Under the pieces are notes generated by a model. It saw only the letters and a program-made list of their open reading frames with translations. It had not been told where the DNA came from and searched no databases. A DNA stretch of 64,000 nt, taken from assembly GCA_026391455.1 (NCBI GenBank), contig JAPLEH010000001.1:124001-188000 (forward strand). Reading direction: 5' to 3'. Origin of the DNA: Bacteroidota bacterium. Lineage in GTDB: Bacteria; Bacteroidota; Bacteroidia; Chitinophagales; Chitinophagaceae. Numbering within the stretch: the stretch's first letter is position 1; each line of letters opens with the position of its first letter. The translations under genes were made by a program, and so were the position numbers. This document shows, in pieces, positions 1-64,000 of this stretch.

Positions 1-761
1 ACGAAATAAATTTTTGCCAGGAGTTTTATGCTGAACAAGCTATCCTCGATCCCCTGTATACCTACCGCGAACTCAGCCGTATTTCTCCAAACCCATTTTC
101 TGCATTATACCGGCTGAATGATAGCTGGTTGCTCTGCGCAAGTCCCGAACGCTATTTGCAGAAAAAAGGAAACCGGGTTTTATCACAGCCCATTAAAGGA
201 ACAGCTAAGCGATTCATTGCCGACCCGGCCATTGATGAAGCGAATAAGCGATCCCTCGCTGAAAGCGCCAAAGACCGTTCAGAAAACGTGATGGTGGTGG
301 ATTTGGTGCGTAATGACCTGGCGCGTATATGTAAAGAAGGAACGGTAAGGGTCGACGAACTGTATGGTATCTATTCTTTTCCGCAGGTACACCAGATGAT
401 CTCTACCATCAGTGGCGAATTACAGGATCAAATAACACCGGAAGCCATCATCCGGGCTACGTTCCCTATGGGATCAATGACCGGAGCGCCGAAAAAAAGA
501 GTGATGGAACTGATAGAAACGTACGAACAAAACAGGAGGGGTATTTTCTCTGGAGCGGTTGGCTATATCGATCCCAATGGCGATATGGATTTCAATGTAG
601 TAATACGGAGTATCCTTTATAATGCAGCATCAGCGTATGTTTCATTTCTGGCTGGTTCGGGCATCACCTACTACAGTGAACCGGAACACGAATGGGAAGA
701 GTGTCTGATGAAAGCCGCCGCGATGAAAAAAGTACTGGATAGTCCGGACCGGCTCATTTAG
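1..761 (+). CDS. pabB: Aminodeoxychorismate synthase component I, 3' part
   Basis: The reading frame is open from base 3 and has no start in the window, so the gene is cut by the left edge; about 252 residues of the C-terminal chorismate-binding domain remain. The enzyme aminates chorismate to 4-amino-4-deoxychorismate for folate synthesis. Visible family motifs are YEINFCQEF-like text at the edge, SPERYL, PIKGTAKR, GSMTGAPKKR and FSGAVGYIDPNGDMDFN. Anthranilate synthase component I (TrpE) is the main alternative, but the PIKGT motif and the YEINFCQEF stretch favour PabB. Its stop overlaps the 3' end of the convergent transglycosylase gene by 8 bp. Confidence 0.85.
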   Translation, partial: EINFCQEFYAEQAILDPLYTYRELSRISPNPFSALYRLNDSWLLCASPERYLQKKGNRVLSQPIKGTAKRFIADPAIDEANKRSLAESAKDRSENVMVVDLVRNDLARICKEGTVRVDELYGIYSFPQVHQMISTISGELQDQITPEAIIRATFPMGSMTGAPKKRVMELIETYEQNRRGIFSGAVGYIDPNGDMDFNVVIRSILYNAASAYVSFLAGSGITYYSEPEHEWEECLMKAAAMKKVLDSPDRLI

Positions 762-1821
762 TGCCGCCTGCATCATTGAGCAACAGCGCCATGCTTTCAT
801 CCAGTATCTGGTAGCGCTTTGCAATAAACGTATTCATTTTCTGTATAGGCAAACGAAGATCGTATTTGCCATTGAGCGATACCTGGTTATCGAAATTGGG
901 ATTATACCGGTTAAATGTTGCTGCGTCCATTTCAATATGCTTCAGGATGACTGCCGATTTAAAACGACCTGTAATAGGATAAGAAGTGGAGTTATTCATT
1001 TCCTCTTCCTGCAGCACCGCAGTATTATTCAGCATCAGGTCTTTCATTTCTTTGCGGGTCACGGTGGTAATGCCGCCTTCTCCTTCAAAAATATAATGGG
1101 TGCCGATGAATTTCTTTACATGGTTCATCGACTCATTCGGGAGATAATATTGTATGGCCCAAAAGTCTTTACTTCCGCCACCGAGCCGGATGGCCCTGTC
1201 CACATTGCCGGGGCCACCGTTATAGGCAGCCAGTACCAGCAGCCAGTCACCATATTTGGCATACAAGTCCGTAAGTAGCCGGGCAGCCGCATGGGTGCTT
1301 TTAAAATAATCCAGCCGCTCATCATGTCCACGCTGGATGCTTAGGCCGTATTGCTTCGCAGCAGCAGGCATAAAAGCCCAGGGACCGCAAGCACCTGCCC
1401 AGGAAATAGCATTGTACTTGAGACCCGACTCGATCACGGCCAGGTACTTCATTTCCTTGGGAACGCCATGCTGGGTGAGCACTTCGTCCATCATATCAAA
1501 ATAAGGCTTGGCCCATTTTTTCATGGATTCAAAGCCTTTTTTATTGCGGTTGATATAGTTTTCAACAAATGAAATGGCCATGGGATTCAAACGAGGGCTG
1601 GTAACACCATCTCCACCCATGGCAGTTTGAAAGAGATTCTTGAAGTCGGATTTGTTATCGTTCAGCGGCTCCGCTTTTACGATTGAATCTTTTTTGGTGG
1701 TAGTATCGTTGTACACAGCGGCGGAAGGACCCGTTTGCTGTTCAATACCACTTGCTTTGGAAACCTGGATCACCAGGAAGCCAACCACGCTTAATACGGA
1801 AATGTGTTTAATTTTTCTCAA
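754..1821 (-). CDS. Secreted lytic murein transglycosylase (MltD/SLT type)
   Basis: This 355-residue protein has an N-terminal signal segment (residues 1-24) and one SLT lysozyme-like domain at about residues 105-230. The catalytic glutamate is Glu131 in VIESGLKYN, followed by GACGPWAFMP and LAAYNGGPGN, the usual SLT blocks. It should cleave the MurNAc-GlcNAc bond of peptidoglycan in the periplasm with 1,6-anhydro products. No LysM repeat is recognisable in the C-terminal 100 residues, unlike MltD of enterobacteria. No ATG is available before residue 69, so the start is a TTG at 1821, 20 bp after gatA. It is probably cotranscribed with gatA. Confidence 0.85.
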   Translation of the reverse strand: MRKIKHISVLSVVGFLVIQVSKASGIEQQTGPSAAVYNDTTTKKDSIVKAEPLNDNKSDFKNLFQTAMGGDGVTSPRLNPMAISFVENYINRNKKGFESMKKWAKPYFDMMDEVLTQHGVPKEMKYLAVIESGLKYNAISWAGACGPWAFMPAAAKQYGLSIQRGHDERLDYFKSTHAAARLLTDLYAKYGDWLLVLAAYNGGPGNVDRAIRLGGGSKDFWAIQYYLPNESMNHVKKFIGTHYIFEGEGGITTVTRKEMKDLMLNNTAVLQEEEMNNSTSYPITGRFKSAVILKHIEMDAATFNRYNPNFDNQVSLNGKYDLRLPIQKMNTFIAKRYQILDESMALLLNDAGGTK

Positions 1822-1841
1822 ACTTGCTGATTTACAATCTG

Positions 1842-3278
1842 CTACACGCTTTTTGCCTGCAGCAGCAGGTTAGAAACCTGCAGCAAAGATACTTCATCAA
1901 ACCGGTTTGCCATCAACTGAAGGCCAAAAGGCATGCCGTTGGAATGTTGGAAAAGGGGTATGGAAATGGCGGGGCAACCCACCAGATTTGCCATAACGGT
2001 ATAGATATCAGCCAGGTACATGGCAATCGGGTCACCCATTTTCTCCCCGGTTTTGAAGGCAGTAACGGGGGAAGTGGGCATCATAATAAAATCATAAGAT
2101 TGAAAAATGGAGGCTGTTTTGGAGCAAAGAAGCTGCCTTACCTTTTGTGCCCGGGTAAAATACGCATCATAATATCCTGCGCTCAAAACAAAGGTGCCGA
2201 GCATGATCCGGCGCTTTACTTCAACGCCAAAACCCTCAGACCGGTTCTTTTTATAGAATTCAGTAAGCGAAAGATTCTTTTCCGGCGTGCGATAACCGTA
2301 TTTCACACCATCAAAACGGGCAAGATTAGATGATGCCTCAGCGGTGGTTAAAACATAATAAGCGGGCACGATGTATTCCAGCAGATCAAATGGCACTTCG
2401 TCTACCTGGTGCCCCTGTTGGCGCAGTTCATCGGCCTTTTCTTTTATGGCAGTACCGATTTCCGGGTCCAGCCCCGGGTGATTGAGCGCCGCATCGAAAA
2501 AGGCGAACCTGAACTTTCGCCCCGGCTCTAATTGTGTTGCATACGCGGGTACTGCTTTATCAGACACTGTGCTGTCGTATTCATCCGCACCTGCCATGAT
2601 TTCCAGCAGCAGGGCGATATCGGGAATTTGAGTGCCGAAAATGCCTATCTGGTCAAAGGAGGAGGCATAGGCAATGAGGCCATAACGGGATATCCTGCCA
2701 TACGAAGGTTTCAAACCGGTGATGCCACAAAAATCGGCTGGCTGACGCACAGATCCTCCGGTATCGGAGCCCAGAGAAAGCATGCAAAGACCGGCCTGAA
2801 CGGCTACCGCAGACCCGCCGGATGATCCTCCGGGTACACGTGTTTCGTCGAGCGCATTCAGTACGTTGCCATAGGCTGAGTTTTCATTGGTAGACCCCAT
2901 GGCAAATTCATCACAATTCAGATTACCGATGATAAGGGCTTCTTCGGCCAGTAGTCTTTCAACGGCTGTGGCGGAATAGATTGCAGTATACCCCTGGAGT
3001 ATACGTGAAGAGGCAGATACGCGGTGGTTTTTATAACAAAGTACATCTTTGATACCGATGATAACGCCATGCAGCCGGCCCATTTTACCGGTAGCCAATC
3101 GCTGCTCATCCAGCGCCCGGGCCCGGGTCAACATTTCTTCTGAATAAACGTCGATAAAAGCGTTGAGATGCTGTTTGTCGCTGATCTGTTGCAGGTAGTG
3201 TTCAGCAGCCTGTACACAGGTTGCATGACCTGCCCTCAATTGGGCATGGTATTGCTCAACAGAATGAAATTGGAACAA
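1842..3278 (-). CDS. gatA: Asp-tRNA(Asn)/Glu-tRNA(Gln) amidotransferase subunit A
   Basis: GatA is the glutaminase subunit of GatCAB, which converts Glu-tRNA(Gln) or Asp-tRNA(Asn) to the cognate amide in the cytoplasm. The 478-residue length is normal. The amidase-signature triad is visible: Lys77 (GIKDVL), cis-Ser152 (PGGSSGGSA) and nucleophile Ser176 (SDTGGSVRQP). The start is TTG at 3278, giving MFQFHSVEQY, the form usual in this family. gatC lies about 11 kb away at 14505 and gatB is not in the window, so the complex is encoded at dispersed loci. Confidence 0.95.
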   Translation of the reverse strand: MFQFHSVEQYHAQLRAGHATCVQAAEHYLQQISDKQHLNAFIDVYSEEMLTRARALDEQRLATGKMGRLHGVIIGIKDVLCYKNHRVSASSRILQGYTAIYSATAVERLLAEEALIIGNLNCDEFAMGSTNENSAYGNVLNALDETRVPGGSSGGSAVAVQAGLCMLSLGSDTGGSVRQPADFCGITGLKPSYGRISRYGLIAYASSFDQIGIFGTQIPDIALLLEIMAGADEYDSTVSDKAVPAYATQLEPGRKFRFAFFDAALNHPGLDPEIGTAIKEKADELRQQGHQVDEVPFDLLEYIVPAYYVLTTAEASSNLARFDGVKYGYRTPEKNLSLTEFYKKNRSEGFGVEVKRRIMLGTFVLSAGYYDAYFTRAQKVRQLLCSKTASIFQSYDFIMMPTSPVTAFKTGEKMGDPIAMYLADIYTVMANLVGCPAISIPLFQHSNGMPFGLQLMANRFDEVSLLQVSNLLLQAKSV

Positions 3279-3318
3279 ATGAGAATGCCGTTTGGGTTAT
3301 AGAAGTTAAGATGAAAGA

Positions 3319-3528
3319 TTACTCTTTTACGGAGTTTTTAACATCCGAAGTACTTTCTTCGATTTCCTTTTTTACATTGCTCTTGGCATCGTTGAATTCA
3401 CGAACGCCTTTACCCAATCCGCGCATCAGCTCAGGTATTTTACGACCACCAAACAACAGCAGAACGATCACGAGAATGATGATGATCTCGTTGGTGCCCA
3501 GCATACCCAACAGTACAGGATAAATCAT
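3319..3528 (-). CDS. tatA: Twin-arginine translocase subunit TatA/E
   Basis: This is a 69-residue protein with one hydrophobic helix ([14 protein letters not shown]) directly followed by the diagnostic [20 protein letters not shown] amphipathic helix and an acidic, lysine-rich tail. TatA multimers form the pore that exports folded proteins bearing twin-arginine signals. I chose the ATG at 3528; another ATG at 3504 (MLGTNE) would match the shortest Bacteroidota homologues. No tatC is nearby. The ygiD-like protein at 43261 has an RK-type signal that could use this route (inference). Confidence 0.9.
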
Positions 3529-3607
3529 AATTATGAAATTAGATAACAAAGATACTAAGTGGCGAAAATAAAATAATTATTAATTGGCCAAATACCGGTA
3601 AATAATG

Positions 3608-3634
3608 AAAAAGCCCCGCTGAATGGCAGGGCTT
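3608..3634 (-). terminator. Intrinsic terminator of rplS
   Basis: A 9-bp hairpin (3611-3619 with 3626-3634, one G-U pair, 6-nt loop) is followed on the minus strand by a short U run. It sits about 20 bp beyond the rplS stop codon. Confidence 0.75.
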
Positions 3635-3654
3635 TCACTATAATACGGTCAAAC

Positions 3655-4023
3655 TTATTTTGCGATTTCAGCAACAGCCTGGCGTTTTTCACGAATACGG
3701 GCGCTTTTACCACTGCGGCTGCGTTGGTAGAACAATTTGGCACGACGTACGTGACCGGTTTTGTTCAGCTCGATTGAATCGATATTGGGAGAGTAAAAAG
3801 GGAATACCCTTTCCACACCCACGCCATCAGAGATTTTACGAACGGTAAAGCTGGCAGTAGCGCCATTGCCTTGTTTCTTGATCACATCGCCTTTAAAAGA
3901 CTGGATCCTTTCTTTGTTACCTTCAATGATTTTATAGTTCACAGTGATATTATCACCGGGTTTGAAAGCCGGAAAGTCTTTCTTAGATGACATCTGCCCG
4001 TGTACGTAGTCTATAGCGTTCAT
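3655..4023 (-). CDS. rplS: 50S ribosomal protein L19
   Basis: The 122-residue product starts at the ATG at 4023 ([10 protein letters not shown]). It has the L19 blocks [37 protein letters not shown] and a basic C-terminus with RAKLFYQR. L19 lies at the 30S-50S interface of the ribosome. It is a single-gene unit: a promoter immediately upstream (4045-4075) and a terminator downstream (3608-3634). An upstream extension to 4047 is possible but would overlap that promoter, so it is unlikely. Confidence 0.97.
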
Positions 4024-4044
4024 AATCCTGATTTTTAGGGACGG

Positions 4045-4075
4045 CAAAGGTAACGCCGCAACCCGGAAATACCAA
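4045..4075 (-). promoter_or_regulatory. Bacteroidota-type promoter of rplS
   Basis: On the minus strand TTG (4073-4075) is followed after 20 nt by TACCTTTG (4045-4052), matching the Bacteroidota consensus TTG / TAnnTTTG. A start about 7 nt downstream would leave a leader of roughly 15 nt before the rplS ATG. Confidence 0.6.
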
Positions 4076-4082
4076 ATATAAA

Positions 4083-4124
4083 AATCCCAAATTCCGGCTT
4101 TACAGCCTTTAAGAATTTGGGATT
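4083..4124 (-). terminator. Intrinsic terminator of rny
   Basis: A perfect 12-bp stem (4083-4094 with 4113-4124) encloses an 18-nt loop containing a smaller GGCT/AGCC hairpin. On the minus strand it is followed by TTTTT. It lies 26 bp beyond the rny stop. Confidence 0.8.
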
Positions 4125-4149
4125 AGCTAGTTACTTGTTTTTTAATGCC

Positions 4150-5715
4150 TTAGCGGGCTACATTCACCGCCCTCTTTTCCCGTATCACTGTTACTTTTAT
4201 CTGTCCGGGGAAGGTCATTTCGGTCTGAATTTTTTGCGCGATCTCAAAGGAGAGTTTATCGGACTCCTGATCGGTCACTTTATCGGCTTCCACAATCACC
4301 CGCAGTTCACGGCCAGCCTGAATTGCATAGGCTTTTTCCACACCGGAATAAGCCATGGCCAGGTTTTCCAGGTCTTTGATTCGCTGCAGGTATTGCTGCA
4401 TGATCTCGCGACGGGCTCCGGGTCTTGCACCACTAATAGCATCACAGGCTTGTACGATAGGAGAAATAACATATTGCATTTCCGCTTCATCGTGGTGAGC
4501 GGCAATGGCATTGACCACCGCAGGGTTTTCGCCATATTTTTCAGCGAGCTTGGCACCCAATAATGCGTGGCTGAGTTCACTTTCTTCATCGGGTACTTTA
4601 CCAATATCATGTAAGAGACCGGCTCGTTTGGCCAGTTTGGCATTCAATCCCAATTCGGCCGCCATGGTAGCGCAAAGGTTCGCTGTTTCCCGGCTGTGCA
4701 TCAGCAGGTTTTGGCCATAGGAAGAACGGAAGCGCATACGCCCTACCATTCTTACCAGTTCTTTATGCAGACCATGTATCCCGAGTTCGATCACAGTGCG
4801 TTCGCCGATCTCCATTACCTGTTCTTCAATTTGTTTTTTTGTTTTTTCCACCACTTCTTCAATACGGGCCGGGTGTATACGTCCATCGGTTACCAGGCGC
4901 TGTAAGCTGAGACGCGCTATTTCACGGCGAAGCGGGTCAAAAGAAGAAAGCAGGATCGCTTCCGGAGTATCATCCACGATCAGATCCACACCCGTAGCGG
5001 CTTCTATGGCACGGATATTCCGTCCCTCACGGCCAATGATCTGGCCCTTGATCTCATCGCTTTCGAGATTGAATACGGTGATGGAATTCTCAATGGCCTG
5101 TTCGGCTGCTGTACGCTGGATTGTTTGAATCACAATCTTACGGGCTTCTTTACCAGCTTTCAGCTTGGCATCTTCAATAATCTCCTGCTGAAGGGCCAGG
5201 GCTTTGGTATGTGCCTCATTTTTCAGGCTTTCGATCAGTTGTGATTTGGCCTCTTCGGCTGACAGGTTGGCGATCTTTTCCAGGCGGCGGATATGCTCTT
5301 CCTGGTGTTTTTCCAGCTCTGTGCGTTTTACATTTACCAGCTCAATCTGGCGGTTGAGGTTTTCTTTGATCGCCTCATTTTCCTTGATCTGCTTTTCGAG
5401 GTTGCCCTCTTTCTGGTTAATGCTTTGCTCTTTCTGGCGGACACGGTTTTCCGTATCGTTGATCTTCTTATTTTTTTCGAGGAGTTCGCGGTCGTGTGCT
5501 GACTTCAATTGTACAAACTTCTCCTTCGCCTCCAGTTCTTTTTCTTTCCGGATAGTTTCAGCTCTCAGTTCAGCTTCTTTCAGTATCGTTTGTGATTGCA
5601 GCTCAGCGTCTTCTACTTGTTTTCGGGTGTTTTTCGCGAAGATGAATTTACCCAGTATGATGCCCGCAATAAGGCCCACTGCGCCAATGATGACAGGTAA
5701 TATAGTCGAATCCAT
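4150..5715 (-). CDS. rny: Ribonuclease Y
   Basis: This 521-residue membrane-anchored endoribonuclease initiates mRNA decay. Order of parts: an N-terminal transmembrane helix (residues about 5-26), a long charged coiled coil (30-200), a KH RNA-binding domain with the GxxG loop in [12 protein letters not shown] (226-237), and an HD phosphohydrolase domain with His369-Asp370 in GLLHDIGK. Length and order are typical. The gene is monocistronic with a hairpin terminator at 4083-4124 and lies downstream of zapA on the same strand, separated by about 200 bp. Confidence 0.96.
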
Positions 5716-5860
5716 GAATGTTTTTATTTAATTGTTTCATAATGCAAACCCCGTTTGAAATTGGCCAAACGGGCCATTTGTCTGTATGTTCCCGCAAAAA
5801 GCAGGATAATTAGCGAAGATACAAAACGTTAGCTAATGAATGAAATCGGGAAAAAGGTTT

Positions 5861-5882
5861 CCGGGCCTGTGTTTCAGCCCGG
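5861..5882 (-). terminator. Possible terminator downstream of zapA
   Basis: An inverted repeat CCGGGC/GCCCGG with a 10-nt loop is followed on the minus strand by a T-rich stretch. It lies 31 bp past the zapA stop. The stem is short, so this is a tentative call. Confidence 0.4.
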
Positions 5883-5913
5883 AGTGGGAAAGGGATTTCC
5901 GGCGTAAATGGCC

Positions 5914-6207
5914 TTACTGGGCGTCCAGGTGTTCGTCGAGCAGGGCTTCCAGGAGGTTCAGTTGCTGCAGTTGAGCCCCGGCATTGCCGTTGTCTTCGGT
6001 TGTAAGCTGCTGTTCGGTGGCATACCAGATCATTACCATGGCGATATAGTCTTGCATGTCCTTTCCGGCAAACTGGGTTTTGAATTCAATGATCTTTTCA
6101 TTGATGGTCTTAAGACTGCGTCGCACCATTTCTTCATCGGAAGGGCTGATCTTGATCCGGTAAGTGCGGTCGCCGATAAGGGCAGAAATTGGAATTAATT
6201 CACTCAT
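5914..6207 (-). CDS. zapA: Cell division protein ZapA
   Basis: This small protein (97 residues) begins with the ZapA-type segment ISALIGDRTYRIKISPSDEE, followed by a long helix. ZapA binds FtsZ and crosslinks its protofilaments at midcell. The assignment rests on fold-typical length, the N-terminal pattern of a short beta hairpin and a polar helix, and its conserved position between pheT and rny. An unrelated coiled-coil gene at 6586, on the same strand upstream, could encode its partner (inference). Confidence 0.8.
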   Translation of the reverse strand: MSELIPISALIGDRTYRIKISPSDEEMVRRSLKTINEKIIEFKTQFAGKDMQDYIAMVMIWYATEQQLTTEDNGNAGAQLQQLNLLEALLDEHLDAQ

Positions 6208-6328
6208 TTTCTTGCATTTTTCGTAATCTATTTACTACTTTAGCCGACTAAAACTAAGTACCCCCTGAAAGCGAGTAGGTGTAAGGTCACAAACTGTGAA
6301 ACGATAACAGCCAAAACGTTTTCTGATT

Positions 6329-6583
6329 ATGTTCGCCAAAATCAAATCATCAATATTTATTGATGCGCTTCAACTTCAGCTCTCCACCCCTGCAGGCAGT
6401 TGCCTTCGCGGTGTATTAAAAGATGATACCGGCAGTGTATGCCGCACCATCGAAAAGAACACTATTTCCGCATCAGAAGTCATTACCTGGAATGGACTCA
6501 ATGATCTGCCTTATGGCCGGTATACGTTGGAACTGAGCCAGGGCGAAGATCTGCTTCGTTTGAATCTGGTAAAACGTATCTGA
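6329..6583 (+). CDS. Small hypothetical protein with FlgD-like C-terminal segment
   Basis: I do not recognise this 84-residue protein. It has no signal peptide or membrane helix. The second half (VITWNGLNDLPYGRYTLELS) resembles the W-G-x(n)-G-x-Y-x-L pattern of FlgD-type or sorting-associated beta sandwiches, where a W-N-G turn precedes a G-x-Y strand. It is transcribed divergently from zapA and convergently with the coiled-coil gene, whose stop lies only 3 bp away. Its length and regular codon use suggest a real gene, but no function is proposed. Confidence 0.55.
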   Translation: MFAKIKSSIFIDALQLQLSTPAGSCLRGVLKDDTGSVCRTIEKNTISASEVITWNGLNDLPYGRYTLELSQGEDLLRLNLVKRI

Positions 6584-6585
6584 AC

Positions 6586-6873
6586 TTATTCTCCCAGCAT
6601 CGCAATACAACGATCTATTTCCTTCAGGTAAGCGGTAAGCCGTTTTTCCAATTCTCTTTTATCGGCTTCTTTCATTTCGCCTGTATTCAGTTTCAGAATA
6701 CTGATCTGTTGTTTCAATTCGTCTGCTGCCTGTTGTTGTTCCTGCATCTTTTTATGCGCAGCATCCAGTTCCTCTTTCAGTTTTCTATTTTCTTTACGCA
6801 CAGTACTGTGTTGCTTCAGCAACAGCCGGAGTTTATCCTGAATTCTTTTCCATTGTTGTTCGGTCGTACTCAT
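6586..6873 (-). CDS. Coiled-coil protein, ZapB-like position
   Basis: The 95-residue product is almost wholly a charged coiled coil (LRLLLKQHSTVRKENRKLKE and on through residue 60) with no membrane segment. The ATG at 6873 overlaps the pheT stop as ATGA, implying translational coupling. It lies between pheT and zapA on the same strand, which suggests a division-related role like that of ZapB, also a small coiled coil that binds ZapA. The sequence alone does not establish this; a structural role unrelated to division is possible. Confidence 0.7.
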   Translation of the reverse strand: MSTTEQQWKRIQDKLRLLLKQHSTVRKENRKLKEELDAAHKKMQEQQQAADELKQQISILKLNTGEMKEADKRELEKRLTAYLKEIDRCIAMLGE

Positions 6874-9305
6874 TTGCGTATTTCTGCCTGTACATCTTTT
6901 TCGAGCGCGGTCATGATCCGCCCCATCCATCCATCGATCTCTTTATCCGTAAGCGTTTTTTCATCATCAAGGAACGTAAAACTAACGGCCATCGATTTTT
7001 TCCCTGCTCCCAGTTTGTCACTCTCGAAGATATCAAACAGCTGTATGTTCGTTAATTTGTTCAGCTTTAATTTTTGAACCGTTTGCTGCACCTGTTCCCA
7101 GGCCAGTTCTTTTGCCACCACCAATGCCAGGTCGCGCTGTACGGATGGATAACGGGGTAATTCAGTTACTTTATTGGTTTGCTCACCCGCGAGTTGCACC
7201 AGTTGGGCCCAGTTGAAGCCGGCAAAATAGACCGGCTGTTTGATACCGAATTTGGTGAGCAGTTTTTTGTTTACTTCGCCCGCACCGGCTATTACCTGGT
7301 TGTTTAGTTTATACACGATATGATTATCCAGTTTTACTACCGGTTGTACTTCTATAGAATCGGGTCGTATACCCAGCAGGGTCAGTACCGCCTCTACGGT
7401 TCCTTTCAGTGTATAAAAATCGGCGGCCACTGCTTTCTGTTTCCAGTTGTCTTCACTGTTATTGCCGGTTATAACCACGCATAATTTTTCACTTTCCGTG
7501 TACTTGCCGGGTCCCGATGTGGCATAGGCTTTTCCAAATTCAAACAGGCGAAGCGATTGATTCCGGTGATTCAGGTTATGGGCCACCACTTCTAATGCCG
7601 TTTCGAAAAGAGAGTTACGAAGTATATTCAGTTCAGCGCTGAGGCTATTGGTCATTTTTACCATTCCAGCCAGCTCTTCTTCTGTAAAATAAGCGGCATT
7701 GGTAATGGAGTTGGTCATCATTTCACAAAAGCCCTGACCCGCCAGGTAATTGGCTGTTTTTTCCCGCAATACTTCCGTGGAATAATTATCTTCCACCGAA
7801 GGGGTGATGGTAATGGCATCCGGTATTTCGATATTATCGAGCCCGTCGATGCGTACGATCTCTTCCACCAGATCGGCTGGCAGGCTGATATCGGGTTTAT
7901 GGTAGGGTACGGTTACACGCAATTCATCGATCCCTTCTTTGGCTACCTCAAAGCCCAGACTGCGCAATATATCTTTCACTGCATCGGGGTGATAATTCTT
8001 TCCACTCAGCTTTTTGATAAAATGCCATTTGACGGCCACTTCCATTTTGGGTTTGGGGGCCGGATAAATATCAACGATATCAGAAGCCAGTTCACCACCG
8101 GCAATTTCTTTAATGAGCATGGCAGCCCTTTTCAATACTTGTACCGTATTGGAAATATCAGTTCCTTTCTCAAAGCGTGTTGCAGCATCGGTACGTAAAC
8201 CATGCCGGAAGGAGGTTTTACGAAGTGTAATACCATCGAAGCAGGCACTCTCTAAAAATATATTGCGGGTATCATGGGTAACGCCGCTATGAAGCCCGCC
8301 AAATACACCGGCAATGCACATCCCTTCCTGCTCGTCGCAGATCATGAGGTCTTCGGCGCTCAATTTTCTTTCTTTTTCATCGAGGGTTATAAAGGGTGTT
8401 CCTTCCGGTAAATTTTTTACCACTACTTTCTTACAGGCAATTTTATCTGCATCAAATGCATGCAGGGGCTGACCTGTCTCGTGCTGAATGAAGTTGGTAA
8501 TGTCAACGATATTATTGATTGGCCGGAGACCAATCGCTTTTAATTTTTGTTGCAGCCATTTGGGTGATTCCTGTATGGTAACATTGGCCAGGCTGATACC
8601 CGAATACCGGGGACAAGCGGTTGCGTTCTCTACCTGTACCGTAACGGGCAGGGATTGATTATCTGCTTTAAAACCGTTGGTGGAGGGAAGTTTGGGGCGG
8701 ATATCTTTTTTGTCGTGATGACAGAGATAAGCACATACATCCCTGGCCACTCCCCAATGGCTCATAGCGTCCATGCGGTTGGGGGTAAGGCCGATTTCAT
8801 AAATAATATCGGTATAGGGTTGAAAATAATCTGCTGCTGGTGTTCCGGGCTTCAGGTCCTCCGGCAATACCATGATGCCTGCATGGGATGTGCCCATCCC
8901 GATCTCGTCTTCAGCACAGATCATACCGTGGCTTTCCACACTTCGGATCTTCGCCACTTTCATCGTAAGCGGATCGCCCGTAACGGGATAAATGGTCGCA
9001 CCAACGGGTGCCACCACCACTTTTTGTCCTGCGGCCACATTGGGAGCCCCGCATACGATCTGCAGGGGTTCTGCGCCGCCGGTATTTACTTTAGTGAGCG
9101 TGAGTTTATCTGCATTGGGATGTTTCTCTGTACTGAGTACCTCGCCGATCACGAGTCCTTTTAATCCGCCTTTTATTTCTTCATACGCCTGCATGCTCTC
9201 CACTTCCAATCCTACGGAAGTAAGTATGCGGCTGAGACGTTCGGGGTCTACTGTTGAATCGCCGCCGGGCAGGTATTCACAAAGCCATTTGTAAGAGATC
9301 GTCAT
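6870..9305 (-). CDS. pheT: Phenylalanine-tRNA ligase beta subunit
   Basis: This 811-residue subunit of the (alpha-beta)2 synthetase has the normal domain order: an N-terminal EMAP-like tRNA-binding domain (about 40-155, with KHPNADKLTLTKVN), B3/B4 editing domain, B5 repeat, a catalytic-like core and a C-terminal ferredoxin-fold anticodon-binding domain (RYPSVQRDLALVV). It charges tRNA(Phe) and edits Tyr-tRNA(Phe). pheS is not in the window. The stop overlaps the start of the downstream coiled-coil gene. Confidence 0.97.
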   Translation of the reverse strand: MTISYKWLCEYLPGGDSTVDPERLSRILTSVGLEVESMQAYEEIKGGLKGLVIGEVLSTEKHPNADKLTLTKVNTGGAEPLQIVCGAPNVAAGQKVVVAPVGATIYPVTGDPLTMKVAKIRSVESHGMICAEDEIGMGTSHAGIMVLPEDLKPGTPAADYFQPYTDIIYEIGLTPNRMDAMSHWGVARDVCAYLCHHDKKDIRPKLPSTNGFKADNQSLPVTVQVENATACPRYSGISLANVTIQESPKWLQQKLKAIGLRPINNIVDITNFIQHETGQPLHAFDADKIACKKVVVKNLPEGTPFITLDEKERKLSAEDLMICDEQEGMCIAGVFGGLHSGVTHDTRNIFLESACFDGITLRKTSFRHGLRTDAATRFEKGTDISNTVQVLKRAAMLIKEIAGGELASDIVDIYPAPKPKMEVAVKWHFIKKLSGKNYHPDAVKDILRSLGFEVAKEGIDELRVTVPYHKPDISLPADLVEEIVRIDGLDNIEIPDAITITPSVEDNYSTEVLREKTANYLAGQGFCEMMTNSITNAAYFTEEELAGMVKMTNSLSAELNILRNSLFETALEVVAHNLNHRNQSLRLFEFGKAYATSGPGKYTESEKLCVVITGNNSEDNWKQKAVAADFYTLKGTVEAVLTLLGIRPDSIEVQPVVKLDNHIVYKLNNQVIAGAGEVNKKLLTKFGIKQPVYFAGFNWAQLVQLAGEQTNKVTELPRYPSVQRDLALVVAKELAWEQVQQTVQKLKLNKLTNIQLFDIFESDKLGAGKKSMAVSFTFLDDEKTLTDKEIDGWMGRIMTALEKDVQAEIRK

Positions 9306-9406
9306 GTCCTGTAACTTCTTTTAATATCTGCGAAGATAAAGGAAACTGTTTTCCGGATGTTTGTCCCTTCCTTACAGAGGTGCTAAATTGCAGGCAAAGA
9401 ACTGCC

Positions 9407-9613
9407 TTGCGTTTCAAAAAAGTTGCGATACTCCTGATTCTTCTGCTCTTGATGGTGCCGGCCTATGCCATGTTGCAATACCTGCAACGGACACTCCGGC
9501 CTCGTGAATCCGGTCGTCAGTTTCTTCTATGGCTGGTATGTTCGCTTTTATTTGTTTTTGTATTCACTTTTGCGGCGGTATTTATCATCCGCTTGTTGTT
9601 TCCGTTGCCTTAG
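9407..9613 (+). CDS. Small two-helix membrane protein
   Basis: A 68-residue protein read from a TTG at 9407 (MRFKKVAILLILLL). It has two hydrophobic segments separated by a basic loop (QYLQRTLRPRESGR), so it should be an inner-membrane hairpin. I do not recognise a family. It lies in the gap between pheT (divergent) and fabI (same strand, 38 bp downstream) and could be cotranscribed with fabI. An upstream ATG exists at 9254 but would overlap pheT and add unlikely sequence. Confidence 0.5.
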   Translation: MRFKKVAILLILLLLMVPAYAMLQYLQRTLRPRESGRQFLLWLVCSLLFVFVFTFAAVFIIRLLFPLP

Positions 9614-9651
9614 AAATATCTCCTTATTTTTACGCACCAAAATCAATCAAC

Positions 9652-10470
9652 ATGGCTTATAATCTTTTAAAAGGGAAAAGAGGAATCATTACCGGGGCTC
9701 TCGACGAAAACTCCATTGCCTGGAAAGTGGCTGAAAAGGCGTACGAAGAAGGCGCCTCGATTGTACTCACCAATGCTCCTATCGCGATGCGGATGGGAGA
9801 GATCAACAAACTGGCAGAGAAAACCCAGGCCAAAATAGTGCCGGCAGATGCCACCAGCGTGGAAGAACTGACCAACCTGTTTACCCAATCACAGGAAATT
9901 TTGGGTGGTAAAATTGACTTTGTGTTGCATTCAATAGGAATGAGTGTGAACATCCGGAAGAAAATTCCCTATACCGAATCCAACTATGATTTTTTCATGA
10001 AGGGGATTGATGTATCCGCTCTTTCCTTTCATAAAATGCTGGCAGTAGCCAAAAAACTCGATGCGATCAGTGAATGGGGCAGCGTGGTGGCCCTGACCTA
10101 TATGGCAGCGCAACGTACCTATCCCTTCTATACAGATATGGCCGATATTAAAGCCATGCTGGAATCCATTGCCCGGAGCTTCGGCTATCATTATGGTGTG
10201 GAAAAGAAAGTGCGGATCAATACCGTATCACAATCACCCACCAAAACCACGGCGGGTACCGGCATTAAAGGGTTCGGTGATTTCTTCGATTATGCCAATT
10301 CGATCGCGCCATTGGGCAATGCCAGTGCCGAAGATTGTGCCAACTACTGCATCACCCTGTTTTCCGACCTTACCCGGATGGTGACCATGCAAAACCTGTT
10401 TCATGACGGGGGCTATTCTACTACCGGAGTGAGTAATGAAGTGATGCAGAAGCTGGGGGTGAGTGAATAG
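9652..10470 (+). CDS. fabI: Enoyl-[acyl-carrier-protein] reductase
   Basis: FabI performs the NADH-dependent last step of fatty-acid elongation. The 272-residue length is typical; the start is the ATG at 9652 (MAYNLLKGKRGIITG). The SDR-like nucleotide loop GIITGALDENSIAW and the active pair Tyr160 / Lys167 (YTDMADIK, Y-x6-K) are visible, as is NTVSQSPTKTTAGTGI near the substrate loop. The Tyr/Lys region is more divergent than in E. coli FabI. The stop codon itself lies within a 7-bp periodic array that continues downstream. Confidence 0.93.
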   Translation: MAYNLLKGKRGIITGALDENSIAWKVAEKAYEEGASIVLTNAPIAMRMGEINKLAEKTQAKIVPADATSVEELTNLFTQSQEILGGKIDFVLHSIGMSVNIRKKIPYTESNYDFFMKGIDVSALSFHKMLAVAKKLDAISEWGSVVALTYMAAQRTYPFYTDMADIKAMLESIARSFGYHYGVEKKVRINTVSQSPTKTTAGTGIKGFGDFFDYANSIAPLGNASAEDCANYCITLFSDLTRMVTMQNLFHDGGYSTTGVSNEVMQKLGVSE

Positions 10471-10655
10471 ATAATAGATGATAGTTGACTGTGTTTAGTT
10501 TTTCATTTGTTAATTGTCAGGCTGTTGGTGCCCCACAATTCTGAAAATAGAGACCAAGACATTTGCTCCCGCCCAATTCATGCATAGCCATTCCATTTAT
10601 GGAATGGGAAAGAGGTGTAATAGTGAATAGATAATAGATAATAGGTGATAGTTTG
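10466..10655. repeat. Two 7-bp periodic arrays (AATAGAT units)
   Basis: The first array (10466-10493) begins two bases before the fabI TAG stop and reads AATAGAT, AATAGAT, GATAGTT, GACTGTG. A second copy (10626-10653) reads AATAGAT, AATAGAT, AATAGGT, GATAGTT, after about 130 bp of unrelated sequence. Unit length is strictly 7 bp. Confidence 0.75.
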
Positions 10656-10853
10656 CTAACTGCCGGGTTTCCTACCGGAGATATGGCAGGCGGGTATTTT
10701 ACCCGTAAGCTAGATGGAGTGATTTGTGATGTGATTTCTTTTAGCTAACGCTATTCACCTTGTAATAAATGAAAATAGTAAAAGCCTCCGCAGCCGGAGG
10801 CTTTTACTATTGTATGGTATGCGCATAGTTTTTACTAAGCGGCTGGCGCCGGG
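10471..10853. other. Gene-free interval after fabI, rich in short repeats and palindromes
   Basis: No gene is seen in these 383 bases. They contain two copies of a 7-bp periodic array (units like AATAGAT; 10466-10493 and 10626-10655), a perfect 9-bp palindrome CCATTCCAT/ATGGAATGG with a 2-nt spacer at 10588-10607, a CGGGTA/TACCCG inverted repeat near 10691-10706, and a strong terminator at 10774-10811. Confidence 0.7.
10774..10811 (-). terminator. Strong, possibly bidirectional terminator
   Basis: A perfect 17-bp inverted repeat (10774-10790 with 10795-10811) has a 4-nt loop and a GC-rich core GCCTCCG/CGGAGGC flanked by A and T runs. It ends the DUF2795 gene on the minus strand and could also stop readthrough from fabI. 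Confidence 0.85.
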
Positions 10854-11075
10854 TCAGTATTCATCCTCATTGAAGAGGAAGTCATCCTGTGTGGGGTAAT
10901 CAGGCCAGATGTCTTCGATGGTTTCGTACACATCTCCCTCATCTTCCAGTTCCTGCAGGTTTTCCACCACTTCCAACGGAGCACCGGAACGGATTGAATA
11001 ATCAATCAATTCATCTTTTGTGGCCGGCCAGGGCGCATCTTCGAGGTAGGAGGCTAATTCTAATGTCCAAAACAT
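10854..11075 (-). CDS. DUF2795 domain protein
   Basis: A 73-residue acidic protein. The N-terminal half (LASYLEDAPWPATKDELIDY) matches the DUF2795 pattern of small bacterial proteins found widely in Bacteroidota; the C-terminal half is very acidic (EDEGDVYETIEDIWPDY). No enzymatic motif, signal peptide or membrane helix is visible. Function is unknown. It is a single gene ended by the hairpin at 10774-10811. Confidence 0.8.
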   Translation of the reverse strand: MFWTLELASYLEDAPWPATKDELIDYSIRSGAPLEVVENLQELEDEGDVYETIEDIWPDYPTQDDFLFNEDEY

Positions 11076-11306
11076 CTTCTCAGGGTTTTTGTTTTTTTAA
11101 TAATGCCTTGCGGCTTGGATAAGATTTGATGGTATTAAATACCCTAATTTTCCGCAAATGTAGTTGTATTAACGAATTTTCCAAATCCTTAGTTGTTCAC
11201 CCTTTTTGGAAGGATTTCTTAAAAAATTCTTTCCGGGCCACATTTATGGTTTTGCCGGGGGCATCTATTTACTGATATTTGATTTTCAAATCGCTGAATT
11301 GGCTGC

Positions 11307-11960
11307 ATGATCACCGGAAAAAATATCTTCAGGCGCTATGGTACCGTAGAGGTGCTGAAAGGGGTGGACCTTACCATCAATAAAGGGGAAGTGGTTTCCA
11401 TTGCCGGCCCTTCCGGCTCTGGTAAAAGCACCCTGTTACATATACTGGGTACCCTCGACAAAGCGGATGCAGGTGAAATAACCATCAATGGTACGGCCAT
11501 CGGCACCCTGCAGGGTCGAAAACTGGCAGCCTTCCGGAATCAGCATATCGGTTTTGTTTTTCAGTTTCACCATTTACTGCCGGAATTCACTGCATTGGAA
11601 AATGTATGTATCCCGGGCTGGCTGGCCGGAAAAAATAAATCAGCAGTGAAAACGGAGGCCGAACGCCTGCTCCATATGCTGGGCCTTTCGCATCGTACGG
11701 ATAATAAACCGAACCAGCTTTCGGGTGGGGAACAACAACGGGTAGCTGTGGCCAGGGCGCTGATCAATAAACCGGATATCATCTTTGCCGATGAACCCAC
11801 CGGCAATCTCGATTCTGCTAATGCCCGTGACCTGCACCAGCTCTTTTTTGACCTCCGCAACGAATTTGGTCAAACTTTCCTCATCGTTACCCACAATGAA
11901 GAACTCGCGCGCCTCAGCGACCGGGTACTGTACATGAAAGATGGGAAGATGGCAGATTGA
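11307..11960 (+). CDS. ABC transporter ATP-binding protein, LolD-like
   Basis: This 217-residue ATPase has Walker A (GPSGSGKST, about residues 37-45), Q-loop ([11 protein letters not shown]), ABC signature ([15 protein letters not shown]), Walker B (IIFADEPTG) and the switch His (IVTHN). The subfamily is LolD/MacB, which powers lipoprotein release from the inner membrane or related extrusion. No permease gene (LolCE or MacB) is adjacent, so the partner must be encoded elsewhere. It converges on the esterase gene with a 19-bp gap and no evident terminator. Confidence 0.9.
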
Positions 11961-11979
11961 CCTGCTTTTTCTACCCCTG

Positions 11980-12855
11980 TTAAGGATGCCCGTTGAACCA
12001 GGTTTTCAATTCCTCCAGTGTATTAGCAGTTTTAGTGGCGTCGGTCCACCAATCATGAAAAGTGAGCGGATAGGTGATCATCTTTTTGTCTACTCCCAAT
12101 GTATTCAGTTTGGCCACCATCGAAGTACTTTGGCTGATATTCACCACCGGGTCCACGTCTCCATGAAAGAAAATAGTTGGGGGTGAAGTGGCCGTTGCCT
12201 GGTATTGCGGGCTGCAGCTTTTATATCGCTGTTCAGAAGCCGTGGTTACCGGTATCAGCGGCACGCCCAGAAAGGGCTGCAGAATGATATTATAAATATT
12301 GAAATTGTAGTACGACATGGCAAACAGGTCAGTAGGGCCTGCCAGTGACCCGGCTGCTTTTATTTTCCCGTCTGCATTGCGGGTGTAGGCATAGGCGAGC
12401 GACAAATGACCACCGGCGCTATGTCCTACGATATAAAATTTTTGCCCGTTGAATGTATGCAGCGTGGAAAGGCGTAATGCAAAATGTGCGGCACTGTCCA
12501 GATCATCGATCTGCATTTTATAGTTATCAGGGGTGTTCAGCGTAAGCCGGTAATTGATATTGGCCACGGCAAAGCCTCTTTGTTTGAGACCATTGAGCAA
12601 CCAGGTAAGTTCAGATTTATCACCGGTGGCCCATCCACCGCCATGTACCACTACCACAAACGGCGTGGCGCTGGTTCTGCCGGCAGGTAATCCCAGATCA
12701 AATTTCTGGCTGGCATTGCTACCATACGATATGTTGTTGATCGTAGTATCGGTAAGCGGGCCCGGTGGCGGTGGGGGAGGATCGATCGGGTCGGGCTGGC
12801 AACTCATAATAGAAACAGAAATCACGGTCATTAATATTATGGCAGAACTTCTCAT
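11980..12855 (-). CDS. Lipoprotein alpha/beta hydrolase (BD-FAE/esterase type)
   Basis: The ATG at 12855 gives a 291-residue lipoprotein with lipobox SIMSC (Cys19) followed by a proline run. The hydrolase domain has the oxyanion motif HGGGW and nucleophile motif GHSAGG, plus FHGDVDPVV and FHDWW near the acid and histidine. It is probably an esterase that removes acetyl, feruloyl or other acyl groups at the cell surface or periplasm; the substrate cannot be read from the sequence. It is not near the pectin genes. Confidence 0.85.
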   Translation of the reverse strand: MRSSAIILMTVISVSIMSCQPDPIDPPPPPPGPLTDTTINNISYGSNASQKFDLGLPAGRTSATPFVVVVHGGGWATGDKSELTWLLNGLKQRGFAVANINYRLTLNTPDNYKMQIDDLDSAAHFALRLSTLHTFNGQKFYIVGHSAGGHLSLAYAYTRNADGKIKAAGSLAGPTDLFAMSYYNFNIYNIILQPFLGVPLIPVTTASEQRYKSCSPQYQATATSPPTIFFHGDVDPVVNISQSTSMVAKLNTLGVDKKMITYPLTFHDWWTDATKTANTLEELKTWFNGHP

Positions 12856-13066
12856 ACGATGATTTTTGGTGAACGAATACAGGTAAAACGTACCGGCATA
12901 CCCGGGGTAAGCCAACAACCTGTTAAAGACCGTTTGTTATATTTTTTCTCCTGAAATATACCAATAATAAATGTAACCGGCAACCTGCCGTTTATACAAG
13001 GACTACCGTTGGTTTTTCAACAAATCAGGACAATAACTCATTTCGAAAAATAAAAAACGGCGTTGG

Positions 13067-13636
13067 TCAGAGGCGGGGGCGCCAGGGTATTTCAGGTATT
13101 TGCAGTTGGTGTCCGGTATAGCGGCTCAGTACGAATAAATAGTCGCTGAGCCGGTTGAGGTATTTGATGCTCAGCATATCGGTTTCCACGATTTCGTCTT
13201 CGGTCATTTCCAATCGCACACAGCAGCGCTCTGCACGGCGGCATACGCAACGGGCAATATGCAGGTGAGAAAGTACAGGATCACCACCGGGCAGAATAAA
13301 ATGTTTCATGGGGGGGATGGCTTCATTCATCCGGTCCATTTCCTCTTCCAGCAATGATACATCTTCCGGTTTGAGATCGGGTATACGCATTTTGGGCTCC
13401 TTCACCGGGTCGCAGGCAAGGGATGAGCCAATGGTGAAAAGACGGTCCTGGGCTTCCAGCAAAATCTTCCGGGATGTGTCATCAGTGAGGAGGTCTTTAC
13501 ACAATCCCAGGCAGGAATTCAGTTCATCTACGGTGCCATAGGCTTCAATACGAAGGTGAGATTTGGGTACTTTGGTGCCGCCAATCAGGGAAGTGGTGCC
13601 GTCGTCGCCGGTTCTGGTATATATTTTTAATGCCAT
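13067..13636 (-). CDS. Cob(I)alamin adenosyltransferase, PduO type
   Basis: The 189-residue protein from the ATG at 13636 (MALKIYTRTGDDGTTSL) has the PduO signature TRTGDDGTTSLIGG at its N-terminus, then AYGTVDELNSCLG and a C-terminal DYLFVLSRY segment with RRAER. It transfers the adenosyl group of ATP to cob(I)alamin to form coenzyme B12. Its start is about 70 bp after the stop of the ABC ATPase gene, same strand, so the two may be cotranscribed. No other B12 gene is in the window. Confidence 0.92.
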   Translation of the reverse strand: MALKIYTRTGDDGTTSLIGGTKVPKSHLRIEAYGTVDELNSCLGLCKDLLTDDTSRKILLEAQDRLFTIGSSLACDPVKEPKMRIPDLKPEDVSLLEEEMDRMNEAIPPMKHFILPGGDPVLSHLHIARCVCRRAERCCVRLEMTEDEIVETDMLSIKYLNRLSDYLFVLSRYTGHQLQIPEIPWRPRL

Positions 13637-13703
13637 AATATCAAGATTGAATAGGTGTGTGAACGTGTATGTTTTCCTGATAACAGGAATGCCCTGGTTT
13701 TGT

Positions 13704-14408
13704 TCAGTTAAGTGCGGGCCGGGTGGCATTCTTCTTATCGCTTTCGATTACACCATCCCGCAGCCTGATTACACGGCGAGCATGATTGGCGATGTCTTCT
13801 TCATGGGTAACGGTCACAATCGTATTGCCATTGTTGTAAATATCATCAAAGATGCCCATGATCTCGTAGGAGGTTTTGCTGTCCAGATTACCGGTGGGTT
13901 CATCTGCCAGTATGATGGAGGGGTCGTTTACGAGTGCCCGGGCAATGGCTACCCGCTGACATTGTCCGCCGGATAATTCATTGGGTTTATGGTGGCTTCT
14001 GTCGGCCAGGTTCACCATTTCCAGTACATGCAAGGCTTTTTCGTTGCGCAGGCGTTTGCCTATACCTGCATATACCAGCGGGAGGGCCACATTTTCCAAA
14101 GCCGTAAGACGGGGAAGCAGATTGAATTGCTGAAATACAAACCCGATCTCTTTGTTGCGTATTTCAGCGAGTTGGTTGTCTTCCATCTTGCTTACATCAT
14201 GCCCGTTGAGTATATAACTGCCACCTCCGGGGGTATCGAGGCAGCCAATGATATTCATGAGTGTGCTTTTACCGGAGCCGGAAGGACCCATCAGTGCCAC
14301 GTATTCATTTCTGAATATATCCAGCGACAAGCCTTTCAATACCTGCAATTCCTGCCGGCCCATGAAATAGCTTTTTACAATTTGTTCGAGATGTATTACG
14401 CTGTCCAT
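13704..14408 (-). CDS. ABC transporter ATP-binding protein, MacB/LolD family
   Basis: A 234-residue ATPase with Walker A ([14 protein letters not shown]), Q-loop ([12 protein letters not shown]), signature [15 protein letters not shown], Walker B (IILADEPTG) and switch His (VTHEE). The signature carries Cys where LSGGQQQR is usual. It is typical of ATPases paired with MacB/FtsX-like permeases that export peptides or lipoproteins, but no permease is adjacent. The gene lies between gatC and the cobalamin adenosyltransferase on the same strand. Confidence 0.9.
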
Positions 14409-14504
14409 ATTTTTAACGGTTCCGGTGTTGAAATTTCAATAACAAAAATTACAGCATCCAACTATACAAAAATGATTACCGGATCAGTACGGGTATCCGG
14501 TAAT

Positions 14505-14804
14505 TTATTCATTCGGGTTTACGATCACTTTGGGTACTTTAAAAAATTCATTGTCGTGAACAGGTGCATTTTTCAATCCCTCTTCCCGGGTCACGGATCC
14601 TTTTACCACATCCTCACGCAATACGTTTACTTCATCACTCATGAATAATAATGGTTGTACATGATCAAGTTCCAGTTCATTCAGTTTTTCTACAAAACCG
14701 ATCATGTGCTGCAGATCCTGTTTGATCTCTTCTTTTTCAGCCGTGCTGAATTCCAGTCTTGATAAGTGGGCCAGTTTGTCGGCCAACGCGTCATTTACCT
14801 GCAT
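14505..14804 (-). CDS. gatC: Asp-tRNA(Asn)/Glu-tRNA(Gln) amidotransferase subunit C
   Basis: A 99-residue protein starting at the ATG at 14804 (MQVNDALADKLAHLSRLEF). The N-terminal helix LAHLSRLEFS and the later LNELELDHVQPLLF and LREDVV segments are diagnostic for GatC, which stabilises the GatA-GatB interface. It is not linked to gatA (1842) or to a gatB gene here. It lies 96 bp upstream of an ABC ATPase gene. Confidence 0.92.
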   Translation of the reverse strand: MQVNDALADKLAHLSRLEFSTAEKEEIKQDLQHMIGFVEKLNELELDHVQPLLFMSDEVNVLREDVVKGSVTREEGLKNAPVHDNEFFKVPKVIVNPNE

Positions 14805-15026
14805 ACGACAAAGATAGTCAGAAATGGGATAGGGGTCAGGATGTGCCATGGGCTTAACTTCCAAACAAGGTTTCATTGCGTATCGTTGTGTTACCCCGGT
14901 TTCACCGCGTAGTTCTATTCCTTCTCCCGCTTCCTTTTATTATCTTCGCCCTCCCGTAGAAGAACCGGCGGGGTCATCGTGAGCAATTGTATAGCGGTGG
15001 TTTTTTTGATCAATTGAGTAAGCGTT

Positions 15027-16025
15027 ATGGAGAAAGAAATTGTAATGAGTGGCATCCGGCCTACCGGGTATCTGCATCTGGGAAATTATTTTGGTGCCGT
15101 ACGCAACTATGTGCGGATGCAGGAAGCTTATTCCTGTTTTTTTATGGTGGCCGATCTGCATTCGCTTACCACCCATCCCGATACGCGGGAACTGAAGACA
15201 AATGTGCAGCGGGTACTGGCCGAGAATATTGCCTGCGGACTTGATCCGGAGAAAGCAACCCTGTATTGCCAGAGCCATGTGTTTGAAACATCCGAATTAT
15301 ATCTGTATCTCAATATGCTGGCCTATAAAGGTGAATTGGAAAAAACCGTGACCTTTAAAGAGAAAGTACGGCAGCATCCGGAGAATGTGAATGCGGGTTT
15401 GCTTACTTATCCGGTATTGCAGACAGCAGATATCATCCTGCATCGCGCTTCTTATGTACCGGTGGGTAAAGACCAGGAACAACACCTGGAAATGGCGCGC
15501 AATTTTGCCAATCGCTTCAATCACCGCTATGGTGATGTATTTCCGGAACCAAAAGCGTTCAATTTTGGGGAAGAACTGGTAAAAGTGCCGAGCCTGGATG
15601 GAACAGGAAAAATGAGTAAAAGTGAAAACCAGAATGCCACGCTCTACCTGAATGACAGCGACGATCAGATCCGTAATAAACTGAAGAAAGCCAAAACAGA
15701 CAGCGGACCCACGGAACCCGGTACTCCCAAACCCGATTATATTGAAAATCTTTTTTCCCTGATGAGTCTTGTGAGTGATGAGTCAACTGTGCAGCATTTT
15801 GAAACTGCGTATAACGACTGCACCATCCGGTATGGTGATATGAAAAAGCAACTGGGTGAGGATATGGTAAAATTCATTTCGCCCATCCGGGAAAAAGCGG
15901 AAGTGATACAACACGATCAGGCGTATTTAAAACAAATTATGGAAATGGGTGCGGAAAAAGCACGGAAAAGCGCCCGCGAAACCATGCAGATCGTACGGGA
16001 AGTGATGGGGCTCAATTATTTTTAA
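15027..16025 (+). CDS. trpS: Tryptophan-tRNA ligase
   Basis: This 332-residue class I synthetase has the HIGH-type motif HLGNYFG (PTGYLHLGNY, residues about 12-21) and the KMSKS loop (KMSKSENQNATLY, about residues 195-207). Normal bacterial TrpS length. It activates tryptophan and charges tRNA(Trp). A divergent promoter region separates it from gatC. Confidence 0.97.
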   Translation: MEKEIVMSGIRPTGYLHLGNYFGAVRNYVRMQEAYSCFFMVADLHSLTTHPDTRELKTNVQRVLAENIACGLDPEKATLYCQSHVFETSELYLYLNMLAYKGELEKTVTFKEKVRQHPENVNAGLLTYPVLQTADIILHRASYVPVGKDQEQHLEMARNFANRFNHRYGDVFPEPKAFNFGEELVKVPSLDGTGKMSKSENQNATLYLNDSDDQIRNKLKKAKTDSGPTEPGTPKPDYIENLFSLMSLVSDESTVQHFETAYNDCTIRYGDMKKQLGEDMVKFISPIREKAEVIQHDQAYLKQIMEMGAEKARKSARETMQIVREVMGLNYF

Positions 16026-16103
16026 GGGTTGGGCACCCGTATTGGAAATTACATTACTTTTAAGAATTCGGTATTCATACATTCATATCAAAACCATACA
16101 CAC

Positions 16104-16286
16104 ATGAACAAAAAGACAACCTTTACCGTACTGGGTGTACTGGCCTTAGCCGCATCTGCAGTAATGTACAAAGTAGGCAGCAGCTCTTCCCATTTATCGG
16201 AGCTGAAAGATTTTTGGTGGATACCGGCACCATTGGGCATCATTTGCCTGTTGGTAGCGGGTTCTTCCAAACCCAAAAACGGATAA
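16104..16286 (+). CDS. Small membrane protein, unknown
   Basis: A 60-residue protein from the ATG at 16104 (MNKKTTFTVLGVLALAASAV) with two hydrophobic segments separated by a short polar stretch (GSSSSHLSELKDFWW). It ends in a lysine-rich tail. It lies 78 bp after trpS and 41 bp before the deoxynucleoside kinase gene and is probably in the same transcript. No family is recognised. Confidence 0.6.
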   Translation: MNKKTTFTVLGVLALAASAVMYKVGSSSSHLSELKDFWWIPAPLGIICLLVAGSSKPKNG

Positions 16287-16327
16287 CCGGATACAAGCAA
16301 ACTAATACAGGCACAATAGAATTAAAA

Positions 16328-16963
16328 ATGGCAAAAGCTAAAAAACCAAAGCATATCGCAGTGGCCGGTAATATCGGCGCCGGAAAGACCACTCTTACAG
16401 AAATGTTGAGTAAGCATTATAAATGGATACCCAACTTCGAAGATGTGGATCATAACCCTTACCTGATGGATTTCTATGAAGATATGCCGAGGTGGAGCTT
16501 CAACCTGCAAATATTCTTCCTCAATAGCCGCCTGCGTCAATTGGTGGAAATACAAAAAGGTACCGAGACCGTGATACAGGACCGGACCATTTACGAAGAT
16601 GCTAATATTTTTGCGCCCAACCTTCATGAAATGGGGCTCATGAGCAAAAGGGATTTTGATAATTATTATCATTTTTTTCAAACGCTAAAAACATTGGTGC
16701 AACCACCAGACCTGCTTATTTATCTAAATGCATCGGTACCTACATTGGTGGGACAGATACAAAAGCGGGGGCGCGAATACGAAGAGAACATACGCCTCGA
16801 CTACCTGAAAAAACTGAATGAGTATTACAACAAATGGATCGCCGATTATAAAGAAGGCCCGTTGCTGGTGATCGATGTGGACAAGAATAAATTCGGTGAG
16901 CGTGATGAAGATTTTGGCGATATCATCCGGAAAGTGGACGCGCAGTTGTATGGTTTGTTCTGA
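16328..16963 (+). CDS. Deoxynucleoside kinase (deoxyadenosine/deoxyguanosine type)
   Basis: The ATG at 16328 gives 211 residues. The P-loop GNIGAGKTTL is at residues about 14-23, followed by the NMP-kinase-like DRTIYEDA motif and the lid segment QKRGREYEENIRLDYL. This is the dNK/TK2-like family found in Bacteroidota and Firmicutes, which phosphorylates salvaged deoxynucleosides. The exact base preference cannot be set from sequence alone. Confidence 0.88.
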   Translation: MAKAKKPKHIAVAGNIGAGKTTLTEMLSKHYKWIPNFEDVDHNPYLMDFYEDMPRWSFNLQIFFLNSRLRQLVEIQKGTETVIQDRTIYEDANIFAPNLHEMGLMSKRDFDNYYHFFQTLKTLVQPPDLLIYLNASVPTLVGQIQKRGREYEENIRLDYLKKLNEYYNKWIADYKEGPLLVIDVDKNKFGERDEDFGDIIRKVDAQLYGLF

Positions 16964-16997
16964 TCGATTCAGGGGTTGACACTATAAACCCACAACT

Positions 16998-17423
16998 ATG
17001 AAAAAAACATTGTTTATCCTGTTCATTGGTTGCAGCACGCCAGGTATTTCCCAGGAATATAAAGACACTGTATTTACCGCAGGAGGGCATAGCTGTTCCT
17101 GCCGGTATAACTTTAATGAGAAGGACGATAATGGCATTTTCGACCGCAATGCAAAAGATCCCTCTTTTCCCGGGGGTGAGGAGGAATGGAATAGGTTTGT
17201 AAAAAAGAATATTGATAAAAGCTTCAAGGGAAAACACACAGTCGAGATCAAATTCATCGTGGATAAAAACGGGGACCTCTCCGGTTTTACCGTCATCAAC
17301 AGTGCGCCGGCACAAAAGTATGAAGAAGTGGTGCGGGTGCTGAAATTGTCGGGTAAATGGTTCCCCTCTGTTCAGAAAGGATTTTGTGTTAAATCCATCG
17401 TTACACTGAAAGTGACACTATGA
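16998..17423 (+). CDS. Secreted protein with TonB C-terminal-like domain
   Basis: A 141-residue protein with an N-terminal signal peptide (MKKTLFILFIGCSTPGISQ). The C-terminal half (VEIKFIVDKNGDLSGFTVIN, then KWFPSVQKGFCVKSIVTLKV) matches the TonB C-terminal fold pattern, but there is no N-terminal membrane anchor linked to a Pro-rich spacer, so it is not a normal energy transducer. A related secreted protein is encoded at 36881. Both may be periplasmic or released proteins of unknown role. Confidence 0.7.
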   Translation: MKKTLFILFIGCSTPGISQEYKDTVFTAGGHSCSCRYNFNEKDDNGIFDRNAKDPSFPGGEEEWNRFVKKNIDKSFKGKHTVEIKFIVDKNGDLSGFTVINSAPAQKYEEVVRVLKLSGKWFPSVQKGFCVKSIVTLKVTL

Positions 17424-17485
17424 GTGTTGCAAGGTGCTTTGCATTTGCCTGATCGTATTAAAAGCGAAGCAATACCAGCCCTTCA

Positions 17486-18037
17486 TTAATAATTGGCCCA
17501 TGCTTCATACTCTTTCAGCATGTCAGCTATTTTCTTCAGCCATGCTGCCTGCTTTTCTTTGTTGATACTGTGTCGGGTCTCTTTATCGTACTGGTTCTGC
17601 ATTTCTTCTTTATCATCCGTTACATCATCATAGATTTTTTTCAGGTCTTTTTGATACGTACGTTGATTGAATTTGTATTCAGCCATTTTTTTATTCAGGA
17701 GGCGGGCAAATATTTCGGCAATATCAAAATGGCCCTGTTCATGGGCGAGTATGTACGCGTCTTTATGCCGGCCCCAGGAACGTGATCGGGAAAAAGTGGA
17801 CGTGATTTTATACCCGAACTGATCATTCTTCATATTGTACTCAATACTGAGTAACGTAGTGGTGGAGGCAGCGGCATCACTGTTTGGATCTGGGTCGGCC
17901 TTGTAATCAGACCATTGGAGTTTACGGGTGGCGCTCCATTTTACCAGGTCATCGTTAGCACCCGCACTGCTTTGTGCAGGAGCAGGCAGATAGCTGAGGT
18001 TGAAGAAAAGGAGGACTCCCTGGAAAAGTGTTTTCAT
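17486..18037 (-). CDS. Secreted DUF922 protein, putative zinc peptidase
   Basis: A 183-residue protein with a signal peptide (residues 1 to about 22). The motif AHEQGHFD provides HExxH and an Asp, as expected for a zincin-like metallopeptidase, and the domain looks like DUF922. The C-terminal 60 residues form a charged helix (DDVTDDKEEMQNQYDKETRH). Activity is unproved. It lies downstream of pckA on the same strand but behind a terminator. Confidence 0.75.
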   Translation of the reverse strand: MKTLFQGVLLFFNLSYLPAPAQSSAGANDDLVKWSATRKLQWSDYKADPDPNSDAAASTTTLLSIEYNMKNDQFGYKITSTFSRSRSWGRHKDAYILAHEQGHFDIAEIFARLLNKKMAEYKFNQRTYQKDLKKIYDDVTDDKEEMQNQYDKETRHSINKEKQAAWLKKIADMLKEYEAWANY

Positions 18038-18111
18038 ACAAAGTAATAGTAACGTAAAGTCGAATGAAAAGTTATTCAGGTGTGCTGTGGTGCCGTTAAA
18101 AAAAATGAAAA

Positions 18112-18139
18112 ACCCGTTTCATCAGGTGATGAAACGGGT
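18112..18139 (-). terminator. Intrinsic terminator of pckA
   Basis: A perfect 12-bp stem (18112-18123 with 18128-18139) with a 4-nt loop lies 28 bp past the pckA stop. On the minus strand it is followed by TTTTTCATTTT; A/T runs on both sides could let it work in both directions. Confidence 0.85.
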
Positions 18140-18167
18140 AAAAAATGAAAAAAACCGTCCGAAACTT

Positions 18168-19772
18168 TTAAGCGCGGGGTGCGGCAGCCAGTATTTCGGC
18201 AGAAACGCCATCCGCGTATTTATCAAAATTCTTTACAAAGAGGGAAGCCAGGTATTTGGCTTTCTCTTTAAAGGCTGTTTTATCTTCCCAGGTATTTACC
18301 GGGTTCAGCAACTCATCGGGTACACCGGGGCAGGTAGTGGGAATGGCCACACCAAATACAGGGTCCGTAATGAATTCCGCTTCTGCCATTTTTCCTTCGA
18401 GTACAGCGGTGATCATGGCCCGGGTATATTTCAATTTCATGCGATGACCGGTGCCATAAGGGCCGCCTGTCCATCCGGTATTCACCATCCACACATTTAC
18501 TTTATTCTCCCTCATTTTATCTCCCAGCATTTGTGCATACTTACCGGGGTGCAGCGGCAGGAAGGGTGCCCCGAAGCAGGCGCTGAAAGTAGGTTTGGGT
18601 TCAGTAACCCCGAGTTCTGTACCCGCTACTTTGGCCGTATACCCGGAGATAAACTGGTACATCGCCTGGCCGGGGGTAAGCCGGGATATGGGAGGCAATA
18701 CACCAAAGGCATCACAGGTAAGGAAGAAAATATTTTTAGGTAATCCGCCCACCGATGGCTCCTGCGCATTGCTGATAAAATGCAGCGGGTAGGATACACG
18801 GGTGTTTTCGGTAATAGATCCGTCGTCGAAATTGATTTTATTCGTTCCAGGGAAAAAAGTCACATTCTCCACCAGCGCACCGGGTCGAATGGCATGGAAT
18901 ATCTCCGGCTCTTTATCCTCGGTAAGGTTGATGGTCTTTGCATAGCAACCGCCTTCGAAATTAAAAATGTTATCAGCGGTCCAGCCGTGTTCATCATCGC
19001 CGATGAGTTTACGATTGGGGTCTGCACTCAACGTCGTTTTGCCGGTACCACTGAGGCCAAAGAAAATCGCCGTATCACCCTCGGCACCCATATTGGCACT
19101 GCAGTGCATGCTCAATACATTCTTTTCATGCGGGAGGATATAGTTGAGAATGGTGAAGATGCCTTTTTTGGTTTCACCGGTATAGCCGGAACCTGCGATC
19201 AGGATCATTTTATGTTTGAACGAAACCACGGCCGCATTATGCTGGCGGGTGCCGCATTCTTTCGGATCCAGTTTCAATCCCGGTACACTGAGGATATGCC
19301 AGTCGGGTTTGAAATTTTCAAGCTCTTCTTCTTTGGGGCGGAGGAACATATTATAGGCAAAAAGATTGTTCCAGGGCTTCTCATTCACCACCCGGATATT
19401 GAGGCGATAGCGGGGATCGGCACAGGCATAGCAATCGCGTACCCATATTTCGGGCAATTGATCCAGGTAGGCGCTTATCTTGTCAAAAATGATGTCGAAA
19501 TACTGAGGTTCGATAGGAAGGTTGAATTCATTCCAGTGTACGGTATCCTTGGTGAGTTCGTCTTTTACAGTGAATTTATCCTTGGGGGAGCGTCCGGTAA
19601 ACTCGCCCGTCTTGATCACCAAAGCACCGGTATCGTTCAGTACACCCTCGCCAATGCGGAGGGTATCTTGTACCAGTTCTTCGGGAGTTGATTGATAATG
19701 TATTGATTCTGTGTTTTTTAATCCGATTTTCGCCAGGTTTTTAAAAGGAAAAGTTATTACAGGAATAGACAT
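18168..19772 (-). CDS. pckA: Phosphoenolpyruvate carboxykinase (ATP)
   Basis: The ATG at 19772 (MSIPVITF) gives 534 residues, the usual length. The enzyme converts oxaloacetate and ATP to phosphoenolpyruvate, CO2 and ADP, the entry to gluconeogenesis. Seen: GRSPKDKF (residues 60-67), the kinase-1a loop GLSGTGKTTLSADPNR (239-254) and GDDEHGW (258-264). Other in-frame ATG codons at 19784 and 19820 are possible. Confidence 0.97.
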   Translation of the reverse strand: MSIPVITFPFKNLAKIGLKNTESIHYQSTPEELVQDTLRIGEGVLNDTGALVIKTGEFTGRSPKDKFTVKDELTKDTVHWNEFNLPIEPQYFDIIFDKISAYLDQLPEIWVRDCYACADPRYRLNIRVVNEKPWNNLFAYNMFLRPKEEELENFKPDWHILSVPGLKLDPKECGTRQHNAAVVSFKHKMILIAGSGYTGETKKGIFTILNYILPHEKNVLSMHCSANMGAEGDTAIFFGLSGTGKTTLSADPNRKLIGDDEHGWTADNIFNFEGGCYAKTINLTEDKEPEIFHAIRPGALVENVTFFPGTNKINFDDGSITENTRVSYPLHFISNAQEPSVGGLPKNIFFLTCDAFGVLPPISRLTPGQAMYQFISGYTAKVAGTELGVTEPKPTFSACFGAPFLPLHPGKYAQMLGDKMRENKVNVWMVNTGWTGGPYGTGHRMKLKYTRAMITAVLEGKMAEAEFITDPVFGVAIPTTCPGVPDELLNPVNTWEDKTAFKEKAKYLASLFVKNFDKYADGVSAEILAAAPRA

Positions 19773-20080
19773 AGCAGCAATCATATTTGATGAAGAGGCA
19801 AAGTTACGACCTATTTGCATTGAAAAACAAACAAGTGTTAGTGCTACACATTAAAGCCCTGCTAATTTTTTTGCCCCGGCAAAAGCTATTGTTTAACCGG
19901 CTTTCCGAAGCGGCTATTATTTTTTAAAAAAAGAGGCCGGTTCTTTTGAAACTCTTCAAAATCAGGTCGATTTTCCAATTTTGTGATAAAAGATATTTGG
20001 CTGACATATTTGGACGTTATCTTTAGTCTGTTAACCAATCTAGCCGAACCAGCTATTTAAACCTGATAATATTCCTTCGA
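19773..20080. promoter_or_regulatory. Divergent promoter region between pckA and pepP
   Basis: No gene is seen in these 308 A/T-rich bases. A candidate pepP promoter is TTG (19997-19999), 18 nt, then TATCTTTA (20018-20025), one base off TAnnTTTG. The pckA promoter should be on the other strand, but I cannot place it. Confidence 0.4.
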
Positions 20081-21370
20081 ATGAAGTACTTACCCCTGAA
20101 TCCGCAACTGTTCATTGAAAACAGGAAACGGTTTACCAGTCAGATGCAAAAAAATGCCATCGCCATCTTTGTAAGCAACGATGAAGTATCCTCCAATGGC
20201 GATGCGATTTATACCTTTAAACAAAACAGCGATCTTTTTTGGCTGAGTGGTATCGAGCAGGAGGATAGTATGGTTATTTTATTTCCGGATAATCCGGATC
20301 CGAAATACCGGGAAGTACTGGTATTGGTACGGCCCAATGAATTGAAAGAGAAATGGGATGGCAAAAGGCTGCGTGTAAAGGAAGCGCAAGCCATCAGTGG
20401 TATCAGCACGATTGTATGGCTCGACAGTATCGACGGATTACTGCAACCCTGGGTGCATCTGGCAGATACCATTTATCTCGACAGCAATGAAAATGACCGT
20501 AAGGCCAATCTGCTCCGCACCCGTGAATACCGTTTTATTGATGAAATGCGCAGCCGGTACCCCTTGCATCAATACCAGCGTGCAGCGAAGATTATGAAAG
20601 AATTGCGGGGTATCAAAACAGTCCACGAAGTGGAGGTACTCCAGAAAGCGATCGATATTACTGAACAAACATTCCGGCGCCTGCTGCAGTTCATCAGGCC
20701 CGGCGTAATGGAATATGAAATAGAGGCAGAGATCTTCCATTCATTCCTGAGCCAGCGCGCTACCGGTACTGCCTATAATAGTATCATTGCCAGCGGCGAC
20801 AACGCCCGCACGCTTCACTATGTAAGCAACAATGCGGAATGTAAAGATGGCGACCTGATCTTAATGGATTTTGGTGCTGAATATGGAGGTTATTGTGCAG
20901 ATCTTACGCGTACTGTTCCGGTGAATGGGAAATTTACCCGCCGGCAAAAAACGGTTTATAATGCATGTCTGCATTTGCACAACTATGCTAAAAGTATTCT
21001 GAAGCCGGGAATCACCATTGTGGATTATACAGACAAAGTGGGTGAAGAAGCAACGCAGCAATTTTTAAAGATCGGATTATTACGAAAGAGCGATGTGAAG
21101 AATGAAGACCCGGAGAACAGAGCTTATCGCAAATACCTGTACCACGGTATATCGCATCATCTGGGAATAGATGTACACGACCTGGGTACCCGTACCGAAC
21201 CTATTAAAGCAGGAATGGTATTTACCGTGGAGCCCGGTATATATATTGAAGAAGAAAAAATGGGTATTCGTATTGAAAATAATTTATGGATCACCCGTAA
21301 TGGCCATAAAGACCTGATGAAGAATATCCCCATCACTGCAGAAGAGATCGAGGCACTGATGAAAAAATAA
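20081..21370 (+). CDS. pepP: Xaa-Pro aminopeptidase (M24)
   Basis: This 429-residue protein has an N-terminal AMP_N domain (residues about 5-150, with FWLSGIEQEDS) and a C-terminal pita-bread fold. Metal ligands are visible: Asp263 (MDFGAEYGGY), Asp274 (ADLTRT), His359/360 (GISHHLGID), Glu in VEPGIYIE and Glu in IRIENN. It removes N-terminal residues preceding proline. The start is the first ATG after a 60-bp A/T-rich leader. Confidence 0.93.
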   Translation: MKYLPLNPQLFIENRKRFTSQMQKNAIAIFVSNDEVSSNGDAIYTFKQNSDLFWLSGIEQEDSMVILFPDNPDPKYREVLVLVRPNELKEKWDGKRLRVKEAQAISGISTIVWLDSIDGLLQPWVHLADTIYLDSNENDRKANLLRTREYRFIDEMRSRYPLHQYQRAAKIMKELRGIKTVHEVEVLQKAIDITEQTFRRLLQFIRPGVMEYEIEAEIFHSFLSQRATGTAYNSIIASGDNARTLHYVSNNAECKDGDLILMDFGAEYGGYCADLTRTVPVNGKFTRRQKTVYNACLHLHNYAKSILKPGITIVDYTDKVGEEATQQFLKIGLLRKSDVKNEDPENRAYRKYLYHGISHHLGIDVHDLGTRTEPIKAGMVFTVEPGIYIEEEKMGIRIENNLWITRNGHKDLMKNIPITAEEIEALMKK

Positions 21371-21385
21371 TTTTATCTTTCCCGC

Positions 21386-22150
21386 ATGAAGCAAATTCCT
21401 AACCTGTTTACCCTGCTGAACCTGGTTTGCGGCTGTCTGGCTATTATATTTACGCTGCAAAATGGCATCATTATCTCCGCCGATGCAAATGGCAATCAGT
21501 TGCTCGCGGTACCTGAAAAAATATGGATGGCCTCCCTGTTTATCGGACTGGCAGCAGTGATTGATTTCCTCGATGGTTTTGTAGCCCGTTTGATGAACGC
21601 GGGTTCTGAAATGGGCAAGCAATTGGATTCCCTTTCAGATCTGGTAAGTTTTGGCGTGGCCCCGGGCTTAATCGTGTATCAGTTTCTTCGGCTGAGCATC
21701 GCCAGGGGAGAGGACGGGCTGGAGGCATCTTATTTATGGTTGTTGCCTGCATTGGCTTTACCCTGTGCTGCAGCCTGGCGATTGGCCAAATTCAACCTGG
21801 ATAGTTCACAATCTTATTCGTTCAAAGGTATGCCGGTGCCTACGGTGGGTATGTTCTTTGCATCTCTGCCCCTGATATACTGGAATGTGAATGAACCCTG
21901 GGTTACCAAACTTTTATTGAACCAATGGTTCCTCTATGGGTTGGTGTTGCTTTTTTGCTGGTTGATGGTATCTTCATTGCCACTGATGTCGCTCAAATTC
22001 AAAGATTACAGCTTTAAGAATAATATGCCCAAATACCTGCTGGCGATCATTTCACTGGCAGCCATCTTTCTTTTAAAATGGCTGGCCGTACCGGCCATAG
22101 TACTAGCCTATGTTGTATTATCTTTGCTCTTTAAATCAAAAACAGCATGA
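21386..22150 (+). CDS. pssA: CDP-diacylglycerol-serine O-phosphatidyltransferase
   Basis: A 254-residue multispanning membrane protein with the CDP-alcohol phosphotransferase signature DGxxARx8GxxxDxxxD: Asp63-Gly64, Ala67-Arg68, Gly77, Asp81 and Asp85 all fit. It makes phosphatidylserine, the precursor of phosphatidylethanolamine. The stop codon overlaps the purS start as ATGA, so the two are translationally coupled. Confidence 0.93.
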   Translation: MKQIPNLFTLLNLVCGCLAIIFTLQNGIIISADANGNQLLAVPEKIWMASLFIGLAAVIDFLDGFVARLMNAGSEMGKQLDSLSDLVSFGVAPGLIVYQFLRLSIARGEDGLEASYLWLLPALALPCAAAWRLAKFNLDSSQSYSFKGMPVPTVGMFFASLPLIYWNVNEPWVTKLLLNQWFLYGLVLLFCWLMVSSLPLMSLKFKDYSFKNNMPKYLLAIISLAAIFLLKWLAVPAIVLAYVVLSLLFKSKTA

Positions 22151-22392
22151 CCTATACAGTTCAGATAAAAGTAATGCCGCATAAAGAATTGCTCGACCCC
22201 CAGGGAAAAGCCGTAATGGGCGGATTGGAAAACCTGGGCCTCACCGGGGTAGAAGATGTAAGGGTGGGCAAGCATATTACCTTACAGATCAATGCAGACT
22301 CACCGGAAAAAGCAAAAGAAATGGCGGAAGAAGCCAGCCGTAAACTGCTCAGTAATTCCGTAATGGAGTATTTCGAAGTATCGGTGAATTAA
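22147..22392 (+). CDS. purS: Phosphoribosylformylglycinamidine synthase subunit PurS
   Basis: An 81-residue protein matching PurS (MTYTVQIKVMPHKELLDPQG, then the GLTGVEDVRVGKHI strand). PurS assembles with PurL and PurQ to convert FGAR to FGAM in purine synthesis. Neither partner is adjacent. It overlaps pssA by 4 bp. An 8-bp periodic array begins 5 bp after its stop. Confidence 0.92.
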   Translation: MTYTVQIKVMPHKELLDPQGKAVMGGLENLGLTGVEDVRVGKHITLQINADSPEKAKEMAEEASRKLLSNSVMEYFEVSVN

Positions 22393-22397
22393 TTGTG

Positions 22398-22445
22398 AGA
22401 ATGTGAAGATGTGAAAATGTGGGAATGTGAAGATGTGGGAATGTG
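22398..22445. repeat. 8-bp periodic array (nnnATGTG units)
   Basis: Six consecutive 8-bp units, AGAATGTG, AAGATGTG, AAAATGTG, GGAATGTG, AAGATGTG and GGAATGTG, start 5 bp after the purS stop. The same unit occurs in opposite orientation after kduI at 40525-40556. Confidence 0.85.
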
Positions 22446-22512
22446 AAAGACAGTTCTATTTTCCTGATTTCTTTTTTACGGTTTACTCTGTTTCCTTTTA
22501 CTATTACTATAC

Positions 22513-23178
22513 ATGTTGTATCTAGTCCCCACACCTATTGGCAATCTCAGGGATATTACATTCCGTTCAGTGGAGGTGTTGAAAGAAGCCGATCTGATAT
22601 TGGCTGAAGATACCCGTACTACCGCGCACCTGATGTCGCATTATGATATTCATACACCGATGTCGCCCTATCACCAGCACAATGAACATAAAGTGGTGCA
22701 GCATCTCGTAGATCAGTTGCTTGCCGGCAAAAAGATGGCGCTCGTTACGGATGCCGGCACACCGGGTATTTCCGATCCTGCTTTTTTATTGGTACGGGCC
22801 TGTATACGGGAAGGGGTAAAAGTAGAAACGCTTCCCGGCGCTACGGCATTTGTACCGGCATTGGTCAACAGTGGTATACCGTCTAACCGGTTTTGCTTTG
22901 AAGGATTTTTACCATTGAAAAAAGGCCGGCAAACACTTTTTAAAAAACTGGCGGAAGAAGAGCGTACCATCATTTTTTATGAATCCCCGATGCGGTTGGT
23001 GAAAACACTGGAGGAGTGTATCGTCTATTTTGGCGAAGACCGTCAATGCTCGGTAAGCCGCGAACTTTCAAAAATGTTTGAAGAAAATAAAAGAGGTACA
23101 CTGCGGGAGGTGGCCGATTATTTTAAAGAAAAGACTGTAAAGGGGGAGATCGTGATTGTATTGGCAGGAAAAGAATAA
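22513..23178 (+). CDS. rsmI: 16S rRNA (cytidine1402-2'-O)-methyltransferase
   Basis: The 221-residue protein carries the tetrapyrrole-methylase-like fold of RsmI: PTPIGNLRDIT near the N-terminus, EDTRTT, and the SAM-binding DAGTPGISDPAF. It methylates C1402 of 16S rRNA. Length is slightly short (E. coli is 286 residues), lacking the C-terminal extension, as in other Bacteroidota. It is ended by a strong terminator shared with the convergent gene. Confidence 0.93.
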   Translation: MLYLVPTPIGNLRDITFRSVEVLKEADLILAEDTRTTAHLMSHYDIHTPMSPYHQHNEHKVVQHLVDQLLAGKKMALVTDAGTPGISDPAFLLVRACIREGVKVETLPGATAFVPALVNSGIPSNRFCFEGFLPLKKGRQTLFKKLAEEERTIIFYESPMRLVKTLEECIVYFGEDRQCSVSRELSKMFEENKRGTLREVADYFKEKTVKGEIVIVLAGKE

Positions 23179-23210
23179 AAAAAATCCCGGCAACTGCCGG
23201 GATTTTTTTT
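23177..23210. terminator. Bidirectional terminator between rsmI and the 23226 gene
   Basis: A perfect inverted repeat with core ATCCCGGC/GCCGGGAT and a 4-nt loop (23192-23195) has eight A before and eight T after, giving a terminator in both directions. Confidence 0.93.
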
Positions 23211-23225
23211 ATTGAAGCAATTGGC

Positions 23226-23924
23226 TTATTTCTTTTTGCCGAGGATATGTACCTGCAAGCCTACGTTTACAGGAATGTAAAAGCGGGAATATTCGCTTGT
23301 ATAATCATAACCGGTTCCGGTGGAAGGTCTGTACTCATAGGTTGTTTTGCTTTTGCCATAGTTAAACCCAAGGCTGCCATAGAAACCAATATTGGGAGTT
23401 ATGAAATGCTCATAACCAAATGTGATACCGGTGTTCCAATCGCCCTTTGGTTTGGTTTTCGTTTCACTGCTTGAAGACCCGGATTTGCTGGTGCTTTTGC
23501 CTCCGTATATTCCATATTGGAAATTGAACTGGGCAAAGGGCATTCCTTTAGCGCTGCCGCTGAAATAATAACGAAGCAGGGGACCGATATAAATGGAGGG
23601 TTCTTTGTATTCATAAGTGGTGGTAGCAGGTGTACTGGTGTTGCTGCTGGTGCTTTTTGAATTGTAAAAACTGATGCTCACTCCGCCACCAATGGCCAGA
23701 CGGTCTTTTATAAACCAGGCAACGTTCGGATTTACGCTGATAGAAAAACTGTTGCCATCTGACTTATATACAGTAGGCGTATTGCTGTAAGATGTTTTGC
23801 TGTCACTGTTTGTATAGCTGATGGAACCAAAGCTTACACCAACTAATTTATCTCCTTTCTTGGTTTGCGCCTGTACAGATACAACAGTTAATAATGCGAT
23901 TACACAAATACTGATCTTTTTCAT
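23226..23924 (-). CDS. Outer-membrane beta-barrel protein
   Basis: A 232-residue protein with a signal peptide (MKKISICVIALLTVVSVQAQ). The mature part is rich in alternating Gly/Ser/Tyr strands (VGVSFGSISY, AIGGGVSISFY, GITFGYEH, IGFYGSLGFNYGK) and has low-complexity Ser/Thr loops. It fits the OMP_b-brl family of small 8-strand barrels. The function is unknown. It converges on rsmI. Confidence 0.8.
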   Translation of the reverse strand: MKKISICVIALLTVVSVQAQTKKGDKLVGVSFGSISYTNSDSKTSYSNTPTVYKSDGNSFSISVNPNVAWFIKDRLAIGGGVSISFYNSKSTSSNTSTPATTTYEYKEPSIYIGPLLRYYFSGSAKGMPFAQFNFQYGIYGGKSTSKSGSSSSETKTKPKGDWNTGITFGYEHFITPNIGFYGSLGFNYGKSKTTYEYRPSTGTGYDYTSEYSRFYIPVNVGLQVHILGKKK

Positions 23925-24309
23925 AATAATGTGTTTAAGGTTTAATAGTTTAATGATTAATGATACTGCAAAGGACGTTCAGCCTGCAATAACAAACAAT
24001 ACCACTTTTGTGTAATGGGGATGATTTTCGTCAGTTGTTGTGCCTGTATCCGGAAGGCGGAGCTATAATGTTTTGTAAAGTGCTGATTGTTATCCGTTTC
24101 ATACAAATGTCCCCAAACGGATAAAAACAGGTCTTTATATATCGGTTTTTGAGCCCGGGTTTATTTTGCAGCAAACGAGTCGAATCACAGAACTGCTTAT
24201 TTATTTCGATCTGTTTGTTTACGGGTACAGATGGCGGTCTGCACCGGCCCTCAACTTTGTTTTTGCCATAACAACTATTTGGCGAAATTTACCTTTCAAA
24301 TATTTATAC
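23925..24309. other. Gene-free divergent intergenic interval
   Basis: These 385 A/T-rich bases lie between two divergent genes and must contain both promoters. I see no convincing small gene, hairpin or repeat. An upstream in-frame extension of the downstream M1 gene to 24166 lacks features of a signal peptide and is disfavoured. Confidence 0.5.
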
Positions 24310-26154
24310 ATGATCAAATATTATTTCTGGAGCATTTTTACCGTCATGTCTTCCATTACCTTGATGGCCCAGCCGGACCGCTGGCAGCAACGGGTAAAAT
24401 ATACCATGAACATTGACATGAATGTGGAGTCGAACCGGTTTACCGGAAAGCAAAAATTGGAGTACACCAATAACTCTCCCGACACCCTTACCCGTGTGTT
24501 TTATCATCTTTATTTCAATGCCTTTCAGCCCGGCAGTATGATGGATACCCGCAGCAAGCGCCAGGGAGCAATCAATGGCCCCGGTGGCAGACCCGATTGG
24601 GATGGCCGCGTAAAGGATCGTATTGCCAACCTGAAGCCCGATGAGATCGGTTACCAGAAAATCATTTCACTCAAAATGAACGGGCGGCTGCAATCTTTTA
24701 AGATGTCTGAAACCATACTGGAAGTAAAGCTCGATAAACCTATTGCGCCCCGCTCAAAAGTGGTATTTGATATGGATTTTGAAGCACAGGTACCCCTGCA
24801 GATACGCCGGAGCGGAAGGGATAATCCCGCTTCCAAAGTAAGGTATTCCATGAGTCAATGGTACCCCAAGATATGCGAATATGATTATGAAGGCTGGCAC
24901 CCCACCCCCTACGTGGGTCGCGAGTTCTATGGGGTATGGGGCGATTTTGACGTAAGCATCACGATCGATAAGAATTATATTCTGGGGGGAACCGGTTATT
25001 TGCAAAATCCCAACCAGATCGGTTATGGTTATGAAACACCCGGTGCAGTCGTAAACCGCGCAGCAGGTCCCAAACTCACCTGGCGTTTTATTGCCCCGAA
25101 TGTACATGACTTTATGTGGGCCGCCGATCCGGAATATATTCATGTCACCAGACAGCTTCGTGATAGTCTTACCATACATCTGCTGTATAAAAAGACCAAC
25201 GAACCGGAAAAAGACTGGCTGGCCCTCCTCGATATGGCGGCTACCGCCTTGCCATATATTGAAAAAACCTTTGGCATGTACCCTTATAAACAATTTTCGT
25301 TTATACATGGAGGTGATGGAGGTATGGAATATCCGATGGCCACTTTATGTATCGGGCCCGGTGCCGCCCTGCACGAATGGATGCACAGTTGGTATTATGG
25401 TATGCTCGGCACCAACGAATCGCTCTATCCCTGGATGGACGAAGGATTTACCCAATATGCCGAAGAACGGGTAGCTGCCTGGCTCAATGGTAATAACGGT
25501 TTTGCACAGGGAGATAATTACGCCAGTTATTTCTCACTGGCCAGAAGTGGAAAAGAAGAACCTCTTACCACGCATGCCGATCATTATAATTACAATGCAG
25601 CCTACAGTCCCGCTGTGTATTCGAAAGGGGCTGTATTTGTAGAGCAGCTCGGCTATATCGTAGGGGCACCCGTACGGGATAAAATATTACTGGAGTACTA
25701 TAAGCAATGGCGGTTCAAACATCCGAACGCCGGTGATTTTATGCGGGTGGCGGAGAAAGTGAGCGACATGAAACTGGATTGGTATAAAGAGTATTGGATC
25801 AATTCTACCAAGACCATCGATTATAAAATAGACAGCCTTTGGGAAGACGGAGGTAAAACCAAAGTACGCTTGTATCGTACCGGACTGATGCCGATGCCGA
25901 TTGATCTGCAGCTTACTTTCAAAGACGGGACAAAAGAATTGCATTATATCCCACTGAACCTGATGTATGGAGAAAAACCGATAGAGGACTCAGCCATTAC
26001 CCGTAAGGTATACGAACCCTGGAAATGGACACATCCCACATATACCATCGAAACGAGCCGAAAACTCTCCGATTTTACGTTTGTGGAAATAGACCCATCG
26101 CTGCGGCTGGCTGATGTGGACAGGAAGAATAATAAGCTAGAACTGAAATGGTGA
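24310..26154 (+). CDS. Secreted M1-family metallopeptidase
   Basis: The ATG at 24310 gives 614 residues with a signal peptide (MIKYYFWSIFTVMSSITLMA). The gluzincin site is complete: HEWMH (355-359) with Glu378 18 residues further in WMDEGFTQYAE, and GGMEY (337-341) in place of the GAMEN exopeptidase motif. It is probably a periplasmic or surface aminopeptidase. The N-terminal domain (VESNRFTGKQKLEYTNNSPD) is the M1 saddle. The downstream hairpin at 26236 ends the transcript. Confidence 0.9.
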   Translation: MIKYYFWSIFTVMSSITLMAQPDRWQQRVKYTMNIDMNVESNRFTGKQKLEYTNNSPDTLTRVFYHLYFNAFQPGSMMDTRSKRQGAINGPGGRPDWDGRVKDRIANLKPDEIGYQKIISLKMNGRLQSFKMSETILEVKLDKPIAPRSKVVFDMDFEAQVPLQIRRSGRDNPASKVRYSMSQWYPKICEYDYEGWHPTPYVGREFYGVWGDFDVSITIDKNYILGGTGYLQNPNQIGYGYETPGAVVNRAAGPKLTWRFIAPNVHDFMWAADPEYIHVTRQLRDSLTIHLLYKKTNEPEKDWLALLDMAATALPYIEKTFGMYPYKQFSFIHGGDGGMEYPMATLCIGPGAALHEWMHSWYYGMLGTNESLYPWMDEGFTQYAEERVAAWLNGNNGFAQGDNYASYFSLARSGKEEPLTTHADHYNYNAAYSPAVYSKGAVFVEQLGYIVGAPVRDKILLEYYKQWRFKHPNAGDFMRVAEKVSDMKLDWYKEYWINSTKTIDYKIDSLWEDGGKTKVRLYRTGLMPMPIDLQLTFKDGTKELHYIPLNLMYGEKPIEDSAITRKVYEPWKWTHPTYTIETSRKLSDFTFVEIDPSLRLADVDRKNNKLELKW

Positions 26155-26470
26155 TACGAAGCACGGGAGTAATTCATTAAGAATTCAATTTTACTGATAG
26201 CGTGTAACAGTATTGCTTGCACACGAAGAAAAAAATAAAGCCCTGACGTTGCGGTCAGGGCTTTTACGGTTTCGAAGAAAGCCCCTTTGTTTGTTGCCAG
26301 GAAAATTTTCATTTACCGGGCAGCTCACAGGATGAGGTTAAGGTTAATGGTTGGGGCTAATAATTTTTAATGATGAGTCAAAATTAGACCGGGAGACTAT
26401 ACCGGACAATACCATTAATATGGTATTTTATAGGAAACCACGTAATTATTTCCTGCAAAAACCCGCATAT
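26155..26470. other. A/T-rich interval between convergent genes
   Basis: No gene is recognisable in these 316 bases. They hold the terminator at 26236-26266 and an otherwise unremarkable A/T-rich stretch. Confidence 0.5.
26236..26266. terminator. Terminator of the M1 peptidase gene
   Basis: A stem of at least 12 bp with core AAAGCCCTGAC/GTCAGGGCTTT and a 6-nt loop lies 82 bp past the stop. T runs on the plus strand (CTTTTA) and A on the other side suggest it works in both directions. Confidence 0.85.
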
Positions 26471-27118
26471 TCAGCGGCCATAGTATTTATTGACGGCTGC
26501 CACACGGTTCGATACATGTAATTTTTCATATATGTGATAGACGTGTTTGCGAACGGTCTCGGGGCTCAGAAAAAGTTGAGCGGCAATTTCTTTATACATC
26601 AATCCTTTCGACAAGTGTTCAAGTATTTCTTTTTCGCGTTGGCTCAATGATTGTATTTCTTCCGCATTGGTTTCGCTGGTGGAGGTTTGTTTTTGCTGAA
26701 AGGCCAGTACTACTTTACGGGCAATCTGGCTGCTCATGGGAGCCCCTCCCTCATACAATTCACGGATGGCGGCGAGCAGTTTATCCGGGGCTGTTTTCTT
26801 CAGAATATATCCGCTGGCACCTGCATTGAGTGCTTCAAATATTTTTTCGTCTTCTTCATATACTGTACACATCATGAAATTGGTACCGGGAATGCGGGGT
26901 TTAAGGTGGCGAACTGCATCAATACCATTTTCCACAGTGCCCAGGTTGATGTCCATCAGTACCACATCCGGTTTCAGTTCGGGTAATAATGTAATGGCCT
27001 CTTCAGAACTGCCCATGGTGCCAATACAAACATAATCGGGGTTCATGGACACGATCTCCTCCAGGGCATTTCGCAATTCTCTGTTATCGTCTACGATACA
27101 AACGGTGATGGCTTTCAT
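26471..27118 (-). CDS. NarL/FixJ-type response regulator
   Basis: The ATG at 27118 gives 215 residues: a receiver domain (Asp10-Asp11, phospho-acceptor Asp56 in LMDINLG, a conserved Lys in GYILKKTA) and a LuxR-type helix-turn-helix (LSQREKEILEHLSKGLMYKEI, shortened). It is expected to be activated by a sensor histidine kinase that is not in the window, so it is an orphan. rsmG lies 54 bp upstream on the same strand. Confidence 0.93.
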   Translation of the reverse strand: MKAITVCIVDDNRELRNALEEIVSMNPDYVCIGTMGSSEEAITLLPELKPDVVLMDINLGTVENGIDAVRHLKPRIPGTNFMMCTVYEEDEKIFEALNAGASGYILKKTAPDKLLAAIRELYEGGAPMSSQIARKVVLAFQQKQTSTSETNAEEIQSLSQREKEILEHLSKGLMYKEIAAQLFLSPETVRKHVYHIYEKLHVSNRVAAVNKYYGR

Positions 27119-27172
27119 TGTAGCAAAGATGAAGTTTATAGGACAGATTCGCAATACCACTAATAGGTACTT

Positions 27173-27799
27173 TTACCTGCGTACATACAATAAGTACTTC
27201 TCCTTAAAGAAGGGTTCATTGAATAATTCAGTTACTTCCATCACACGGGGGCGGGTATTGCTTTCCTGAATTTCAACCGCCAGATCGCCCCCTTTCAGGC
27301 AGATCAGTCCGGGCTGCTGATTACCTTCCCGGGGAGCGGTCTTTAACAGGGGCCGCGACCATTTCCATAGTTCTTTCAATGGGGCCACAGCACGTGATAC
27401 TGCAAAATCGAATTTTCTGTTTCGGATATCTTCGGCACGGGTATGCTGCACGGTCACATTCTTCAGCCCGGTAGCTTCCGCTACGGCCTGCACCACTTTT
27501 AGTTTTTTAGCAATACTATCTGCCAGTAAAAACTGTACGTCCGGGAAAAAGATAGCGAGGGGAATGCCAGGGAATCCACCTCCGGTACCGATATCAATGA
27601 TCTCCGTGCCTGCTGCAAATTCAAATGCGGCTGCGATACTGAGTGAATGCAGTACGTGTTTTTCATACAAACTGTCAATATCCTTCCGGGAAATCACATT
27701 GATCTTTTCATTCCATTCGTGATAGAGGCTTTCCAGCAGCGCCAGTTGCCGGGTTTGTTCGGCTGAAAAATCGGCAAAATATTTTTGGATCAGTTCCAA
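27173..27799 (-). CDS. rsmG: 16S rRNA (guanine527-N7)-methyltransferase
   Basis: A 208-residue Rossmann methyltransferase with the SAM loop IDIGTGGGFPGIPLAIFF, LLADSIAKKLKVV and AVAPLKEL, as in RsmG (GidB). It makes m7G527 in 16S rRNA. The start appears to be a TTG at 27799; no ATG gives a complete N-terminal domain. It is followed by the response-regulator gene. Confidence 0.93.
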   Translation of the reverse strand: MELIQKYFADFSAEQTRQLALLESLYHEWNEKINVISRKDIDSLYEKHVLHSLSIAAAFEFAAGTEIIDIGTGGGFPGIPLAIFFPDVQFLLADSIAKKLKVVQAVAEATGLKNVTVQHTRAEDIRNRKFDFAVSRAVAPLKELWKWSRPLLKTAPREGNQQPGLICLKGGDLAVEIQESNTRPRVMEVTELFNEPFFKEKYLLYVRR

Positions 27800-27844
27800 T
27801 GTACTTGTTTACTTAAAATTAAATGTATGGATACTCCGGCTCCA

Positions 27845-28963
27845 TTACCATCCTTTGCGGGGTTTGCGCCACAGTGCCGGTGCAAAGATGATATAATAAA
27901 AGAACATCCACATGTCCAGGAAAAGATACCAGGGCCAGAGATCCTGTTCGCCCATTTTTTTCATGGATTTGTAGAGAATATAACCCTGAAAAAGGAACCG
28001 AATCCCGAACACACCCAATACATATTTCCAGTCGAAAAATACAAAACCGGCCGCCAGCAACGGGTAATAGAGAAATTGGGTAATGAAATAGAGACCGAGT
28101 AAAAATTTGTGTTTGCCTTTATAATAGCGGGCCGTAGTATAATGCCTCGCCTTTTGGCGCAGCCATCCTGCCCATGTGGTTTTAGGTATGGAACGGGTTA
28201 CTGCATCAGGGTCAATTACGACTGCCGTATTGTGTTGTCCGGCGGTTTTATTCACGAAAAGGTCATCATCTCCGCTTGGGATATGATTGATGGATGAAAA
28301 GCCCTTGGTTTTGAAAAAGAGATTTTTCCGGTACGATAAATTGCGGCCCACTCCCATATACGGAATGCCCGCGAGCGCATATGACAGGTATTGTAAGGCC
28401 GTATGAAAGGTTTCAAATCGGATCAGTTTATTGAGCAATCCTTTCTTTTTATGATAAGCACCGTATCCCAGCACGATCTCTGTGTCATCACTATATCCAT
28501 CCTGCATTTTCTCCACCCAATATTCGGATGCCGGTACGCAATCTGCATCGGTAAGCAACAATACTTCATGCTTGGCTTCGCGTATGCCAATTGACAAAGG
28601 ATATTTTTTTCCTTGAATATGCACGGCTTCCTGGGTCAGCTCCACCACCTGCAGCGATTTGAATGTTTTTTTCAGTTCCTGCAAAATGTATTTGGAATCA
28701 TCGAGTGAGTTGTCGTTCACCACCACCACTTCATAGGTGCTGGGATACGATTGTACCAGCAGGCCGGGCAGGTTGCGGGCCAGGTTTTCATCTTCATCCC
28801 GTGCACAAACGATTACCGATACCGGATGGTGTTGTGTTTTCGTTTTTTGCCGGGGTTTAAAAAAAGCTATACGGCTGAAAAACCATCCGTAATAAAATAA
28901 TTGGACGGCAGTAATGGCGGCGAATGTAAAAAATATAATCTCTCCCCAATTGATCAGTGGCAT
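27845..28963 (-). CDS. Membrane glycosyltransferase, GT2 family
   Basis: From the ATG at 28963 (MPLINWGEIIFF) the protein has 372 residues: an N-terminal membrane helix, a GT2 catalytic domain (PVSVIVCARDEDENL, VVNDNSLDDS, LLTDADC as the DXD site, PSGDDDLFV and a QKARHY QxxRW-like motif) and two or three C-terminal helices. The donor and acceptor are not determinable. It lies next to, and divergent from, a composite repeat. Confidence 0.85.
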   Translation of the reverse strand: MPLINWGEIIFFTFAAITAVQLFYYGWFFSRIAFFKPRQKTKTQHHPVSVIVCARDEDENLARNLPGLLVQSYPSTYEVVVVNDNSLDDSKYILQELKKTFKSLQVVELTQEAVHIQGKKYPLSIGIREAKHEVLLLTDADCVPASEYWVEKMQDGYSDDTEIVLGYGAYHKKKGLLNKLIRFETFHTALQYLSYALAGIPYMGVGRNLSYRKNLFFKTKGFSSINHIPSGDDDLFVNKTAGQHNTAVVIDPDAVTRSIPKTTWAGWLRQKARHYTTARYYKGKHKFLLGLYFITQFLYYPLLAAGFVFFDWKYVLGVFGIRFLFQGYILYKSMKKMGEQDLWPWYLFLDMWMFFYYIIFAPALWRKPRKGW

Positions 28964-29358
28964 AGCGGCGAAGGTAAACCGCATTGTGCAACAGGCAATG
29001 TACTCTTTATAAAAAGCTTTCCACAGGGGGGGAGAGGTTTCATAGGTTGAATAGGTTGAAGAGGTTCCATAGGTTCAATAGGTTCAATAGGTTGAAGAAG
29101 TTCAATAGGCGTGCCCGCCGTGGCGGGTTCAAGAGGCATGTTGCCTGAGCGTAGCCGAAGGCAGGTTTCATAAGTTCCATAAGTTACATAGATAGTTTAG
29201 GCTCACAACTATTGGCTCAGGGCTGGCTGTTTTCTTGCCCCAAAGGGGCAGGCAGCTTGTAACTCATAGCTTGTTGCTGGCTGTTTTCTTGCAGCTTGAG
29301 GCTGATAGCTCGCAGCTCACGGCTCACAGCTTCCAATAATTGAGTAACTTGCGCCGCT
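28964..29358. other. Intergenic interval filled by a composite repeat
   Basis: There is no gene in these 395 bases between two divergent genes; 29041-29330 is composed of repeat modules A (9-bp arrays), B (CCTGAGCGTAGCCGAAGGCAGG) and C (CTGGCTGTTTTCTTG, then a GCCCC/GGGGC hairpin and 7-bp AGCT arrays). Promoters for tgt and the GT2 gene must lie here too. Confidence 0.75.
29043..29330. repeat. Composite intergenic repeat, left copy
   Basis: Order on the plus strand: module A, about seven 9-bp units such as ATAGGTTGA, AGAGGTTCC and ATAGGTTCA (29043-29110); a CCCGCC/GGCGGG hairpin; module B, GCCTGAGCGTAGCCGAAGGC (29143-29167 in full); then more 9-bp units (about 29168-29195); module C, a 65-bp block (29222-29286); and 7-bp AGCT-type units up to about 29330. 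The reverse-ordered, reverse-complement counterpart lies at 33686-34128. Confidence 0.9.
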
Positions 29359-30498
29359 ATGGCCGCATTACAATTTGACCTGCAACATACTGACAAAGAA
29401 TCCCGGGCAAGGGCCGGAAAGATTACGACCGATCATGGTGAAATTCAGACGCCGATTTTTATGCCGGTAGGAACAGTGGGCAGTGTAAAAGCAGTTACAC
29501 AACAACAATTGCTGGATGATGTACAGGCAGAGATTATTTTAGGCAATACCTATCATTTATACCTGCGTCCCGGGTTGGATGTACTCAAACAGGCCGGTGG
29601 CTTGCACCGCTTCAATGGCTGGCCCAAACCTATTCTGACGGACAGTGGGGGCTACCAGGTTTTTTCATTGGCGGGAACCCGTAAAATAAAGGAAGAGGGG
29701 GTTACTTTTCAATCGCATATTGATGGGAGCAAGCATTTGTTCAGCCCCGAATATGTAATGGACATACAACGGGCTATCGGTGGCGATATCATCATGGCCT
29801 TTGATGAATGCCCCCCGGGTGGCAGCGAATACAATTATGCAAAGCAATCCATGGAACTTACCCATCGCTGGCTGGATCGTTGTTTTACCCAATTCAATGC
29901 TACGGATGCCTTTTATGGATACACGCAAAATCTTTTTCCAATCGTACAGGGTGGAACATATAAAGATCTGCGGAAACAATCCTGTGAGTATATCTCTTCT
30001 AAAGAAGCAACGGGAAATGCCATTGGCGGATTGAGTGTAGGCGAGCCTGAACCCGTTATGTATGAGATTTGCGACTGGTGCTGTGAACATTTGCCAGCTC
30101 ATAAACCGCGCTACCTGATGGGAGTGGGTACCCCCTGGAATATATTGGAATGTATTGCCATGGGCGTGGATATGTTTGATTGTGTAATGCCCACGCGCAA
30201 TGGCAGAAATGCGATGCTCTTTACCACCAATGGGGTAATCAATATTGATAATAAAAAATGGGAGTTCGATTTTTCTCCTTTGGATGAAGGACTCAACTGT
30301 ACGGTGAGTAATTATTACAGTAAGGCCTATCTCCGTCACCTGATGAAGGCTAAGGAATTTTTAGGCTATACGATAGCTAGTGTGCATAACCTTGCATTCT
30401 ATCTGTGGTTGGTTCGTGAAGCAAGAACCCATATTCATCAGGGGGATTTTCTGTCCTGGAAGAATGAAATGGTGGTGCGGCTGAAACAGAAATTATAA
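29359..30498 (+). CDS. tgt: Queuine tRNA-ribosyltransferase
   Basis: This 379-residue TIM-barrel enzyme exchanges guanine 34 for preQ1 in tRNA. Seen: TDSGGYQVFSL, MAFDECPPGG, QGGTYKDLR, GGLSVGEPE and YLMGVGTPWNILE. Two of the three zinc-site cysteines of typical bacterial Tgt are missing: the segment LDEGLNCTVSNYYSKAYLRH has only Cys314, with Leu312 and Ser317 in the other cysteine positions, while His343 remains. The C-terminus is otherwise normal. It begins a unit with the lipoprotein, LptG-like and gltA genes. Confidence 0.95.
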   Translation: MAALQFDLQHTDKESRARAGKITTDHGEIQTPIFMPVGTVGSVKAVTQQQLLDDVQAEIILGNTYHLYLRPGLDVLKQAGGLHRFNGWPKPILTDSGGYQVFSLAGTRKIKEEGVTFQSHIDGSKHLFSPEYVMDIQRAIGGDIIMAFDECPPGGSEYNYAKQSMELTHRWLDRCFTQFNATDAFYGYTQNLFPIVQGGTYKDLRKQSCEYISSKEATGNAIGGLSVGEPEPVMYEICDWCCEHLPAHKPRYLMGVGTPWNILECIAMGVDMFDCVMPTRNGRNAMLFTTNGVINIDNKKWEFDFSPLDEGLNCTVSNYYSKAYLRHLMKAKEFLGYTIASVHNLAFYLWLVREARTHIHQGDFLSWKNEMVVRLKQKL

Positions 30499-30586
30499 AT
30501 CGCCTAAATGCGGACGGTATGATTTTGTTCTTTGTTGATGATAAACAAAACTCCCTCGTTTTTACAATTAGCAACATCGATTTTCT

Positions 30587-30898
30587 ATGTTGAAAAATAT
30601 CAATTTAAAAACAGTTTTTAGTGGATGGTTGATGATGACCATCGCCATTTATCTCATCGGTTGTAACGATGATACAGGGTTGCCCAAAGACCAGTTTGAT
30701 AAAGTGGAGATCGGAATGACCCAACCAGAGGTAAAGCAGATTTTGGGCGAACCTTTTGAAATGAAAATAATACTACCCGATTCATTCCCCACTTATTTTT
30801 ACCGGGTACGGCACGGTCGGGGGGATTTGCGCAACGCTGAAGTGCAGTTTGACAAAAAAGGGTATGTGCGTTTCGTATCTGCTGGTCTGCAGTCCTGA
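30587..30898 (+). CDS. BamE/SmpA-like lipoprotein
   Basis: A 103-residue protein with a lipobox ending in IGC (Cys26) followed by NDDTGLPKDQ. The segment DKVEIGMTQPEVKQILGEP matches the BamE/OmlA-like pattern (xGMxxxxVxxxLGxP) of small outer-membrane assembly lipoproteins, so it may have a role in envelope assembly. It lies 88 bp after tgt and 154 bp before the lptG-like gene. Confidence 0.75.
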   Translation: MLKNINLKTVFSGWLMMTIAIYLIGCNDDTGLPKDQFDKVEIGMTQPEVKQILGEPFEMKIILPDSFPTYFYRVRHGRGDLRNAEVQFDKKGYVRFVSAGLQS

Positions 30899-31008
30899 TT
30901 TTTTGAATGGGCGAATAAAATGAAGTATTGCCGCTTTCACAATACAGCAACAGTTTTTCAATTACTTTCGTGCAGCTATTTTGAGCCCGGGCCGGTGACC
31001 GGGATCTG

Positions 31009-31023
31009 CGGCGGCGGCGGCGG
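31009..31023. repeat. CGG trinucleotide run upstream of the lptG-like gene
   Basis: Five perfect CGG triplets lie 30 bp upstream of the next ATG. The run is unusually GC-rich for this genome and may form a stable mRNA hairpin with the CCGGGCCGG just upstream. Confidence 0.6.
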
Positions 31024-31052
31024 CCATTATTTGAACCACACCGGACCATATT

Positions 31053-32150
31053 ATGCGGAAACTTGACTGGTACATACTGAAAAAATTCCTGGTCACTTTT
31101 TTCTACTGTTTGCTGCTATTTACGGTAATAGCTGTGGCGGTGGACAGCAGTGAAAAAGCGGATGATTTTGTAGCGGCCAAGCTCAGCACCAGTGGCATCA
31201 TTCGGGAATACTATCTCGGGTTTGTGCCCTGGATTTGGAGTTTGCTTTTCCCCTTGTTTGTATTTATCGCAGTAATCTTCTTTACCAGTAAAATGGCGTC
31301 CCGCTCCGAGATCATTGCCATACTGGCGAGTGGTACCAGTTACAACCGTTTTCTCCGTCCTTTTTTTGCCGGAGGTCTTTTGCTGGCCGGCCTGCTCTGG
31401 GTAGCCAGCCGGTACTGGATACCCAAGGCCAATGTGATCAAGAGTAATTTTCAGACCAAATACATGGACAAAAAGGATCCGGGCAAGTTCGACGATGGCA
31501 CTAATTGTCGTACCTGCTATTATAAGCGGATTGATACGAGCACTTTTATTGGCCTGAAGGATTTTGATACGGCTTCCAAATCGGCCCGTAATTTTTTCAT
31601 GGAAAAGGTGAAAGACAATAAAGTGGTGTACAACCTCAGGGCTGAAACGATGCGTTGGGATACGGCGATAAAAAAATGGAGCCTTACCAATGTGGTGGAG
31701 CGCCATGTGGATAGCCTCGGCGAAAGAATAAAATACTCACCCAGCCTCATTCTCAGCCTGAACATGAAGCCCATTGATTTTCGAAGGGACTATTACCTGA
31801 AAGATAAACTGACCACTCCCGAACTGGTAGAATTTATCCGCAAGGAAGAGGCCAGGGGTACAGAGGGTTTAAATACGTATAAGGTGGAAATGTACCGGCG
31901 TACCGCTACACCTGCAGCCGTGTTATTGCTTACATTTATCGGAGTGGTCATTGCCAGCCGCCGCACAAGGGGCGGGAGCGGGGTACACCTGGCTCTCGGA
32001 TTTGTAATAGCCGCCATGTTCATCATCTCCGACCGGTTTTCAACCGTGTTTGCAACAAAAGGGAATTTTTCACCAATGATCGCAGCCTGGTTGCCCAATA
32101 TCGTTTTTACGCTGGTAGCATTGTACCTGTATCGAAAAACCCCCAAATAA
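31053..32150 (+). CDS. LptF/LptG-family permease
   Basis: A 365-residue YjgP/YjgQ-family membrane protein: two N-terminal helices, a third near residue 90, a large beta-rich periplasmic domain (about 125-270) and three C-terminal helices. MASRSEIIAILASGTSYNRF is the typical cytoplasmic coupling segment. It should form half of the LptB2FG transporter that extracts lipopolysaccharide from the inner membrane. LptB and the partner permease are not in the window. LptF versus LptG cannot be decided with certainty. Confidence 0.85.
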   Translation: MRKLDWYILKKFLVTFFYCLLLFTVIAVAVDSSEKADDFVAAKLSTSGIIREYYLGFVPWIWSLLFPLFVFIAVIFFTSKMASRSEIIAILASGTSYNRFLRPFFAGGLLLAGLLWVASRYWIPKANVIKSNFQTKYMDKKDPGKFDDGTNCRTCYYKRIDTSTFIGLKDFDTASKSARNFFMEKVKDNKVVYNLRAETMRWDTAIKKWSLTNVVERHVDSLGERIKYSPSLILSLNMKPIDFRRDYYLKDKLTTPELVEFIRKEEARGTEGLNTYKVEMYRRTATPAAVLLLTFIGVVIASRRTRGGSGVHLALGFVIAAMFIISDRFSTVFATKGNFSPMIAAWLPNIVFTLVALYLYRKTPK

Positions 32151-32279
32151 AAGCAGGGGTGCCGACATCAATTTTTCGAATAGGATGGTGTTCGATCCCG
32201 CTCACGCACAAACCTGCAATAGAAGGCCTCCTCTTTGTCAGTCGACAGTCAACCTTACTCAAACTTTCAACGATATTTA

Positions 32280-32309
32280 TTGTTATAGCATCGGGTTTGC
32301 GTAATTTTG
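32280..32309 (+). promoter_or_regulatory. Bacteroidota-type promoter of gltA
   Basis: TTG (32280-32282), a 19-nt spacer, then TAATTTTG (32302-32309) match the Bacteroidota consensus exactly. The gltA ATG is 45 nt downstream. Confidence 0.65.
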
Positions 32310-32353
32310 AATATTAATAAAAAACATTCGTTTCACTTCTGAAAATTCCGGTT

Positions 32354-33679
32354 ATGGGTATCATCAAAGACAGGTTTAAAGCAAAGGCCGATGTAGTTGG
32401 CGCTGATATTAAAGCGATGTTGAAAGAGCATGGTAATAAAGTGATCGGTGAAGTGCAGTTATCCCAAATTTACCAGGGTATGCGCGGCATCACGGGGCTT
32501 GTTACCGAGACTTCACTGCTGGATGCACAGGACGGTATCCGTTTTCGCGGATATTCCATTCCTGAATTGCGCACCAAGCTGGCCAAAGCCCCCGGTGGTT
32601 CCGAGCCATTGCCGGAAGGTTTATTTTACCTCATGCTGGTGGGTGAGCTTCCTTCGGAAGATGATGTACACCATATCAGTTCTGTGTGGCAGCGCCGCAG
32701 CCATGTACCCACCCATGTGTTCAATACGATTGAAGCATTGCCACTGAATACCCATCCGATGACACAATTTGTTACAGGGGTAATGGCATTACAGACCGAA
32801 AGTCAGTTTGCCAAAAAATATGCAGCCGGATTAAATAAGAAGGATTATTGGGAAGCCGTATTCGACGATACGATGGATCTTATCGCCCGTCTGCCCCGCA
32901 TAGCCGCATATATCTATCGCCGTAAATATAAATTTGGAGAACATATTCAACCGAATGGATTGCTCGATTGGGCCGGCAACTTTGCACATATGATGGGGTA
33001 TGAAGACGAGAGTTTCAAAGAGCTGATGCGATTATACATGACGATACATGCCGATCACGAGGGAGGTAACGTATCAGCACATGCCACACACCTGGTGGGT
33101 TCCGCTTTGAGTGATCCTTATCTTAGCTATGCAGCAGGTATGAACGGATTGGCAGGCCCACTTCACGGGTTGGCCAATCAGGAAGTGATCAAGTGGATAT
33201 TTGATATGCAGGAAGAATTGAAGACCGATCTTCCGACCAAGGACCAGATCGTGGAGTATGTAAAGAAAACATTGAGTGAAGGAAAAGTGGTACCCGGTTA
33301 TGGCCATGCTGTACTGCGTAAAACGGATCCCCGTTTCGAAGCTCAGATGGAGTTCGGCAAAAAACATATGCCGGATGATAAGCTGGTACAAACGGTTTGG
33401 AATATTTATGAAGCAGTACCGCCCATTCTCCAATCACTGGGTAAGATCAAAAACCCCTGGCCCAATGTGGATGCACATAGTGGAGCCCTGCTGGTGCATT
33501 ATGGAATGAAAGAATTTGAATTCTACACCGTAATGTTTGCAGTGAGCCGTGCCCTGGGTGTATTGTCCAGCCTTTGCTGGTCCAGAGCACTCGGATTCCC
33601 GATTGAGCGTCCCAAATCTGTAACCACCGATCTGGTAAAACTCTGGCTCGATGGAAAGGATAATATTTGGGGGGAATAA
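32354..33679 (+). CDS. gltA: Citrate synthase, mitochondrial (type I) form
   Basis: The 441-residue protein condenses acetyl-CoA and oxaloacetate. Catalytic residues are His271 (GPLHGLANQEV), His318 (PGYGHAVLR) and Asp373 (NVDAHSG). Several segments (HADHEGGNVSAHATHLVGS, SDPYLSYAAGMNGLAGPLHG) follow the animal/fungal enzyme rather than the hexameric E. coli enzyme, and the protein is longer than the 370-residue short type. Such citrate synthases are known in some Bacteroidota. The gene has its own promoter and is followed immediately by a repeat array. Confidence 0.95.
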   Translation: MGIIKDRFKAKADVVGADIKAMLKEHGNKVIGEVQLSQIYQGMRGITGLVTETSLLDAQDGIRFRGYSIPELRTKLAKAPGGSEPLPEGLFYLMLVGELPSEDDVHHISSVWQRRSHVPTHVFNTIEALPLNTHPMTQFVTGVMALQTESQFAKKYAAGLNKKDYWEAVFDDTMDLIARLPRIAAYIYRRKYKFGEHIQPNGLLDWAGNFAHMMGYEDESFKELMRLYMTIHADHEGGNVSAHATHLVGSALSDPYLSYAAGMNGLAGPLHGLANQEVIKWIFDMQEELKTDLPTKDQIVEYVKKTLSEGKVVPGYGHAVLRKTDPRFEAQMEFGKKHMPDDKLVQTVWNIYEAVPPILQSLGKIKNPWPNVDAHSGALLVHYGMKEFEFYTVMFAVSRALGVLSSLCWSRALGFPIERPKSVTTDLVKLWLDGKDNIWGE

Positions 33680-34134
33680 GTGAATAGCTACAAGCTGTGA
33701 GCTACAAGCTGCAAGAAAACAGCCAGGCCAAGAGAAGGCAATACTCTTTTGGGTGGGCAACTAGCAACCAGAAACCAGCTACAAGCTGCGAGCAAACAGC
33801 CAGCAACAAGCTGTGAGTTACAAGCTGCCTGCCCCTTTGGGGCAAGAAAACAGCCAGCTTTCAGCGACGAGCTGTCAGATGAGAGCCGCGAGCTGTCAGA
33901 TACCAGCTGCAAGCCACAAGAAAACAGCCAGCTTTCAGCGACGAGCCACAAGTTGTGAGCCGAAGTAACCTATGCAACCTGCCTTCGGCTACGCTCAGGT
34001 AGCAACTTCGGCTACGCTCAGGCAGCGTCTTGAACCTGCCTTCGGCTACGCTCAGGCAGCGGTCCTTTTGAACTTCTTCAACCTATTGAACATATGGAAC
34101 CTCTTCAACCTATGTAACCTATGCAACCTCCCCC
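33680..34134. other. Gene-free interval filled by a composite repeat
   Basis: These 455 bases between the convergent gltA and the 34135 gene consist almost wholly of repeat modules: AGCTnnn 7-bp arrays, module C, module B three times and 9-bp arrays. Short open frames here have no gene-like features. Confidence 0.8.
33686..34128. repeat. Composite intergenic repeat, right copy, inverted
   Basis: Order on the plus strand: 7-bp AGCTACA, AGCTGTG, AGCTACA, AGCTGCA units starting 6 bp after the gltA stop (33686-33715); a 65-bp module C (33794-33858) that is the reverse complement of 29222-29286 with one mismatch; more 7-bp units and a repeated CAGCCAGCTTTCAGCGACGAG segment; three copies of module B (about 33976-33999, 34004-34026 and 34033-34057); then 9-bp units (about 34064-34128), ending just after the stop of the 34135 gene. 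Confidence 0.9.
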
Positions 34135-35424
34135 TCACTCTTCACTCAAATACCCACTACGATCGAAGCGGGGATTTACAAAATTGTTGAGTTTGGAGCC
34201 AAAACGGTAAGTGATTCCAAAATTGGAAAAGTAATAATAACCAGAACTAAGTTGTCTTCTTCTGGCCAATACTTCTTCAGGCGTGGCATTACCTTTTTGA
34301 AGAAAAATCTGATTGCGGGTGAGTCCGCCAAAAAAAGCAAAATAAAAAGAAAGTCCTCCGGTAATACGAACACTGGAATAAAGATCCACACCGAGATTAT
34401 AAAGTTTTGAATCGTGCAGGTAATGCTGGAAAGTAAAACCTGCGGAAGTAACACCCCATTTCTGGTTAAGAGATAGATAGATATCTGCACGCTGGGTGAA
34501 AACGGTTTCCTTAATCTTGTTATAAATAGTAGTATCGTAATACCTGTTGTTGCGGGCCGTAACACCATAGCTGAAGGTGAGCAGTTTATTGTTCACGTCT
34601 TTATAAGGGAATACATCATATTCTACAGCCAGTTTACCGAAAACCCTTCCTTTATTATTAAAGAACGTATTCTGCATATATTTTAATTCGTAGGCCCAGC
34701 TCCAGTGATTGCTGATACTTTTTACGAGAAAATGATTCAGTGAAAAGTTGTGATTTTTTACGGTGAATTTTTCGGTAGCACCGTTCACTTCATAATCGAA
34801 AACTGATTTGTTCTTATTCCATTCCACGCCCATCCCTGTTTTTAATTCATTGGTGATGCGGTTAGCAGATGCGCTGGCGCCCAGTCTGGTGTTTTGGTAA
34901 TTGGCATCCCCGTTCAGGTATCCGTCACTGCTCATACGCATCACCCAATAGTTCCAGGGGTCTTTGGTGCTTGATTCGGGTAAAGAAGAGACCCCGGTGC
35001 TGTCTTTGCTTTTCAATTGTAATTGTAGCTGGTCTATGGCACCGGTTTTAATGATATAGGGTACCAGACCGGCTTTGATATATTTGAGCAACAGATCCCG
35101 TTCTTCAAAATCGGTGATATTGGGATCGGTATTGAAGCGCAGCGTATCGGTTTGGTTTTTGAACTGTTGCTGACCGAAGAAGATCAGTTGGTATTGATCA
35201 CCACCACTGCCGGTACCCTGACTGGTGATCAGCACATGCACATCTGCCGCAATATTATCCAGCAAAAAATCGACAATGGTGATTTCGGTCCGTATGTACT
35301 GCATATCACACCAGGAATTGTTGCAGGAGATGAACACTTTTAGTTTCGGATTCTTTTCGGGTTGAGCGATTGCAGAACAGGCACAGACTAAAATGAATAG
35401 TAGGTGAAGGATTAATTTTTTCAT
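34135..35424 (-). CDS. Outer-membrane protein with unknown N-terminal domain
   Basis: A 429-residue protein with a signal peptide (MKKLILHLLFILVCACSAIA). The first 110 mature residues (KVFISCNNSWCDMQYIRTEI, then VDFLLDNIAADVHVLITSQG) contain two cysteines (FISCNNSWCD) and a Gly-rich turn; I recognise no family. Residues about 150-429 form regular amphipathic strands (GASASANRI, LLTFSYGVTARNN, WGVTSAGFTFQHY, NFGITYRFG), like a porin-type barrel. The role is unknown. Confidence 0.6.
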   Translation of the reverse strand: MKKLILHLLFILVCACSAIAQPEKNPKLKVFISCNNSWCDMQYIRTEITIVDFLLDNIAADVHVLITSQGTGSGGDQYQLIFFGQQQFKNQTDTLRFNTDPNITDFEERDLLLKYIKAGLVPYIIKTGAIDQLQLQLKSKDSTGVSSLPESSTKDPWNYWVMRMSSDGYLNGDANYQNTRLGASASANRITNELKTGMGVEWNKNKSVFDYEVNGATEKFTVKNHNFSLNHFLVKSISNHWSWAYELKYMQNTFFNNKGRVFGKLAVEYDVFPYKDVNNKLLTFSYGVTARNNRYYDTTIYNKIKETVFTQRADIYLSLNQKWGVTSAGFTFQHYLHDSKLYNLGVDLYSSVRITGGLSFYFAFFGGLTRNQIFLQKGNATPEEVLARRRQLSSGYYYFSNFGITYRFGSKLNNFVNPRFDRSGYLSEE

Positions 35425-35539
35425 AGTAGGTTTTACTTATTTGCTCGGAAGCGTTAGCAATAATACAAAAAATCAAAAACCTACAACTGTAAACGAAAAT
35501 AAATATTTTATCTTATACGTATACGTAAGTACTACTGCA

Positions 35540-36763
35540 TCAGGTATCACAGGTTATATCATCCCATGCAGCATTCATATAGGATATCAACCAGTTGAGT
35601 GCATAATGTCTTTCATACACCACACCAGGATGAATAATATCCATGCTCCGGTTATTGATCCGAGCGTTTACACAAGCCCAGTCAAGCCGGTAATACAGAT
35701 CGGCTGCATCCAGTATTTCTTCTTTGCTGCGTATCCGGGTGGCTTCATTGATAAATTCCTGCGGACTCTTTTCACGGCCAATCGGGAAATTGCCGGGCGG
35801 TACATCATTGAGGTTGCAAAGGCGGTCAGGAAAATAAAGCTCATCCACTTTATGTAAGGCCCAAAGCAAAGTCCATACTCCTTCGCATTTCCAACTTTCT
35901 CTGTTTCTTTTTTCTTCGGTTGGATTGTTCAGAAATTCTTTTTCCTCCGGTGTCAGGTAATCAACGCAATTATTTTTTGAAAGATAGTCGATAGCATCCG
36001 CTGCGTTGATCTCACCAAACGCAACGAGGTTTACAGTGGCAAGTGCAGTGACCCGTTGTGCGATTTCCTGTGCATTGCGGAATGTAACTTCTTCAATGGA
36101 TTCGATACATGGAAGATGCGGATTCACCGGAATATTGTATTGCCGGATCGATGTTTCTGAGCGATCCTTACGTTTTTTTTGATCGTCTGTTAATTCACTA
36201 GCCGGCGCATCGTATAATGCGGAATCAATTTCAACCGGCAGGGATGTTATTTCACAATGGCCGGCACCATCCAGTATCAATGACAGATTTTCATCCAGAA
36301 AATGCTGCCCTTCCGCACGGCTGATCACCGTATCGCGTTGCACAAAAAGTATGGCATGAAAGAATGCAGCCAGTTCTTTTACCAGTGCGGGTAATTCCTT
36401 TATTTCTCCTTTTTCAGGTATGATGGAGAATTCACAGTTCAGTGTGGTTATCTTTTTTAATAATAATCCTTTAATGTGCTCATTTTCCGATTCAATATTA
36501 CTTACCAGACCGTACATGCCCCTCAGGTTGTGCTCCAGCGGACAAGCACTTTCAGCCGATAATGTCCAGGAAGGTGATATTCGTTCACGATATGCGATCT
36601 TCAGTTTTTTAGGTGCGCTGAACAGTCCTCCTTTTATAGTGATATGTAAGAGTTGAAATTCTTCCAGTTTGCCGAAATCTGTTTTGGCGTCCGGAAAATT
36701 CTTTTTAACGATCTCCGTTATTTTGTTAAAACCGGTTTGATGCGAATAAAGCGTGCAAAGCAT
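35540..36763 (-). CDS. DUF4272 domain protein
   Basis: A 407-residue cytoplasmic protein. Its C-terminal half (DRSETSIRQYNIPVNPHLPC, EITFRNAQEIAQRV in altered form, WKCEGVWTLLWALHKVDEL) matches the DUF4272 pattern; the N-terminal half is a separate predicted alpha/beta region without recognised motifs. DUF4272 proteins occur in many bacteria with unknown function. Possibly linked to defence or polymorphic-toxin immunity in some genomes (not established here). Confidence 0.75.
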   Translation of the reverse strand: MLCTLYSHQTGFNKITEIVKKNFPDAKTDFGKLEEFQLLHITIKGGLFSAPKKLKIAYRERISPSWTLSAESACPLEHNLRGMYGLVSNIESENEHIKGLLLKKITTLNCEFSIIPEKGEIKELPALVKELAAFFHAILFVQRDTVISRAEGQHFLDENLSLILDGAGHCEITSLPVEIDSALYDAPASELTDDQKKRKDRSETSIRQYNIPVNPHLPCIESIEEVTFRNAQEIAQRVTALATVNLVAFGEINAADAIDYLSKNNCVDYLTPEEKEFLNNPTEEKRNRESWKCEGVWTLLWALHKVDELYFPDRLCNLNDVPPGNFPIGREKSPQEFINEATRIRSKEEILDAADLYYRLDWACVNARINNRSMDIIHPGVVYERHYALNWLISYMNAAWDDITCDT

Positions 36764-36880
36764 ATAGTAACAGTAATTTTTTTAAGTCGTATTGATCGCA
36801 ACGCTTTGTCAGATGATCAACGGTTTTTACCGGGGTGAGGTCAGCAATGCGTCTCCGGGGTTGTTGCGTTTGGGTTTATA

Positions 36881-37336
36881 TTAATTGACTTTGATCTTTC
36901 CGTTACTGATTTGAAAACTGAAAAGCCGGAGACTGTCCACTTTGTCATCATTGAGTTTTCCGGGTTTCCAGGAGGTAAGGGTCTTGAATACTTGTACCAC
37001 CTGCTCATCCAGCTCGGGGCTTTTTGTTTTATTATCAATTTTACATTGTACCACTTCACCCTTACAGTTGATAATGATACTCACTATTCCCTTGTCTTCG
37101 TAATCGGGTTTGTCTTTAATGAATTGAACACTGTCGTTTAGCATTTTTCCAATATCACTTTTACTAACGCTGCATACGGCTTCTTTCTGTCCTTTGAGCA
37201 TGGCCAATAAGGCATACACATTTTTCTTGTCACAGATGCCACTGATGTCTTCTTTGATCTCAGCACGGGCTACAAATTGTGCAAAGGATATGGCAGACAA
37301 AAGGGTGAAGGTGATGGAAACAAGGATCTTTTTCAT
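36881..37336 (-). CDS. Secreted protein with TonB C-terminal-like domain
   Basis: A 151-residue protein with a signal peptide (MKKILVSITFTLLSAISFAQ). The C-terminal part (VSIIINCKGEVVQCKIDNKT, then VVQVFKTLTSWKPGKLNDDK) resembles a TonB C-terminal domain without membrane anchor or Pro-rich linker, like the gene at 16998. Two cysteines in the first third (GICDKKN, EAVCSVS) could form a disulfide. Function unknown. Confidence 0.7.
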   Translation of the reverse strand: MKKILVSITFTLLSAISFAQFVARAEIKEDISGICDKKNVYALLAMLKGQKEAVCSVSKSDIGKMLNDSVQFIKDKPDYEDKGIVSIIINCKGEVVQCKIDNKTKSPELDEQVVQVFKTLTSWKPGKLNDDKVDSLRLFSFQISNGKIKVN

Positions 37337-37361
37337 GGCGATGATAGTTTAGTTAAACTAA

Positions 37362-37409
37362 AAATAGTGATCTTTCCTGAATTTTAATATCCCGGAAAGA
37401 TCACTATTT
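37362..37409 (-). terminator. Terminator of the uxaC-kduI-kdgK-eda-exuT operon
   Basis: A perfect 16-bp stem (37362-37377 with 37394-37409) surrounds a 16-nt loop, followed on the minus strand by TTTTTAG. It lies 35 bp beyond the MFS gene stop. Confidence 0.85.
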
Positions 37410-37443
37410 GAATTATTGCCGAAGCATAGTCCTGATCGATTGT

Positions 37444-38802
37444 TTACAGATCTGTGATGGGTTTGTATTTCGGCACCAGCGATTTCATGATCATCCATGC
37501 GAGCAGATACGCAATAGCACAAAAGGCAAACATGATGGTATACCCGGTCCTGATATGGCCCAATGCTTTGTAATGATCGAATAATGCACCCCCGACTTTG
37601 GTTATGATCACTCCTCCGAGACCACCAGCCATACCACCAATACCCACTACAGAGCCCACCGCTTTTTTGGGAAACATATCCGATACTGTGGTGAAGATAT
37701 TCGCACTCCAGGCCTGGTGCGCTGATGCACCGATACCAATAAAGATTACGGGCATCCAATAACTGATATGACCGAGCGGTTGTGCCAGCAATACCACGAG
37801 TGGTATAAAGGCGATGACCAGCATGGCTTTCATCCGGCCATCGTATGCCTGGTATCCTTTTTTGATGAAATAAGCAGGGAAATAACCGCCGCCGATACTG
37901 CCAAACATGGTCATACTGTACAATACCGCCAATGGCAACATGATCGCGGTTTTTTCAATTCCGTACTGATCTTTAAGAAAGGCGGGCAACCAGAAAAGGA
38001 AGAACCACCATACGCCATCCGTTAAAAACTTACCGGCTGCAAAGGCCCAGGTTTGTTTATAGCCCAATAATTTGACCCAAGATATTTTTTCATTGCTGTC
38101 TGCGATAGCAGTATCCTTCGCATCGCTGTTGATGTATTCCAGTTCAGCAGCGGACATGCGTTTTTGTTCCTCGGGTTTTTCATAATAGATCAGCCAGAAG
38201 AACAGCCAGATAAAACCTACGGCACCGATGATCAGAAAGGCGGCTTCCCATCCCCAGTGTTTTTCTATCCAGGGCACGGAGAGTGGTGCAAGAATAGCAC
38301 CCACATTGGCACCGCTGTTGAAGATGCCGGTAGCAAAGGATCGTTCCTTCTTGGGAAAATATTCGGCAGTGGCTTTAATGGCTGCAGGAAAGTTACCCGC
38401 TTCGCCCACTGCTAGTATAGCTCTTGAAAATATAAAACCCAATACAGATACGGGAATTGCTGTAACTCCTATCCAACCCAGTGCAGTTAATAAACCATTA
38501 CCAATCGGAATGGCCAACGCATGTATGATGGCACCAAATGACCAGATAATGATGGCCCAGGTATATCCTTTTTTGGTACCCAGTTTGTCAATGATACGGC
38601 CCGCAAACAACATGGCAATTGCATACGTAAGCTGAAAAGCAGAAGCGATGGTGGCGTACTGGCTGTTGCTCCAGCCAAATTTTTCTTCCAGCGTAGGCTT
38701 CAGCAAACTGAGCACTTGCCGGTCGAGGTAGTTGACTGTTGTGGCAAAAAATAACAGGGCGCAGATGGTCCACCGGTATTTTCCAATCGTTTCTTTTGTC
38801 AT
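37444..38802 (-). CDS. MFS hexuronate transporter (ExuT-like)
   Basis: A 452-residue, 12-helix carrier of the anion:cation symporter family (early motifs YLDRQVLSLLKP and FAGRIIDKLGTKKGY, later GAVGFIWLFFWLIYYEKPEE). It is the last gene of the uxaC operon, 23 bp after eda, so it probably imports galacturonate or another hexuronate across the inner membrane. The symbol exuT is plausible by context but the family also takes up other acids. Confidence 0.85.
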   Translation of the reverse strand: MTKETIGKYRWTICALLFFATTVNYLDRQVLSLLKPTLEEKFGWSNSQYATIASAFQLTYAIAMLFAGRIIDKLGTKKGYTWAIIIWSFGAIIHALAIPIGNGLLTALGWIGVTAIPVSVLGFIFSRAILAVGEAGNFPAAIKATAEYFPKKERSFATGIFNSGANVGAILAPLSVPWIEKHWGWEAAFLIIGAVGFIWLFFWLIYYEKPEEQKRMSAAELEYINSDAKDTAIADSNEKISWVKLLGYKQTWAFAAGKFLTDGVWWFFLFWLPAFLKDQYGIEKTAIMLPLAVLYSMTMFGSIGGGYFPAYFIKKGYQAYDGRMKAMLVIAFIPLVVLLAQPLGHISYWMPVIFIGIGASAHQAWSANIFTTVSDMFPKKAVGSVVGIGGMAGGLGGVIITKVGGALFDHYKALGHIRTGYTIMFAFCAIAYLLAWMIMKSLVPKYKPITDL

Positions 38803-38825
38803 CGGGCAAGCAGTTTAGCGGCTCG

Positions 38826-39488
38826 TCAGGAACGAACCTGTTTAATAATGTCCAGTATTTGTTTCGTGTTATTACCTAAGGTGGTCAGGTCGCGTTTTTC
38901 AAGTATAGATGATGTGATCAGTTTGCTGCCCATTCCTACAGCAGATACACCTGCGGCAAACCAGGCGCTGATATTTTCCCGGTTCGGTTCCACACCGCCG
39001 GTGGGCATAAAATGAAGAGCGGGAAAAAGTTCTTTGATGCCACTGACAAAGGATGGTCCCAGTACATTTCCGGGAAACAATTTCACGAGCTGGCATCCTG
39101 CATGTTCCGCCACATGTATTTCCGTGGGTGTCATACAGCCGGGTATCCACAATTTTTTATTGATATAAGCGGTATCGCATACATCCGCATCGAATACGGG
39201 GCTGATCAGAAAATCGGCACCGGCTTCGATAAAACGATTGGCCTGATCGGATGTGCGGATGGTACCCACGGCCAGTAAAAGATCCGGCATGGAAGCATTG
39301 CGTTCTGAAACAAGGGCTGTGAAATTTTTCTGCGCCGCTTCACCGCGATTGGTAAATTCAATAGCTCGAATGCCGGCTTCATATAAACAGGTGGTGAGTT
39401 TCAGACAAAGTGTTGTGTCCGCATGATAAAAAAGCGGCAGTAATCCCTGTTGTTGAAGCTGATAAATTATTGATGCGTGGCTGTCCAT
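38826..39488 (-). CDS. eda: KDPG aldolase
   Basis: A 220-residue class I aldolase that splits 2-keto-3-deoxy-6-phosphogluconate into pyruvate and glyceraldehyde-3-phosphate. The Schiff-base lysine is Lys136 (CQLVKLFPGN) and Glu44 (AIEFTNRG) is the catalytic acid/base. It may also cleave 2-keto-4-hydroxyglutarate. The start overlaps the 3' end of kdgK by 22 bp, indicating cotranscription and coupling. Confidence 0.93.
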   Translation of the reverse strand: MDSHASIIYQLQQQGLLPLFYHADTTLCLKLTTCLYEAGIRAIEFTNRGEAAQKNFTALVSERNASMPDLLLAVGTIRTSDQANRFIEAGADFLISPVFDADVCDTAYINKKLWIPGCMTPTEIHVAEHAGCQLVKLFPGNVLGPSFVSGIKELFPALHFMPTGGVEPNRENISAWFAAGVSAVGMGSKLITSSILEKRDLTTLGNNTKQILDIIKQVRS

Positions 39489-40501
39489 TCTTTTTTTATT
39501 AATTGTTTTACGGATGCAGTGGTTTGACTGGTGCTGTCTCCTTTTTCTTTCATCTTACCTACAGCAGCCGCTGCTGCGAAATCAATGATATCCTGATCAT
39601 GTGCCTGCTGATAAAAGCCATAGATGAGTCCACCCATGAAACAATCCCCGCTGCCGGCTTTGTCGGCAATTTCCGTCAATGGAAGCGTAAGCGATTGAAC
39701 CAATACAGGTCCATGTTGCAGGAGGGCGAAATAACTGCTATCCAGCCTGAACGTATAGGCGATGGTCTGCACTCCGGGATATTGCTGGTGTAAGGCGAGC
39801 ATACTTTGTTGGGCGGCTGATACCAGTGTATCTGTTGTTTGTCCTATACTATCTTTTATGGATGATGGGATATTCAATAATTGTTCGGCAGCCCATATAT
39901 TTCCCATTACTATATCACAATACTGTACCAGTTCCGTCATGATATCGGATGGCTTTTTCCCATATTGCCAGAGTTTAGCACGGTAATTCAGGTCAACAGA
40001 AATAGTGAGTCCTTTCTTTTTAGCAATTGGTAATACTTCCTTCAATACGGCTACGGCCGATTCATTCAAGGCCGGACTGATCGCAGTGAAATGAAACCAG
40101 TTACAATCTGATAATACGTTGTCCCAATCGATCATGCCGGGTTGCAGACAGGAAAAGGAAGAACCGGCCCGGTCATAGATCACGCCGGCATTTTTAAGAT
40201 CAGCGCCCTGTGGTAAGTAGTAAGTGCCGATACGATCTCCGGAAAAATGTATGGATGATGTATCTATTTGTTTATTCGACAGGTGAGAAACGATTTCGTT
40301 ACTCAATGAATGGGAGGGCAGCGCCGTGATATATTTTACGGGTACCTGCCAGGCCGCCAAAGCATGAGCCACATTCAATTCAGCACCGCCGATAAATACG
40401 GGCATTGTGTGCTGGGTGATCCAGTTGCCATGGGCTTCCGGTGAAAAGCGGAGCAATAATTCTCCGAAACAACATATTTTATTTTTGTCTGACAAGTTCA
40501 T
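39467..40501 (-). CDS. kdgK: 2-keto-3-deoxygluconate kinase
   Basis: From the ATG at 40501 (MNLSDKNKICCFGELLLRFS) the PfkB-family protein has 344 residues. N-terminal CFGELLLRFSPE and C-terminal DKAGSGDCFMGGLIYG (Asp as catalytic base) are diagnostic. It makes KDPG, the substrate of Eda. It overlaps eda by 22 bp and is preceded by the 8-bp array behind kduI. Confidence 0.93.
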   Translation of the reverse strand: MNLSDKNKICCFGELLLRFSPEAHGNWITQHTMPVFIGGAELNVAHALAAWQVPVKYITALPSHSLSNEIVSHLSNKQIDTSSIHFSGDRIGTYYLPQGADLKNAGVIYDRAGSSFSCLQPGMIDWDNVLSDCNWFHFTAISPALNESAVAVLKEVLPIAKKKGLTISVDLNYRAKLWQYGKKPSDIMTELVQYCDIVMGNIWAAEQLLNIPSSIKDSIGQTTDTLVSAAQQSMLALHQQYPGVQTIAYTFRLDSSYFALLQHGPVLVQSLTLPLTEIADKAGSGDCFMGGLIYGFYQQAHDQDIIDFAAAAAVGKMKEKGDSTSQTTASVKQLIKKEWTATHQ

Positions 40502-40524
40502 TGTATTTTTCAATCAAAACTCTC

Positions 40525-40556
40525 CCAAATTTTCATATTCTCACATTCCCACATTT
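40525..40556. repeat. 8-bp periodic array behind kduI
   Basis: On the minus strand, starting 4 bp after the kduI stop, four units read AAATGTGG, GAATGTGA, GAATATGA, AAATTTGG. It is the same unit as the purS-adjacent array at 22398-22445, inverted in coordinate order, and lies between kduI and kdgK. Confidence 0.75.
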
Positions 40557-40560
40557 ATAA

Positions 40561-41391
40561 TCAGCGTAGCGTTTGCACCGGAGCAGGATCCATATCAGTA
40601 AACACCTGATTTTCTCCAGCCATTCCCCAGATAAATCCGTAGTTGGCAGTGCCACATCCAAAATGCATGGACCAGGGAGGGGAGATCACCGCTTCCTGGT
40701 TGCCCACTACGAGATGACGGCTTTCCTGTGGTTGTCCCATAAAATGAAATACACGATGATGGTCGGGCACATCAAAATAAAAATATACTTCCATTCTGCG
40801 GGTATGTGTATGCGGTGGTACCGAATTCCACACGCTGCCGTTTTCCAGCATAGTGAGGCCCATTACTAACTGACAGCTTTGTATACCATCCAGGTGAATA
40901 TATTTATATATCGTTCGTTTATTCGACGTACCTGTTTCACCCATATTGACCGGAGCTGCTTTTTCCTTCGTCATCGATTTATTGGGATACTTATGGTGGG
41001 CAGGGGCGGATAGTAAATAGAAAAGCGCCGGATCTTTTTTGCTTTTACTTTTGAATTGTACATTTTCTGTGCCTTTACCGAGGTACACACAATCCAGTTT
41101 GTTCAGATCAAAATTTTTCCCATCGGCTACTACTGCACCAGCACCCCCTACATTGATGATGCCCAGTTCACGCCTTTCGAGAAAATAAGCAGCACGCAAT
41201 TCAGGATGGTTGGGAAGGAGAATCGATTTGCTGACCGGTTTTACGCCACCAATAATCACCCGGTCGTAATGCGAATAACATAAACGCACTTTATCGTTTT
41301 GCATGAGTTCCGGTATCAAAAAATGTTCGCGGAGCTGTGACGTATTCAATTGCCGGGTTTCTTCCGGACTTTCATGAAAACGAATCTCCAT
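40561..41391 (-). CDS. kduI: 5-keto-4-deoxyuronate isomerase
   Basis: The ATG at 41391 gives 276 residues, the family length; an in-frame ATG at 41445 would add 18. KduI is a zinc cupin converting 4-deoxy-L-threo-5-hexosulose uronate to 3-deoxy-D-glycero-2,5-hexodiulosonate, the product taken by KduD. Zinc ligands are visible in PPHTHTRRMEVYFYF, with a later His in WSMHFGCG. KduD itself is not in the window. Confidence 0.94.
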   Translation of the reverse strand: MEIRFHESPEETRQLNTSQLREHFLIPELMQNDKVRLCYSHYDRVIIGGVKPVSKSILLPNHPELRAAYFLERRELGIINVGGAGAVVADGKNFDLNKLDCVYLGKGTENVQFKSKSKKDPALFYLLSAPAHHKYPNKSMTKEKAAPVNMGETGTSNKRTIYKYIHLDGIQSCQLVMGLTMLENGSVWNSVPPHTHTRRMEVYFYFDVPDHHRVFHFMGQPQESRHLVVGNQEAVISPPWSMHFGCGTANYGFIWGMAGENQVFTDMDPAPVQTLR

Positions 41392-41513
41392 GCCGTCGTT
41401 TGCCAGCGGCGAGAAAAAGCGTTGGACTGAAAATTGTAGTTGCATATTCCTGTTGGCCTTTTAATGGAAATACGGATAGTGCTTAAGCCGGTATGATCTG
41501 CCGGTCGGTAATT

Positions 41514-42953
41514 TTATGCCGGTGTTTGTATCACAGCAGGTTCTGTTGTTTGCTGCCAGTTGAAATAATCGCGGGCATTGTTGTAACAGATATTCTGTAT
41601 CATGTGACCGATCCAGTCGATATCATCCGGTAATTCTCCGTTCTCCACTTCTTCGCCGAACAAGTTACACAACAATCTCCTGAAATATTCATGACGCGGG
41701 AAAGAAAGAAAACTGCGGCTGTCGGTAAGCATACCCACAAAACGGCTGAGCAGGCCCATATTGCTGAGCGCATTGATCTGTTTGGTCATGCCCTCTTTCT
41801 GATCGAGAAACCACCAGGAAGAGCCCCACTGTATCTTACCCGCAGCCGTGCCATCATTGAAATTGCCGATCATGGTAGCAAATAATTCGTTGTCGGCCGG
41901 GTTGAGATTGTAGATGATGGTTTTGGCCAATGTATTATCACGATCGAGGCGGTCGAGGAATTTTGCGAGGGCACGGGCCTGTGAAAAATCACCGATACTG
42001 TCCCACCCGGTATCAGGACCAAGTTGCTGCATCATGCGGCTGTTATTGTTGCGCAGCGCACCGAGGTGATATTGCTGAACGAATCCCTTCTCCCAATCCC
42101 ATTGGGCAAAAGTGACCAGCATGGCCGATTTGAATTTTCGGTTTTCTTCCATCGTTAGGGCACCGCCGGAACGGATCTTGGCAAAGATGCCGGCAATTTC
42201 TGTACTGGTATAGCTTTCCGCATAGATCTCTTCGAGCCCGTGATCACTTACCGAACAATGATTGGCTGCAAAATAATCATGTCTTTTCTTCAATGCGGCC
42301 AGGTAATCATTGTAGGTGCTGATGGAAATATCTGCTGCTTTCTCCAGACGGGTAAGATAATTATTGAAACTGTTCACATCGTCTACATTCATAGCTTTAT
42401 CCGGGCGAAATGCAGGCAATACTTTCACCTGCCAGTTATCATGCCGTATCTGCTGATGAAAGGCCAAATCATCCACGGGATCATCGGTAGTGCAGATGAG
42501 ACGAACATTCATCTTTTCCAACAGGCCCCTTACACTATGTGAAGGCTGCTGCAATTGGGCAGAGGTATGTTCAAAAATAGTGCGGGCTGTTTGCGGTTTC
42601 AGCGGGATGTGAATGCCGAAGTAGCGCTGCAGTTCCATATGTGTCCAGTGATATAACGGATTGCGTAAAGTATAAGGAACAGTAGCAGCCCAGGCTTCGA
42701 ATTTTTCCCAGTCCGACTTATTGCCGGTGATATATTCCTCTGAAACACCATTGGCGCGCATGGCCCTCCATTTGTAGTGGTCACCATTGAGCCATACCCG
42801 GGTGATATTCTCAAAATTTTTATCAGCAGCCACTTCGTCAGGGGGCAAGTGGTTATGATAGTCGATAATAGGCATTTTGCTGGCAAAGCCGTGGTACAAT
42901 TGCTTGGCCGTTTCTGTTTGCAACAGAAAATGTTCGTCGAGGAATTTTTTCAT
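41514..42953 (-). CDS. uxaC: Glucuronate/galacturonate isomerase
   Basis: A 479-residue metal-dependent isomerase that converts galacturonate to tagaturonate (or glucuronate to fructuronate). Motifs: IIDYHNHLPPDEVA near the N-terminus (metal ligands), LICTTDDPVDDL and LTDSRSFLSFPRHEYFRR near the C-terminus. It begins the catabolic operon uxaC-kduI-kdgK-eda-MFS; a degenerate copy of the pectin-locus operator lies about 100 bp upstream. Confidence 0.95.
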   Translation of the reverse strand: MKKFLDEHFLLQTETAKQLYHGFASKMPIIDYHNHLPPDEVAADKNFENITRVWLNGDHYKWRAMRANGVSEEYITGNKSDWEKFEAWAATVPYTLRNPLYHWTHMELQRYFGIHIPLKPQTARTIFEHTSAQLQQPSHSVRGLLEKMNVRLICTTDDPVDDLAFHQQIRHDNWQVKVLPAFRPDKAMNVDDVNSFNNYLTRLEKAADISISTYNDYLAALKKRHDYFAANHCSVSDHGLEEIYAESYTSTEIAGIFAKIRSGGALTMEENRKFKSAMLVTFAQWDWEKGFVQQYHLGALRNNNSRMMQQLGPDTGWDSIGDFSQARALAKFLDRLDRDNTLAKTIIYNLNPADNELFATMIGNFNDGTAAGKIQWGSSWWFLDQKEGMTKQINALSNMGLLSRFVGMLTDSRSFLSFPRHEYFRRLLCNLFGEEVENGELPDDIDWIGHMIQNICYNNARDYFNWQQTTEPAVIQTPA

Positions 42954-43260
42954 ACAATCGTTTTAGAAAGCCTGTTCCGGATGCGAAAACAGTACCTTAA
43001 AAGGATGATTAAAAATACCAAATCCGGTGGCGGTGACAGGTAAAATCTCCGCAATCGTTGCCGGAGAACTGCGACCGGGGGGAAAGTATTGTTGAGTGCA
43101 TAAATGGTTGTAATAACGTGTGTTAGCGCTATGCTTTCATCGGAAAAACAGGGTTCGGTTTCTACCCTTTCAGTGGCAATTACTCCGACGCGAGGTGATA
43201 TCATTAATTTTCAGTAATTTTATTCAATGGCTAAACATTAATTAATTAACCATAGGTTCC
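42954..43260. other. Divergent regulatory interval between uxaC and ygiD
   Basis: No gene is seen in these 307 bases. They hold the uxaC promoter, a degenerate operator at 43050-43069 and the promoter of the divergent ygiD-like gene. A C/G-rich stretch near 43025-43080 contrasts with A/T-rich sequence beside ygiD. Confidence 0.6.
43050..43069. promoter_or_regulatory. Degenerate pectin-locus operator upstream of uxaC
   Basis: The plus strand reads CGCAATCGTTGCCGGAGAAC. It shares CGCAATCGTTnCCGG with the sites at 52106 and 63897, but its right half is not a good inverted copy. It lies about 100 bp upstream of the uxaC ATG. Binding is inferred from the similarity. Confidence 0.5.
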
Positions 43261-44148
43261 ATGCAGCGAAAAAAATTCATTCAAACACTAGCACTAACAG
43301 GTATGGCAGGCGCAGCAATGAAATTACACGAGCTGGGAAAATTCACATCTCAGCTGGACAATACAGAGACGATGCCGGTTCTTTTTCTCGGTCATGGCAG
43401 TCCCATGAATGCGATCGAAGAAAATGAATTTGTAAAGGGATTTCGTGAGGCCGGGAAATCCATTCCTAAGCCCCGAGCGGTGATCTGTGTATCGGCGCAT
43501 TGGGAAACCCGTGGTACATTCATTACTGCAATGGAAAAGCCTCCCACGATACATGATTTCGGTGGTTTCCCCCGCGAATTATTCGAAGTGCAATATCCCG
43601 CTCCGGGTAGTCCTGCCATTGCCAATGAGACAAAGGAACTGATCAAAAAAACAACGGTAGGCCTCGATCAAAAATGGGGACTGGACCATGGTTGCTGGAG
43701 TGTGGTGAAACATTTATATCCGGCGGCCGATGTACCTGTACTGCAACTGAGCCTCGATTATACCCAGCCTGCATCTTATCATTATGAACTGGCGAAAGAG
43801 CTGGCCGCGTTGCGCCGCAAGGGCGTGTTGATTACCGGCAGTGGCAACCTCGTACATAATCTGGGCATGGCCGCATGGGATAAAATGAAGGCGGATAACT
43901 ACGGCTACGATTGGGCCATTGAGGCTTCCACCAAAATGAAAAAATTTATTGAAGACGGCGATCATCAATCGCTGATCAATTATCGTTCACAGGGGAGGGC
44001 CTTCGATCTCTCCATTCCTTCACCCGAACATTTTTTGCCATTGCTCTATATTCTTGCGTTGAAAGAAAAGAATGAAAAGATCTCTTTCTTCAATGATAAA
44101 GCCGTTGCCGGCTCGCTAACGATGACATCTGTTTTAGTTAATAGTTGA
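43261..44148 (+). CDS. 4,5-DOPA-extradiol-type dioxygenase (YgiD-like), possibly exported
   Basis: This 295-residue protein belongs to the class III extradiol ring-cleavage family: LFLGHGSPMNAIE, VSAHWETRG and ITGSGNLVHNLG carry the metal-binding His residues. Unlike E. coli YgiD, an N-terminal leader of about 25 residues starts MQRKKFIQTLALTGMAGAAM, like a twin-arginine-type signal with RK. The natural substrate is unknown. It is the only plus-strand gene within the uronate region and its stop falls within a 7-bp array. Confidence 0.85.
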   Translation: MQRKKFIQTLALTGMAGAAMKLHELGKFTSQLDNTETMPVLFLGHGSPMNAIEENEFVKGFREAGKSIPKPRAVICVSAHWETRGTFITAMEKPPTIHDFGGFPRELFEVQYPAPGSPAIANETKELIKKTTVGLDQKWGLDHGCWSVVKHLYPAADVPVLQLSLDYTQPASYHYELAKELAALRRKGVLITGSGNLVHNLGMAAWDKMKADNYGYDWAIEASTKMKKFIEDGDHQSLINYRSQGRAFDLSIPSPEHFLPLLYILALKEKNEKISFFNDKAVAGSLTMTSVLVNS

Positions 44149-44253
44149 TAGTTGATAGTTGAAAGTTGATCCTTATAGTTTAAAGTGACTTACTGCAAAC
44201 TGCAATCTATCAACCACCCATTGACTATTCACAATTGAGCATTGACCGTTCAC
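44141..44253. repeat. Two converging 7-bp arrays between ygiD and uxaA
   Basis: ATAGTTG three times then AAAGTTG (44141-44168) starts inside the ygiD stop region. CATTGAC, TATTCAC, AATTGAG, CATTGAC, CGTTCAC (44219-44253) runs into the uxaA stop. Both have a strict 7-bp period. Confidence 0.8.
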
Positions 44254-45905
44254 TAAAGTGAAACGCCTCTTTTCCACGGAATAAAATCATCCTGATTCAG
44301 TAATACGGCTTTGGGAGTTATTTCGCCGCTCGCCGCTTTGATACAGTAGTTAAGAATCTCTTCACCCATTTGTGCAATGGTCTTTTCTCCTTCGATCACC
44401 GGGCCGCAATCAATATCAATGATATCATTCATGCGTTTGGTAAGATTGGAATTGGTGGACACTTTAATCGTGGGACAAACCGGATTGCCGGTAGGAGTTC
44501 CCAATCCCGTCGTGAAAAGAATCAGGGTGGCACCACTCGCTGCTTTGCCGGTAGTGGCTTCCACATCATTGCCGGGTGTGCATACCAGGTTCAATCCGGG
44601 TTTTACGGCAGGCTCTGTATAATCGAGCACATCCACTACAGGGGAGGTACCCCCTTTGCGGGCCGCACCTGCACTTTTCATGGCATCGGTAATCAGCCCA
44701 TCTTTAATGTTTCCCGGTGAGGGATTCATCGAGAAACTGGAGCCCGCTTCGGTAACGATGGTATCGTATCGCTTCATCAGGTGAATGAACTTCTCTGCTG
44801 CTTCTTTTTGTTCCGTGCGGTCGATCAGTTCCTGCTCAACGCCACAGAGCTCCGGAAATTCAGCCAGTAATATTTTACCGCCCAATGCTACTACGAGATC
44901 GGAACAATACCCTACTGCAGGATTGGCCGATATGCCGCTGAATCCATCACTGCCTCCGCACTTTACTCCAATGCATAATTTATCGAGGCTGGCCGGCTTT
45001 CGTTCCAGTTTGTTTATTTCGATCAGACCTTCAAAGGTTTTACGGATCGCATCAGCAATGAGTTGTTCTTCGCTTTGGGATTGCTGTTGTTCGAATATAT
45101 ACAGTGGCTTATCAAAATGCGGATTATATGCCAGCAGGTCTTGTTTGAAATCGGCCACCTGCAGGTTCTGGCAACCCAGGCTCATCACCGTTACCCCACC
45201 CACATTGGGATGATCGGCATAAGCAGCCAGCAGTTTACTTAACACCGCTGCATCCTGTCGAATGCCACCACATCCACCCTGGTGATTGAGGAATTTAATG
45301 CCGTCCACATTTTTAAACAAACGGTCGGTATGATCAGAAGGGTGTTGTGCAAGGGAAGTGCCGGCATCCAGCGCTGCTATATCTAATCCATTTTTATAGG
45401 CAGCGGTTAGCTGTCGGGTATATCGTTTATACTTATCCGTTATGGCATAGCCCAGTTCATTGTGCAGGGCTTCGCGAATCACATCCAGGTTTCTGTTTTC
45501 ACAAAATACGGTGGGGATGAACAACCAGTAATTGGCTGTGCCCACCCGGCCATCGCTGCGATGATAGCCGTTGAAGGTTTTATCCTTCCAGGCCGTTACA
45601 TCCGGTGCTTTCCAGCTATAGTGTGAAGGCCGGTAGGAGAAGGGCTCTGCTGCATGCTTTGTATTTTCAGTGCTGATACGGCTGCCTTTGGAAATAAATC
45701 CTTGTGCTTTTCCCACCAATACGCCATACATGATCACGGCATCAGCCTGATTCAGATCTGCCATACTGAACTTATGTTTGGCGGGTATATTTTCCTGCAA
45801 TACGATCGTGTGGTCTTCAAATATGATCGTTTCTCCTTTGGGAAGATCGCGTAATGCCACGAGTACATTATCATCGGGATGTACTTTTACAACCTGTTGC
45901 TTCAT
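44253..45905 (-). CDS. uxaA: Altronate dehydratase
   Basis: The 550-residue enzyme dehydrates altronate to 2-keto-3-deoxygluconate. It has an N-terminal SAF domain (residues about 10-85) fused to the large D-galactarate dehydratase/altronate hydrolase domain, with GRVGTANYWLFIPTV, NHQGGCGG, GVKCGGSDGFSG and CTPGNDVEATTGKA motifs. The start directly abuts the uxaB stop, TAAATG. The stop lies in a periodic array. Confidence 0.94.
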   Translation of the reverse strand: MKQQVVKVHPDDNVLVALRDLPKGETIIFEDHTIVLQENIPAKHKFSMADLNQADAVIMYGVLVGKAQGFISKGSRISTENTKHAAEPFSYRPSHYSWKAPDVTAWKDKTFNGYHRSDGRVGTANYWLFIPTVFCENRNLDVIREALHNELGYAITDKYKRYTRQLTAAYKNGLDIAALDAGTSLAQHPSDHTDRLFKNVDGIKFLNHQGGCGGIRQDAAVLSKLLAAYADHPNVGGVTVMSLGCQNLQVADFKQDLLAYNPHFDKPLYIFEQQQSQSEEQLIADAIRKTFEGLIEINKLERKPASLDKLCIGVKCGGSDGFSGISANPAVGYCSDLVVALGGKILLAEFPELCGVEQELIDRTEQKEAAEKFIHLMKRYDTIVTEAGSSFSMNPSPGNIKDGLITDAMKSAGAARKGGTSPVVDVLDYTEPAVKPGLNLVCTPGNDVEATTGKAASGATLILFTTGLGTPTGNPVCPTIKVSTNSNLTKRMNDIIDIDCGPVIEGEKTIAQMGEEILNYCIKAASGEITPKAVLLNQDDFIPWKRGVSL

Positions 45906-47417
45906 TTATACAGTTTCTTTTTTTTGTGTCAGCGCTGCAATGGTATTCAATACGCCCTGGCTCATCATCTCGAGCAATTGTTCCTGTACGGCTGCAGCAA
46001 ATCCGGGTAATTGGGTCAGGTCGGTGTTCCAGTATTTTTCATTGCTTAATACTTCCGTCACTACGTTCTCCGGGGTATTGTTTTCCCATACAGTATAAAA
46101 ATACGAAGCCGCATCGTCTTTTATTTCATACGGAACGCCGTTTCTGCTGCCATAATATTTCCCTTCATTAACTGTATCTGCTTTCATGAAAAGCAGGAAG
46201 CCTGCAAAGCCAGTGGCCATATGCATGGGCGGGGTGCTGTGAAGTTCATAGTGATGCAGCAGCAGGGGTACATTGCGCATGGCCATTTTAGATGTATACT
46301 GTACGGTGATACTGATCCATTGATGATCAATATAGGGATTGCAGAACCGTTCGAATACCCGGTTGGCAAATTCTTCTTTCTGCCGGGCATCGATTGTAAA
46401 TGGTATGGCCGGTGCTATTTCGCCATGCATCAGGTTACGGGCAAACACCGAGAAGGTAGCATCGGTAATTGCCTGCCGGGTGAGTTCAAATCCGGAGAGA
46501 AAGGCCAGCCCGCAATTGAAACTATGTGTGCCATTGAGCAGCCGCAGTTTTAATTCTTTGAAAAGTGTGATATCAGGCACAATGATCACGCCATCATCGG
46601 CTTTGCCAAATGATAAGACTTCTTTTACTTTTTCATCTCCTTCGATGGCCCAGAGGCGAAACACTTCGCTCATGGTAAGCAGTTCATCGGTATAGCCGAG
46701 TGTGGCTTCGAGCCGGGCCATTTCTGCTTTGCCGGGTTTGCCGGGCACAATCCGGTCCACCAACGAATTGCAAAAGGTATTATGATTTTCGAGCCACTCG
46801 ATAAAAGCAAATTCAAGGTTATTACGATGGGCCAGTTCGAGTACAATGCTTTCCAGTTTGCTGCCATTGTCGGTAATGAGTTCAGTAGGTACGATCACCA
46901 TACCACTGGCCACACTGCCATTGAACGCTTTGAATCGTTCGAATAAAAAGGCGAGCAACTTTCCGGGAAAAGATACAGGTGGTTCGAGGTGAATATCATC
47001 CTGCACCAATTGTATGCCCACTTCCGTGGTATTGGATAGAATGATTTTCATTTCCGGATTATGCGCACATTCCAGGATGCGCTTCCATTCTGTTTTGGCA
47101 CTCAGCACCCTGCTGATGGAGGCATTGACGATATTCTCTTCCACGGTTTCGCCATTATCGGTACCACGCACGCAAATGGTATAGAGACCATCCTGGTTGT
47201 CGAATGCACTGCTGTCGCTGTCGGTGGATTTAACCACCACCACGCGGCCATTGAAGATTCCCTGTTTATTGGCTTTATCAATGAAGTAATCGGGTAAGGC
47301 CCTTAATAACACACCGGTACCAAACTGGAGTACTTTTTCCGGCAGTTCAAATACCTGTTTGCCCGGTATCTGGATTCCTGCCTGTATGGAGTCTATGGTT
47401 TTCTTCGATAACTGCAT
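45906..47417 (-). CDS. uxaB: Tagaturonate reductase (altronate oxidoreductase)
   Basis: A 503-residue mannitol-dehydrogenase-family enzyme that reduces tagaturonate to altronate with NADH. The N-terminal nucleotide fold contains VLQFGTGVLLRALPDYFIDK, and the catalytic segment includes KLRLLNGTHSFNCGLAFL with the conserved Lys and Asn/His. It is 47 bp after the divergent pectinesterase gene, so it is likely read from the GH28 transcript. Confidence 0.93.
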   Translation of the reverse strand: MQLSKKTIDSIQAGIQIPGKQVFELPEKVLQFGTGVLLRALPDYFIDKANKQGIFNGRVVVVKSTDSDSSAFDNQDGLYTICVRGTDNGETVEENIVNASISRVLSAKTEWKRILECAHNPEMKIILSNTTEVGIQLVQDDIHLEPPVSFPGKLLAFLFERFKAFNGSVASGMVIVPTELITDNGSKLESIVLELAHRNNLEFAFIEWLENHNTFCNSLVDRIVPGKPGKAEMARLEATLGYTDELLTMSEVFRLWAIEGDEKVKEVLSFGKADDGVIIVPDITLFKELKLRLLNGTHSFNCGLAFLSGFELTRQAITDATFSVFARNLMHGEIAPAIPFTIDARQKEEFANRVFERFCNPYIDHQWISITVQYTSKMAMRNVPLLLHHYELHSTPPMHMATGFAGFLLFMKADTVNEGKYYGSRNGVPYEIKDDAASYFYTVWENNTPENVVTEVLSNEKYWNTDLTQLPGFAAAVQEQLLEMMSQGVLNTIAALTQKKETV

Positions 47418-47464
47418 AACACAGATTTATTAATTATCAGATCAGTTCGTTGTTGTCAACTGTT

Positions 47465-48472
47465 TTACTTCGCTGCCGGTTTCCACCTGTTGCCAAACAA
47501 CCAGTCGGGTGTAATGTCTGCCGCTTTAACACCGGCTGGTAAATTATTTGCATACCAACTGTAATCATTCCCTCCATCCCGATGGCAATTGTAATAGAAT
47601 ACGCGATGGCCCCATTGCAACACATTGGTGGTGGGTACCCGGTAGATCGCTGAATCACGCATGTTCTTTGCAAATGAACAATTGATCAGAAAAAATTGTG
47701 CATCGCGGTGGTAGCGGCCGAGCAGGAACCCATCATAACCGGTAAAGCGGCAATTGATCAGAATTGTCTTTGAATCTTTATTGCCGGATCCATCGTGCCA
47801 GATAGCTGCCGGACCGGTATGTGTAATGAATTCACAATTCTCCGCCCAGGCCCATCCACGGGGGCAATAGAAATCAACACCACCCTCCATGATACAATCT
47901 TTGAAATACCACATGCCATTATATATTTCCCAGGGGCTTACGGTATCTCCTCCATACGCACGGAAGCGGCAATGAATAGCTTTCAGGCGGGTGGCCATGT
48001 TCATGGTACGCAAGGCCATCTGGTGACCATCACGTCGCAATTTTTTTTCTTTGTTGGAGGTGGTATCACTGGCACACCAGATGGTACGTTCGGTAAAATC
48101 AAAACCATAGTTGTTAGTAATCGTAAGGTTTTGGAGGCTGATATCATTGGCGCCTACGTTGAGGGTGGCCACGCCCCAGTCATCGGTATGCCCGCAGCGC
48201 CATTCGTCGCGGGAAATGGATGCAATCAGTATCGTTTGATCGCGGTCTTCCCCTTCGAGCAGGATGTTGGATTTTTCGATATAAATTTTTTCGCGGTACG
48301 TACCTTTCTTTATAAAAATCGTACGGGTGGTTGATGCTGAATCGGACAGGCTGTTGATAGCACCTTGTATCGTTTTAAAATCTCCACTGCCATCGGCAGC
48401 CACCACGATCTTTCGTTGTGCGCCAAGGGTGAACGGCAACAGGAATAATATGAAGCTGATCAGTTTTTTCAT
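47465..48472 (-). CDS. Divergent secreted pectinesterase-like protein (CE8 fold)
   Basis: A 335-residue protein with signal peptide (1-18) and a beta helix of the pectinesterase type: VAADGSGDFKTIQGAINSL and GTYREKIYIEKSNILLEGE are clear. The active-site motifs are altered. Gln151 fits GQAVAL (here GHQMAL), Asp200 fits DFIFG (here GVDFYC) and Arg253 fits LGRPW (here LGRYH), but the usual HQD is GGD (174-176), so Asp176 remains and the oxyanion Gln is Gly. It may act on another methyl or acyl ester, or be weakly active. It overlaps the GH88/105 stop. Confidence 0.8.
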   Translation of the reverse strand: MKKLISFILFLLPFTLGAQRKIVVAADGSGDFKTIQGAINSLSDSASTTRTIFIKKGTYREKIYIEKSNILLEGEDRDQTILIASISRDEWRCGHTDDWGVATLNVGANDISLQNLTITNNYGFDFTERTIWCASDTTSNKEKKLRRDGHQMALRTMNMATRLKAIHCRFRAYGGDTVSPWEIYNGMWYFKDCIMEGGVDFYCPRGWAWAENCEFITHTGPAAIWHDGSGNKDSKTILINCRFTGYDGFLLGRYHRDAQFFLINCSFAKNMRDSAIYRVPTTNVLQWGHRVFYYNCHRDGGNDYSWYANNLPAGVKAADITPDWLFGNRWKPAAK

Positions 48473-50394
48473 TTGATTACCGCCTGTTTAAGTAACCATT
48501 GTACCAGATCTTCGGCTGCTTTATAATTCTGATAGATCGCCGGTATCTTCCGGCCGTCCACATATTCATTATAAAACCAGGGATCGCCAACGGCAAAGAC
48601 AGTGCCTTTACCCACTTTGGATACAGACATGATCACTTCTCCGTTTTCACTGTATACACTGTTAGCAGGTTTTGACAGGGTTTGCGTACAGAGTTGTTTG
48701 ATAAAAACCGCTTTGGCAGTTTTAAAAATGGGATGATTTTCCGGGATAAGCAGTTTTCCCTGCTCAAATTGGTTGTCGATCACATCATGCCGCATATTCT
48801 CATTCCAATGAATACCGAAGCGGGCGGCGAGTTTATTATAGTTGGTGAATTCCACATTATTACTATCGTTGGCCATCATGACGAGTACTCCACCGTTTTT
48901 TACATAATTGTATAAGGCATCGATATGAGATGGCTCAATATAATTGGGTGTTTTATTTTCCTTGGGCCAGTCGGGGTCGATGAGAAAATAAACGGATACA
49001 TTTTTCAGGTTGTTGGCAGTGGGTGCTTCATCCAGTAACGTTGGTGATACGCCATATTTATTGAAAATATGATTCACAAAACCGTAGCCGCCATTATCTT
49101 TTTCATTCCATTTGTAGTGGAAGACTACTTTTTTGCCAAATGCATCTTCATGCGTTTCCCGGTTGAAATAATTATCCATGACCACTTTTTTACTCTTACC
49201 AATAGATAAAGTGGGAATCATTTCCATTTCATTGGCAGCGAGCAAAAATGCTCCCATTCCTTTGGGATCATTCTTGATCACGGGTTCGCTCATGTAATAG
49301 GTAAAGCTTCCATCCCGATAGGGATTACCGCCAAGGCCGGATACTTTTACGGTGCCATAGAGATTGGTCTGTCCGTTTTCGTACATCACAAACCGGTTCA
49401 GTATGCCGTTGTATCCTTTTTGTGCAACGCTCAGCATGGAAACCGGTAAATAGCCTTTGCGAACACCTTTGGCGATGGCATATACAAACTGACAACTGGC
49501 AGATGCCTCTACATAATTTTTTTCTTTATCCTCTCCGTTGTAGTGGAGGATATCTTTCCAGAGACCGTTACCGGGATCTTGTTCTTTGCTGATGGCCGTA
49601 GTCAATCGTTGCAGGATGGCAATTAATTCTTTTCGTTGCGGGTGTCCGTCAGGAAAATGATCCAGTACATCCACCAGTGCGGTGGCATACCAGCCCATTG
49701 CCCTCGCCCAGAACAGGGGAGAGCAGCCGGTTACTGGATCAGCCCATTTCATCTGTTTGCTTTCATCCCAGGCGTGATAGAGTAATCCTGTTTTGGGATC
49801 ACGTGCATGTTTTTCAATGCGGATAAACTGGTAGGCAATATCATTGAATGCGGTGTCTTCGTGTGCCAGAGAGGCATATTCTGCATAAAAGGGTTGGCCC
49901 ATGTACAATCCATCGAGCCATACCTGGTAGGGATAAATTTTCTTGTGCCAGAAACTGCCTTCATTGGTGCGCGGATGCGTTTGCAATTGCTGCCGGAGGA
50001 GTTTTGCTGCTTTTAAATATTTTTCTTTTAATGTAACACGGTAAAGAAGCAACAGCAATTTGCCATTGTTGATATGATCGATATTGTATTCGTCGGGTTT
50101 ATAGGTTTTGATGGTGCCATCGTTTTGTACAAAAAAATCCATCTGCTGCTGGATATAATTGAAATAAGTCGCATCTCCGGTATTCATCCAAAGACCTTCA
50201 AACCCTTTCAGGATTACGCCCATGTCATAGGTCCATTTGGCAGGTTTTCCATCCAGCGCGAATGAATCCTTCCAGGTATTCATGATCGTTGCTGCAAGTT
50301 TAGCTGCCTGTGGCCCGGACCTGAACGACGTGCGCTGGCCTTCCGATGAATTTACGACGGTCAGCAGGATCAGTATGAATAGCGTTTTTTTCAT
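48469..50394 (-). CDS. Unsaturated rhamnogalacturonyl/uronyl hydrolase (GH105/GH88) with C-terminal domain
   Basis: This 641-residue secreted protein (signal peptide 1-19) has an (alpha/alpha)6 GH105/GH88 domain in residues about 25-390. The likely catalytic Asp is Asp161 (WLDGLYMGQPFY); NIDHINNGK (Asp106) is another conserved site. It removes the unsaturated 4,5-uronyl residue left by lyases. Residues about 400-641 (VSVYFLIDPDWPKENK, GGVLVMMANDSNN, GKGTVFAVGDPWF) look like a DUF4350/ThuA-like Rossmann-type domain of unknown role. It overlaps both neighbours by 4 bp as ATGA. Confidence 0.9.
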   Translation of the reverse strand: MKKTLFILILLTVVNSSEGQRTSFRSGPQAAKLAATIMNTWKDSFALDGKPAKWTYDMGVILKGFEGLWMNTGDATYFNYIQQQMDFFVQNDGTIKTYKPDEYNIDHINNGKLLLLLYRVTLKEKYLKAAKLLRQQLQTHPRTNEGSFWHKKIYPYQVWLDGLYMGQPFYAEYASLAHEDTAFNDIAYQFIRIEKHARDPKTGLLYHAWDESKQMKWADPVTGCSPLFWARAMGWYATALVDVLDHFPDGHPQRKELIAILQRLTTAISKEQDPGNGLWKDILHYNGEDKEKNYVEASASCQFVYAIAKGVRKGYLPVSMLSVAQKGYNGILNRFVMYENGQTNLYGTVKVSGLGGNPYRDGSFTYYMSEPVIKNDPKGMGAFLLAANEMEMIPTLSIGKSKKVVMDNYFNRETHEDAFGKKVVFHYKWNEKDNGGYGFVNHIFNKYGVSPTLLDEAPTANNLKNVSVYFLIDPDWPKENKTPNYIEPSHIDALYNYVKNGGVLVMMANDSNNVEFTNYNKLAARFGIHWNENMRHDVIDNQFEQGKLLIPENHPIFKTAKAVFIKQLCTQTLSKPANSVYSENGEVIMSVSKVGKGTVFAVGDPWFYNEYVDGRKIPAIYQNYKAAEDLVQWLLKQAVIK

Positions 50395-52037
50395 TGATTC
50401 GTTACCATTTTATCGGCTGCACCGAGTTCGTACACGATCTTTTGTTTGGCCTTGCTGGCATCTGTATTCGTAATGCGAATATTACCACAGCGTTCTCCAC
50501 TGATGCGAAACAGCAACTCACTGCCATTTTTATAATCAATGCGGTCGAAGACCAGGTTATCACTTTGCACCACATCGATCACCGGGTTGGTTTCCTCACT
50601 GATTACCCGGATATTTTTGAACGTGATGCCGCTGGCTTCCTGGATGTCTATTCCCTTATGGGCCTGCAATACCATATTTTCAAGCAGAATATCTTTTACA
50701 TGCATCTCCGGAATGCCGCGAATGAAGATGGCTTTCTCCGCTCCGTTGCAATACACATTGCTGATGGTGAAATTTTTGAATACAGGTGTGGTCTCATCCA
50801 CGGGTTTGAATTCTACTTTGGGCAATTCTCTTTTTTCACCGGCAAGGGGTATGGGGTCTTTGGCGGCATAATACATATCGAAGAGTATGGCTTCGCCCAC
50901 GATATCCTTCATGTAAATGTCTTTGATGAAAATATTTTCCACCAAACCGCCGCGTCCGCGGGTGGTTTTGAAACGCAGGCCGATATCGGTACCGATAAAC
51001 GTACAATTGCTCACATACATATTGCGGGCACCGCCGCTCATTTCGCTGCCGATCACAAATCCGCCATGCGAAGCATATACTGTGCAGCCGCGGATGATCA
51101 CATTCTCGGTGGGGAGCCCTCTTTTTCTTCCTTCGGCATCACGGCCACTTTTCATACAGAGTGCATCATCGCCCACATCGAATACTGAATTTTCGATGAG
51201 TACATTTTTGCAGCTCTCCACATCGATGCCATCTCCGTTTTGTGCATACCAGGGATTCTTTACAAATATGTTTCGTACAGTGAGCTGTTCACACATCAGC
51301 GGATGCAGACACCAGGCTGCAGAGTTTTGAAACGTAACCCCTTCAAGCAATACATTTTTGCAACGGGTAAAGACCACCATATTAGGTCGCAGAAATTCTT
51401 TGATGCTTTCATAAAACGCTTCATCTTTTTCCGTGCTGATTACACCGGGATTGCTGAGGCTGGCCCCTTTTTTGGAACGTTCGCTGGGGTACCATGTTTT
51501 TTTGTCTTCGCTCAATACACCACCTGAGGACACCAGTTTTTTCCATTGTGTTTCATTCAGCTTATCCTTTTTTACCATGCGCCAGGCATCTCCATTTCCA
51601 TCAATGATGCCTTTCCCGGTAATGGCGATATTGGTGGCATTGGTGGCAGAAATGGGCGATTGATTGCGCATTTGCGGCAGGCCTTCCCAATTGGTGGCTA
51701 CCAGCGGGTACTGATCAAAGTCGGTGGTGAATAATATGGTGGCACCCTGGGCGAGGTGCAGATTGATATTACTTTTCAATACGATGGGGCCGGTAAGCCA
51801 AAGGCCGGCGGGTACCAGTACGGTGCCCCCGCCCGATTTTGCCAGTGCATCAATGGCAGCGTTGATACTTTTGGTATTCAGCGTGAGCCCATCGGGAACA
51901 GCATTGAAGGTGGTAATACTAACCGTTTTCGATTTGAACTGTGGAGTGGTTACCACAGGCAGTTTCCATTGCTGTGCATAGCCAGCAAAAAACAGCAATA
52001 GTGCGGGGATAAATGCAATTCTTTTATTCATTGGCAA
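50391..52037 (-). CDS. Polygalacturonase (GH28)
   Basis: A 548-residue secreted protein (signal peptide about 1-21) with a right-handed beta helix that hydrolyses alpha-1,4-galacturonan. GH28 residues are complete: Asp272 in NGDGID, Asp290-Asp291 in VGDDALCMKSG, His324-Gly325 in ASHGGFVIGS, and Arg355/Lys357 in LRFKTTRG. The start may be the ATG at 52031 instead (MNKRIAF). Its transcript begins at its own promoter/operator (52055-52126) and continues into GH105, CE8, uxaB and uxaA. Confidence 0.95.
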   Translation of the reverse strand: MPMNKRIAFIPALLLFFAGYAQQWKLPVVTTPQFKSKTVSITTFNAVPDGLTLNTKSINAAIDALAKSGGGTVLVPAGLWLTGPIVLKSNINLHLAQGATILFTTDFDQYPLVATNWEGLPQMRNQSPISATNATNIAITGKGIIDGNGDAWRMVKKDKLNETQWKKLVSSGGVLSEDKKTWYPSERSKKGASLSNPGVISTEKDEAFYESIKEFLRPNMVVFTRCKNVLLEGVTFQNSAAWCLHPLMCEQLTVRNIFVKNPWYAQNGDGIDVESCKNVLIENSVFDVGDDALCMKSGRDAEGRKRGLPTENVIIRGCTVYASHGGFVIGSEMSGGARNMYVSNCTFIGTDIGLRFKTTRGRGGLVENIFIKDIYMKDIVGEAILFDMYYAAKDPIPLAGEKRELPKVEFKPVDETTPVFKNFTISNVYCNGAEKAIFIRGIPEMHVKDILLENMVLQAHKGIDIQEASGITFKNIRVISEETNPVIDVVQSDNLVFDRIDYKNGSELLFRISGERCGNIRITNTDASKAKQKIVYELGAADKMVTNQ

Positions 52038-52054
52038 TCAGCCGTTTTACGATA

Positions 52055-52087
52055 CAAGTCTAACCAGATATTCACTGTTTATACAGT
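52055..52087 (-). promoter_or_regulatory. Promoter element of the GH28 transcript
   Basis: On the minus strand a GAATATCTGGTTAGACTTGT block includes TAGACTTG, one base from the Bacteroidota TAnnTTTG -7 element (52055-52062). It begins 25 nt after the A tract that follows the operator at 52106-52126, the same spacing as before susC. The GH28 ATG at 52037 is only about 18 nt beyond the -7 element. Confidence 0.55.
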
Positions 52088-52105
52088 ATTTAGCTTTGTT
52101 TTTTT

Positions 52106-52126
52106 ACGCAATCGTTACCGGGAACG
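52106..52126. promoter_or_regulatory. Pectin-locus operator upstream of the GH28 gene
   Basis: The plus strand reads ACGCAATCGTTACCGGGAAC then G. Its core CGTTACCGGGAACG is palindromic (CGTTnCCGGnAACG), as for LacI-family operators. It is about 70-90 bp upstream of the GH28 start and matches the site before susC over 21 positions with two differences. Confidence 0.6.
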
Positions 52127-52149
52127 TGGTCATGTAGGCCGGGTCTTTC

Positions 52150-52578
52150 TCAACTGAATTTCACTGCCTGCCGGGCCAGTAATTTCCATTGGCCTTTCTG
52201 CTTTTGCCATACCAGCAACACTTTCAGTTGCACTTCACCGGGCTTGCCATCATCGTTGGTTTTAGCTCTCAGTATATGGCGTACCAGTGCTGTTTTACCA
52301 GAAATCGTTACGGTCTGCTCCGATAATTCGATCGATACAAAATCCGATTTACCACTTACGAGCTTCTCAATAAAGGTATTTCTGTTGTCTACATGGCCGC
52401 TGCTGTGTCCGTAGCTCAGTTGAGGCAGGGTAAGCGCTTCCAGCTTTGCTTTATTGGCATCCACCATGGCAGACCGCAAGGCTTCCACGGCTTCCAATAT
52501 CCCTGTAGTGCGGGGTTGCTGGGCAGATATGGAAATGGTACAGCAAATAATAGCGGCAAGTAATACTATTTTTTTCAT
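52150..52578 (-). CDS. Secreted NTF2-like (SnoaL/DUF4440) protein
   Basis: A 142-residue protein with a signal peptide (MKKIVLLAAIICCTISISAQ). The rest (ALRSAMVDANKAKLEALTLP, LSYGHSSGHVDNRNTFIEKL, VLLVWQKQKGQWKLLARQAV) follows the NTF2-like/DUF4440 pattern. Such small proteins are common in carbohydrate loci of this phylum; a binding or accessory role is possible. It is 28 bp after the GH43 gene and just before the GH28 promoter. Confidence 0.8.
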   Translation of the reverse strand: MKKIVLLAAIICCTISISAQQPRTTGILEAVEALRSAMVDANKAKLEALTLPQLSYGHSSGHVDNRNTFIEKLVSGKSDFVSIELSEQTVTISGKTALVRHILRAKTNDDGKPGEVQLKVLLVWQKQKGQWKLLARQAVKFS

Positions 52579-52606
52579 CGTATGCTTTTTTCAATATGCA
52601 AATGCG

Positions 52607-54235
52607 TTATTTTTTCTCTATGTTAAAAAACCGGATCCAGTCAATATCGGCATAGCCCGCATCGTTTGTTTTTTTATCCCGTATGCAGAAGAACCCGATC
52701 TTAGCACCAACCCAGCGGCCGGGTTTGAGCGATAAGACGCCGAGCTGCCTGTACAATGAATCAGGATGGTGGCTGAAATAGAACCTTGCTAACTGTTCCT
52801 GTTCTCCCGGTTCGGTGATATCAATCGAGAAATATACTTCATCGCTCACCATTTTGAATGACTCAAATTTTTCTTCTACTGTTCCTTTATCGGCCTTTAT
52901 GCACCGGGAGAAAGAAATATAATTTCCATCTTCTTTATGTGTGACTGACAGGTACCCGTAATTTTCTCCAAACAAAATAAGTCCGGCTTTTTCACCGATG
53001 ATGTTGGATGATAAACGCATTTTTGCAATTACACTTGTATTGGGAGGAGGAATTTTTTGCAGCAGCATACCGGGCAGGTTCCATAAGTTGGCGGAGGTAT
53101 CAGTATGTAGTTCCGAATAAAGACGTAACCGGTCATTATACAGCAACGCACGTGTACTGATGGGATTGGCCTGCCATTGCCATTGTTTACCCAATACTTT
53201 GCCATTGAATTCATCATCGTCTGGAATGGTTTGTATGGGATAAGTTTTGCCCACGTTTGGTTTTTTATAATTCAACACCGGTTCTCCTTCGCCATCGCCA
53301 TCTTTATCTATACCGATCACGGGCCAATCGTTTACCCATTTCATCGGTTGCAGATGTACCACACGGCCAAAGGCCTCTTTATCCTGAAAATGCAGGAACC
53401 AGTCTTCGCCCGTTTTGGTATCAACCCAGGCACCCTGGTGCGGGCCGTTGATGGAAGTGGTTCCCTGGTCCATTACCACTTTTCGTTCATACGGGCCGTA
53501 AATATTTTTACTCCGCAAAACAGTTTGCCAGCCCGTGCTTACACCTCCTGCCGGGGCAAAGATGTAATAATAGCCATTGCGTTGATAAAGCTTGGGCCCT
53601 TCGATGGTAGGATCTTTTTCGTGACCATCATAGATGAGTACCGGTTCGCTGATTACTTTCGTGCCTGCTGCATTCAGCTCCTTTATCACGAGTATGGATT
53701 TGATACCAGCCCTGCTGCCGGCGAAGGCATGCACGAGATAGGTCTTGCCATTATCATCCCAGAAGGGGCAGGGGTCGATCAATCCTTTACCTGCTTGCAC
53801 CAATACGGGTTCCGTCCAGGGGCCTTTTATGTTTGCGGCTTTGATGAGGTAGATACCAAAATCCGGATCGGGATAGTAGATATAGAATTCATTATTGTGA
53901 TATCGGATGGAAGGTGCCCACACACCACCGCCATGCTGCACATGGCTGAAATGATCGGCCGGAATCAGTTTCGGTAGCGCATGTCCGATCAATGTCCAGT
54001 TGACCAGGTCTTTTGAATGCAAGATCGGCAGACCGGGTACATGATTGAAACTGGATGCGGTCATATAATAATCATCTCCCACCCGAATGGCATCCGGGTC
54101 GCTGTAGTCGGCATAGAGCACCGGGTTGCGAAACGTGCCATCGCCCTGATCGGCCACCCATGCTTTGGATACAGGTTGGGCAGCTAATACATGGCTGCAT
54201 GCCAGCAACAGCAGGAGTAAATAATTTTTTTTCAT
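52607..54235 (-). CDS. GH43-family glycosidase with C-terminal beta-sandwich
   Basis: From the ATG at 54235 the protein has 542 residues with a signal peptide (1-19). The five-blade beta-propeller begins with RNPVLYADYSDPDAIRVGDD, where Asp46 is the likely general base; a second Asp (LIDPCPFWDDN) and Glu (DPTIEGPKLYQ) complete the site. Residues about 330-542 (DDDEFNGKVLGKQWQWQANP onward) form a GH43 C-terminal beta sandwich. It probably removes arabinose or xylose side chains of pectin; the exact specificity is not readable. Confidence 0.88.
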   Translation of the reverse strand: MKKNYLLLLLLACSHVLAAQPVSKAWVADQGDGTFRNPVLYADYSDPDAIRVGDDYYMTASSFNHVPGLPILHSKDLVNWTLIGHALPKLIPADHFSHVQHGGGVWAPSIRYHNNEFYIYYPDPDFGIYLIKAANIKGPWTEPVLVQAGKGLIDPCPFWDDNGKTYLVHAFAGSRAGIKSILVIKELNAAGTKVISEPVLIYDGHEKDPTIEGPKLYQRNGYYYIFAPAGGVSTGWQTVLRSKNIYGPYERKVVMDQGTTSINGPHQGAWVDTKTGEDWFLHFQDKEAFGRVVHLQPMKWVNDWPVIGIDKDGDGEGEPVLNYKKPNVGKTYPIQTIPDDDEFNGKVLGKQWQWQANPISTRALLYNDRLRLYSELHTDTSANLWNLPGMLLQKIPPPNTSVIAKMRLSSNIIGEKAGLILFGENYGYLSVTHKEDGNYISFSRCIKADKGTVEEKFESFKMVSDEVYFSIDITEPGEQEQLARFYFSHHPDSLYRQLGVLSLKPGRWVGAKIGFFCIRDKKTNDAGYADIDWIRFFNIEKK

Positions 54236-54299
54236 CTTACTTATAAAACGGTCAATAACGATTCTCAATATATGGATACATCCGGAATACCCGGGATGG

Positions 54300-56192
54300 T
54301 TATTTCTTATTGCTGTTCCAGTTTGCCAGATAGAACTCCCGGTTATATTCCTTCGCTTCCGTTTCTGTCAGTTGTTTCGACCATACTACACGTTTGGAAG
54401 GGTCTGCAGAAGGGCCATAACTTTTATATTCGGCATACCGGGTGGTTTTATAGTTATCGGTATTGTTCCAATTGCTCCAACCTTCCGGTTTTATATGGGC
54501 GCCAATATTGCACTGCAAATACGTTACAGCAGCATAGGGGCGCCAGGGTCTTCCCAGCGATACATTATGCAGTGATGTGTCTCCGCGCAACGTACATTCA
54601 TTGAATACGAAACCCCATTTATTGGTGGCAGGGGTGGAAGCTGCGGTTACATGCGAATTCTTTTTGCTGTATATGTCGCAATGGTCGAACCAAGCGGTGG
54701 AAGAGCCGAAAATAAAATCGGTGGTGCCTTCGATATAGCAATCCTGAAAATACTGGCGCGATTGTTCATTATTTAAAAACAATACATCCTGATGGCCGGT
54801 AAAGCGGCAGTTGCTGAAAAGAGCCCGGTCGCCGGAAGATTCTACGGCTACGGCCTGACCAGCAGTAAAACCGGCCTCATTGCGGAACGTGATATTGTAT
54901 GCGCGAAACTGAGCAGCTTTAATTTTTACACTCCAGGAAGTGCGGGTATTGATGGTATCGCCATTTGGTGAAAGTTTTCCGGTATGATCATCCCAGGTGA
55001 GAATGGTATTGTATTTATCAGCACCCATCAGACATACGTGATCTTTTGTTGAATCCAGAAATAGTTTTTCCCGGTACACTCCTGCTTTAATGAATATGAC
55101 TACCGGTTGTTGGTTGCGATAAGGAATGCTATTAAATGCATCCTGTATGCGTGTAAAATCACCGCTGCCATCCTGTGCCACGATGATTCTTTTTGTCCCT
55201 TTTGTATTAGGTGCTAAAAATATTTTGCGGAGAAAACCATCCATGACCTGCACCGTGCTGTCGAACCAGGGATGAAAAAAAAGAAAACTATGCGGAGCAT
55301 TTTCGAAGGTGATTACTTCCTGGTAGATGAAATACTGATTGAGAATAGCCCTGAAGTTTTCCCTTCCGGCATGCATACGGGCCACGCCACTGTTGAGAAA
55401 ACATACCGGCGGTGTGTTCGCACCGGCATGGGTGAGCGGAGCGGCTTCTTTCCAGAGAGTCGGGTTCTCCGTTTTAGAATAGCCAAACCACCAGGTGGCG
55501 GCTGATGTTTTTTTACTATCGTCACCTTCACCTGATTCCGGATGTATAAAGGCGAGTGTGCCATCAATATCGATCACGGCATTGGCATCGGAGGAGAAAT
55601 TAGTGTATTCGCCCTTTCCTTCATACAGTGGATTGCCATTGGTTGCTCCCGCAAATGCTGCCAGTTCGCCACCGGATGAATGACCGGCTAAGACAATTTT
55701 ATTGGTATCGATATGATAGGTGGTGGCATATTTGCGCGCCCAGCGGATGGCCGTTTTTACATCATATACGGCTGCTGGAAAAAGTGCTTCAGTGGATAAA
55801 CGATATTCAGGGGCAATGCAGATATATCCCTTTTCTGCCAGTGCCTCTAGTAAAGGATAATGCATTTTATGATCGCCGCTTCGCCATCCGCCACCATGTA
55901 AGAAAATAAGGGTGGTTCGCTTCATCTGGGGAGGTGCATCAACCGGGAGGTATACATCCAGTTTCAAATTCCGCTCCGGGGTACGGGCATATACAATATC
56001 AAGATCGGAATAAATAGTACCGGCTTGTTTTCTTTCTGCAATCTTCAGATTGGGATAGGCTTTGGCGTGTTTGCTGTATTCGCTGGCTATCGTATAGGAA
56101 CTATCCCTTTTGCCGGTAATGCCGGCGCGTGACTGACCGGCACATTGTATGGCGCCGGCTGCTAAGCATACTATGATGAAGAAATACTTCAT
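54300..56192 (-). CDS. Fused alpha/beta-hydrolase esterase and pectinesterase (CE8)
   Basis: A 630-residue secreted protein made of two enzymes. Residues about 60-325 are an alpha/beta hydrolase with HGGGW (99-103), nucleophile Ser172 (AGHSSGG) and His301 (NAPHSFLF). Residues about 330-625 are a complete CE8 pectinesterase: Gln446 (GQAVAV), Gln468-Asp469 (GHQDVLF), Asp492 (TDFIFGS) and Arg548 (LGRPW). It could remove two kinds of ester (for example acetyl and methyl) from the same pectin chain; that the first is a pectin acetylesterase is inference. Its ATG overlaps the CE12 stop as TAATG. Confidence 0.93.
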   Translation of the reverse strand: MKYFFIIVCLAAGAIQCAGQSRAGITGKRDSSYTIASEYSKHAKAYPNLKIAERKQAGTIYSDLDIVYARTPERNLKLDVYLPVDAPPQMKRTTLIFLHGGGWRSGDHKMHYPLLEALAEKGYICIAPEYRLSTEALFPAAVYDVKTAIRWARKYATTYHIDTNKIVLAGHSSGGELAAFAGATNGNPLYEGKGEYTNFSSDANAVIDIDGTLAFIHPESGEGDDSKKTSAATWWFGYSKTENPTLWKEAAPLTHAGANTPPVCFLNSGVARMHAGRENFRAILNQYFIYQEVITFENAPHSFLFFHPWFDSTVQVMDGFLRKIFLAPNTKGTKRIIVAQDGSGDFTRIQDAFNSIPYRNQQPVVIFIKAGVYREKLFLDSTKDHVCLMGADKYNTILTWDDHTGKLSPNGDTINTRTSWSVKIKAAQFRAYNITFRNEAGFTAGQAVAVESSGDRALFSNCRFTGHQDVLFLNNEQSRQYFQDCYIEGTTDFIFGSSTAWFDHCDIYSKKNSHVTAASTPATNKWGFVFNECTLRGDTSLHNVSLGRPWRPYAAVTYLQCNIGAHIKPEGWSNWNNTDNYKTTRYAEYKSYGPSADPSKRVVWSKQLTETEAKEYNREFYLANWNSNKK

Positions 56193-56947
56193 TATTTTTT
56201 TACTTCCCGTATCACCACCCGTTCGGTGAGTTCAATATTTAAGGCCCGTAATTCTTTCAGCACCAGTTGTGCAATGAGGCGGGCACCCAATTCGGTGAAA
56301 TGGGTATTATCTGTTTTCCCTTCGGGATAATTGGGATGTTCGCCGGGTTGTAGTTGTAAGAAAAGTAATTTGGAATGTTCTTCACCCATTTGCTGATAAA
56401 GCGCCCTGCTTTTTTCATCGAGGTCAATGAAGTGTACGCCTGTTTCAACAGCCACTTCTTTTACGAGTGCGCTGTACTGCTCGTGTGTGAGTATGGCGTT
56501 GCCTGTTTTATCAAATTTGCGGCGCGATACGGGAGTAAAAAGAATGGGTGTAGCTTTTTTTTCTCTTGCTTCGCGGATAAAACGGTTCAGGTTCATCTTG
56601 AATGTATCCGGAGTAGCATAGCGTTCTTTCTTTTCTACTGATTCATCGTTGTGCCCAAATTGAATGAATACATAATCACCTTCACCGGCTTCATCATAGA
56701 CGCTTTTCCAAAGGCCCTCACTGATAAAGGTTTTGGTACTGCGTCCGTTCTTGGCCCTGTTCACAACTGTTACGGTGGAATCCCAGAAATACACAAAGGG
56801 CATACCCCATCCTGTTTCGGGATAGGCTTTTGTTTCTTTAATGCTCATGGTGGAATCGCCAGCCATGAAGATCTTTATTTTCTTTTTAGCGGGGAATGCA
56901 AGTGACATACATACGATGGTGCCGGCCAGAATTACAAAGGATTTCAT
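56192..56947 (-). CDS. Rhamnogalacturonan acetylesterase (CE12, SGNH)
   Basis: A 251-residue secreted SGNH hydrolase (signal peptide about 1-20). Blocks: Ser32 in FMAGDSTMS, Asn100 in IQFGHNDE and Asp213/His216 in TDNTHFTELGA. This fits CE12 enzymes that deacetylate rhamnogalacturonan I. It overlaps PL1 by ATGA and the next gene by one base, so all three are translationally linked. Confidence 0.93.
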   Translation of the reverse strand: MKSFVILAGTIVCMSLAFPAKKKIKIFMAGDSTMSIKETKAYPETGWGMPFVYFWDSTVTVVNRAKNGRSTKTFISEGLWKSVYDEAGEGDYVFIQFGHNDESVEKKERYATPDTFKMNLNRFIREAREKKATPILFTPVSRRKFDKTGNAILTHEQYSALVKEVAVETGVHFIDLDEKSRALYQQMGEEHSKLLFLQLQPGEHPNYPEGKTDNTHFTELGARLIAQLVLKELRALNIELTERVVIREVKK

Positions 56948-58368
56948 TTTACGAAACTATTTAAATAGATCTCAATATTGGTAAAATGTGAATGGAGTGA
57001 ATGGTGTGCTGCATCGGCGGGATCGTTGGGATTGAGTTTATTCCTTTTTTCCCAATCGTCCGGCATGCCATCGCGGTCGGTATCGGCTGGTGCCGGTAAC
57101 TGCTGCAATGCAGGCCATGCACCGATCGTTTGTTCATAAGGTGTGCCGTGAGGAAATCCTCCCTGTACATCTACAAAGTTTCCGGTACGGTTGCGTACAT
57201 CATTGATGATCCGTATGTCCATAGTATCTCTTTTATAGCTGGCACCTGCTCCCTGCAATACAAATGAATAGGCTTGCTCGGCCGTTTCTGCCGGAAGGGC
57301 TATTGCGGGTACAGGTGTGTTGATGAGAATATTTTTTTTATCTTCTTCGGTGCCACCATTACCGATGGTCACGCCGAGTTCATTGTTGCGCGTAATGAGT
57401 TTTGCATCGTCCACATAATTATCCTGCACATACCATTTACCAAAAGGAATAAGCGGTGGGGTATCCCGTTTGCCCGGGTTGGCAATGCGATAGCGTACGG
57501 ATTTATTGGTGGATGGGCCGTATTTAAAATAATTGGCCACAATATTATAATTCCCTCCTTCACCGGCATACATGGTATTGCTTCCCCAGTTGTAGATCAC
57601 ATTGTAGCGAAAGTCAACATTTTCTTCCGGGCAATTGCGGATACCATCGAAGCGGGGATTGCGGTTGTTGCAATGGGCAAAAAGATTATGGTGTGCCGAC
57701 AGATGGCGGCCACCCCAGATGCCACCGTATCCATGGTGTTCGAAATCTTTATCACCGGTTTCGAAATGATACGAGTAGTTGAGTGGTTCGGCAATGATAT
57801 TCCATTGCAGGGTGGTGCTGTCGCCGGCATAGATGGATAGTACTTCATCGGTACTCCAGCTAAGGCTGCAATGGTCGATGAGTATATTCGTTTTGCGGGT
57901 ACCTCCAAAGGCATCATCATGTCCGCTTCCGTTTACCATGCCTTTGTTTTGGTACCGGTCGCCCATGCGGAAGCGGAGATACCGAACAATGATATTATTG
58001 CCGCCCAGTGATACGGGATGATCGGCCAGGCAAATACCATCACCGGGGGCGGATTGTCCTGCAATGGTAATATCTCCTTTGATGCTTACGGGCGATTCTA
58101 AATGAATGGTACCAGATACCGTAAACACTACAATGCGCGGATATTTAGCGGATACCGCTTCGCGAAAACTTCCCGCGCCATTATCGTTGAGGTTATCCAC
58201 GATCAGCACTTTGCCGCCGCGGCCACCGGTGGCATATTTTCCAAACCCTTCAGCACCGGGGAAAGCAACAGGCTCGTTGGTAGTGGTGGTCACTGTTTTT
58301 TGTGAATGCGCACAGGCACCCAGCAATAAGAGGCAGGAGGTTTGTATGATTGAAAATAATCGCTTCAT
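56944..58368 (-). CDS. Pectate lyase (PL1) lipoprotein
   Basis: A 474-residue beta-helix enzyme with lipobox LLGAC (Cys19), so it is probably anchored to the outer membrane. PL1 motifs: FPGAEGFGKYATGGRGGKV, ILIDHCSLSWSTDE (calcium-site Asp), RNPRFDGIRNC with the catalytic Arg, and YNWGSNTMYAGEGGNYN. It cleaves polygalacturonan by beta-elimination. The C-terminal DTDRDGMPDDWE looks like a thrombospondin-type-3/EF calcium loop. It is the first gene after susD and lies beyond a hairpin. Confidence 0.94.
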   Translation of the reverse strand: MKRLFSIIQTSCLLLLGACAHSQKTVTTTTNEPVAFPGAEGFGKYATGGRGGKVLIVDNLNDNGAGSFREAVSAKYPRIVVFTVSGTIHLESPVSIKGDITIAGQSAPGDGICLADHPVSLGGNNIIVRYLRFRMGDRYQNKGMVNGSGHDDAFGGTRKTNILIDHCSLSWSTDEVLSIYAGDSTTLQWNIIAEPLNYSYHFETGDKDFEHHGYGGIWGGRHLSAHHNLFAHCNNRNPRFDGIRNCPEENVDFRYNVIYNWGSNTMYAGEGGNYNIVANYFKYGPSTNKSVRYRIANPGKRDTPPLIPFGKWYVQDNYVDDAKLITRNNELGVTIGNGGTEEDKKNILINTPVPAIALPAETAEQAYSFVLQGAGASYKRDTMDIRIINDVRNRTGNFVDVQGGFPHGTPYEQTIGAWPALQQLPAPADTDRDGMPDDWEKRNKLNPNDPADAAHHSLHSHFTNIEIYLNSFVK

Positions 58369-58399
58369 GTACTGTACTCTTCAAGACGTGATTAAGAAA

Positions 58400-58439
58400 A
58401 TAAGGCTGCATCCTTCGTTCAGCAGGGATGCAGCCTTAT
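58400..58439 (-). terminator. Hairpin between susD and the pectate lyase gene
   Basis: A perfect 14-bp stem (58400-58413 with 58426-58439) with a 12-nt loop, followed on the minus strand by TTTTC, lies 20 bp past the susD stop. It should attenuate readthrough so that the transporter is made in excess of the enzymes. Confidence 0.8.
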
Positions 58440-58459
58440 CCAAATTAACAATAAGTGGA

Positions 58460-60322
58460 TCAGTAATTTGGATTTTGCGATAAATTAAAATTAGCATCTC
58501 TCGCCGGCTGCGGTATGGGCAGCAATTCTCCTTTGCCGGTTACAAATCCGGTAGCAAAGCGGGATACCGCGGTCGTATTGATGGCAGCACTCAGCCAGGT
58601 TACGCTGGTAGTACCCGCAGGCGTAGCAGTGGGTGCTGTTCTATACAATGAGTTGGCAAATAATCCGCCGATATTGTTATTATCAGAAGCTGTGCTGCTG
58701 AAATACAACATACGAACCGGTAATGTATTGGTAAGGCAATAGGAAGGATAGCCGGCCATATAGGTGGGTTGCACCATGGCGGTCAGTGTTGACATACGAA
58801 CCATATTGGCTCTTGTTTCTGCAATGGCAGTACCGAGCAGATTCCAGCGGATGAGATCATATTTACGAATACCTTCTCCACCCAGTTCGAGCGCACGTTC
58901 ACGTACGATGGCTTTGAAGAAATCAACTTTTGATAAACCGGCAGGAATATCTACTGAAGCATCGGGCGTGGTAAGCGGTTTGCCATATCCTCTTCTTCTT
59001 ACCATATTGATGGCATTGTATGCTTCTGCCGTAGGACCATTGATTTCATTATCCGCTTCAGCCAACATCAACAGTACATCGGAGTAGCGGATGATCTGCC
59101 ATTTCAGACTGAAGTATTGTATGGCATTGGTGGGAGATACGGTGGGATTGGAGATCCAGTCTCTCCGGTATTTACCATCGCATACAGCAGTAATGGCCTG
59201 GCCGATTTTGGTAGAGCCATTAGCTGCCACATTATAAATAGCCAGCGTTACATCCCGGCGCAGATCGGTAGAGTCAAAAAGGTAGATATAGCTGGGAAGC
59301 GGATTAATGCTTTTATTGCCGAGGTTATTCACGGTAGGCCCATTATAGTAACCAAGTTTGGTATCTTCTGCAGCATTCAATCCGATAGCGCTGGCCTGAA
59401 ACATCAGTTCGCCCTGCGGATCGGCTACTGCCCTTGCACATACCTGGTCTTTCCAGAGCGCGCGGTAGCTGGGGTTCAGTGCATGCTGACCGGAATTAAT
59501 AATATCCGCACATTCTGCTTTCGCGATTTGATAAAAGGACAGATAGTCTGGATTGCGTTGCATACCGCCACCGGTAGCATGCAGGGCAAAGCCGCCGCGG
59601 AATAAAGCGATACGGGCACGTAATGCTTTGATGGCACCTTTGGTAAGGCGTTCATCCACCTGATCGCCAATGGTAGTTACTTCATTTTTCCATGGAACCA
59701 GGGTGGCAGCCAGTTGCAGGTCCGCGAGTATTTTATTGTACAATGTATCACTATGCGTACGGGAAGGGAAGGGGTTATCGTTTACTTGTTTGGCCGCCGG
59801 TACAAAATGTGCGGGAAGATCGCCCCAGTTCCGGATCGCTTCAAAATAAAACTGTGCACGCAAGGCCAGTGCTTCACCATACATCCGCTGCAGTTGTTTT
59901 TTCTGCTGGTCGGTACCTGAATTGTACATATCCATTTTGGGAATATTGTCAATACAGATATTGGCGAATTCAATTCCCTGAAACAATTGGTTAAAAGGAT
60001 TGGTGATCTGAGCATTGCCGGGTGTGGCGGAATAGCGGGCAATATCGCGGCGATCGTTGTCGGAAGAACCGGTGGGGCCCTGCATTTCATCATTATCTAC
60101 AGGATAGTAGAGGCTGAGGCGGATACCATAGCCGGGATCGCCCACGAGGCGGCTGTACACACCGGAGAGTGCTTTGTAGGTGCTTTCCACATCTTTAAAT
60201 ACCACAGCAGCATCCACATCGGTAATAGGTTTCTGATCAAGATATTTTTTGCAACCTGTTGCCGCCACCATTACTAACAGCATGGAAGCGAGACCGGTCT
60301 TTTTCAAAAAATTAGCGTTCAT
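58460..60322 (-). CDS. SusD/RagB-family surface glycan-binding lipoprotein
   Basis: A 620-residue lipoprotein (lipobox ATGC with Cys24, then KKYLDQKPITDVDAAVVF). SusD-like: YLDQKP after the lipid Cys, TPR-like helices with YGEALALRAQFYFEAIRNWG (about residue 135-155), and LLMLAEADNEINGP near the C-terminal third. It caps the SusC barrel and delivers oligosaccharides; the neighbours indicate pectin fragments. It starts 27 bp after susC. Confidence 0.95.
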   Translation of the reverse strand: MNANFLKKTGLASMLLVMVAATGCKKYLDQKPITDVDAAVVFKDVESTYKALSGVYSRLVGDPGYGIRLSLYYPVDNDEMQGPTGSSDNDRRDIARYSATPGNAQITNPFNQLFQGIEFANICIDNIPKMDMYNSGTDQQKKQLQRMYGEALALRAQFYFEAIRNWGDLPAHFVPAAKQVNDNPFPSRTHSDTLYNKILADLQLAATLVPWKNEVTTIGDQVDERLTKGAIKALRARIALFRGGFALHATGGGMQRNPDYLSFYQIAKAECADIINSGQHALNPSYRALWKDQVCARAVADPQGELMFQASAIGLNAAEDTKLGYYNGPTVNNLGNKSINPLPSYIYLFDSTDLRRDVTLAIYNVAANGSTKIGQAITAVCDGKYRRDWISNPTVSPTNAIQYFSLKWQIIRYSDVLLMLAEADNEINGPTAEAYNAINMVRRRGYGKPLTTPDASVDIPAGLSKVDFFKAIVRERALELGGEGIRKYDLIRWNLLGTAIAETRANMVRMSTLTAMVQPTYMAGYPSYCLTNTLPVRMLYFSSTASDNNNIGGLFANSLYRTAPTATPAGTTSVTWLSAAINTTAVSRFATGFVTGKGELLPIPQPARDANFNLSQNPNY

Positions 60323-60349
60323 ATCAGTCGTTTTAAATTGAATGATTGA

Positions 60350-63300
60350 TTAAAAAGTAGCATTGATACCAAAAATATACGTGCGGCTCTTCGGATACGC
60401 AGAGTAATCGAGCGCCGGTGTAAGCGGGTTGCTGCGTACACTTACTTCCGGATCGTAGCCGGAATACTTGGTAATGATGGCCAGGTTATTACCGGTAAAG
60501 TAGAAGCGGAGTTTGCTCATCTTCAAACCTACCAGTTTTTTTACAGGTACACTATAGCCAAGTGATACGTTGTTGAGGCGTACGAAGGAACCATCTTCTA
60601 TCGCCCATGAATGGGGGTAGAAGGCACCTGCACTTTTCAGCGGTTGCCAGATGGTGGCATTTTTATTCAATGCGGACAGTTGATCCGGGGGAATACCCAC
60701 GGCCTGGTTAGCGCCGTTTACATACAATGCTGTTTGTCCGGTGGGCGTGATATTCCTCCAGCGATTTTCCATAATGGCCAGCATGTTGGAGTTGGCGGTG
60801 TATCCATTGGTGAGCTCGATCTTATTGGCATTGTAAATGTCGTTGCCAAATGAGAAGTTTACGAATACGCTCATATCCCATTGTTTGTAGGTGAACTGCT
60901 GGTTCAACCCGCCGGTGCATTTGGGAGTAGGATCACCAATGATCTTACGGTCGTTGTTGATGTCTATTATACCATCACCATTCAGGTCTGAAAATTTGAT
61001 AGAGCCGGGCATTACGGTGCCAATGATGGAAGAGTTGGAAGGTATGCCGGGTTTCAGGGTGTACACGCCGGTGGTATAGTTGTAATTGAAATCATCCACG
61101 GTATAGAAGCCGGCAGTTACGAGTCCGAAGATCGATCCTACGGGAGAGCCGACTTTTTGGATATAATCGGTGGGCTGACCGGATACGCCCCAACTGGCAG
61201 CGGGGAAGAACTGTGTTTGGTTGGTGCCGAGGGCCAGTATTTTATTTTTATTGAAAGAAATGTTGAAGTTGGCATTCCAGTTCAGGTTGTTCTTTTTACG
61301 GAGAATAGCCATGTTCAACTGTACTTCCACACCCTTGTTGGATGTTTTACCAATATTTTGCAATTGGGTGGAATATCCGTAAGTGGGAGGAATGGGTACA
61401 TTCAGCAGCAGGTCTTTCGACGTGTTGTTGTATATGTCCACACTCAGGTCTACACGGCCTTTGAATAAGCTGATGTCAATACCATAGTTGCGGTTTACGG
61501 TAGATTCCCATTGCAGGTTCTCATTTACCAAACCATTGGAATAATACGAAAGGATTGCCTGGTTATTCAGTCCGTAGTAGTAGCGTCCATCGTTGGCAAA
61601 CGTGGTAAGGAAGAGGTAATCAGCAATACGGTTATTACCTACCTGTCCGTAACCAGCACGCAATTTCAGGTCGCTGATGAAGTCCACATTCTTCAGGAAT
61701 TTTTCATTCTTTACTCTCCAGGCTAAGGAACCGGCGGGGAAATAACCCCATTGTTTGCCTGGTGCAAATTTAGATGCCCCATCTGCGCGCATATTGAAGG
61801 AAAGGAAATATTTGCCCGCGTAGCTATAGCTCATTCTTCCGAAGAAGGAGAGATTGGTATAGCGGGTCTTGGCTACTTTGGGGTATCCGGTAAAGGGCAC
61901 ACCCAGCGTGGTTTGTTTAAAAGCGTCGTTGTAGGAAGTGTTCAATGGAAAATCCCGGAAAAGGCTGGAATAGCTTTCGGTACGGAGGTCATAGGTTTCT
62001 TCACCCACGAGAATATCCAGATCGTGTCGGTTTTTATACCCTTTGAGTGAATAGCTGAGTACATTGGAATTGGTATAGGTGGTACGCATGGAGGTATCCA
62101 GCCCTACAATGGCTTTTCTTCCTCCCTGTATAATGGCATAGGGCGTAATAGAGTCGTTGAATTGACGATCGATGAGTTTATTATAATCATACGCGGCCGT
62201 TGAGCGGAACGTAAAGTTTTTCAGGAACGTGTATTGTACAAAAGCGGTTACGTTGTACACATCGGTGGTCTTCTTCCGGTATTCGGCATCGGCCAGCGCA
62301 ATGGGATTGTAAAGGTTGAGTCCGTTGCCCACATTAGGATCGGCAAAGGGATCCGTATCATCAATGTCCTGGTTGAAGGAAAGATAAGGACGATACTTCA
62401 CGGCATTCCGGAGGCGGTTGTACGAAGAGCCTTTGGCATCAGATACACCGGCACCTTCCACATCCTGGTGGGTGAAGCGACCGCCGATACCTACTTTCAG
62501 GTTTTTGGTGATTTTATAATCTCCCTTCAGGTTGAAGAGGTGGCGTTTGTAATTGGAGTTGATCACTACCGCTTTATCGTTGTTGTACGTATAGCCAAAA
62601 TTGTACGTGGCTTTTTTGGTACCACCGGAAGCAGACAGATTATGTGTGGTGCTGATACCGGTATTGCCAAATACTTCATCCTGCCAGTCAACAGGGCTTA
62701 CGTTTTTATAATTCGCGAGTGTATCCCAGGTATAACCGAAATTTTTCAGGAAGTTGGCACTGTCGGTGCTGCTGCCCCGTGAGCGTTCGGATTGGTAGAT
62801 CACATATTCATAGGGGCTGAGTACATCCAGTTTTTTGGCGAGTTCTTTTACGCCCACAAAACCATTGTAGCTAACAATCAGCCGGCCGGGCTTACCACTC
62901 TTCGTGGTAATCACGATTACACCATTGGCACCGCGGGCACCATAGATGGCGGTAGCGGCAGCATCTTTCAGTACGTCGATGGTTTGAATGTCTTGCGGGG
63001 AGATAGCAGAGAGACCATTCTCCACCTGCACACCGTCTACGATGTAGAGGGGGGAGTTATCACCGGTGATGGACATACCGCCGCGAACGCGGATACGGAT
63101 ATCGGCATCGGGAGAACCTTCGGAGGTGGTGGCTGTTACACCAGCCAGCCGGCCATTGAGGGCTTCCGCGGCGGAGTTGATGGGAATATCTTTCAGGTCT
63201 TTGGCACCTACGGAAGATACGGAAGCGAGCAGGTCTTTTCTTCGTACGGTTTGGTAACCGATCACCACCACATCGGATAATGCTTTGGAGTCGGGTTGCA

Positions 63301-63601
63301 TTACCACTTCTACATTTGAATTGGTACCCACCGCGATCTCCTGTGCTACAAAGGAGGTATTGGTGAATACGAGAGTAATGTCGCCATTGGCGGGAACATT
63401 GATCTTGAATTGACCCTTGTTGTCGGTGGTTACCGCGTTGCGGGTGCCTTTTACGGTAACGGTGGTACCGGCTGCGGGTTGCTTATTATCAGCGGAGGTA
63501 ACGGTACCGGTGATTTGCCGGTTTTGCGCCATGGCCAACGATGATAAGCAGGTTGCCAGCAGCAACAGGAGTAAACGTGCTGTTTGAATAGTCCTTAACA
63601 T
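60350..63601 (-). CDS. SusC/RagA-family TonB-dependent oligosaccharide transporter
   Basis: A 1083-residue outer-membrane transporter with signal peptide (1-25), an N-terminal carboxypeptidase-D-like repeat (QITGTVTSADNKQPAAGTTV), the TonB-box segment SDVVVIGYQTVRRKDLLASV, a plug domain and a 22-strand barrel ending in RTYIFGINATF. The substrate is inferred from the locus. The gene starts with ATG at 63601; the 300 bases upstream hold the operator and a short overlapping ORF. Confidence 0.96.
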   Translation of the reverse strand: MLRTIQTARLLLLLLATCLSSLAMAQNRQITGTVTSADNKQPAAGTTVTVKGTRNAVTTDNKGQFKINVPANGDITLVFTNTSFVAQEIAVGTNSNVEVVMQPDSKALSDVVVIGYQTVRRKDLLASVSSVGAKDLKDIPINSAAEALNGRLAGVTATTSEGSPDADIRIRVRGGMSITGDNSPLYIVDGVQVENGLSAISPQDIQTIDVLKDAAATAIYGARGANGVIVITTKSGKPGRLIVSYNGFVGVKELAKKLDVLSPYEYVIYQSERSRGSSTDSANFLKNFGYTWDTLANYKNVSPVDWQDEVFGNTGISTTHNLSASGGTKKATYNFGYTYNNDKAVVINSNYKRHLFNLKGDYKITKNLKVGIGGRFTHQDVEGAGVSDAKGSSYNRLRNAVKYRPYLSFNQDIDDTDPFADPNVGNGLNLYNPIALADAEYRKKTTDVYNVTAFVQYTFLKNFTFRSTAAYDYNKLIDRQFNDSITPYAIIQGGRKAIVGLDTSMRTTYTNSNVLSYSLKGYKNRHDLDILVGEETYDLRTESYSSLFRDFPLNTSYNDAFKQTTLGVPFTGYPKVAKTRYTNLSFFGRMSYSYAGKYFLSFNMRADGASKFAPGKQWGYFPAGSLAWRVKNEKFLKNVDFISDLKLRAGYGQVGNNRIADYLFLTTFANDGRYYYGLNNQAILSYYSNGLVNENLQWESTVNRNYGIDISLFKGRVDLSVDIYNNTSKDLLLNVPIPPTYGYSTQLQNIGKTSNKGVEVQLNMAILRKKNNLNWNANFNISFNKNKILALGTNQTQFFPAASWGVSGQPTDYIQKVGSPVGSIFGLVTAGFYTVDDFNYNYTTGVYTLKPGIPSNSSIIGTVMPGSIKFSDLNGDGIIDINNDRKIIGDPTPKCTGGLNQQFTYKQWDMSVFVNFSFGNDIYNANKIELTNGYTANSNMLAIMENRWRNITPTGQTALYVNGANQAVGIPPDQLSALNKNATIWQPLKSAGAFYPHSWAIEDGSFVRLNNVSLGYSVPVKKLVGLKMSKLRFYFTGNNLAIITKYSGYDPEVSVRSNPLTPALDYSAYPKSRTYIFGINATF

Positions 63602-63783
63602 AAAGCAGTTTTTGTAAATGACCTTGAATGATTCTTTTTGTTATATAATGAAAAGCCCGGATCGGTGATACAGGCAGCAGTGAAAACGAAGGGGGAAGAG
63701 GAGCCGTTGGATGAAATAATCCCATAGCAGGTACAGGTAGTACCGTAACTGGACGTGCATACAGCAGTAGTAGATTTTTTCAT
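63595..63783 (-). CDS. Short Cys/Ser/Thr-rich ORF overlapping the susC start
   Basis: 62 codons from the ATG at 63783 encode MKKSTTAVCTSSYGTTCTCY, continuing with five Cys in all and about one third Ser/Thr. The stop TAA lies in the overlapping string ATGTTAA that also starts susC, which would allow translational coupling. No family is recognised and the frame might be chance within the susC leader. Confidence 0.25.
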   Translation of the reverse strand: MKKSTTAVCTSSYGTTCTCYGIISSNGSSSPFVFTAACITDPGFSLYNKKNHSRSFTKTALC

Positions 63784-63845
63784 TCCGGCAGGCAATTTTA
63801 GCAGGTTTAGTACCAGCAATCCTTTTTATCAGTAGTAAACCAGAA

Positions 63846-63871
63846 CAAGTCTAAACAGAAATTCGCGCTGG
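63846..63871 (-). promoter_or_regulatory. Promoter element of susC
   Basis: The minus strand has GAATTTCTGTTTAGACTTGT, 25 nt beyond the A tract next to the operator. It differs from the GH28 element at two positions. TAGACTTG is one base from TAnnTTTG. Confidence 0.55.
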
Positions 63872-63896
63872 CAGCTTGTTTTCCATGTATTTTTTT

Positions 63897-63917
63897 ACGC
63901 AATCGTTCCCGGTAACG
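63897..63917. promoter_or_regulatory. Pectin-locus operator upstream of susC
   Basis: The plus strand contains ATCGTTCCCGGTAACGAT, an 18-bp inverted repeat of the form ATCGTTnCCGGnAACGAT, within ACGCAATCGTTCCCGGTAAC. It is the most symmetrical of the three copies. A central CCGG with AACG arms is typical of LacI-family operators; the regulator is not in the window. Confidence 0.65.
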
Positions 63918-64000
63918 ATGTCATTTTGAATGGGTTGGCATTCAATCACTAACTCTGTTTGTCCGCTTACATCCGGGGGGTAAAACCGGGTGGGTACGGG

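Follow-up and report, generated by a model that had tools for sequence, protein, structure and literature searches.

A conserved putative LacI-type operator at the importer and depolymerase promoters of a pectin locus in Chitinophagaceae

In Bacteroides, which belong to the same phylum as the genome studied here, the LacI-family regulators UxaR, UxuR and KdgR are predicted to control glucuronate and galacturonate catabolism (PMC3878776, PMC4052901). They are described in PMC3878776 under cytoplasmic monosaccharide use, with few periplasmic or extracellular genes in the regulons of KdgR and some other regulators; compared to that description, the susCD importer and the depolymerases of our locus carry a site at a near-fixed distance from the promoter. 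The HTCS_Rgu pectin/rhamnogalacturonan regulons of Bacteroides thetaiotaomicron likewise coordinate a pectin PUL with SusC/SusD (PMC3878776), but by hybrid two-component systems and direct-repeat sites, whereas our locus pairs a LacI-family gene with a putative operator of LacI type. One-component PUL control is not new in itself, since ManR of B. thetaiotaomicron is predicted to control a mannose regulon running from a SusC/SusD-type operon to central metabolism (PMC3878776); ManR, however, is of the GntR family and concerns mannosides, not pectin. Finally, Cra/FruR and PckR are LacI-family dual regulators, Cra activating gluconeogenesis genes and PckR being a predicted activator, judging by where its sites lie (PMC4052901), but they act on central metabolism in Proteobacteria and not on a pectin PUL in Bacteroidota. 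Among the open-access papers listed by our searches, none appears from its title and abstract opening to describe a LacI-family protein that regulates or activates pectin use in Bacteroidota or Chitinophagaceae, the related Bacteroides regulons being those described in PMC3878776 and PMC4052901.

Our locus lies in a 64,000-nucleotide stretch of a Chitinophagaceae genome (the window), where a common element precedes three genes (Table 1). According to Pfam, susC heads the run susC-susD-unknown-GDSL-pectinesterase/BD-FAE-GH43, GH28 heads the run GH28-GH88-pectinesterase-uxaB-uxaA (the uxa names being taken from Pfam families), and uxaC is followed by kduI-like, pfkB-type kinase, KDPG aldolase and MFS transporter genes. 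As the element stands before import and cutting genes here and in many relatives, with a lacI-family gene adjacent, a single protein is probably the switch of the pectin pathway. On balance, we favor the reading that the sites are putative operators of the LacI-family regulator encoded beside susC, which would probably activate the pectin regulon. The trigger could be galacturonate or a related product of pectin breakdown, and import (susCD), depolymerization (GH28, GH88, esterases, GH43) and intracellular uronate steps would be switched jointly, uxaB and uxaA being reached through the GH28 promoter if, as gene spacing suggests, its five-gene run is one operon. A concrete, if putative, regulator-site pair is thereby named for pectin use in this polymer-degrading family.

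Table 1. Features of the pectin locus (window positions; a slash marks the centre of the core).
Feature	Position	Strand	Remark
susC/lacI intergenic operator element TTTTTTTACGCAATCGTTCCCGG (+ strand letters)	63890..63912	-	faces minus-strand susC promoter
LacI-type core ACGCAATC/GTTCCCGG of susC operator element	63897-63912		
18-bp palindrome ATCGTTCCCGGTAACGAT	63902..63919	.	overlaps operator; right arm conserved only in part
TAGACTTG, -7-type box of susC	63846..63853	-	52 bp (start to start) from operator string CGCAATCG
Operator element of GH28 promoter TTTTTTTACGCAATCGTTACCGG	52099..52121	-	core 52106-52121
TAGACTTG, -7-type box of GH28 promoter	52055..52062	-	52-bp spacing as at susC
uxaC-promoter copy CCGCAATCGTTGCCGG	43049..43064	-	no T-tract; no TAGnnTTG box at fixed distance
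susC (TonB-dependent receptor)	60350..63601	-	Pfam
susD	58460..60322	-	Pfam
GH28 (polygalacturonase family)	50391..52037	-	Pfam
uxaC (uronate isomerase)	41514..42953	-	Pfam
LigB-like dioxygenase gene	43261..44148	+	Pfam; separates uxaA and uxaC here
In-window part of susC-lacI intergenic region, lacI side	63920..64000	+	
lacI-family gene, 351 aa	G000:C19:188092-189144 (would be 64092-65144)		divergent from susC

The initial annotation had reported a common string before uxaC, GH28 and susC and no other intergenic copy, and both statements hold. CGCAATCGTTnCCGG has exactly three occurrences in the whole genome (5.5 Mb), which are the three promoters of the pectin locus, and CGCAATCGTTNCCGG is perfectly matched at 43050-43064, 52107-52121 and 63898-63912, without any further match in the window at up to 2 mismatches (0.55 are expected by chance at this tolerance, and three were reached in 1 of 100 shuffles). 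The genome-wide specificity check was run as a near-exact scan (5,515,762 bases, 74 contigs): it returns 3 perfect matches, all at the pectin locus, and 9 matches with at most 1 mismatch, against none for the reversed control, these statistics being somewhat flattering because the pattern was derived from all three sites. When 3 mismatches to the looser pattern TTTACGCAANCGTTNCCG are allowed, there are 58 matches compared to 88 for the reversed control. With no excess at this tolerance, only near-exact matches are meaningful, and a weight matrix was taken no further. Relative to a minus-strand gene, the three copies are all oriented alike. Those of susC and GH28 share the longer flank ttttttACGCAATCGTTnCCGGnAACGnnGTCAT and are each exactly 52 bp, on the correct strand, from TAGACTTG, which occurs only twice in the whole window, once per copy. 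The one-mismatch site at C4:1283 lacks such a box, and none of the window's pectin genes has a homologue within the surrounding 2.8 kb.

Conservation was assessed by footprinting the best 80 of the 160 lacI orthologue loci found; Sediminibacterium and Lacibacter genomes are among those with an orthologue. An asymmetric element, TTTwTTTACGCAAwCGTTCCCG, is conserved upstream of lacI in 69 of the 79 testable loci and missing in the other 10; 9 of 18 columns are letter-perfect across all 69 sites, and at least one site (at most 2 mismatches) is present in 75/80 loci, within the stretch of DNA covered at each. For the 28 sites located away from lacI, the nearest downstream homologue of a window gene, counting only such homologues and within 2 kb, is susC-like in 18 cases, another pectin gene in 9 and absent in 1. 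In relatives, the element with TAGnnTTG 40 bp past the core is present at seven loci of GH28 orthologues (L134-L139, L141), and near-perfect sites without the box lie elsewhere in close relatives (L130, L132, L143, L145, L147-L149). The susC and GH28 promoters thus have the features of a regulon, that is, a shared site on related operons, few sites elsewhere and maintenance in relatives, the last of which the uxaC copy lacks.

This copy is correctly oriented, 97 bp before uxaC, but in relatives the 700 bp preceding uxaC contain no match better than 5 mismatches at any of 10 usable loci. In L054, L065, L069, L072, L081 and L082, uxaC adjoins uxaA on one strand. Separated from uxaA by the LigB gene in our genome, uxaC appears to have acquired its own copy, which may thus be newly gained and would be a possible case of a regulatory site arising after an operon split. 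A functionless chance match is less probable: the T-tract and the box are missing and relatives show nothing comparable, while the copy is one of just three perfect matches in 5.5 Mb, at a suitable place and in the right orientation. Without conservation and without the box, this genome is the sole basis for direct control of uxaC. The proposal that intracellular uronate enzymes are under the same regulator is retained for uxaB and uxaA, with the proviso on the operon. The pattern having been defined from all three sites, the weight of the perfect match at uxaC is tempered.

A further feature of the conserved sites is their distance to the promoter. A -7-type box (TAGnnTTG, read as CAAnnCTA at offset -47 to -49) accompanies 57 of the 69 orthologous sites and is missing at the expected place in 12. 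The operator and box centres are 55 bp apart at 46 sites, 56 bp at 10 and 54 bp at 1, although the intervening spacer has a mean pairwise identity of 32%, compared to 92% for the operator. These 57 sites are thus upstream of the core promoter at a nearly fixed distance, as expected for a class I activator. If the box is centered at -7, the operator centre would fall at about -62; class I sites are centered near -61.5, counted from a mapped start. At susC and GH28, the operator centre would be around 62 bp upstream of the transcription start, with its A/T tract on the promoter side, and the regulator would most likely assist RNA polymerase where the promoter has a TAGnnTTG -7 box. A search of the 57 sites gave no conserved -33 TTTG element (4/57, compared to 3.1 in shuffles), which is weak evidence, since that motif also escaped identification in Flavobacterium johnsoniae, as reported in PMC7366714. 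The near-fixed distance over a randomized spacer makes this Bacteroidota promoter geometry directly testable.

LacI-family members known so far are mostly repressors. The same protein could bind the same sites as a classic repressor that galacturonate or an oligouronide would release, and it could act through looping, by getting in the way of another activator or by silencing the divergent lacI promoter. The LacI-family membership of the Bacteroides uronate regulators UxaR, UxuR and KdgR (PMC3878776) and the divergent genes flanking the susC site speak for such a repressor, but the GH28 site of the window has no lacI beside it and yet has the same spacing to its box, and a centre upstream at about -62, almost base-pair-fixed in 57/69 loci, would be unusual for an occluding repressor. 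The position suits an activator better, and we consider repression unlikely, roughly a one-in-four matter. In one computational study, as reviewed in PMC10766802, the predicted regulators of CAZyme genes are overwhelmingly repressive, the few activators belonging to the AraC family. This mostly repressive precedent, for LacI-family and CAZyme regulators, and the asymmetry of the operator count against our reading. If activation is true, cytoplasmic LacI-type activation would join HTCS, SusR and ECF modes of PUL control. In the strongest form of our reading, for which we see about even chances, a Chitinophagaceae LacI-family protein, and not a membrane-spanning HTCS/SusR/ECF system, would activate a susCD pectin PUL in class I fashion from an asymmetric operator at -62 whose orientation is locked, and new operators could be gained when an operon splits, as at uxaC.

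Which letters the protein would read also has to be considered. LacI-family motifs are mostly even palindromes with a central CG (PMC4052901), taken here as 16-22 nt in length. In our preferred register, a LacI dimer would bind ACGCAAwC/GTTnCCGg, a degenerate LacI-type operator with a central CpG, of which one half-site, ACGCAA, is that of PurR and the other is CCGGnAAC. The RegPrecise PurR consensus ACGCAAACGTTTGCGT has the same left half-site and central CpG (PMC4576408), but it is symmetric and purine-related, whereas the second half differs here and an A/T tract lies within the element. The central CG is invariant in 69/69 orthologous sites, but the two arms around it are only weakly symmetric, with 4 of 8 pairs broken in 53/69 sites. 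The initial annotation had favored an 18-bp, CCGG-centred palindrome, and its description is accurate: the palindrome is free of mismatches at susC (63902-63919), has 2 of them at GH28 (52111-52128) and is not recognizable within 3 mismatches at uxaC. A LacI dimer could read this palindrome, which also has a central CpG, the invariant TTTACGCA flank being then a separate element (UP-like tract or partner site). At most 2 of its 9 pairs are broken (at least 7 hold) in 41/69 sites and most of CGTTnCCGGnAACG is kept at GH28 sites of relatives; however, at least 4 pairs are broken in 22/69 sites, the right arm carries 0.72 bits/column compared to 1.80 in the 16-bp core, and ACGCAAwCGTTnCCG coincides with the invariant block. 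The CCGG-centred register is thus more symmetric but less conserved than the C/G register, and we hold it to be improbable, at some one chance in five. What is invariant is the asymmetric ACGCAAwCGTTCCCGg with its T-rich tract, on which the palindrome is, judging from its conservation, a partly kept overlay. As sole operator, the palindrome was downgraded, since many orthologous sites have lost its right arm.

As to the regulator itself, the earlier statement that no regulator gene lies in the window is literally true, but a lacI-family gene begins 92 bp beyond its end, so that the search for such a gene near a pectin gene has found one, divergent from susC. Its product has the N-terminal LacI HTH (PF00356, 55.6 bits for a cut-off of 27) that, followed by a periplasmic-binding-protein-like sensor, characterizes the family. 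It has near full-length matches to the CytR, RbsR, PurR and CcpA models, all below equivalog cut-offs, and CcpA/PurR structures are among its near full-length sequence relatives. The genome holds 5 LacI HTH domains, the top-scoring one being the one adjoining the susC site. HTH residues Ser18, Ser20, Thr21 and Ser23-Ser29, and hinge residue Leu58, are invariant in 80/80 orthologues.

The site and lacI also occur together. Among 294 genomes of the family, 105 have both, 12 the site only, 24 lacI only and 153 neither (Fisher 1.4e-41, with kinship uncorrected), at thresholds of 1 mismatch for the site and E<=1e-100 for lacI; 24/129 lacI genomes are thus without the site and 12/117 site genomes without lacI at these thresholds. 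The reversed control pattern matches in 1 of the same 294 genomes. In a 58-genome comparison, G023 was counted as lacking lacI, its only match being a 39% paralogue, and G008 as having it, from a 135-residue fragment 96% identical. Phylum-wide, the site is found in 11/296 genomes, namely 6 of the 11 sampled from the same family and 5 of the 285 outside it, where the control pattern matched 3. The idea of one LacI-type regulator is thus upheld at the importer and depolymerase promoters, by the adjacent lacI, the sites upstream of orthologues and co-occurrence. That another regulator, such as a hybrid two-component system or an AraC-type activator encoded elsewhere, binds the element and lacI is a neighbor by gene order only is quite improbable: HTCS, SusR-type and ECF sigma regulators are proposed as Bacteroidetes-specific PUL regulators (PMC3878776), the asymmetry of the element fits non-LacI activators too, and an unseen PUL-linked regulator would likewise be tied to the site if the PUL co-varies as a whole, but the central CpG is kept beside a PurR half-site, no DNA-binding domain is reported in the 20 ORFs scanned from 32354 to 63601 (2 being without any match), and lacI and the site co-vary within genera. 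Within the 23 informative genera, both are present in 42 genomes, a count that 100,000 within-genus shuffles never reached, their highest being 39.

The initial annotation had placed one operator-like string, CGCAATCGTTnCCGG, before uxaC, the GH28 gene and susC, and all three positions are matched in the window. A search of the whole genome for this string (5,515,762 bases) returns three perfect matches, every one in the pectin locus, and nine matches at ≤1 mismatch versus none for the reversed control, although the pattern itself was derived from these three sites. Such a three-site set is unlikely to have arisen by chance. A longer form of the element, at ≤3 mismatches, gives 58 matches in the same genome versus 88 in the control, hence no excess, and a loose matrix scan would therefore mislead.

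The absence of a regulator gene, also reported initially, holds for the window itself, but a LacI-family gene (lacI) starts 92 bp past its end. As the search suggested for such a gene near pectin genes anticipated, it adjoins susC divergently, and the palindrome sits in their common intergenic stretch. The genome encodes five LacI HTH domains, the top-scoring one in this gene. The 351-aa product resembles CytR, RbsR, PurR and CcpA, and scores under all listed equivalog cut-offs, these four models included. HTH residues Ser18, Ser20, Thr21 and Ser23-Ser29 and hinge residue Leu58 are invariant in 80/80 orthologues, Thr19 being kept in 77/80 and Val22 in 78/80. Just past the window, downstream of lacI, a GH16 domain is fused to a glycerophosphodiester phosphodiesterase domain, and an IS200-like (Y1_Tnp) transposase gene lies ~2 kb downstream of lacI.

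Coordinates of the sites and features discussed (window coordinates unless a contig or locus is named)
Feature	Position	Strand
Site before susC	63890-63912	
Site before GH28	52099-52121	
Site before uxaC	43049-43064	
LigB-like (LigB-family dioxygenase) gene	43261-44148	+
142-aa ORF	52150-52578	-
474-aa protein	56944-58368	-
lacI, ATG	64092 (G000:C19:188092, contig carrying the window)	
GH16-phosphodiesterase fusion	L009:1811-3349	+
IS200-like transposase gene	L009:3761-4381	+

One scan with the LacI protein provided the best 80 of 160 relatives (62-83% identity in the best segment), whose record titles point mainly to Chitinophagaceae, Chitinophagales or Bacteroidetes, with many MAGs among them and with genera including Sediminibacterium, Lacibacter, Chitinophaga, Filimonas, Segetibacter and Pinibacter. 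One locus being cut too short, 79 were testable: TTTACGCAANCGTTNCCG is present at ≤3 mismatches within 600 bp upstream of lacI in 69 and missing from 10. Nine of its 18 columns are invariant across the 69 sites, which the threshold favours, yet three misses per site were permitted; a T-rich tract precedes the element. At least one site at ≤2 mismatches occurs in the locus stretch examined in 75/80 loci, the exceptions being L031, L062, L064, L075 and L077.

Site and lacI also co-vary. Among 58 relatives, 13 have both, one the site only (G044), one lacI only (G020) and 43 neither; G023, whose sole match is a 39% paralogue, was scored as lacking lacI, and G020 has, 171 bp upstream of its own lacI, a site with two mismatches (L198:8428). 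Among 294 family genomes, the corresponding numbers are 105, 12, 24 and 153, the reversed control matching one genome. As kinship inflates such a test, site status was shuffled within genera: 42 genomes in 23 informative genera have both, versus a maximum of 39 in 100,000 shuffles. Exceptions comprise one mismatch of each kind in genus g91, site-only genomes in g68, g84 and g103, and lacI-only genomes in g29, g41, g63, g103 and g104. Phylum-wide (296 genomes, ≤1 mismatch), the site is found in 11, namely 6/11 sampled from the same family and 5/285 outside it, versus 3 of these 285 for the control. We consider it very probable, from these sequence comparisons, that the LacI protein binds these sites.

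CAAnnCTA, which reads TAGnnTTG on the susC strand, lies near a fixed offset in 57/69 sites, at -48 (46), -49 (10) or -47 (1), and is missing from the expected offset in 12/69. This box is similar to the Bacteroidetes -7 element, TAnnTTTG (PMC7366714). The operator and box centres are 55 bp (46 sites), 56 bp (10) or 54 bp (1) apart; with the box taken as centred on -7, the operator centre would fall at about -62. Mean pairwise identity among orthologous sites is 32% in the spacer versus 92% in the operator, so that distance is kept while sequence drifts. Within the window, an identical 52-bp start-to-start spacing separates the box from the site at susC and at GH28, and TAGACTTG is found at these two promoters and nowhere else on either strand. 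Seven same-genus loci (L134-L139, L141) have the element and TAGnnTTG at the same distance before GH28 orthologues (78-84% identity in the fragments seen); an eighth site, in L196, has TAAAATTG in the box position. This near-fixed spacing and shared geometry favour an activator, a role that the LacI protein fairly probably plays. A secreted-looking 142-aa ORF separates the GH43 gene from the GH28 operator, its low end 29 bp from the site core.

The proposal of a single regulon is well supported for susC and GH28, whose sites are conserved with near-fixed spacing, but not by conservation of the uxaC copy. The latter has neither T-tract nor box at the fixed distance, and 10 usable uxaC loci of relatives (the L187 fragment left out) offer nothing better than five mismatches within 700 bp upstream; a chance match is the rival reading. 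It is plausible that uxaC left the operon, then gained its own operator: uxaC adjoins uxaA on one strand in six loci (L054, L065, L069, L072, L081, L082), and in the window the LigB-like gene stands between them, oriented against the genes on either side.

LacI-family motifs are reported to be, for the most part, even palindromes centred on CG (PMC4052901), and two registers of the element have such a centre (marked by hyphens). ACGCAAwC-GTTnCCGG is favoured as the register that the protein would read: its symmetry is weak, but it overlaps the invariant block exactly and holds one PurR half-site (consensus from PMC4576408). The 18-bp palindrome annotated initially, ATCGTTnCC-GGnAACGAT, is symmetric about its CG but less favoured, as its right arm is poorly kept (0.72 bits/column versus 1.80 in the 16-bp core) and at least four pairs are broken in 22/69 orthologous sites.

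The regulator would thereby govern import by susCD, the GH28, GH88, esterase and GH43 steps, and uxaB and uxaA, to which the uxaC unit would add kduI, a pfkB-type kinase and KDPG aldolase (identities from Pfam; operon extents from gene spacing). By family knowledge, the LacI protein would sense a pectin product. In Bacteroides, the LacI-family UxaR, UxuR and KdgR are predicted uronate regulators, and HTCS regulators with direct-repeat sites are predicted for pectin PULs (PMC3878776). Regulation of a susCD operon by a one-component protein has itself a precedent, since the GntR-family ManR is predicted for a mannoside pathway including a SusC/SusD system (PMC3878776). In the present genome the pectin PUL role appears to be held by a LacI-family protein, with activator-like geometry and an asymmetric operator.

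The 80 loci contain 28 sites away from lacI, whose nearest downstream homologue is susC-like in 18, another window-gene homologue in 9 and none in 1, a count that is no genome-wide survey, as loci were centred on lacI and recognition was limited to genes homologous to those of the window and lying no more than 2 kb away. The box is present at 17/28. In seven loci (L037, L041, L045 from Sediminibacterium soli, L053, L055, L065, L069), lacI adjoins the GDSL-GH28 cluster, the susC site lies ~7-10 kb off, and both sites have the box. Near-perfect boxless sites of close relatives precede other susC-like genes (29-30% identity; L132, L147, L148) or a fasciclin-domain gene (L143), and occur also in L130, L145 and L149; they may be part of a broader regulon, or of one under a paralogous regulator. 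In L189-L194, also from close relatives, near-perfect copies lack the -7 box at the expected spacing; wherever the gene downstream could be assigned, it is susC-like or codes for a fasciclin domain, and L189, L191 and L194 have susC leaders that resemble one another. Finally, the 474-aa protein of the window, kept at 43-77% in many orthologous loci, has no Pfam match over cut-off but weakly resembles Pectate_lyase_4 (E 0.041); it may be a diverged pectate lyase belonging to the PUL.
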